DNA of 21,686 nt, taken from a virus. A program made the position numbers and the translations under genes. Shown here piece by piece: positions 1 through 21,686 of this stretch. Position 1 is the stretch's first letter. Every line of letters begins with the position of its first letter. Location: positions 1-21,686 of IMG/VR virus record IMGVR_UViG_3300034072_000882. One strand, given 5' to 3'. The notes below the pieces were generated by a model. The model was not told the DNA's origin and searched no databases. It worked only from the letters and a program-made list of their open reading frames with translations.

Positions 1-329
1 GAGGCACCGTCGTGGCTGTTGCGCAGGATGATCTCTACGTTTTCAGCTGGGCGGCCGTAAGCGTCACGGCTCAGCACGCTGTCGGCGTGGCGCAGCTTCA
101 GCATGTGCGTGGTGAACTCACCGCGAGCCTTGTCGAGCGTACGAGCTTGACGTGCCTCATAGACATCAAAGCCATTCTTGCGGAGACCGTTCAGAATCTC
201 GAAGGTCGGCACATAGGTGTATTTGTCTGAGCGGCTTTCGTGGGCCATGTCGGCGAACACTGAAGGGGCCACAGCACGGATGTGAGCGTCAGACAAAGGC
301 TGGTTGTTGTAAGTACGGGTAGGGAACAT
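1..329 (-). CDS. DUF932 (phage/plasmid-like) protein, 3' end missing
   Basis: Leftward gene truncated by the window edge; about 109 N-terminal residues are visible. The protein starts MFPTRTYNNQPLSDAHIRAV and continues with a segment of the type 'FEILNGLRKNGFDVYEARQ...HMLKLRHAD', the pattern of the N-terminal part of the DUF932 family found in many phages and plasmids. Family members are usually about 250-400 residues, so more than half lies outside the window. The start is fixed by a strong Shine-Dalgarno (AAGGAG) seven bases upstream. The role of DUF932 proteins is not established; they usually sit among early or DNA-metabolism genes, which fits the position here at the end of a leftward early block. 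Confidence 0.85.
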   Translation of the reverse strand, partial: MFPTRTYNNQPLSDAHIRAVAPSVFADMAHESRSDKYTYVPTFEILNGLRKNGFDVYEARQARTLDKARGEFTTHMLKLRHADSVLSRDAYGRPAENVEIILRNSHDGA

Positions 330-367
330 AAGTAATCTCCTTGGTTGGTTGTCGAGGTACTACACTC

Positions 368-391
368 AAGCGCCCTGTCGCCAAGGCGCTT
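368..391. other. Intergenic inverted repeat
   Basis: A 7-bp inverted repeat (AAGCGCC / GGCGCTT) with a 10-nt loop lies in the 69-bp gap between the 79-residue gene and the DUF932 gene. It is not followed by a T-run on either strand, so it is not a classical terminator. It could be an RNA-stabilising or partial attenuating hairpin between the two leftward genes. Confidence 0.4.
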
Positions 392-398
392 TGATGTC

Positions 399-638
399 TT
401 ACCGAGCTAGGTATTTGTTCAGGTTCGATACAACCACTGAATACAAGCAGTCGTATCTACAGACGAAGTTCTCGCCCTTCAGCAAGTTTTCGCAGCTCTC
501 TTTCAAGATCTTTTTGGCGTGATCAAGAGAGCTGATCTTGCGAGCGATGAACAGCCGACCGAAGGCAACAGATTTGATGGTCACGGTGTAGTGTCCTGAA
601 CGGGACTTGGTGATAGAGGATTTGAGGTCGGAAGCCAT
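399..638 (-). CDS. Small unknown early protein, 79 aa
   Basis: Basic, lysine/serine-rich protein with no signal peptide, membrane segment or motif I recognise. The start is well supported: an AGGAG site lies eight bases upstream, and the 15 bases covering the SD and start codon are identical to those of the downstream DUF932 gene. It contains two cysteines close together near residues 60-64 (CRYDC), which might form a metal or redox pair, but one pair is too little for a zinc-finger claim. It belongs to the leftward early block. Function unknown. Confidence 0.8.
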   Translation of the reverse strand: MASDLKSSITKSRSGHYTVTIKSVAFGRLFIARKISSLDHAKKILKESCENLLKGENFVCRYDCLYSVVVSNLNKYLAR

Positions 639-684
639 AAGTAATCTCCTGTTAGGTGAATAAGTTAACTTCTAGGTTAATAAT

Positions 685-840
685 TTAGGCGAGCCGAAAC
701 GCGCCTTCGCAGATAAAGCCAAACAACTCGCCACCGCGCCACACTTCCGCGTTGGCAATGTGATTAAGTCTTGCGGCTAACACCGCATGAACCTGAGCGT
801 CCGCAGGAGCGAAGTACGCGGGGACATAGATTGTTTGCAT
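685..840 (-). CDS. Small unknown protein, 51 aa
   Basis: A short leftward reading frame starting MQTIYVPAYFAPADAQVHAV and ending ...GFICEGAFRLA. I call it real because a good SD (AGGAG, six bases before the ATG) overlaps the stop codon of the upstream 81-residue gene, so the two are tightly packed and probably translationally coupled. The 9-bp spacing matches normal phage gene packing. The protein is alanine-rich, without a recognisable domain. Function unknown. Confidence 0.7.
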   Translation of the reverse strand: MQTIYVPAYFAPADAQVHAVLAARLNHIANAEVWRGGELFGFICEGAFRLA

Positions 841-849
841 GGTGGTCTC

Positions 850-1095
850 CTAATCTACGAATTGACGGCGTATTTTTGCCGACATATCTTTGATAATTTC
901 AGTATCAGTGAACTCAGTGGAGAAGGACGGGTTCATCCGAACTACACGGTTTTTGTGGATTCGAGAATGAACTACAACGATTTTGCTGCCACCTTCAGTT
1001 ACGATTTCAAAGCGAAGCCAATCAGGCAGCGGCTGTGTTCGCCATGTGTACCCGAAAGGCGAGTCACGATGTTGGTAGTACGTGAAGTTGTACAT
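850..1095 (-). CDS. Small unknown early protein, 81 aa
   Basis: First well-supported gene of the leftward block. The start codon has a strong SD (AAAGGAG, eight bases upstream). The sequence is aromatic and basic at the N-terminus (MYNFTYYQHRDSPFGYTWRT), then shows a beta-like stretch RFEIVTEGGSKIVVVHSRI and a charged C-terminus. No known family recognised. The predicted leftward promoter near 1281-1308 leaves a leader of about 180 bases in front of it, holding a hairpin and possibly another small gene. Confidence 0.75.
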   Translation of the reverse strand: MYNFTYYQHRDSPFGYTWRTQPLPDWLRFEIVTEGGSKIVVVHSRIHKNRVVRMNPSFSTEFTDTEIIKDMSAKIRRQFVD

Positions 1096-1204
1096 ATAGG
1101 GGCTCCTTTGTTGAAATAAGCGAGCAGGCTCTGTGAACCAACTCGCTTATGGCCACTGAAACGTCAATGGCGGCCAGGATGATTTCGCTATCTCGTGCCC
1201 TCAT
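1064..1204 (-). CDS. Possible small leader ORF, 46 aa
   Basis: An ATG-started frame (MRARDSEIILAAIDVSVAIS..., 46 residues) fills most of the leader between the leftward promoter and the 81-residue gene, overlapping that gene's SD and first ten codons. Its amphipathic hydrophobic pattern looks protein-like. However, there is no clear SD, and it would read through the 1116-1150 hairpin. It may be a leader peptide controlling the next gene, or chance. Low confidence. Confidence 0.25.
   Translation of the reverse strand: MRARDSEIILAAIDVSVAISELVHRACSLISTKEPLYVQLHVLPTS
1116..1150 (-). promoter_or_regulatory. Hairpin in the leader of the leftward operon
   Basis: Perfect 9-bp inverted repeat (ATAAGCGAG / CTCGCTTAT) with a 17-nt loop. 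In leftward mRNA it ends about eight bases before the AAAGGAG SD of the 81-residue gene. There is no downstream U-run, so it is better read as an mRNA leader structure that could affect ribosome access or stability than as a terminator. Confidence 0.45.
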
Positions 1205-1280
1205 CCAGCGGGGCTTTACTCTCTCGCACTCGCCAGTCTCTGAGCATCGACTGGGTCTAAGCGGTCATTTGTTACCCTGA

Positions 1281-1308
1281 AGTATACACCTATCTACACC
1301 TGAAGCAA
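1281..1308 (-). promoter_or_regulatory. Sigma70-like promoter driving the leftward (early) genes
   Basis: Read leftward: -35 TTGCTT (1303-1308), a 16-bp spacer, and -10 TATACT (1281-1286), predicting a start near 1274. The spacer contains two TACACCT repeats exactly 10 bp apart, a layout expected of a repressor site that blocks polymerase. Inferred from consensus only. Confidence 0.55.
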
Positions 1309-1343
1309 TACCCAGTAAGCATTTAAATTCACCTGCAGGTGTA
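1285..1343. promoter_or_regulatory. Operator-like repeats in the divergent control region
   Basis: TACACCT occurs at 1285-1291 and 1295-1301, one helical turn apart, and a perfect 12-bp palindrome CACCTGCAGGTG lies at 1330-1341, flanked on its right by TA so that its right arm reads back as TACACCT. The half-site ACACCT is thus present at least three times between the two divergent promoters. This is the arrangement of a phage repressor/Cro-type switch, although the regulator gene is not identified in the window. Confidence 0.5.
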
Positions 1344-1348
1344 AATCA

Positions 1349-1377
1349 TTGTAAATAAGTTAACCTGGTGGTATAAA
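1349..1377 (+). promoter_or_regulatory. Sigma70-like promoter driving the rightward genes
   Basis: TTGTAA (1349-1354), a 17-bp spacer and TATAAA (1372-1377), with a predicted start near 1384, 20 bases before the ATG of the first rightward gene. The 12-bp palindrome CACCTGCAGGTG sits just upstream of the -35. The rest of the 308-bp gap (1150-1280) holds no clear gene. Confidence 0.6.
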
Positions 1378-1403
1378 CCTGCCAATCAAACAGGGAGAAA
1401 ACC

Positions 1404-1595
1404 ATGCCAGGTGCAGTGATTAAAATCCGTGATGCAGAGGAGGGGTCAGTTGATATTCAAGTTGAGTTCAATCCAGCCATTGATAACAGCTCCCCAGCTC
1501 ATCAATTTGTTGCACGAATTGTCGAGATGCTGCATCAGGGTGAGCAGCCGACCGAGTTGCCCGAGGGAAGTCCTGCGGAAAGCGCTAACGACTGA
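1404..1595 (+). CDS. Small unknown phage protein, 63 aa
   Basis: First gene of the rightward transcription unit. SD GGGAG lies about seven bases before the ATG. The acidic protein MPGAVIKIRDAEEGSVDIQV... contains 'VEFNPAIDNSSPAHQFVARIVEML', a pattern I associate with small uncharacterised phage proteins, and ends in a disordered acidic tail (EGSPAESAND). No catalytic motif is visible. Its 3' end overlaps the likely start of the winged-helix gene in the +1 frame. Function unknown. Confidence 0.75.
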   Translation: MPGAVIKIRDAEEGSVDIQVEFNPAIDNSSPAHQFVARIVEMLHQGEQPTELPEGSPAESAND

Positions 1596-1839
1596 CTGGC
1601 AATCTGCCGGGGAGATCGGTAAGACAGCTGGTGTCAGCTTCAAGAGCGCCTCTAAGCTGCTATTGCAGATGAGCCGGGAAGATCAAGAGATTCAGGTCTC
1701 GGAGCACACATGGACAGATCACAGACACAGACGACGCCGGTACAGGATGTATCGCGTTTCAGCAATCACCAGGGGAGAGCAGGCAGCGCTTCTCAATTCA
1801 GTTCTATTTTCAATGCGTCGTAATCGGAGCGCTTCATGA
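1540..1839 (+). CDS. Winged-helix/HTH DNA-binding protein (start uncertain)
   Basis: The C-terminal 85 residues look like a winged helix-turn-helix: 'WQSAGEIGKTAGVSFKSASK' gives helix-turn-recognition helix, followed by a basic wing (HRHRRRRYRMYRV). Such proteins often lie just before phage terminase genes, but a packaging or regulatory role is inference. The stop overlaps the terS start (ATGA at 1836), so the 3' end is secure. The start is not: a GTG at 1429 would overlap the preceding gene extensively, GTG 1540 (used here) has a weak SD, and the domain itself begins near a CTG at 1573 preceded by GAGGGA. A start after 1540 is quite possible. Confidence 0.65.
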   Translation: MSSRPSCPREVLRKALTTDWQSAGEIGKTAGVSFKSASKLLLQMSREDQEIQVSEHTWTDHRHRRRRYRMYRVSAITRGEQAALLNSVLFSMRRNRSAS

Positions 1840-2612
1840 CCGGTACGGCAGTCAAGCTAACACCAAAGCAGCGGATGTTCGTTAAGGAATACCTTGTCGA
1901 CCTCAATGCCACACAAGCTGCAATCCGTGCTGGCTATTCGGAAAAGACCGCAACGGTTATCGCTGTTGAGAACCTAGCTAAACCTTACATAGCGGCTGCT
2001 ATACAGGCTGAGATGGACAAACGAGCCGACAGCACAGGCATTACAGCCGAAAAAGTGCTCAAGGAAATCTGGAACATCGCATCGACCGATGCAGGTGAAC
2101 TGGTCGAGCACAAGGTAGGCTGCTGCCGTCATTGCTGGGGTGTCGACTTCAAGTATCAACGCACACCAAACGAGTACGATCAGGCCTTAGAGGCGTTTAG
2201 AGCTGCGCATCATGCTTGGGTTAAAGCTCCTCAAGCGTTTAGGAACACTAACCCTGAGCCCGTCTTCAACGAGGCAGGAGGCATCGGCTTCAACGCAACG
2301 CGAGCACCTAACCCTGAATGCCCTGAATGCTTCGGCGAGGGCGTCGGCCGGGTGATCATCAAAGACACCAGTAATGTGCCCAGTCACGTTAAGTCGCTGT
2401 TTGCTGGAGTGAAGCAAACCCAGAACGGCATCGAGATCAAGATGCACCCGAAAGACCGGGCTTTGGAGATGCTGGGCAGACACTTGAAGCTGTTCACTGA
2501 TCAAGTCAAACACACCGGCGACGTTAACAATCCAGTCGCTCTTCTGCTTCAGCAGATACCGGCGGCCAGTTCTTTCCAGCCGATAGCCGATGACGAAGAC
2601 CCTGACAGCTGA
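1836..2612 (+). CDS. terS: Terminase small subunit
   Basis: 258-residue terminase small subunit (Terminase_2 type), which recognises the packaging site and presents DNA to the large subunit. Residues 8-45 (LTPKQRMFVKEYL..NATQAAIRAGYS) are the family's N-terminal helix-turn-helix. An extended middle region carries two CxxC pairs (Cys97/Cys100 and Cys162/Cys165), the spacing of a zinc-ribbon insertion that I have seen in related phage small subunits. The C-terminal part (KMHPKDRALEMLGRHLKLF) is typical of the oligomerisation end. ATGA overlap with the winged-helix gene upstream and a 23-bp overlap with terL indicate a translationally coupled packaging operon. Confidence 0.93.
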   Translation: MTGTAVKLTPKQRMFVKEYLVDLNATQAAIRAGYSEKTATVIAVENLAKPYIAAAIQAEMDKRADSTGITAEKVLKEIWNIASTDAGELVEHKVGCCRHCWGVDFKYQRTPNEYDQALEAFRAAHHAWVKAPQAFRNTNPEPVFNEAGGIGFNATRAPNPECPECFGEGVGRVIIKDTSNVPSHVKSLFAGVKQTQNGIEIKMHPKDRALEMLGRHLKLFTDQVKHTGDVNNPVALLLQQIPAASSFQPIADDEDPDS

Positions 2613-4152
2613 AGAGCAGCAGCTGCTGAAAAACCTGTCAGACCCATGGTGGCGGATTAACAACCTGTACAAGATCATGGTCAAGTCAGACGATGGCCAA
2701 GGTGAAGGGCTTGTGATGCAGTTCAAGCCTAACCGGGCTCAGCGGCGGTTTATCAAAAGACTGTGGTATCGCAACATCATTTTGAAAGCCCGCCAATTGG
2801 GCTTCACGACTCTCGTGGCGATCCTGTGGCTGGACCACGCGCTGTTCAATGCCAACGCCCGCTGTGCCATTGTGGCGCAAGACAAGGAAGCTGCAGAGAT
2901 CATATTCCGCGATAAGGTTAAGTTCGCATACGACAACCTGCCAGAAGCGCTTAGAGAGGCAATGCCCTTGAAGCGAGACAGCGCCACCGAGCTGCTGTTT
3001 GCGCACAACAACAGTTCAGTGCGGGTGGCCACCTCTGTTCGGTCAGGGACCATACACCGGCTGCACGTCTCGGAGTTCGGGAAAATCTGCGCCAAGTACC
3101 CGGACAAGGCCAACGAGGTGGTGACCGGGTCCATACCAGCTGTGCCGCTGGACGGCGTGATCGTCATTGAGTCTACGGCCGAAGGGCAGGAAGGCTCGTT
3201 CTACAACATGACCAAGACAGCCTTGGACCTGCAGCGCCAAGACATGATCTTATCGAAGAGGGATTACCGCATGCACTTTTATGCTTGGTGGGAAGCACCC
3301 GAATACAGATTGCCCCAGGGGTCTGTTGTCATCACGGCGACGGATCACGAGTATTTTGACAACGTCGAAGCCGAGATGAGCGTCACAATCGACAACGAAC
3401 AGCGGGAATGGTACGTCGCGACACGAGACACCGACTTCGCTGGCGATCCGTCGAAGATGTGGCAGGAGCATCCATCGACCCCCGACGAGGCTTTCCAGCA
3501 GTCCACTGAGGGCAACTATTACATCAACCAGATGACCGCTGTCCGCAAGCAGGGCCGCATCTGTCCTGTGCCTATACTCGACAAGCCAGTCATGACGTTC
3601 TGGGATATAGGCAACAGCGATGGCGTGGCGATCTGGTTCATGCAGCAGGTAGGTATTGAAGATCGCTTCATCGACTATCTGGAAGGCCACGGAGAAGACT
3701 TGAGCTTCTATGCCAGAGAGCTGGATAAACGGGGCTACTGGTATGGCGCACACTGGTTGCCGCACGATGCAGCGCACAAGCGCCTGGCCACTAAGAACAA
3801 GTCCACAGAGGACATGTTGAAGGAGCTAGGCCTGCGCCACACGAAGATTGTACCGGTCACGCCTGACTTGCAAGTAGGCATTCAGCAAACCAGGGAAGCA
3901 TTCCCTAACGCCTGGTTCGACCTTGAGCGCTGCAAGCTGGGCATTCAGCGGCTGGACAACTACAAGAAGCGCTGGAACAAGACAGACGGCAGGTGGTCTG
4001 GCGAGCCAGTGAAAGACATCAATACTGAGGGCGCTGACGCGTTCAGGCAGTACGGGCAAGCCAAGGCGCTGGGTCTGCTAAATGTGCGAGCAACCAAGCC
4101 AGTCGCTCGGGTCCCCAGCTTCCAAGCTTTCGACCCAGAGATGGGCTATTAA
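2590..4152 (+). CDS. terL: Terminase large subunit (packaging ATPase/nuclease)
   Basis: 520 residues, normal for TerL. ATPase half: Walker A variant KARQLGFTT at 66-74 (the phage form of K-x-R-Q-x-G-x-T/S), Walker B LHVSE with catalytic Glu162, and coupling motif ESTAEG at 194-199. Nuclease half, RNase H-like: first Asp in FWDIG (Asp339), a HDAA segment (His392-Asp393), and the terminal ADAFRQY acidic residue Asp483. It translocates DNA through the portal and cuts concatemers. The start overlaps terS by 23 bp with only a weak SD, so coupling is likely. Gene order terS-terL then portal is standard, here interrupted by a 3.3-kb accessory insertion. Confidence 0.95.
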   Translation: MTKTLTAEEQQLLKNLSDPWWRINNLYKIMVKSDDGQGEGLVMQFKPNRAQRRFIKRLWYRNIILKARQLGFTTLVAILWLDHALFNANARCAIVAQDKEAAEIIFRDKVKFAYDNLPEALREAMPLKRDSATELLFAHNNSSVRVATSVRSGTIHRLHVSEFGKICAKYPDKANEVVTGSIPAVPLDGVIVIESTAEGQEGSFYNMTKTALDLQRQDMILSKRDYRMHFYAWWEAPEYRLPQGSVVITATDHEYFDNVEAEMSVTIDNEQREWYVATRDTDFAGDPSKMWQEHPSTPDEAFQQSTEGNYYINQMTAVRKQGRICPVPILDKPVMTFWDIGNSDGVAIWFMQQVGIEDRFIDYLEGHGEDLSFYARELDKRGYWYGAHWLPHDAAHKRLATKNKSTEDMLKELGLRHTKIVPVTPDLQVGIQQTREAFPNAWFDLERCKLGIQRLDNYKKRWNKTDGRWSGEPVKDINTEGADAFRQYGQAKALGLLNVRATKPVARVPSFQAFDPEMGY

Positions 4153-4166
4153 CCAAGGAGAGAGGT

Positions 4167-4655
4167 ATGAAGCAGTATATCGGAACTAAGCTAATTAACG
4201 CCATCGCCATGACGCGATTGGAGTACAACATCTTACGAGGCTGGGTTGTACCACCAGATGAGGACGGAGCTGACGGAGGCTATTTGGTCGAGTACAAGGA
4301 TGGTGGGAAACCGAATCATCCTGATTTTCAGGGGTACATATCGTGGTCACCAAAAGAGCAGTTTGAGAAGGCATACCGCCCGACAGACGGCCTAAACTTT
4401 GGATTGGCGCTTGAGGCGCTGAAGGCTGGCCACAAGGTCGCGCGAGCAGGCTGGAACGGTAAAAACCAATTTGTGTATCTGGTTCCAGCTAACAGCTATC
4501 CAGCACAGACAGAAGCAGCTAAGAAAGTATGGGGCGAAGGAGGAATGGTGCCGTACAACGCCTACTTTGCCTTGAAGGGAGTGAACAATGTCGTCAGCAC
4601 CTGGGTGCCGAGTTCAACAGATTGCATGGCCGACGACTGGGCTATCGTGCCATGA
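4167..4655 (+). CDS. Tad2/DUF2829-family protein (likely Thoeris anti-defence)
   Basis: 162 residues in two parts. Residues 1-72 (MKQYIGTKLINA..MTRLEYN...YISWSPKEQFEKAYRP) are a frequent N-terminal partner. Residues 77-162 (NFGLALEALKAGHKVARAGW ... TDCMADDWAIV) match DUF2829, since renamed for Tad2, a protein that binds and sequesters the cyclic nucleotide signal made by Thoeris immune systems. Family membership is seen in the sequence; anti-Thoeris activity is inferred from the family. SD AAGGAGAG lies six bases before the ATG. It sits just after terL in an accessory slot and ends with an ATGA overlap onto the next gene, suggesting coupled expression. Confidence 0.82.
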   Translation: MKQYIGTKLINAIAMTRLEYNILRGWVVPPDEDGADGGYLVEYKDGGKPNHPDFQGYISWSPKEQFEKAYRPTDGLNFGLALEALKAGHKVARAGWNGKNQFVYLVPANSYPAQTEAAKKVWGEGGMVPYNAYFALKGVNNVVSTWVPSSTDCMADDWAIVP

Positions 4656-4906
4656 CCCCGCCCAACACAGAACTCCTCGACGTAATCCCCGAAGAGATTA
4701 AACCAATCGTTAAGCTCTTGCTTGAAGGGCGCATCAAGCAGATGGTCGTGATCGCAGAGCTGGACACCGAGTACATCTTGGACTGCTACCCGATCCTGGA
4801 CGATTCAGCTAATCGCTACGCCATGGTCGGGGCTATTGAGAATCTGAAGCGTGATTACATGCGTAGCCATATTCAGTCCAGAGTCCCCTATGTAGAGGAG
4901 CCGTAA
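4652..4906 (+). CDS. Unknown protein, 84 aa
   Basis: Starts at the ATG overlapping the Tad2-family stop codon (ATGA), giving MTPPNTELLDVIPEEIKPIV... The protein is acidic and mostly predicted helical, without signal peptide or membrane segments; no family recognised. The tight overlap implies translational coupling to the Tad2-like protein, so it might be an accessory or second counter-defence factor, but that is guilt by association only. Extension upstream of 4652 in this frame would just overlap the Tad2 gene and looks non-coding. Confidence 0.75.
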   Translation: MTPPNTELLDVIPEEIKPIVKLLLEGRIKQMVVIAELDTEYILDCYPILDDSANRYAMVGAIENLKRDYMRSHIQSRVPYVEEP

Positions 4907-4909
4907 GCC

Positions 4910-5155
4910 ATGAGCGCTGATAAGACACCTTCCCGGCAGGAGATCATTGCCAACTTGCAGCGGGTAGCCCTTCGCATGCTAGGCGAGGTTGGTAATCCGT
5001 CCTTCATCTTGGACGAGCAGGGACGCAAAGTGGGCGAACAGCCTAGAGCTACTATTAACGACGTGGACAAGCTCACTCAGCTGATTCAAGATGTAGATCA
5101 GGGTGCGATTAAAACCAATAGCTCAACAGGTGGGCAGGCGTACAGTCGGTCCTGA
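4910..5155 (+). CDS. Unknown protein, 81 aa
   Basis: Begins MSADKTPSRQEIIANLQRVA three bases after the previous stop, with a GAGGAG SD eleven bases upstream. Mostly helical and charged, with no recognised domain. Its last ten or so codons (STGGQAYSRS) are encoded by the promoter-like motif at 5122-5147, so the C-terminus may simply be what that regulatory sequence happens to encode. Function unknown. Confidence 0.75.
   Translation: MSADKTPSRQEIIANLQRVALRMLGEVGNPSFILDEQGRKVGEQPRATINDVDKLTQLIQDVDQGAIKTNSSTGGQAYSRS
5122..5147 (+). promoter_or_regulatory. Phage motif promoter copy 1
   Basis: Contains CAACAGGTGGGCAGGCGTAC with the hexamer TACAGT at 5141-5146, 15 bases after the first A of ACAG as in all copies. 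Unlike the others it lies inside the end of a gene and faces a terminator only about 75 bp away, so its only product would be a short RNA. Identical over 26 bases to copy 2. Confidence 0.6.
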
Positions 5156-5225
5156 CACGATGCCACTTGTCATTTGCTAGTCTCCATAGACTCCTCACAG
5201 CCCGCCTTTGTGCGGGTTCTTTTTC
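5153..5225 (+). ncRNA. Predicted ~73-nt structured small RNA
   Basis: If promoter copy 1 starts transcription about 6-7 bases after TACAGT and stops at T1, the transcript is about 73 nt. It would hold three consecutive hairpins: TGACA/TGTCA (5153-5157 with 5168-5172), AGTCT/AGACT with a 4-nt loop (5179-5183 area with 5188-5192), and the terminator stem CCCGC/GCGGG. No reading frame of note exists inside. Promoter, structure and terminator together suggest a phage small RNA; no homologue recognised. Confidence 0.4.
5199..5224 (+). terminator. Rho-independent terminator T1
   Basis: GC-rich stem CCCGC (5201-5205) / GCGGG (5212-5216), extendable by A-T and G-T pairs, followed by TTCTTTTT. It ends the transcript from copy 1 and any read-through from the terminase operon. 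Promoter copy 2 begins five bases later. Confidence 0.85.
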
Positions 5226-5228
5226 GTC

Positions 5229-5254
5229 CTCAACAGGTGGGCAGGCGTACAGTC
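5229..5254 (+). promoter_or_regulatory. Phage motif promoter copy 2
   Basis: Same 26 bases as copy 1, with TACAGT at 5248-5253. A start near 5260 gives a leader of about 21 bases that contains the GGAGG ribosome site of the 121-residue gene at 5281. Lying immediately after terminator T1, it is well placed to begin a new transcription unit. Confidence 0.65.
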
Positions 5255-5280
5255 CGCAGGAAAATAACCTGGAGGCCGAC

Positions 5281-5646
5281 ATGCCTATCACACTCACACG
5301 TTCAAAAGTTTCCAGCGGAGACGGCTCAGTCGAGAGCATCCGTTACGCAACCATCACCGAGGCAGACACCGACCCTGCACCGATTGAGCTAACCGAGTTC
5401 GCAGATCGCTCAGTGCAGGTCGACGGCACGTTCAACGGCGGCACGCTGACAGTCGAAGGCTCCAACGACGGCCTGGTCTATTTACCGCTCACCGATCCGC
5501 AGGGTAACGCGTTGGCTTTCACCTCCGCAAAGATCGAGCAGGTACAAGAGATGACCCGATTCATCCGACCACGCGTGACAGCAGGCACAGGCGTCTCCCT
5601 GAACGTCACATTCCTGGTACGCCGGGCAAGCTCTCTGCGCACGTAA
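5281..5646 (+). CDS. Beta-rich phage structural protein (putative decoration or fibre-associated), 121 aa
   Basis: Start fixed by SD GGAGG eight bases upstream of the ATG. The sequence reads as a small beta-sandwich: 'FNGGTLTVEGSNDGLVYLPL', 'DPQGNALAFT', 'TRFIRPRVTAGTGVSLNVTF'. This is a pattern common in uncharacterised phage virion or head-surface proteins (perturbation of a mean value plus 'RFIRP' strand). No signal peptide or enzyme motif. It lies directly upstream of the SGNH protein in the same promoter-terminator cassette, so it could be a base or partner of that protein. Exact role not known. Confidence 0.7.
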   Translation: MPITLTRSKVSSGDGSVESIRYATITEADTDPAPIELTEFADRSVQVDGTFNGGTLTVEGSNDGLVYLPLTDPQGNALAFTSAKIEQVQEMTRFIRPRVTAGTGVSLNVTFLVRRASSLRT

Positions 5647-5670
5647 CCGAACAGCACTAAGGATTTCAAT

Positions 5671-7401
5671 ATGGCAAAAAATTACGTTAGTAACACAGAC
5701 GCCAATGTGGACGTCATTGTCGATTCGGCGACCCAGGCAGTTGTCGGGTTACGTAATCGGAAGACTGGCGATGAGTCGTATTTCCCAAGGGTCACAGCTA
5801 GCGGTGATCTGGTTGACCAAGATGGTGGCCTAATATATAGCGCAAACAATGGAAGTATTCCTAATTACACCCCTTTCTCAAGCCTTCGTCATGTGTCAGG
5901 TGACTCATGCTATCCAATAAGTAAACAGGGAGGTAGTCAACAGGCTATCTCGCGCCATTGGGTGCCTATTTACGCTGATATTGAAGCGGGGGACACAGTT
6001 CAGTTCAGCATTAAAAAGACAGGCGATTACCAAGAGTCATTTAACCTTAATGGGGCAACATGGCAAATCGGCATGGAGCATCCATTAACTAAAGGGACGC
6101 TGACGCCTTGTTATTGGGATACTGGCCTCTTAACTAAAACATTCGGCCCTGATAAAAATACAGAGTATCTAACATTTACTGCCCCACATGCAATCCGTAG
6201 AGGTTCTTTTATCTCATTCTGGATTTGGGCAAAGAATGGTTTTGGGATGAATATCTCAGGCGATATTGCTTACAGGAACCAAACGGGGGCTGCAAGCACA
6301 TTCAATGGCGATTTATTCCGAAGGGACTCAAACAGCACAAATTATAACAACAACACTCTCGCTCTATTCACAGAGGGTGGTATAACTGGCATGTCAGATG
6401 CCACACGTAATGCTCTTACAAACGACTTCACATCAACCTTCGCAAATACCGTTGATTATTACTGGCATATTGGTATTCACAGTGTACAGGCAGTAAGTAA
6501 TATCCCTGCTATTGCAAGCATTGGTGATTCTACAGATGCGCGAGGTGGCTCTCAATTCTCTATCAGCTCTGATAATAGTAAAACATATGGCGTGGCTGGA
6601 AAGGCCCTTGGTCGAAAATTCCCTGTTATGAATCTTTCTGGTGCTAATGGTCGATTTGCTTATTGGGTCGATAATCCGGCTAATAGTGCAATACGTGCAG
6701 AAGATTTGCAGTGGTGTACCCATGTGGCGTTTACATCAGGTATTAATGATTGCAATGATTTTGGTGCAAATGGGACTGGGTATGTAGCAAAAGCAATAGA
6801 GTTTATGAACTTGCCTATTTTCGAAGGTAAGGGGTGGATCGGGTTTACTATTGCTCCATTCTCCACAAGCACAACAGTTTCAAGTGACTTCATGACTACG
6901 CTTGCAAACAGCTTTACTTCTACACACGTGTCGCGTAATTATCATAACGATTTCATTATGAACTCTGGTAGATTTGATGCTGTATATGATATCAACACTA
7001 TTGTTGAATCACCTGTTCAGCTTGGTAAATACAGGATTCCGAGCAACGCAAGGACTGTAGTCGGAAGCATGTCGAGCGGAAGTAATTTGCTTACATTGGA
7101 TTCCGGGTATTACTTTAGGGCGTCAGACAATAGGCTGCGTGTTGGCAATAGCAATCTCGGTGGTACAGGAACTGCTAGAGTGGCTGAGATAGTTGTGACT
7201 GGCCCTCAAACAGCAACGTTGGTAGCGCGTACCGCTGGTGTAGCCATTACAAGTGAGAACTTTTACATTGGCGCATGTCAATTTAACCAAGCACCAAACG
7301 ACTACCTGCACAAATCTCCAGCACATTACGACGCTTACTACCAGTTCGATGTGAAAGGTGTGTTTGAAGAAGGATTTATTATTCAAAGAATTAGTGTTTG
7401 A
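5671..7401 (+). CDS. SGNH/GDSL-hydrolase virion protein (candidate surface-sugar esterase)
   Basis: 576 residues. SGNH catalytic blocks are visible: block I IGDST with Ser287, block III SGIND with Asn359, and block V NDYLH with Asp544 and His547. Phage SGNH proteins of this size are usually tail-fibre or tailspike enzymes that remove acyl groups from capsule or O-antigen. The N-terminal 60 residues may be a virion-attachment part, and residues about 80-270 a beta domain. Between blocks III and V lies an extra beta-rich segment (about 450-535). The gene is clearly AT-rich (23 of 60 bases G/C at 6781-6840, against 33 of 60 at 8401-8460 in the portal gene), suggesting recent acquisition. SD AAGGA lies nine bases upstream. 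Confidence 0.8.
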   Translation: MAKNYVSNTDANVDVIVDSATQAVVGLRNRKTGDESYFPRVTASGDLVDQDGGLIYSANNGSIPNYTPFSSLRHVSGDSCYPISKQGGSQQAISRHWVPIYADIEAGDTVQFSIKKTGDYQESFNLNGATWQIGMEHPLTKGTLTPCYWDTGLLTKTFGPDKNTEYLTFTAPHAIRRGSFISFWIWAKNGFGMNISGDIAYRNQTGAASTFNGDLFRRDSNSTNYNNNTLALFTEGGITGMSDATRNALTNDFTSTFANTVDYYWHIGIHSVQAVSNIPAIASIGDSTDARGGSQFSISSDNSKTYGVAGKALGRKFPVMNLSGANGRFAYWVDNPANSAIRAEDLQWCTHVAFTSGINDCNDFGANGTGYVAKAIEFMNLPIFEGKGWIGFTIAPFSTSTTVSSDFMTTLANSFTSTHVSRNYHNDFIMNSGRFDAVYDINTIVESPVQLGKYRIPSNARTVVGSMSSGSNLLTLDSGYYFRASDNRLRVGNSNLGGTGTARVAEIVVTGPQTATLVARTAGVAITSENFYIGACQFNQAPNDYLHKSPAHYDAYYQFDVKGVFEEGFIIQRISV

Positions 7402-7407
7402 CACCAC

Positions 7408-7433
7408 AACCCGCTTCGGCGGGTTTTCTTTTT
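7408..7433 (+). terminator. Rho-independent terminator T2
   Basis: Seven-bp stem AACCCGC/GCGGGTT capped by a very stable TTCG tetraloop, then TTTTCTTTTT. It begins seven bases after the SGNH stop codon and closes the cassette. Stem and T-tract resemble T1. Confidence 0.92.
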
Positions 7434-7442
7434 GCCAGACAG

Positions 7443-7468
7443 CTCAACAGGTGGGCAAGCGTATAACT
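7443..7468 (+). promoter_or_regulatory. Phage motif promoter copy 3 (portal)
   Basis: CTCAACAGGTGGGCAAGCGT followed by TATAAC (7462-7467), ten bases after terminator T2. A bacterial-type start 6-7 bases past the hexamer falls at 7473-7475, just before the portal ATG at 7476. Shares its first 15 bases, and the AG before them, with copy 1. Confidence 0.65.
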
Positions 7469-7475
7469 GCCCAGC

Positions 7476-9731
7476 ATGAGCGAATACGACATCGAAGACG
7501 ACACACAGGACGTCGAAGTGCTGGAGGCCGAGCCGCTATCTGAAGAGGAAGCCGCCGCTGCGCGTGAAGCTGTCCTGGCTAAACTCAATAGCCTTGGCCA
7601 GACATTAGCCAAGTACCGCGAAGAGGCGATCTCCGGCCGCCACTCATCAGGCATTGAGGCTGAGTGGCAAGACGACGAAGAGGCCTACGAAGGCATCGAC
7701 AACGCTAACCGTGAGATGGTCTCGGCCAAGCCTACATCTCCTGATGGCGGCACGACAGTGCGCAAAGACGCGCCAGCCCGGTCCACCGTATTCCTGAACA
7801 TTACCCGCCCTTACACCGATGCAGCTGCCGCCAAAGTGGCTGACATGCTGTTGCCTACCGACGACGCCAACTTCGACCTGATGCCCACGCCGATCCCCGA
7901 GATCGGCCTACTGAAAGACGACCAGACGCCGCTCATGTCGCCCAACGGCAATCCGCTCATGAAGCAGATTCCCGGCCAGCCTGTCCAGACACCGTTCACG
8001 GTTGCAGACAAGGTGGCCGCCGTACAGCAGAAGGCGCAAGACGCCGTAGACAAAGCAAAGACCCGTATTCGTGATTGGCACGTCGAGTGCAACTACCATG
8101 ACGAGTTCCGCATGGTGGTCGAGGACGCGGCCAAGGTGGGTAGCGGCATTTTGAAAGGGCCTTTCCCGATCAGCCTCAGATCCAAAGTGGTCACGAAAGA
8201 AGGCGGCATCACCCAGGTTATGCTGGAAGACAAGATCCAGCCAGCTTCTAAGCGCGTCGACTACTGGAACTTCTACCCAGACCCTGCCTGTGGGGACAAC
8301 ATCCACAACGGCAACTACGTCTGGGAGCGGGAAGAGATTTCAGGCAGAGCGCTGCGAGACCTGATCGAAGACCCGCTGTATATCCCTGAGGCCATCGTCG
8401 AAGTGCTGGATGAGGGCCCGGGCAAAAAGAAAATCAGAGACCGCAGCTACTCCAGCTTCCAAGCTGACAAAGACACATTCGAGATGTGGTACTACTACGG
8501 CTTCGTGACCGCTGAAGACCTGGAAGCTGCAGGCTGTGATTGCGGTGACATGGATGCTGCCTCTACCGTGCCAGCAATCGTGGTGATGGTCAACGATCGC
8601 GTGATCCGTGCAATGCTGTCACCTCAAGAGACCGGCGAGTTTCCGTTCGATGTGTTTGTCTGGCAGCGTCGCGTCGACAGCTGGACAGGCATTGGCGTGG
8701 CCCGGCAGATTCGCACACCGCAGCGCATGCTGAACAGCGCCACACGTAACATGATGGACAACGCTGGCTTGAGTTCTGGTCCGCAGATCGTGATGCGCAG
8801 AGGCTTGATTGAACCGGCTGATGGTGTATGGCAGATCACCCCTCGTAAGATTTGGTGGGCCACCGAAGAAGCCGAAGGGCGCCCCGTTCAAGACGCGGTC
8901 ACCAGTATCAACATTACCTCGCAGCAAGCCGAGCTGATGGGGATTATCCAGTTCGCTCTCAAGATGGCCGAAGACGTCACAGGCCTACCCATGCTGCTAC
9001 AAGGCCAGCAGGGCAAAGCACCAGACACCGTTGGCGGTATGCAGATCATGATGGGCAACGCCTCGTCTGTGCTGCGCCGTTTGGCCCGTAACGCTGATTC
9101 CATGTTGATCAAGCCGCACATTCGCCGCTACTACGATTGGCTGCTGGCGGATCCTGAAGTGCCAGAAGACGAGAAGGGCGACGCAAGCGTATTTGCAAAA
9201 GGCGCCAGTTCTTTGGTCGAGCGAGAGCTTAACAACCAGATGCTGGCGCAGGCTCTGCAGCTGTCACTCAATCCGGCGTTCGGCCTCAGCCCAGAGCGCT
9301 CACTGAAAGAGTACCTCACGGCCCAGCGCGTCAATGTCTCCAAGATCGAACTTACCGATCAGGAGAAACAGACTAATCGACAGGCCGCCCAGAATGGTCC
9401 ACAGGACCCTCGCGTCATCGCTGCACAGGCCGCTATCAAAACAGCGGAGATTCGCGCCCAGGCCGACGTGCAGAAGGCAGAAGCGGGCCAGGCCATCTCT
9501 CAACAAGAGCTCCAGCTCCGCCAGGCAGACGCTGCGCAGGAGCGCGAGTTCCGCATGCAGGAGCTGCAACTGCAGCGAGAGATCGAAATGTTGCGTATGG
9601 CAAACGACCAGAAAGTTTCCCTGGAATCTATCAAGGCCAAGCTGGCAGACACCGCCATGAAAGAGCGCAACAAGCGCGATATGTTCAACACCGAGATCGC
9701 TATCAAGCAGAGTCAAGGGTCGGGCATTTAA
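7476..9731 (+). CDS. Portal (head-tail connector) protein
   Basis: 751 residues, in the size range of podovirus portals. It forms the dodecameric ring at the capsid vertex through which TerL pumps DNA. Typical features are an acidic N-terminus, 'FLNITRPYTDAAAAKVADML' near residue 110, the 'YWNFYPDPAC' segment near 265, 'VFVWQRRVDSWTGIGVARQI' near 395, and a long charged helical C-terminus (about 640-740, AEIRAQADVQKAEAG...), probably the barrel or a coiled coil. The ATG has no Shine-Dalgarno sequence; with the predicted promoter immediately upstream this mRNA may be (nearly) leaderless. Next genes: small protein, scaffold, capsid. Confidence 0.88.
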   Translation: MSEYDIEDDTQDVEVLEAEPLSEEEAAAAREAVLAKLNSLGQTLAKYREEAISGRHSSGIEAEWQDDEEAYEGIDNANREMVSAKPTSPDGGTTVRKDAPARSTVFLNITRPYTDAAAAKVADMLLPTDDANFDLMPTPIPEIGLLKDDQTPLMSPNGNPLMKQIPGQPVQTPFTVADKVAAVQQKAQDAVDKAKTRIRDWHVECNYHDEFRMVVEDAAKVGSGILKGPFPISLRSKVVTKEGGITQVMLEDKIQPASKRVDYWNFYPDPACGDNIHNGNYVWEREEISGRALRDLIEDPLYIPEAIVEVLDEGPGKKKIRDRSYSSFQADKDTFEMWYYYGFVTAEDLEAAGCDCGDMDAASTVPAIVVMVNDRVIRAMLSPQETGEFPFDVFVWQRRVDSWTGIGVARQIRTPQRMLNSATRNMMDNAGLSSGPQIVMRRGLIEPADGVWQITPRKIWWATEEAEGRPVQDAVTSINITSQQAELMGIIQFALKMAEDVTGLPMLLQGQQGKAPDTVGGMQIMMGNASSVLRRLARNADSMLIKPHIRRYYDWLLADPEVPEDEKGDASVFAKGASSLVERELNNQMLAQALQLSLNPAFGLSPERSLKEYLTAQRVNVSKIELTDQEKQTNRQAAQNGPQDPRVIAAQAAIKTAEIRAQADVQKAEAGQAISQQELQLRQADAAQEREFRMQELQLQREIEMLRMANDQKVSLESIKAKLADTAMKERNKRDMFNTEIAIKQSQGSGI

Positions 9732-9751
9732 CAGATGGGCGAGCGTACGAT
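9730..9751 (+). promoter_or_regulatory. Phage motif promoter copy 4 (scaffold-capsid)
   Basis: AACAGATGGGCGAGCG then TACGAT (9746-9751), overlapping the portal stop codon on one side and the next ATG (9750) on the other. A start near 9758 would fall inside the small gene, so this copy would serve the scaffold and capsid genes, while the small gene is read from upstream. Confidence 0.55.
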
Positions 9752-9974
9752 GAGCACACTGAACAAGCTTTCACAGCCTGAGAAGGAATCAGAGCTGTGG
9801 AAAAAACTGGAAAAGATTTTAACTGAAAGGCTGGAGAAGCACCGGCGTCTGAATGACACGGATCAGCCTGAAAGCAAGACGGCCTTATTGCGGGGCCGTA
9901 TTGCGGAAGTAAAGTTTCTGCTTGCTCTGGCAAAAGAGCCAGACCCGGCAATACCCTCGGATGCTGACGAATAG
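9750..9974 (+). CDS. Small helical protein between portal and scaffold, 74 aa
   Basis: MSTLNKLSQPEKESELWKKL... is a charged, almost wholly helical protein with coiled-coil character (ELWKKLEKILTERLEKHRRL). Two starts are possible: ATG 9735, three bases after the portal stop, or ATG 9750 used here. I prefer 9750 because ATG 9735 is part of the recurring promoter motif (ACAGATGGG), which is present elsewhere without acting as a start. Neither has a good SD, so re-initiation after portal translation is likely. Position suggests a head-assembly accessory. Family not recognised. Confidence 0.7.
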   Translation: MSTLNKLSQPEKESELWKKLEKILTERLEKHRRLNDTDQPESKTALLRGRIAEVKFLLALAKEPDPAIPSDADE

Positions 9975-10005
9975 TCACCCTCTGACAACTTAGGAGCACA
10001 ACGCA

Positions 10006-10866
10006 ATGGCGATTGAAGATGAAGTATTGAACGAGCAACAACAGCAACAAGCTGAAGACGACGAAAGCGCAGGTTTTAACGCTAGCTTTGGGATCGAGCC
10101 ACCCGCCGAAGAGGCCGCTGGCGAAGATCAAGACTTAGCTAACGCAGACACCAGTGCCGCGGTTGACGACGTCGAAGCTGCACCGGCTGCCGAAGAGGGC
10201 CACGACCCAGCAGTCAACGCTGGTGAGGACACAGGAGAAGTCGATGAAGAGGCAGAGCGCGAGCGCTTAGCCACGCTGTTAGGTGAGTTGCCCTCTCTGC
10301 AAGAGCGCAGTCAGATGACTGAGCAGCAGATCAGGCAGCTTAACGGGAAGATCGGCGAGATCAACCGCATCGTTAAGGGTTTGCAAGACCGACCTGCGGC
10401 GACTGTCACCAAAGAATCGTTCAAACGGACTCTGGCTGAGTTTCCAGAAATCGCCGAGACCTTAGCTGAAGATTTGGCAGGGCTGTCAATTGGCAGCCAG
10501 TCAGTGGACGTAGACCCTATCGTGCAAGAGCGCGTACAGGCTGCGACCCAGAAGATAGAGCGGTCCATGGAGTTGAAGCTCCTGGGCATGGTTCACAAGG
10601 ATTGGAAACAGGTAACTGCTTCTGACGGCTTTAAAAAGTGGGTCACCACTTTGCCAGAGGATCAGCAGACCGAATTGGCCAACTCTTGGGATTCGAGCTA
10701 TATCGCAGACAAACTGACAGAGTACAAAGAGTTCAGCAAGGCGCAGCAGCAACAAGCAACAACACGGAATCAGCGGTTAGCTGGCGCCCTTCTGCCCAAA
10801 ACACGCACCGTGCCTAGGCGCACACTGGCAACAGAAGAAGACGGATTTAACGCTGCTTTCCGATAG
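10006..10866 (+). CDS. Scaffolding protein
   Basis: 286 residues, very acidic and Gln/Glu/Ala-rich over the first 90 residues, then helical with coiled coil (MTEQQIRQLNGKIGEINRIV near 105-125), and a basic C-terminal end (KTRTVPRRTL). This profile and the place between portal and major capsid protein identify the internal scaffold that templates procapsid assembly and is then lost. The basic C-terminus is the usual capsid-binding part. A near-identical hexapeptide occurs at both ends: GFNASF (23-28) and GFNAAF (280-285). SD TAGGAG lies ten bases before the ATG. Confidence 0.85.
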   Translation: MAIEDEVLNEQQQQQAEDDESAGFNASFGIEPPAEEAAGEDQDLANADTSAAVDDVEAAPAAEEGHDPAVNAGEDTGEVDEEAERERLATLLGELPSLQERSQMTEQQIRQLNGKIGEINRIVKGLQDRPAATVTKESFKRTLAEFPEIAETLAEDLAGLSIGSQSVDVDPIVQERVQAATQKIERSMELKLLGMVHKDWKQVTASDGFKKWVTTLPEDQQTELANSWDSSYIADKLTEYKEFSKAQQQQATTRNQRLAGALLPKTRTVPRRTLATEEDGFNAAFR

Positions 10867-10897
10867 ATATTAACCCTTTATTGGAAAGAGGAACATT

Positions 10898-11941
10898 ATG
10901 GCTATTCAGAATTTATCGACACAAAGCGCACGTATTGGGAAGCTGAAAGGCGACATCCTGAAAGGTGCGATCCCTGTAGAAGTGCTGGGCATTACCGGCA
11001 TGAACAAACCTATGCCGAAGAACGGCTCTCCAGTGATGATCTTCCGTCGCTGGTTGCCACCAGGCGGCGTGGATAACCGCTGGATCACTACCGGCACTAT
11101 GCAGACCTACGCGTCTAACCGTCAGACTGTGGAAGGCCAAACACCGACTGCAGCGACTATGACTGCGGTTGACATCACTGTGACCTTGAAACAGTACGCT
11201 GTGCTGTATGCGATCACGGATCAGACTGTCGACCTGTACGAAGACGACGTGGCCACTGAGATGAAAACTCAGACCGGCCAGACCATGGGCCTGATCCGTG
11301 AGATGGTTCGCTACGGTGAGCTGCGCGGCGCGACAAACGTGTTCTACGCAGGCGGCTCCAGCCGCGCGACAGTGAATCAATCCTTGAGCCTGAACCTGTT
11401 GCGTAAGGTCACTCGCGGTCTGTTGAACAACCACGCACAGCGCATCACCAAAGTGCTGTCCAGTTCCGGTAACTACGGCACACAGGCTGTTGAAGCTGGC
11501 TTCCTGGTGTTCTGCTCCACAGACATGGAAGCTGCGATCCGTGACTTGCCAGGCTTTAAAAACGTAGTCGACTACGGTAACAAGCAGCCTATCAACGAGA
11601 ACGAGATCGGTGCAGTTGAGCGCTACCGCTTCATTCTGTCTCCTGAGCTGGTTGGCTACGCTAACGCCGGTGCGGCTGTCGGTGCGACAGGCCTGTTCTC
11701 TACTGGCGGCACCAACATCGACGTGTACCCAATCATCGTTTGCGGTGAAGACGCTTGGGGCCAAGTAGCTCTGCGCGGTGCCAGTGCGATGGATGTGACC
11801 TGGATTCAACCAGGCACCAAGGATAAGTCAGACCCTCTGGGCCAACGCGGCTACATCGGCGCCAAAGCCTATCACGCTGCAGTGATCTTGAACCAAGGCT
11901 TCATGGCCCTGGTTGAAGCTGGCGCACCTGACTTGGCTTAA
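10898..11941 (+). CDS. Major capsid protein, N4-gp56 family
   Basis: 347 residues, HK97-fold coat protein of the N4-gp56 family. Diagnostic parts are 'QYAVLYAITDQTVDLYEDDV' near residue 100, 'IDVYPIIVCGEDAWGQVALR' near 270-290, and the C-terminal 'PLGQRGYIGAKAYHAAVILN'. It builds the icosahedral shell. SD GAAAGAGG lies eight bases upstream. Codon choice looks biased toward preferred codons, as expected for the most abundant virion protein. No visible proteolytic delta domain, consistent with a separate scaffold gene. Confidence 0.93.
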   Translation: MAIQNLSTQSARIGKLKGDILKGAIPVEVLGITGMNKPMPKNGSPVMIFRRWLPPGGVDNRWITTGTMQTYASNRQTVEGQTPTAATMTAVDITVTLKQYAVLYAITDQTVDLYEDDVATEMKTQTGQTMGLIREMVRYGELRGATNVFYAGGSSRATVNQSLSLNLLRKVTRGLLNNHAQRITKVLSSSGNYGTQAVEAGFLVFCSTDMEAAIRDLPGFKNVVDYGNKQPINENEIGAVERYRFILSPELVGYANAGAAVGATGLFSTGGTNIDVYPIIVCGEDAWGQVALRGASAMDVTWIQPGTKDKSDPLGQRGYIGAKAYHAAVILNQGFMALVEAGAPDLA

Positions 11942-11947
11942 TCAATC

Positions 11948-11965
11948 GAGGGGCTACGGCCCCTC
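11948..11965 (+). other. Stable intercistronic hairpin after the capsid gene
   Basis: Stem GAGGGGC/GCCCCTC with a TACG tetraloop (an extra-stable cUACGg cap), starting six bases after the capsid stop codon. It lacks a U-tract, so it is more likely to protect the capsid mRNA 3' end or to give partial termination than to be a full terminator. Confidence 0.65.
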
Positions 11966-11984
11966 ACTGAACTAGGAGATTAAT

Positions 11985-12206
11985 ATGCCAGCAGTACGCC
12001 AATCACTGAAGACCGTCCAAGCCGCTATCCCGGACAAACGCGAAAGCCTCGCAGTACGCCAACAGCTGGAGAACATCCAACAAGACTTGGCAAATTTGCG
12101 AGCAGCTTTTGTAGCGTTGACCGCTAAGCTCGACGCGGACGTCGGGGTCACAGACACGAACTACGCGGCTACGACCAATCCAGCAGCGCTGTTCACTCAG
12201 CCTTAA
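11985..12206 (+). CDS. Small helical head protein, 73 aa
   Basis: MPAVRQSLKTVQAAIPDKRE... with a central helical repeat-like stretch (RQQLENIQQDLANLRAAFVA) and a Thr/Ala-rich tail ending in ALFTQP. SD TAGGAGAT lies seven bases upstream. It sits between the major capsid protein and another small protein in a head-gene operon, so a minor head role is inferred; no family recognised. Confidence 0.75.
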   Translation: MPAVRQSLKTVQAAIPDKRESLAVRQQLENIQQDLANLRAAFVALTAKLDADVGVTDTNYAATTNPAALFTQP

Positions 12207-12231
12207 CCGAATTTACGAATAGGAGCACATC

Positions 12232-12591
12232 ATGGCACGAAATACAGCCTTAACTGAAACACAAGATAACACCCAGGGCACTAAAGCTACCGCTTTCGGG
12301 TACATCACTTTCCCGGCTACAGCGATCGTAACCACTGACTACATCGAAGAGGTGTTGGGCTTTGTGCCTAACCGTGTCGTTTTCACCAACGTCACCGACC
12401 GCATCACTATTGAGTGGCAAAAAGGTATGGCTGACAACACTTGCGTGAAGACTGCAGCCAACGGCACTCGTACCTTGGAAACCACTAACGGCGGTATCAC
12501 ACCCACGGCCACAGGCTTCCGGGTTACACAGAATGCCACACTGGCCGCGATTGCCGCCAGCAAGGATTGTATGTGGGTAGCCTACGCTTAA
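12232..12591 (+). CDS. Small virion (head-associated) protein, 119 aa
   Basis: Beta-rich, Thr-rich protein: 'TKATAFGYITFPATAIVTTD', 'FVPNRVVFTNVTDRITIEWQ', 'NGGITPTATGFRVTQNATLA'. The pattern suits a capsid decoration protein and similar small genes often follow N4-gp56 capsid genes, but I cannot name the family. Two cysteines (in NTCVK and SKDCM) are far apart. SD TAGGAG lies eight bases upstream. Terminator T3 follows 18 bases after the stop, so this is the last gene of the head unit. Confidence 0.75.
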   Translation: MARNTALTETQDNTQGTKATAFGYITFPATAIVTTDYIEEVLGFVPNRVVFTNVTDRITIEWQKGMADNTCVKTAANGTRTLETTNGGITPTATGFRVTQNATLAAIAASKDCMWVAYA

Positions 12592-12608
12592 CAGAGTTGT
12601 TGGGGGAG

Positions 12609-12644
12609 AAGCGGGGAGCTTTCGGGTTCCCCGCTTTTTTTTTT
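12609..12644 (+). terminator. Rho-independent terminator T3
   Basis: Strong 9-bp stem AAGCGGGGA/TCCCCGCTT, 10-nt loop, and a run of ten T's. It ends the scaffold-capsid-decoration transcript. Promoter copy 5 begins nine bases further on. Confidence 0.95.
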
Positions 12645-12653
12645 ACGTCAGGC

Positions 12654-12675
12654 AACAGATGGGTGTTGATATAAA
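12654..12675 (+). promoter_or_regulatory. Phage motif promoter copy 5 (connector/tail)
   Basis: AACAGATGGGTGTTGA then TATAAA (12670-12675), the best -10-like hexamer of the set. A start near 12682 gives a 28-base leader with the TAGGAG ribosome site of the next gene. The ATG inside the motif (12659) is in frame with that gene but has no SD and is better read as motif sequence. Confidence 0.65.
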
Positions 12676-12709
12676 TAGGAACCCTCAACAAGAAAATAGG
12701 AGACCTATT

Positions 12710-13294
12710 TTGGCCACACCACGTAAACCAGCGGCAAAGCCCGCAGCTAAACCAGCGGCAAAGCCCGCGAGTGCAGTTACAACCGGCGCCGGTCAGGTGT
12801 TCACCCGGGAGCATGCAAAAGCCACCGAGGCCCAGCAGCTGATCACGGAAGACGACGGCGTCGTCACAGCTTCTGCAGGCGTTCTGGAGATCGACGCTCC
12901 GGACATTGAGATCGAGAGCAATCTGTATGACGCGTCTGAACGCGCAGCTGAATTGGCGTTTATGGAAGACCTCTTGACGATCGAGATCTCAGAAGGCCAG
13001 GACCAGAACAATCCCGAGCCCTATGTATTCCTGGCAGTCAACGGCGTTGGCGCAGGACCGGGCGGCGAGCCTTATGTCCCCCGTGGTCAGCCGGTGACTA
13101 TCAAGCGTAAATACGTTGAAGTGTTGTGCCGTGCGCGACCAGCCTCATACGACTCTGTCGAGAAGGTCAACGCCGTCGGCGAGCGCTACATCGAATACCC
13201 AAAGAAGACATCTCTCAAGTACCCATTCACTGTTCTCGAAGACAAGAACCCTCGCGGCAGTGCTTGGTTGCGGAAAGTGCTGGCTGAGCGCTAA
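12710..13294 (+). CDS. Structural protein with Ala-Lys-Pro-rich N-terminus, 194 aa
   Basis: I place the start at TTG 12710 because TAGGAG lies seven bases upstream and translation then begins MATPRKPAAKPAAKPAAKPA; an in-frame ATG at 12659 has no SD and belongs to the promoter motif. The first 20 residues are a basic AAKP-repeat tail, able to bind nucleic acid or stay disordered. The rest is acidic then basic, with 'EPYVFLAVNGVGAGPGGEPY' and 'GQPVTIKRKYVEVLCRARPA', resembling uncharacterised proteins of phage head-completion regions. The stop overlaps the next start (TAATG). A structural or assembly role is inferred from position. Confidence 0.72.
   Translation: MATPRKPAAKPAAKPAAKPASAVTTGAGQVFTREHAKATEAQQLITEDDGVVTASAGVLEIDAPDIEIESNLYDASERAAELAFMEDLLTIEISEGQDQNNPEPYVFLAVNGVGAGPGGEPYVPRGQPVTIKRKYVEVLCRARPASYDSVEKVNAVGERYIEYPKKTSLKYPFTVLEDKNPRGSAWLRKVLAER
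12724..12768 (+). repeat. 24-bp tandem repeat encoding AAKP units
   Basis: TAAACCAGCGGCAAAGCCCG recurs with identical bases at 12724 and 12748, a period of 24 bp (eight codons, two PAAK units). It probably expands and contracts by slippage and changes the length of the basic tail. Confidence 0.85.
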
Positions 13295-13974
13295 TGACTT
13301 TCCTTGAACTCGTACAGTGGGTAAGCCAGGAGGCGCAGATACCAGGCAACGGACCGTCCGCAGTGACAGGTCAGCAGGGCGAGAGCCGCAACCTGGTGAA
13401 CTGGGTAAAGGCTGCCTGGAATGAAATCGAGACGCGTCATCAGACTTGGTTCTGGCGGCGTAAGCAGTTTTCGTTTCCTACAGTGGCCGACAAAGTAGCG
13501 TACACAGTTGCAGACATCGGACTGACAGCTGACTTCTCAGCCTGGGCGCCGTCGAGTTTTCGAATCAAGACAACAGCCTTGCCGGGTAATGACGCGCTGC
13601 CGCTCCCCCCTTGGACTTACGAGGACTGGGAGCGCTACTACCTAATCGCCAGCCAGGCTCCAGGGCGCCCTGTGGTCTATTCACAGCGTCCGAACGACCA
13701 AGCTATTGTGCTCGGGCCTACTCCGTTTAGCGATCAGTTCACCGTGGCCGGATGGTATTACACCATACCGCAGCCGCTGGTTAACGCGACAGACGTCCCT
13801 CGTATGCCTGCAGAGTTCCACACGCTTATCGGCTACCTCGCCTTGAAGAAGTACGCGCGAGCAGAGGCTGCCGGAGAGATTTACGAAGACGCATCGAAAA
13901 TGGTCACATCCATGATGCGCCGATTGGAAAACCACCAGCTGCCAGCAATTGGTTTGCCGGATTCACTAGCGTAA
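13294..13974 (+). CDS. Head-tail adaptor / tubular tail protein A-like, 226 aa
   Basis: MTFLELVQWVSQEAQIPGNG... with 'SRNLVNWVKAAWNEIETRHQ' and 'WFWRRKQFSFPTVADKVAYT' is the pattern of podovirus connector proteins that bind below the portal (T7 gp11-like or phage adaptor type). 'RMPAEFHTLIGYLALKKYAR' near the C-terminus also fits that family. It overlaps the preceding gene by one base (TAATG), so coupled translation is likely. It precedes the large tail protein, as expected for a proximal tail component. Family-level assignment by pattern only. Confidence 0.72.
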   Translation: MTFLELVQWVSQEAQIPGNGPSAVTGQQGESRNLVNWVKAAWNEIETRHQTWFWRRKQFSFPTVADKVAYTVADIGLTADFSAWAPSSFRIKTTALPGNDALPLPPWTYEDWERYYLIASQAPGRPVVYSQRPNDQAIVLGPTPFSDQFTVAGWYYTIPQPLVNATDVPRMPAEFHTLIGYLALKKYARAEAAGEIYEDASKMVTSMMRRLENHQLPAIGLPDSLA

Positions 13975-13983
13975 GGAGATCTT

Positions 13984-14835
13984 GTGGGGCAAAAAGCTAA
14001 ATACCGTCGGGAGATGGATAAGGCCATTGCTCAGTATGGCCAGGAGCTTCGTAAGCTTACGCCCTTAGAGTCTTCGGGGACAATCAAGACTAACGCGTAC
14101 CGGACCGCCACCGAAGTGGCTGATAATCAGTTGTCCGGAGCAGATCGGAGAGCGCTGAAGCAATCTGATCGACTGGCCAGAACCATCAATCGCGACGACG
14201 TTTTTAAAGAGCGCATGGCCAAGTACAACGACAGGTTGAGCATTTTGCAAGCTCAGTTGGCGGGGAAATCTGTAAACAGGTTTTATGTCTCGGACACACC
14301 TTCAATCCCAGAATCTTCAGGGTCTTCTGGCCTGCTAGGGTTTTCGCCCCCGCCAGCCTCGACGTCTTCAATGGCCACTGTTGGCGCTGGGGTATCCTTG
14401 CCAGACACTTCGTACCGACAAGACCGTGAGTATTTCACTTCTCGCGAGGACGCTTTGGCCGCAGCGCAAGCTCAGGCGGATGCGTACAACGCAAAACAGG
14501 CGTCTTTGCCTAGGCAACCTCTCGCACAAGTCCCCCGTAAAGCGACTGCGCAAGACTTCATAGCCTCCCAAAGTTTTGGTGCTGCCCCGGATGTCCAAGG
14601 AGGCGATCGTAGCATTCGATTTAGCCGATTGGACGCCGCAGCTAAAGATATGCAGACTTTGGCTGATGGGATCAAAGGCACTGACGCCGAGGCCGCTGCA
14701 ACTCAATACTCAGCGCTTGCAGAGAGGCTTAACGCCAAATTGGGCAAGATCAGTGCTACGCCTGTCGAGGCTCAATCGACAGGGCTGATAGGGTCTGAAC
14801 TTGCCAACGAGCTGGACACCGGAGTGCTGAAATAA
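13984..14835 (+). CDS. Unknown structural protein, 283 aa (GTG start)
   Basis: GTG start with a clear AAGGAG site five bases upstream. The N-terminal 100 residues are charged and helical (YRREMDKAIAQYGQELRKLT). A Ser/Pro-rich linker (PSIPESSGSSGLLGFSPPPA) follows, and then Ala/Gln-rich helices (EDALAAAQAQADAYNAKQAS). No enzyme or membrane motif. Flanked by two tail/connector genes and overlapping the next start by one base, it is probably a virion or assembly protein. Family not recognised. Confidence 0.72.
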   Translation: MGQKAKYRREMDKAIAQYGQELRKLTPLESSGTIKTNAYRTATEVADNQLSGADRRALKQSDRLARTINRDDVFKERMAKYNDRLSILQAQLAGKSVNRFYVSDTPSIPESSGSSGLLGFSPPPASTSSMATVGAGVSLPDTSYRQDREYFTSREDALAAAQAQADAYNAKQASLPRQPLAQVPRKATAQDFIASQSFGAAPDVQGGDRSIRFSRLDAAAKDMQTLADGIKGTDAEAAATQYSALAERLNAKLGKISATPVEAQSTGLIGSELANELDTGVLK

Positions 14836-16874
14836 TGCAGATGCCAGCCACCCGTTTTGACTACTTTCCGCTGACCGGCGGCCTCAACCTGGTTAGCCCA
14901 CCGCTGTCACTGAAACCTGGCACCGCAATCGACGCCCTTAACTTTGAAGTCGGCATAGACGGGGGGTACACACGCGTCGCCGGGTATGAGCGCTACAGCG
15001 GGCAGTTTGCTCCCAGTGATGCGCAATTTGTCGGTATCCCTGTTACGTTATCAGACTCGGTTGAAGTTGGGGATGAACTCGAAGGCGATAGCTCTGGTTT
15101 GACAGGCATAGTCATCAAGGTGTCCGAGGCCATCATCTTTGTGACCAAAGCGACGGCGGGGTTTACTGTAGGAGAGACTTTGCTGGTAGGAGCCTCTCCT
15201 GTAGGAGAGGTTGCTTCAGCTGCGTTGCTGAATGGCGGCGCCATGACACCGGCAGAGAACGCCGAACTTTTTGCCTTGGCTGCTGACGTCTATCGGGCAG
15301 ATATCGGGCAGGTCCCCGGCTCAGGGCCGGTTCGCGGCGCATACCATTACATGGGCACTTCTTACGCGTTTCGCGATGCGTCTGATGGCCTGACTGCAAA
15401 AATGTACAAGACGTCGTCTTCCGGCTGGCAGGAAGTCAGTCTGGGCTACGAAGTCAATTTCTCAAACGCGAACACTTCTGTAGGAGACGGCGACACGTTA
15501 ACTCAGGGCGGCGTAACTGCACTGATCAAGCGCGTGGTGGTGGAGTCAGGCACCTTGGCTTCTGGGACGAATACCGGCAAGCTGATCTTGGGCACGCCGT
15601 CGGGGGCGTTTAGCGCAGGCGCTGCATCCTCAACAGGCGGCGGGTCCCTTACCCTGGATGCAGACGCAGTGGCGATTACGATTCCGCCAGGAGGCAGCTA
15701 CGAGTTTGCTACATACAATTTCACAGGTTCAGGCCAGACCAAGCGCATGTACGGGACCAACGGTGTGGGGCGGATGTTTGAGTTCGACGGTGAGGTCTTC
15801 GTACCGATTAAGACCGGTCTGCCTGTCGACACTCCAGAGCATCTGGCTACTCACGCCAACTACCTGTGGGCCAGTTACAAGAGTAGCGTCCTCTATTCAG
15901 GCATTGGGGCTCCCTACAATTTCACGGCGGTTGGCGGCGCCGCAGAGATAGCTGTCGGTGATTTCGTCACAGGGTTCTTACCTGTGGTCGGAGGCGACGG
16001 CGCTCAAGCCTTGGCTATCTTCGCCAACAACCGGACACACATCGTGTACGGCGCTTCAGGTCCAGAGTTCAACGTGGCTATGTTGAGTGGTGAGGCTGGC
16101 GGTAGATCGCGCACCATGCGCACTATCGGTGACTCCTTTGTCTACGATTCCTTAGGAGTTAGAAGGCTGTCGACCACTTTGAACTTCGGTAACTTCACCC
16201 AGGCGCAAGTCACCAACCCGGTCAGGCCTTTTGTTTTGGCCAGACGAGCTCAAGCAGTAGGCGCTTGCGTATCCCGACACAAAGATCAGTACCGTATTTT
16301 CTTCTCTGACGGTTACGCCCTACACATATCGCTTAACAACCAGAAGGTGTCCGGCAACATGCCGATCAAGCTGGCCCACGTCATGAACTGCGTCGAGTCT
16401 GTCGAGACCGACACAGGTGATGAGTTCATCCTCGGCGGAGGGACAGATGGGTATGTGTATCGTTTTGAGAAAGGCACCAGCTTTGATGGGCAAGCAATTT
16501 CAGCTTTCCTGAATTTAGCCTTTGCCTATCAAGGTGGCCCACGTATCAAGAAGAAATTCCGCAAAGCGGTATACGAATTTAGCGGCCTGGGATATGCAGA
16601 ACTTGAGACCTCGTACAGCTTGGCCTATGCCTCTGACGAGATAGCCAATCCGATCGCTGAGATTATAGAGTCACCGTCGCGACCAGTGTTTTGGGATAGC
16701 TTTATTTGGGACAGATTCTTCTGGGATGGCCGCAGCTTGGCGCCAATGATACAGAAACTGGATGGCTCTGCTGAAAACATCTCTTTAATTTTGAGATGCA
16801 CGAGCGCTGAGTACCCTAGCTTCACGATTCACAGCGCGATTATTCACTACACACCAAGACGAGCTTTGAGGTAA
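14835..16874 (+). CDS. Large tail tubular protein B-like
   Basis: 679 residues. The N-terminus (FDYFPLTGGLNLVSPPLSLK ... ALNFEVGIDGGYTRVAGYER) is a pattern I associate with the nozzle/tubular tail proteins of several podovirus groups. It is followed by beta-rich repeats, a propeller-like region with 'KRMYGTNGVGRMFEFDGEVF', and a C-terminal part 'FRKAVYEFSGLGYAELETSY'. Two related beta segments (about residues 70-135 and 215-280) share the spacing VGDxL ... GxT ... GxLxLG, suggesting an internal duplication. It should form the distal tail tube where DNA exits. Overlaps the upstream gene by one base. Confidence 0.72.
   Translation: MQMPATRFDYFPLTGGLNLVSPPLSLKPGTAIDALNFEVGIDGGYTRVAGYERYSGQFAPSDAQFVGIPVTLSDSVEVGDELEGDSSGLTGIVIKVSEAIIFVTKATAGFTVGETLLVGASPVGEVASAALLNGGAMTPAENAELFALAADVYRADIGQVPGSGPVRGAYHYMGTSYAFRDASDGLTAKMYKTSSSGWQEVSLGYEVNFSNANTSVGDGDTLTQGGVTALIKRVVVESGTLASGTNTGKLILGTPSGAFSAGAASSTGGGSLTLDADAVAITIPPGGSYEFATYNFTGSGQTKRMYGTNGVGRMFEFDGEVFVPIKTGLPVDTPEHLATHANYLWASYKSSVLYSGIGAPYNFTAVGGAAEIAVGDFVTGFLPVVGGDGAQALAIFANNRTHIVYGASGPEFNVAMLSGEAGGRSRTMRTIGDSFVYDSLGVRRLSTTLNFGNFTQAQVTNPVRPFVLARRAQAVGACVSRHKDQYRIFFSDGYALHISLNNQKVSGNMPIKLAHVMNCVESVETDTGDEFILGGGTDGYVYRFEKGTSFDGQAISAFLNLAFAYQGGPRIKKKFRKAVYEFSGLGYAELETSYSLAYASDEIANPIAEIIESPSRPVFWDSFIWDRFFWDGRSLAPMIQKLDGSAENISLILRCTSAEYPSFTIHSAIIHYTPRRALR
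16443..16463 (+). promoter_or_regulatory. Candidate internal copy of the phage promoter motif
   Basis: ACAGATGGG then TATCGT at 16458-16463, with exactly the 15-base offset of the six intergenic copies, but inside the tail gene (codons for TDGYVYRF). It could be an internal promoter for the fibre and lysis genes, or chance reinforced by the protein sequence. Confidence 0.3.
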
Positions 16875-16876
16875 CA

Positions 16877-18064
16877 ATGGCTAATAAATACTACGACCCT
16901 TCAGGATACCCGCAAACGGGCGCTCCCGGATCGTCCGCAGCGATGCGGTCTGAGTTAGCGACCATAGCCACTGGGTTTGAAGGAGTCGAACAAGATATCG
17001 ACGACGCCTTGACTGGCGCTTCGGGCGCAGTGACCGCAGCCACCGCTCAAGCTGGTATTGCCACCACGCAAGCGGGCATATCAACTACTCAAGCTGGTAT
17101 TGCCACCACGCAAGCGGGCATATCAACTACTCAAGCTGGTATTGCCACCACGCAAGCGGGTATTGCAGCCGATAAAGCGGCAGAAGCTGCAGCTGCCAAG
17201 CTTGCAGTCGACGCAACCTACGACGAGTTCGACGATCGCTACTTGGGCCGTAAAGCGTCAGACCCGACGGTCGACAACGACGGCAACGCTTTGCAGAAAG
17301 GTACGCTGTATTTCAACACGACCACCGATACCTTTAAAGGGTACAACGGTACTGCCTGGATCAACCTTCCGGCTACGACAGCGGCTAGTCTGACGTTCTC
17401 GCCTGCCGGTAGTGTGTCAGCCACCGATGTTCAAGCCGCGATTGAAGAGCTTGACACCGAAAAGCTGTCCGCAGGGGCCGGAGCTGTCGGCACGGCCAAT
17501 CTGGCTGCCGAAGCAGTTACGGGCGATAAGCTGGAGACTATCATTTCTTCAGGATCTGTCGGCTCCGCGTCGGGGATCCCTGTCATTACTTACGATACTA
17601 AAGGTCGAATTACAAGTGTCGGCCTGGCTAGTATCACCATTCCTTCTAAGACGAATGAGTCGGGGGCTGTAGTCGGGACTAACGACACTGATTTCATGAC
17701 GCCTCTCACTACTCGACAGGCATACCCTATACGTACATTAATGACAGCTTGGAGTGCTGCATATACTCCCGTAGGTGGTGAAACATTGTCTGCGGCACAT
17801 GGGCAATCGGTAGTGCCATATGCAGTGCAATTGGTTCTTGAATGCGTTTCTGCAGACCTTGGATATTCACCAGGTGAAAGAGTAACTCCTCACGGTTTTT
17901 GGAACGGTAGCGCCACCAATGCGATTTCATACTATGCGGATGCTACAAACGTAGGTGTGAAGTGTCCAACAGGTTTTATTGTTTACATTCAAAGCAAAAC
18001 AACGGGATCAGGCACCACTCCTGCGGCTGGGAAGTGGAAATACGCTTTCGAGTTCAAGGTGTAA
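16877..18064 (+). CDS. Tail fibre protein
   Basis: 395 residues. The N-terminus (MANKYYDPSGYPQTGAPGSS...RSELATIATGFEGVEQDID) is a pattern of podovirus fibre-attachment regions. Residues 58-95 are heptad-like QAGIATT/QAGISTT repeats forming a trimeric stalk. A middle part (GTLYFNTTTDTFKGYNGTAW) is common in phage fibres and may serve as a joint. The C-terminal 110 residues (from about 17730) are the likely receptor-binding tip. The tip region is AT-richer (22 of 60 bases G/C at 17941-18000), consistent with swapping of tip domains. SD GAGG lies seven bases upstream. Confidence 0.83.
   Translation: MANKYYDPSGYPQTGAPGSSAAMRSELATIATGFEGVEQDIDDALTGASGAVTAATAQAGIATTQAGISTTQAGIATTQAGISTTQAGIATTQAGIAADKAAEAAAAKLAVDATYDEFDDRYLGRKASDPTVDNDGNALQKGTLYFNTTTDTFKGYNGTAWINLPATTAASLTFSPAGSVSATDVQAAIEELDTEKLSAGAGAVGTANLAAEAVTGDKLETIISSGSVGSASGIPVITYDTKGRITSVGLASITIPSKTNESGAVVGTNDTDFMTPLTTRQAYPIRTLMTAWSAAYTPVGGETLSAAHGQSVVPYAVQLVLECVSADLGYSPGERVTPHGFWNGSATNAISYYADATNVGVKCPTGFIVYIQSKTTGSGTTPAAGKWKYAFEFKV
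17048..17160 (+). repeat. 42-bp tandem repeats in the fibre stalk
   Basis: Two exact 42-bp copies (17048-17089, 17090-17131) and a 29-base partial third (17132-17160). Each encodes 14 residues, two heptads (QAGIATT QAGISTT). Exact DNA identity suggests recent slippage or recombination, which would alter stalk length in steps of two heptads. Confidence 0.92.
17968..17989 (+). promoter_or_regulatory. Weak candidate motif copy near the fibre 3' end
   Basis: AACAGGT followed at the usual 15-base offset by TACATT (17984-17989), but the GGG of the core is TTT. It would read toward the fibre partner and lysis genes. Degenerate and in coding sequence, hence low confidence. Confidence 0.15.
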
Positions 18065-18067
18065 GCC

Positions 18068-18346
18068 ATGCAAGACATGCAAGCCGTTACCAACGCCATC
18101 AGGGATAAGAAAGAGGCTCTGGATTCAATCACTGTCACCACGCAATCTGGAAAAACCTTTGACGGTAATGAAACCGCGCGTGGCGACATGATGGCGGCAC
18201 TTGCTGCCGGTGATCTGCTTGGAGAGACAGAGACCAACTGGAAACTGGCTGATAACTCAAAAGCGCTGGTGACTAGGGATGAACTGCGCGAAGCGCTAGC
18301 TCTAGCCATACAAGCCAAAGGCCGAATAGTCGGCGCAATTACATAA
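18068..18346 (+). CDS. Tail-fibre partner, DUF4376-like, 92 aa
   Basis: Three bases after the fibre stop. The sequence 'MQDMQAVTNAIRDKKEALDS ... GKTFDGNETARGDMMAALAA ... NWKLADNSKALVTRDELREA' follows the DUF4376 pattern (V..G..FD.d..s...i..a; W...d...v..T..el), normally found at the C-terminus of tail-fibre assembly proteins. Here the domain stands alone. A role as fibre chaperone or attached subunit is inferred from the domain and the position behind the fibre. Confidence 0.65.
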   Translation: MQDMQAVTNAIRDKKEALDSITVTTQSGKTFDGNETARGDMMAALAAGDLLGETETNWKLADNSKALVTRDELREALALAIQAKGRIVGAIT

Positions 18347-18354
18347 GGAAAAAT

Positions 18355-18609
18355 ATGACACTCGGTAACCAGCATCAAACACTTGCAGAAGCAGTCTCCG
18401 ATAAAGCGACCCTTGGTGGCGCTGCTACAGGTGTAATCGGCTGGCTGGCATCAATAAATTGGATAGGCTTACTTGGTGTAGTCATCGCTGCTATCGGTCT
18501 TATGGCTAACGTATATTTTCAGCATAGGCGCGACGAGCGCGAGCAGCTTGAAACCGCAGCCAGAATTGAAGCGCTAAGAGCTGGCAAAGGAAGGCTTTGG
18601 GATGAATAA
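18355..18609 (+). CDS. Holin, 84 aa
   Basis: Small membrane protein with a hydrophobic stretch at residues 18-55 (GGAATGVIGWLASINWIGLL then VVIAAIGLMANVYF), long enough for two tight or one long membrane helix, and a highly charged C-terminal tail (QHRRDEREQLETAARIEALR). Size, topology and place just before the endolysin identify it as the holin that permeabilises the inner membrane and times lysis. With a SAR-endolysin it may act as a pinholin by collapsing membrane potential. SD AAGGA lies seven bases upstream; its stop overlaps the endolysin start. Confidence 0.82.
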   Translation: MTLGNQHQTLAEAVSDKATLGGAATGVIGWLASINWIGLLGVVIAAIGLMANVYFQHRRDEREQLETAARIEALRAGKGRLWDE

Positions 18610-19111
18610 GTTTCGGGTATCGGTCGCCGCACTGGCGCTTTCTTTCGCTGGTTTCGTCGGTATCGCTACGCAAGAAGGCTACGTGGAGCGAGCCACTGTG
18701 CCTACAAAGAACGACAGGCCGACTAACGGATTTGGAAGTACCTTTAACGCAGACGGGTCGCCTGTCAAACTTGGCGATGTCACAACACCGGTTCGGGCTT
18801 TGATCACCGCCCAAGCTCACATCTCAAAAGAAGAACAGAAATTCCGTGACAGCTTGCCAGGCGTGAAGCTGTACCAGGGTGAATACGACCTCTATATGGA
18901 CTTCACATACCAATTTGGTATCGGCACTTGGCGAGCGTCAAGTATGCGGCGCAATCTTTTAGCAGGGGACTACGTGGCCGCTTGCAATGCGCTTTTGCTT
19001 TACAGGTTCTCAGGCGGATTCGATTGCTCCTCACCAGGCAACAGGCGCTGTGCAGGAGTCTGGACCAGGCAACAGGAAAGGAACCGGAAATGCTTGTCAA
19101 TGCAAAACTGA
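18602..19111 (+). CDS. SAR-endolysin, GH24 lysozyme-type muramidase
   Basis: 169 residues. The N-terminus (KFRVSVAALALSFAGFVGIA) is weakly hydrophobic and rich in Ala/Gly/Ser, as in signal-arrest-release domains that tether and then free the enzyme into the periplasm. It leads directly into EGYVERATVP...PTNGFGST, the GH24 active-site region, with catalytic Glu25 and Thr41. The canonical Asp nine residues after the Glu is a Pro here. 'GEYDLYMDFTYQFGIGTWRAS' and the closing 'GVWTRQQERNRKCL' fit the family. The enzyme cleaves peptidoglycan after holin action. The start overlaps the holin by eight bases, and the end overlaps Rz by 22 bases. Confidence 0.87.
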   Translation: MNKFRVSVAALALSFAGFVGIATQEGYVERATVPTKNDRPTNGFGSTFNADGSPVKLGDVTTPVRALITAQAHISKEEQKFRDSLPGVKLYQGEYDLYMDFTYQFGIGTWRASSMRRNLLAGDYVAACNALLLYRFSGGFDCSSPGNRRCAGVWTRQQERNRKCLSMQN

Positions 19112-19608
19112 TCTACGCCCTGTTGATTGCGCTGGCCTTGGCGCTGGTCGGTGCCAGCGTCCAATCCTACCGCCTAGCGCTTGAACAAAAGGACCACACC
19201 AAAACCGTAGCCAAGAATGAAAAGGAGTGGGCGAAGCTGTACGCCAGTTCGGCCACCGCGGCGCAAGAGTTGCTGGCGCGCTATCAATCCCAGACTGAAT
19301 CCCTACAGAAAGAGGCCGAGAATGCAAAGAAACAACGCGACAAAGCAAAGTCTGATGCTGCTATTAATGCTGATGTTGGTAACAAGCTGCGCGCAAAACT
19401 CGCAGCGGCCAGAGCTAACTATTGCGCAAAAGCAGAAGATACCTCCACTGACAACGGAAGCCAGGCAGCCGGACCCGCCATCAATCTGTTCGACTACGTG
19501 CAGCGAAGGCTTGATGAAGCTACGGATACAGTTGCTGAATTTGCTGACCGATCCCACATCGCAGGCTCCGCTTGCGAAAGATCATACGACACAGTGACTA
19601 GCCCGTGA
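19090..19608 (+). CDS. Rz: i-spanin (Rz-like)
   Basis: 172 residues from ATG 19090, preceded by AGGAAAGGA. One N-terminal membrane anchor (LIYALLIALALALVGASVQS), then a long charged periplasmic coiled coil (residues about 30-120, EKEWAKLYASSATAAQELLA...), the layout of Rz. It joins the outer-membrane lipoprotein Rz1, encoded within it, to fuse or disrupt the outer membrane at the last step of lysis. Its presence implies a Gram-negative host. Confidence 0.88.
   Translation: MLVNAKLIYALLIALALALVGASVQSYRLALEQKDHTKTVAKNEKEWAKLYASSATAAQELLARYQSQTESLQKEAENAKKQRDKAKSDAAINADVGNKLRAKLAAARANYCAKAEDTSTDNGSQAAGPAINLFDYVQRRLDEATDTVAEFADRSHIAGSACERSYDTVTSP
19322..19597 (+). CDS. Rz1: o-spanin lipoprotein (Rz1-like), embedded in Rz
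   Basis: 91-residue frame wholly inside Rz, shifted by one base. MQRNNATKQSLMLLLMLMLV then TSC: basic start, hydrophobic h-region and a lipobox VTSC with lipidated Cys23. The mature part carries proline pairs (KIPPLTTE, PDPPS) typical of Rz1. Embedded Rz/Rz1 pairs are a classical lysis arrangement. Mature length of about 69 residues is ordinary to slightly long. Confidence 0.85.
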   Translation: MQRNNATKQSLMLLLMLMLVTSCAQNSQRPELTIAQKQKIPPLTTEARQPDPPSICSTTCSEGLMKLRIQLLNLLTDPTSQAPLAKDHTTQ

Positions 19609-19614
19609 GGGTCA

Positions 19615-19636
19615 CACAGATGGGCGTTGGTATCCT
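19615..19636 (+). promoter_or_regulatory. Phage motif promoter copy 6 (ejection proteins)
   Basis: CACAGATGGGCGTTGG then TATCCT (19631-19636) in the gap after Rz. A start near 19643 gives a 21-base leader carrying the GGAGG site of the next gene. Almost the same first 15 bases as copy 5. Confidence 0.6.
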
Positions 19637-19663
19637 CGGCGTAATGTATTATGGAGGTAGCCC

Positions 19664-20686
19664 ATGGCTCAAGACAACTTACTGGACCCGTCACTGACGG
19701 CCACGGCAGCGACAGGCTCTGGATGGAGCCCGTCTCAAGGGTTGCTTGCGCAGCCGACACTGGCCGCGTCACCCGCTCAGGCGACCGTCTCAGAAGCTTT
19801 GCCAGGGCTAGCCGACGCGTCAACCAGACAGCTCGATACTAACGAGCTCACCAGCACCAACGTCAACAAGATCATAAGCCAAGACTCCCCGCTGATGCAG
19901 CAAGCGCAGACTCGTGCCTTGGAGCAGATGAACGGTCGTGGCCTGTTGAATAGCTCGTTGGCTGTCGGCGCAGCTCAGGGCGCTGTGATGGACCGCGCAA
20001 CACCGATTGCCCAGGCTGACGCCGCCGCGCAATCTAATGTGCTGAACACCAACCAGCAGAATCAGCAGCAGGTCAATATCACGAACGCGGGCAACATCCA
20101 GTCTACGAATCAGCTGAACGCGACAGAGCAGAACAAGCAGTCTGCGTTTAATGCGAGTGAATCCAATAAAGTGCTAAGCCAATTGATGGACCAGCAGAAC
20201 AAACTGCAGCTAGCGGACATCGAGGCCACGTACAAAACCGTCATGCAGTCTCAGTCTTCCGCCATGACGCTGTACCAGAACTCTGTCCGCAACATTAGCG
20301 ATATTTTGCAAAACCCTGATTTGACGCCTGAAGCCAAAACGGCAGCGGTCAACAACCAGAACCAGCTGCTGAAGACTGGGCTGCAGATCATGGGAGCCAT
20401 TGGTGGCTTAGATTTAGACAATTTGCTCACTTTCCCAGGATCAGGCAGCTCCAATTCCGGGCTGACTTTGACTAACGACACTGCGTTGAACGGCAAACAA
20501 CTGGCCCTAGCAGCGGGATTGACCGCCTCTACTGCTGTGTCCGCATTGAGCGGGTTGAGTCTTGAAGCTCAAAACTCAATCAGCTCCGCGCTAAACAACA
20601 AAGACAGGAACGCGATGATCGCTGCTGTAGCCAATACGTCTCTTCCTGCCTCGGTACAGACTTCGCTACTGAAGCTGGTGTCATGA
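19664..20686 (+). CDS. Internal virion (ejection) protein, 340 aa
   Basis: SD GGAGG lies six bases before the ATG. The N-terminal 70 residues are Thr/Ala-rich and probably flexible. 'SPLMQQAQTRALEQMNGRGL LNSSLAVGAAQ' is a pattern I associate with podovirus internal virion or injection proteins. Residues about 125-170 are strikingly Gln/Asn-rich (NTNQQNQQQVNITNAGNIQS), followed by helices and a Ser/Gly linker (PGSGSSNSG). Such proteins travel in the capsid and pass into the cell with DNA. The stop overlaps the next start (ATGA), so it forms an operon with the two following genes. Confidence 0.7.
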   Translation: MAQDNLLDPSLTATAATGSGWSPSQGLLAQPTLAASPAQATVSEALPGLADASTRQLDTNELTSTNVNKIISQDSPLMQQAQTRALEQMNGRGLLNSSLAVGAAQGAVMDRATPIAQADAAAQSNVLNTNQQNQQQVNITNAGNIQSTNQLNATEQNKQSAFNASESNKVLSQLMDQQNKLQLADIEATYKTVMQSQSSAMTLYQNSVRNISDILQNPDLTPEAKTAAVNNQNQLLKTGLQIMGAIGGLDLDNLLTFPGSGSSNSGLTLTNDTALNGKQLALAAGLTASTAVSALSGLSLEAQNSISSALNNKDRNAMIAAVANTSLPASVQTSLLKLVS

Positions 20687-21081
20687 CAAGCGTGATTTAC
20701 GAGCACCTAGTCAGGGAAGCAGGCTTTAGCCCCGAACAGGCAAAGGCCGCTTTGGCGCCGTGGCAAATACGCGACCTGAGCGTAGGCGGCGAAAAAGTCG
20801 GCGAGGTCATGGTGCTGAATAACGAAGTGCATTTTGCTCTCGACAGCGCTTGCAGAAAACAGCTTGGCAGGGTTCGGCTACTCAATGACACCCTGAGAGG
20901 GTTACTGAAAGAAAAAGGTTTTCTGGTCACCAGGCTCGCGCCAAACGACGCCTGCCGTCCACTGATCGAGGCTTTTGGGTTTACGCGTATCAACGCTGAT
21001 GCCGAGTATGAATATTTTTGGATGAACGAAGAGGACCCTATCCGGGTACTACAAAGAGAGGTCACACATGATTGCTATTAA
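20683..21081 (+). CDS. Acetyltransferase-like internal virion protein, 132 aa
   Basis: MTSVIYEHLVREAGFSPEQA..., with 'GEVMVLNNEVHFALDSACRK', 'LLKEKGFLVTRLAPNDACRP LIEAFGFTRI' and a final aromatic strand (AEYEYFWM). This looks like a reduced GNAT fold (strand-helix-strand ending in 'GF..' ), as often annotated for T7 gp13-like proteins next to ejection genes. The acetyl-CoA P-loop (Q/R-x-x-G-x-G/A) is not clear, so it may be non-catalytic. ATGA overlap upstream and overlap with the next gene indicate coupling. Confidence 0.6.
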   Translation: MTSVIYEHLVREAGFSPEQAKAALAPWQIRDLSVGGEKVGEVMVLNNEVHFALDSACRKQLGRVRLLNDTLRGLLKEKGFLVTRLAPNDACRPLIEAFGFTRINADAEYEYFWMNEEDPIRVLQREVTHDCY

Positions 21082-21686
21082 AGCGCCTGAAGTTAAGTAC
21101 GTGGCTCACCGTACAGCCAGGCTGCACGACGGCCCTATGCTGTACGGTAACCGGATTGATTGGCGCGGCCAATCGACTAAACACGGACCAGCGATAGGGG
21201 TTGTCGGCGCGATCGGCTCTATCAGTGCGGGGCTGTCTGCCGGTGGTATCTTAGGCGGCGTGTTGATCGCTGGCGGTGTGCTGGGCGGGATCGGCGCCTT
21301 AACAGGTAACAAGACGCTTATGGCTATCGGAGCTGTGTCTTCTTTGGCTGGGGGATTCATCTCGGCCGACACAGGGGCGTTCTTCAACCCCTTCGGTGAG
21401 GGCGCTGGGCAGTCTGTCCTGAGTAAGGGTTTGGGCGACACGTTCGGGTCTGTCTTCGATAAGATCAAATCTGGTTTGGGCATCACTCCCACAAACTTAG
21501 ACCCTGCGGGGTCGGTGGTTTCGAGCGCCTCTCAGTCCGTCGCGGATGTGGCCGGTAACGCGGCTAAATCAATCGGTGGCGGGGCGTTCGACGACGTTCT
21601 TTCCGCTGCCGGGCAGACAGCTGCCTCTACGGCCGGGTCCGCTGTTGCCGGACAGGCAGCCGCTTCAGGAGGCGGCGGGTTGCTGG
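21068..21686 (+). CDS. Glycine-rich membrane-active internal virion protein, 3' end missing
   Basis: Open to the right edge, 206 residues visible. It starts at ATG 21068 (MIAIKAPEVKYVAHRTARLH) with SD AGAGAGG ten bases upstream, overlapping the previous gene by 14 bases. Residues about 45-100 are a Gly/Ala/Ile-rich hydrophobic run (GVVGAIGSISAGLSAGGILG, then GVLIAGGVLGGIGALTG and MAIGAVSSLAGGFI), likely membrane-inserting, followed by a Ser/Gly/Ala-rich flexible part. This fits an ejection protein that lines a channel through the envelope (comparable in role to T7 gp14). Inference from composition and position. Confidence 0.7.
   Translation, partial: MIAIKAPEVKYVAHRTARLHDGPMLYGNRIDWRGQSTKHGPAIGVVGAIGSISAGLSAGGILGGVLIAGGVLGGIGALTGNKTLMAIGAVSSLAGGFISADTGAFFNPFGEGAGQSVLSKGLGDTFGSVFDKIKSGLGITPTNLDPAGSVVSSASQSVADVAGNAAKSIGGGAFDDVLSAAGQTAASTAGSAVAGQAAASGGGGLL

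Follow-up and report, generated by a model that had tools for sequence, protein, structure and literature searches.

A repeated box with a -10-like hexamer as a putative late promoter family in a clade of temperate phages

The window, by which we mean the whole 21.7 kb stretch analysed here, is a virus record representing a partial tailed-phage genome without terminal repeats. Genes lie on the minus strand in its first 1.1 kb, and the plus strand then encodes terS, terL, the portal protein and the major capsid protein, followed by tail, lysis and more virion genes. TerL is ~60% identical to that of Burkholderia and Pseudomonas temperate phages of the F116/BcepIL02 kind. The portal protein matched an uncultured phage (43%), and the major capsid protein, which is of the N4-gp56 type, matched the same phage (60%).

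Seven exact matches to a short box were found in the window, all of them on the plus strand (7 forward, 0 reverse; 0 in a backward-read control). The search term was the box alone, yet TAY stood at offset 15 in all seven. The initial annotation had listed six copies; its six coordinates were exact, but the copy at 16443 had been overlooked. It had also placed a TANNNT hexamer at offset 15, which holds for five of the seven, the exceptions being 7447 (TATAAC) and 12655 (TATAAA). When the box plus TAY was scanned with mismatches, seven sites in the window had no mismatch and none had one or two; at three mismatches there was a background at chance level. Dinucleotide shuffling (300 replicates) yielded a mean of 0.18 boxes (maximum 3) and not a single box with TAY.

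Putative promoter copies 1 (5126–5146) and 2 (5233–5253) are both spelled ACAGGTGGGC-aggcg-TACAGT. The former lies in the 3′ end of the ORF at 4910–5155 and the latter leaves a leader of ~21 bases to the ATG at 5281; the same tandem pair was found in the related record L148. Copy 3 (7447–7467; ACAGGTGGGC-aagcg-TATAAC) is located immediately upstream of the portal ATG at 7476, and would yield a nearly leaderless portal mRNA. Copies 1–3 sit in longer, near-identical repeats on either side of a low-GC cargo gene. Copy 4 (9731–9751; ACAGATGGGC-gagcg-TACGAT) spans the portal stop codon and is followed by a 79-aa gene, a scaffold-like gene and the capsid gene. Because a start at this copy would fall within the 79-aa ORF, the copy must act on genes beyond that ORF. 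This junction is occupied likewise in L008, L010, L011, L016 and G027, and that of copy 5 (12655–12675; ACAGATGGGT-gttga-TATAAA) in L009, G027, G030 and L044. Copy 6 (16443–16463; ACAGATGGGT-atgtg-TATCGT) lies within the tail gene at 14835–16874, where it encodes TDGYVYR. Copy 7 (19616–19636; ACAGATGGGC-gttgg-TATCCT), with a leader of ~21 bases to the ATG at 19664, is retained in the near relative L240. Reading the sequence bore out the earlier statement that the copies at 5233, 12655 and 19616 leave leaders of 21–28 bases containing a Shine–Dalgarno sequence.

Intrinsic terminators on the plus strand were detected between copies 1 and 2 (5199–5225), before copy 3 (7408–7434) and before copy 5 (12611–12644), the last also recognized by reading the sequence. 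Three copies (5233, 7447 and 12655) thus stand behind terminators as first described, although the distance from the T run is 7–12 bases rather than 5–10. The same association was found across the related phages described below, where an intrinsic terminator lay within 70 bases upstream of 17 of the 36 non-coding sites, compared with 0.85% of random late positions. For sites directly behind terminators, a transcript starting downstream is the simplest use. The copies at the portal junctions are an objection to such a use, as they leave no leader or place the start within the next ORF; they must serve later genes or yield leaderless mRNA.

Relatives were collected by capsid-protein searches of viral contigs and genomes, which gave more than 100 loci; a query with the portal protein alone brought in no new relative. 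Relatives among public viral contigs yielded 42 sites, whose alignment gave the consensus ACARRTGGR-N7-TATNNT. In the right half, the T, the A and the last T were strongly conserved, as is typical of a sigma70 -10 element. The middle seven bases differed between subclades, and TATNNT retained its sigma70 look throughout. No -35 hexamer was conserved in the 42 sites, consistent with the earlier observation that none of the usual form is present. When no demand was made on the right half, the box occurred 88 times forward and 6 times reverse in the relatives, counts that are not independent events. TA stood at offset 15 in 49 of the 88 forward boxes, against 1–16 at every other offset, and 37 of these 49 had T as the sixth hexamer base.

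The initial annotation had named occurrence at random places and in both orientations as evidence against a promoter family. In 186 kb of the clade, the strict motif was found 28 times forward and never in reverse, and in 882 kb of relatives outside the clade, as returned by the capsid searches plus reference phages, it was found in neither orientation. It was also absent from F116, JC1, 8P, Y11, Y7, Rollin, Y3 and MW202426. The split into carriers and non-carriers is defined by the motif itself, and a capsid tree served as an independent check: the carriers all fell on one side of a branch with 97/99 support. The only row on that side without a carrier label was L008, a 4.5 kb fragment with one site. 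The motif recurs in L008–L012 and L016 and, slightly changed, in L030, L043, L044, L051/G027, L052, G030 and others. Matching junctions in these relatives are found close to the start of the portal gene, over its stop codon and after small genes behind the capsid gene, and further matching places are inside the tail gene, before a lysis gene and, in G030, before a gene for a 3280-aa protein. G030 is a complete prophage, with an integrase at one end and the repeat TCTCTCCTTTCGCACCAAA at both. Its six copies are confined to the late half, at 22.8–42.1 kb, and the early region has none.

Viral contigs were also scanned twice using only the motif. These scans gave many lone chance matches; the multi-site records that carried the family's capsid or late genes were members of the clade, to which L148, L161 and L164 were added in this way. 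Other site pairs from these scans, such as that in L176, look like chance and were rejected. A 20-base form of the motif had no match in viral contigs. De novo motif search in the other relatives recovered mainly coding bias or terminators; as this method is symmetric, no information can be drawn from its reverse-complement column.

At the place of the tail-gene copy, many motif-less relatives retain xDG[YF]VY but spell it with different codons, whereas the codons of TDGYVYR are retained in every clade member holding this place. All six distinct motif carriers spell ACA, TAT and CGT, and they vary at the motif-free codon positions (GGG/GGA, TAT/TTT/TAC and GTG/GTA). In L030 the aspartate has changed to glycine and the box is still intact. 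Given codon usage, the probability of spelling the motif is 1.6–8% per phage; the product over the phages, 7e-9, is too extreme a value given that they share ancestry. Apparent retention of an in-gene copy through codon choice points to a role precisely there.

A candidate for a protein acting on the box is encoded upstream of terS. The gene at 1540–1839 on the plus strand (start codon unsure; open frame from 1429) adjoins terS, and its AlphaFold model is a winged helix with a core pLDDT of ~90. Foldseek placed it near ArsR/MarR regulators, the best E value of 2.8e-3 indicating the fold class only. It matched no known late activator in Pfam and PHROGs, where only weak, unrelated matches were found, and had no match among GenBank phages. 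In the window, G009, G030/G029, G027 and L043, the gene is immediately upstream of terS or separated from it by one small gene. These five lineages are all the clade members that cover this place, and a profile for the protein matched no other relative. As the lineages are related, its co-occurrence with the motif may reflect shared descent alone. Operator-like inverted repeats (TACACCTG/CAGGTGTA; 1285–1353) lie upstream of a 63-aa gene and the winged-helix gene, as would be expected if the gene were held off in the prophage. Its clade-only occurrence, its position and these repeats make the winged-helix protein the first candidate, and we regard it as the likeliest activator, an assignment that is plausible but tentative. 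A 226-aa protein encoded before terS in G030 was set aside as a regulator, as it is not shared by other members.

Taken together, the fixed spacing, the -10 signature, the orientation, the terminators, the late location, the conservation within the clade and the clade-restricted DNA-binding protein lend computational support to one reading offered by the initial annotation, a late promoter family to which a phage activator redirects host RNA polymerase. We consider it likely that each copy is a late promoter for host RNA polymerase with a phage activator on the box in place of a -35 element. The polymerase with its main sigma factor would read the TATNNT half as the -10 element, and the activator, on the asymmetric box ACARRTGGR at about -27 to -18, would replace the missing -35 contact from a fixed distance. 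We infer from the sequences that RNA starts at these sites, that an activator occupies the box and that the winged-helix protein fills this role. If made from an early operon under immunity control, that protein would leave the late genes silent in the prophage. The terminators before several copies would insulate transcription units, so that the late region would consist of several separately started modules rather than one long operon. Positions -27 to -18 are an unusual seat for an activator, which counts against this reading.

The same arrangement could be read as antitermination loading of the Q/AlpA type, with the box as a Q-binding element, TATNNT as the sigma-dependent pause element of a promoter further upstream and the winged-helix protein as a Q analogue. 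The binding sites of Q and AlpA fall within the -35/-10 spacer, and both require a -10-like pause element (PMC9371919, PMC6606751), and the candidate gene occupies the position of lambda Q. However, no conserved promoter sequence lies upstream of the box in the 42 sites, and the T runs of terminators end 0–14 bases before many boxes of the clade, leaving no room for such a promoter. With processive antitermination there would also be no point in having five to seven sites in each late region, and the predicted fold is a winged helix without sign of a Q-like ring segment; we therefore regard this explanation as very unlikely. Promoters of a phage-encoded RNA polymerase or phage sigma factor, the other branches proposed by the initial annotation, would account for an asymmetric motif of ~20 bases whose copies all share one strand, as is seen in T7-like phages. 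They were not supported. The window itself is a fragment, and the polymerase search rests on the complete prophage G030, in which no single-subunit RNA polymerase (PF00940) was found, with T7 recovered as a positive control. No sigma region 2 or 4 (PF04542, PF04545) was found in the window, G030, G031, G029 or G027, with controls recovered; such models may miss very divergent proteins. Because the middle of the motif also varies by subclade while the hexamer looks like that of sigma70, we consider a dedicated phage polymerase or sigma factor very unlikely.

Two further explanations dispense with a promoter. An RNA-level element would account for every copy being on the sense strand, and a recombination linker between exchangeable modules would also account for the repeats around the low-GC cargo gene, where copies 1–3 are arranged as module exchange would predict. 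An RNA element placed directly behind a strong terminator would scarcely be transcribed, however, and the -10 signature and the in-gene copy kept by codon choice demand a function at those places. We consider either one without promoter function highly improbable, although use as a linker could come on top of it. Repressor sites halting transcription in the prophage, like the stoperators of mycobacteriophage L5, would likewise be asymmetric, intergenic and oriented with transcription (PMC9283540). This explanation is at odds with the fixed -10-like half, with the seat behind terminators and with the lack of sites in the early region of G030, and seems extremely improbable. The sequence also led us to reject sigma54 promoters, marked by GG/GC spacing, and CsrA sites, marked by a GGA core.

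The preferred reading, host polymerase retargeted by a phage activator, would mean that this clade of uncultured phages drives its late genes from several promoters, apparently up to seven, sharing one activator box. A single late promoter combined with antitermination serves the best-known lambda-type temperate phages. Should the winged-helix protein prove to be the activator, it and its promoters would form a compact activator–promoter pair and offer a clean test of how a protein bound in the spacer can substitute for sigma region 4. Given a common box and a specific candidate protein, a single induced lysogen would allow a direct test. The motif and the candidate appear to be undescribed, and the general principle is already known from T4 MotA. 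A description of the motif was not found in the literature searched, which covered few subscription journals. A wider picture, in which an undescribed winged-helix family acts on a spacer box, modules are insulated and sister clades use unrelated module-start elements, is possible but rather doubtful. Sister clades with the same capsid and unrelated elements would imply that late-control systems have been swapped around shared virion genes.

Among known systems, the RinA-type late activators of staphylococcal phages are small DNA-binding proteins encoded just upstream of terS. The candidate resembles them as a small protein of winged-helix fold encoded at that place; it differs in lacking a Pfam or PHROGs match to a known late activator and in the several promoters spread across the late region. 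Promoters of the T7 type differ in that G030, a complete prophage, has no gene for the corresponding polymerase. Like L5 stoperators, the clade motif is asymmetric, oriented with transcription (28 forward, 0 reverse), placed in intergenic gaps and carried by a temperate phage (PMC9283540). Unlike them, it is confined to late regions (six of six in the late half of G030) rather than genome-wide including early promoters, and it is linked both to a -10-like hexamer and to terminators.

Lambda Q, 21Q and AlpA require a promoter upstream of the pause element (PMC9371919, PMC6606751). The clade sites share with them a box in the -35/-10 spacer beside a -10-like hexamer, and a candidate gene at the Q position, but they lack an upstream promoter, are many per genome and stand behind terminators. 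In T4 middle promoters, where MotA acts with AsiA, the phage box replaces the -35 element and host sigma70 reads the -10 (PMC7403470). The clade sites are similar in having TATNNT at a fixed offset and no conserved -35. The MotA box has its own sequence and lies at about -30, whereas ACARRTGGR would lie ~8 bases nearer the -10. Because sequence and position both differ, we do not file the clade sites as members of the MotA-promoter family; in addition, the putative clade promoters would serve the late genes of temperate phages.

In the window, two copies of the proposed late promoter occupy positions 5126-5253 at a spacing of 107 bases, with a terminator in between. A pair at 1695-1838 of L148, a related locus of the motif-carrying clade, also encloses a terminator (spacing 123 bases), and this layout is common to both despite their different upstream genes. 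Because the terminator is enclosed by the pair, transcripts from the first copy would in each case be short, at roughly 70-100 bases.

Near-identical promoter copies also bound the segment at window 5229-7468. The gene inside it (5671-7401) is unusually AT-rich, with a G+C content of 0.42 at 6-7 kb versus ~0.53 around it. This has the appearance of a module gained recently, with the flanking copies as its borders.

Operator-like repeats (TACACCTATCTACACCTG and TTCACCTGCAGGTGTAA) were found at window 1285-1353, between the divergent early genes on one side and the 63-aa and winged-helix (candidate late activator) genes on the other; this region is probably repressor-controlled. Within the tail-fibre-like gene (16877-18064), tandem 21-base repeats at 17046-17171 encode a repeated TTQAGI-type peptide.

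Among group members, the large terminase occupies two open frames of ~250 aa each in the complete relative prophage G030 (20864-22481, reverse complement) and in L161 (290-1818), with an identical break point; that of L044 is one uninterrupted frame. The two-frame form could reflect a split gene, a frameshift or a sequence error.

A distinct repeated one-strand element, CCCCGGCTAGGGTTCG, occurs in Comamonadaceae prophages that have a related capsid gene: at 4509, 8745 and 19909 in L105, 8742 and 16761 in L106, 4429 in L107, 4355, 8790, 13428 and 15221 in L113, and 4295, 18041 and 19690 in L114. A PF00940 search, which targets T7-type single-subunit RNA polymerases, detected none in three host genomes of these prophages. 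Terminators often precede the element, the next start codon lies ~35-40 bases downstream in many cases, and GGGAACACTGCGGGG is frequently immediately 5' of that ATG. CCCCGGCTAGGGTTCG may be the module-start signal of this sister group.
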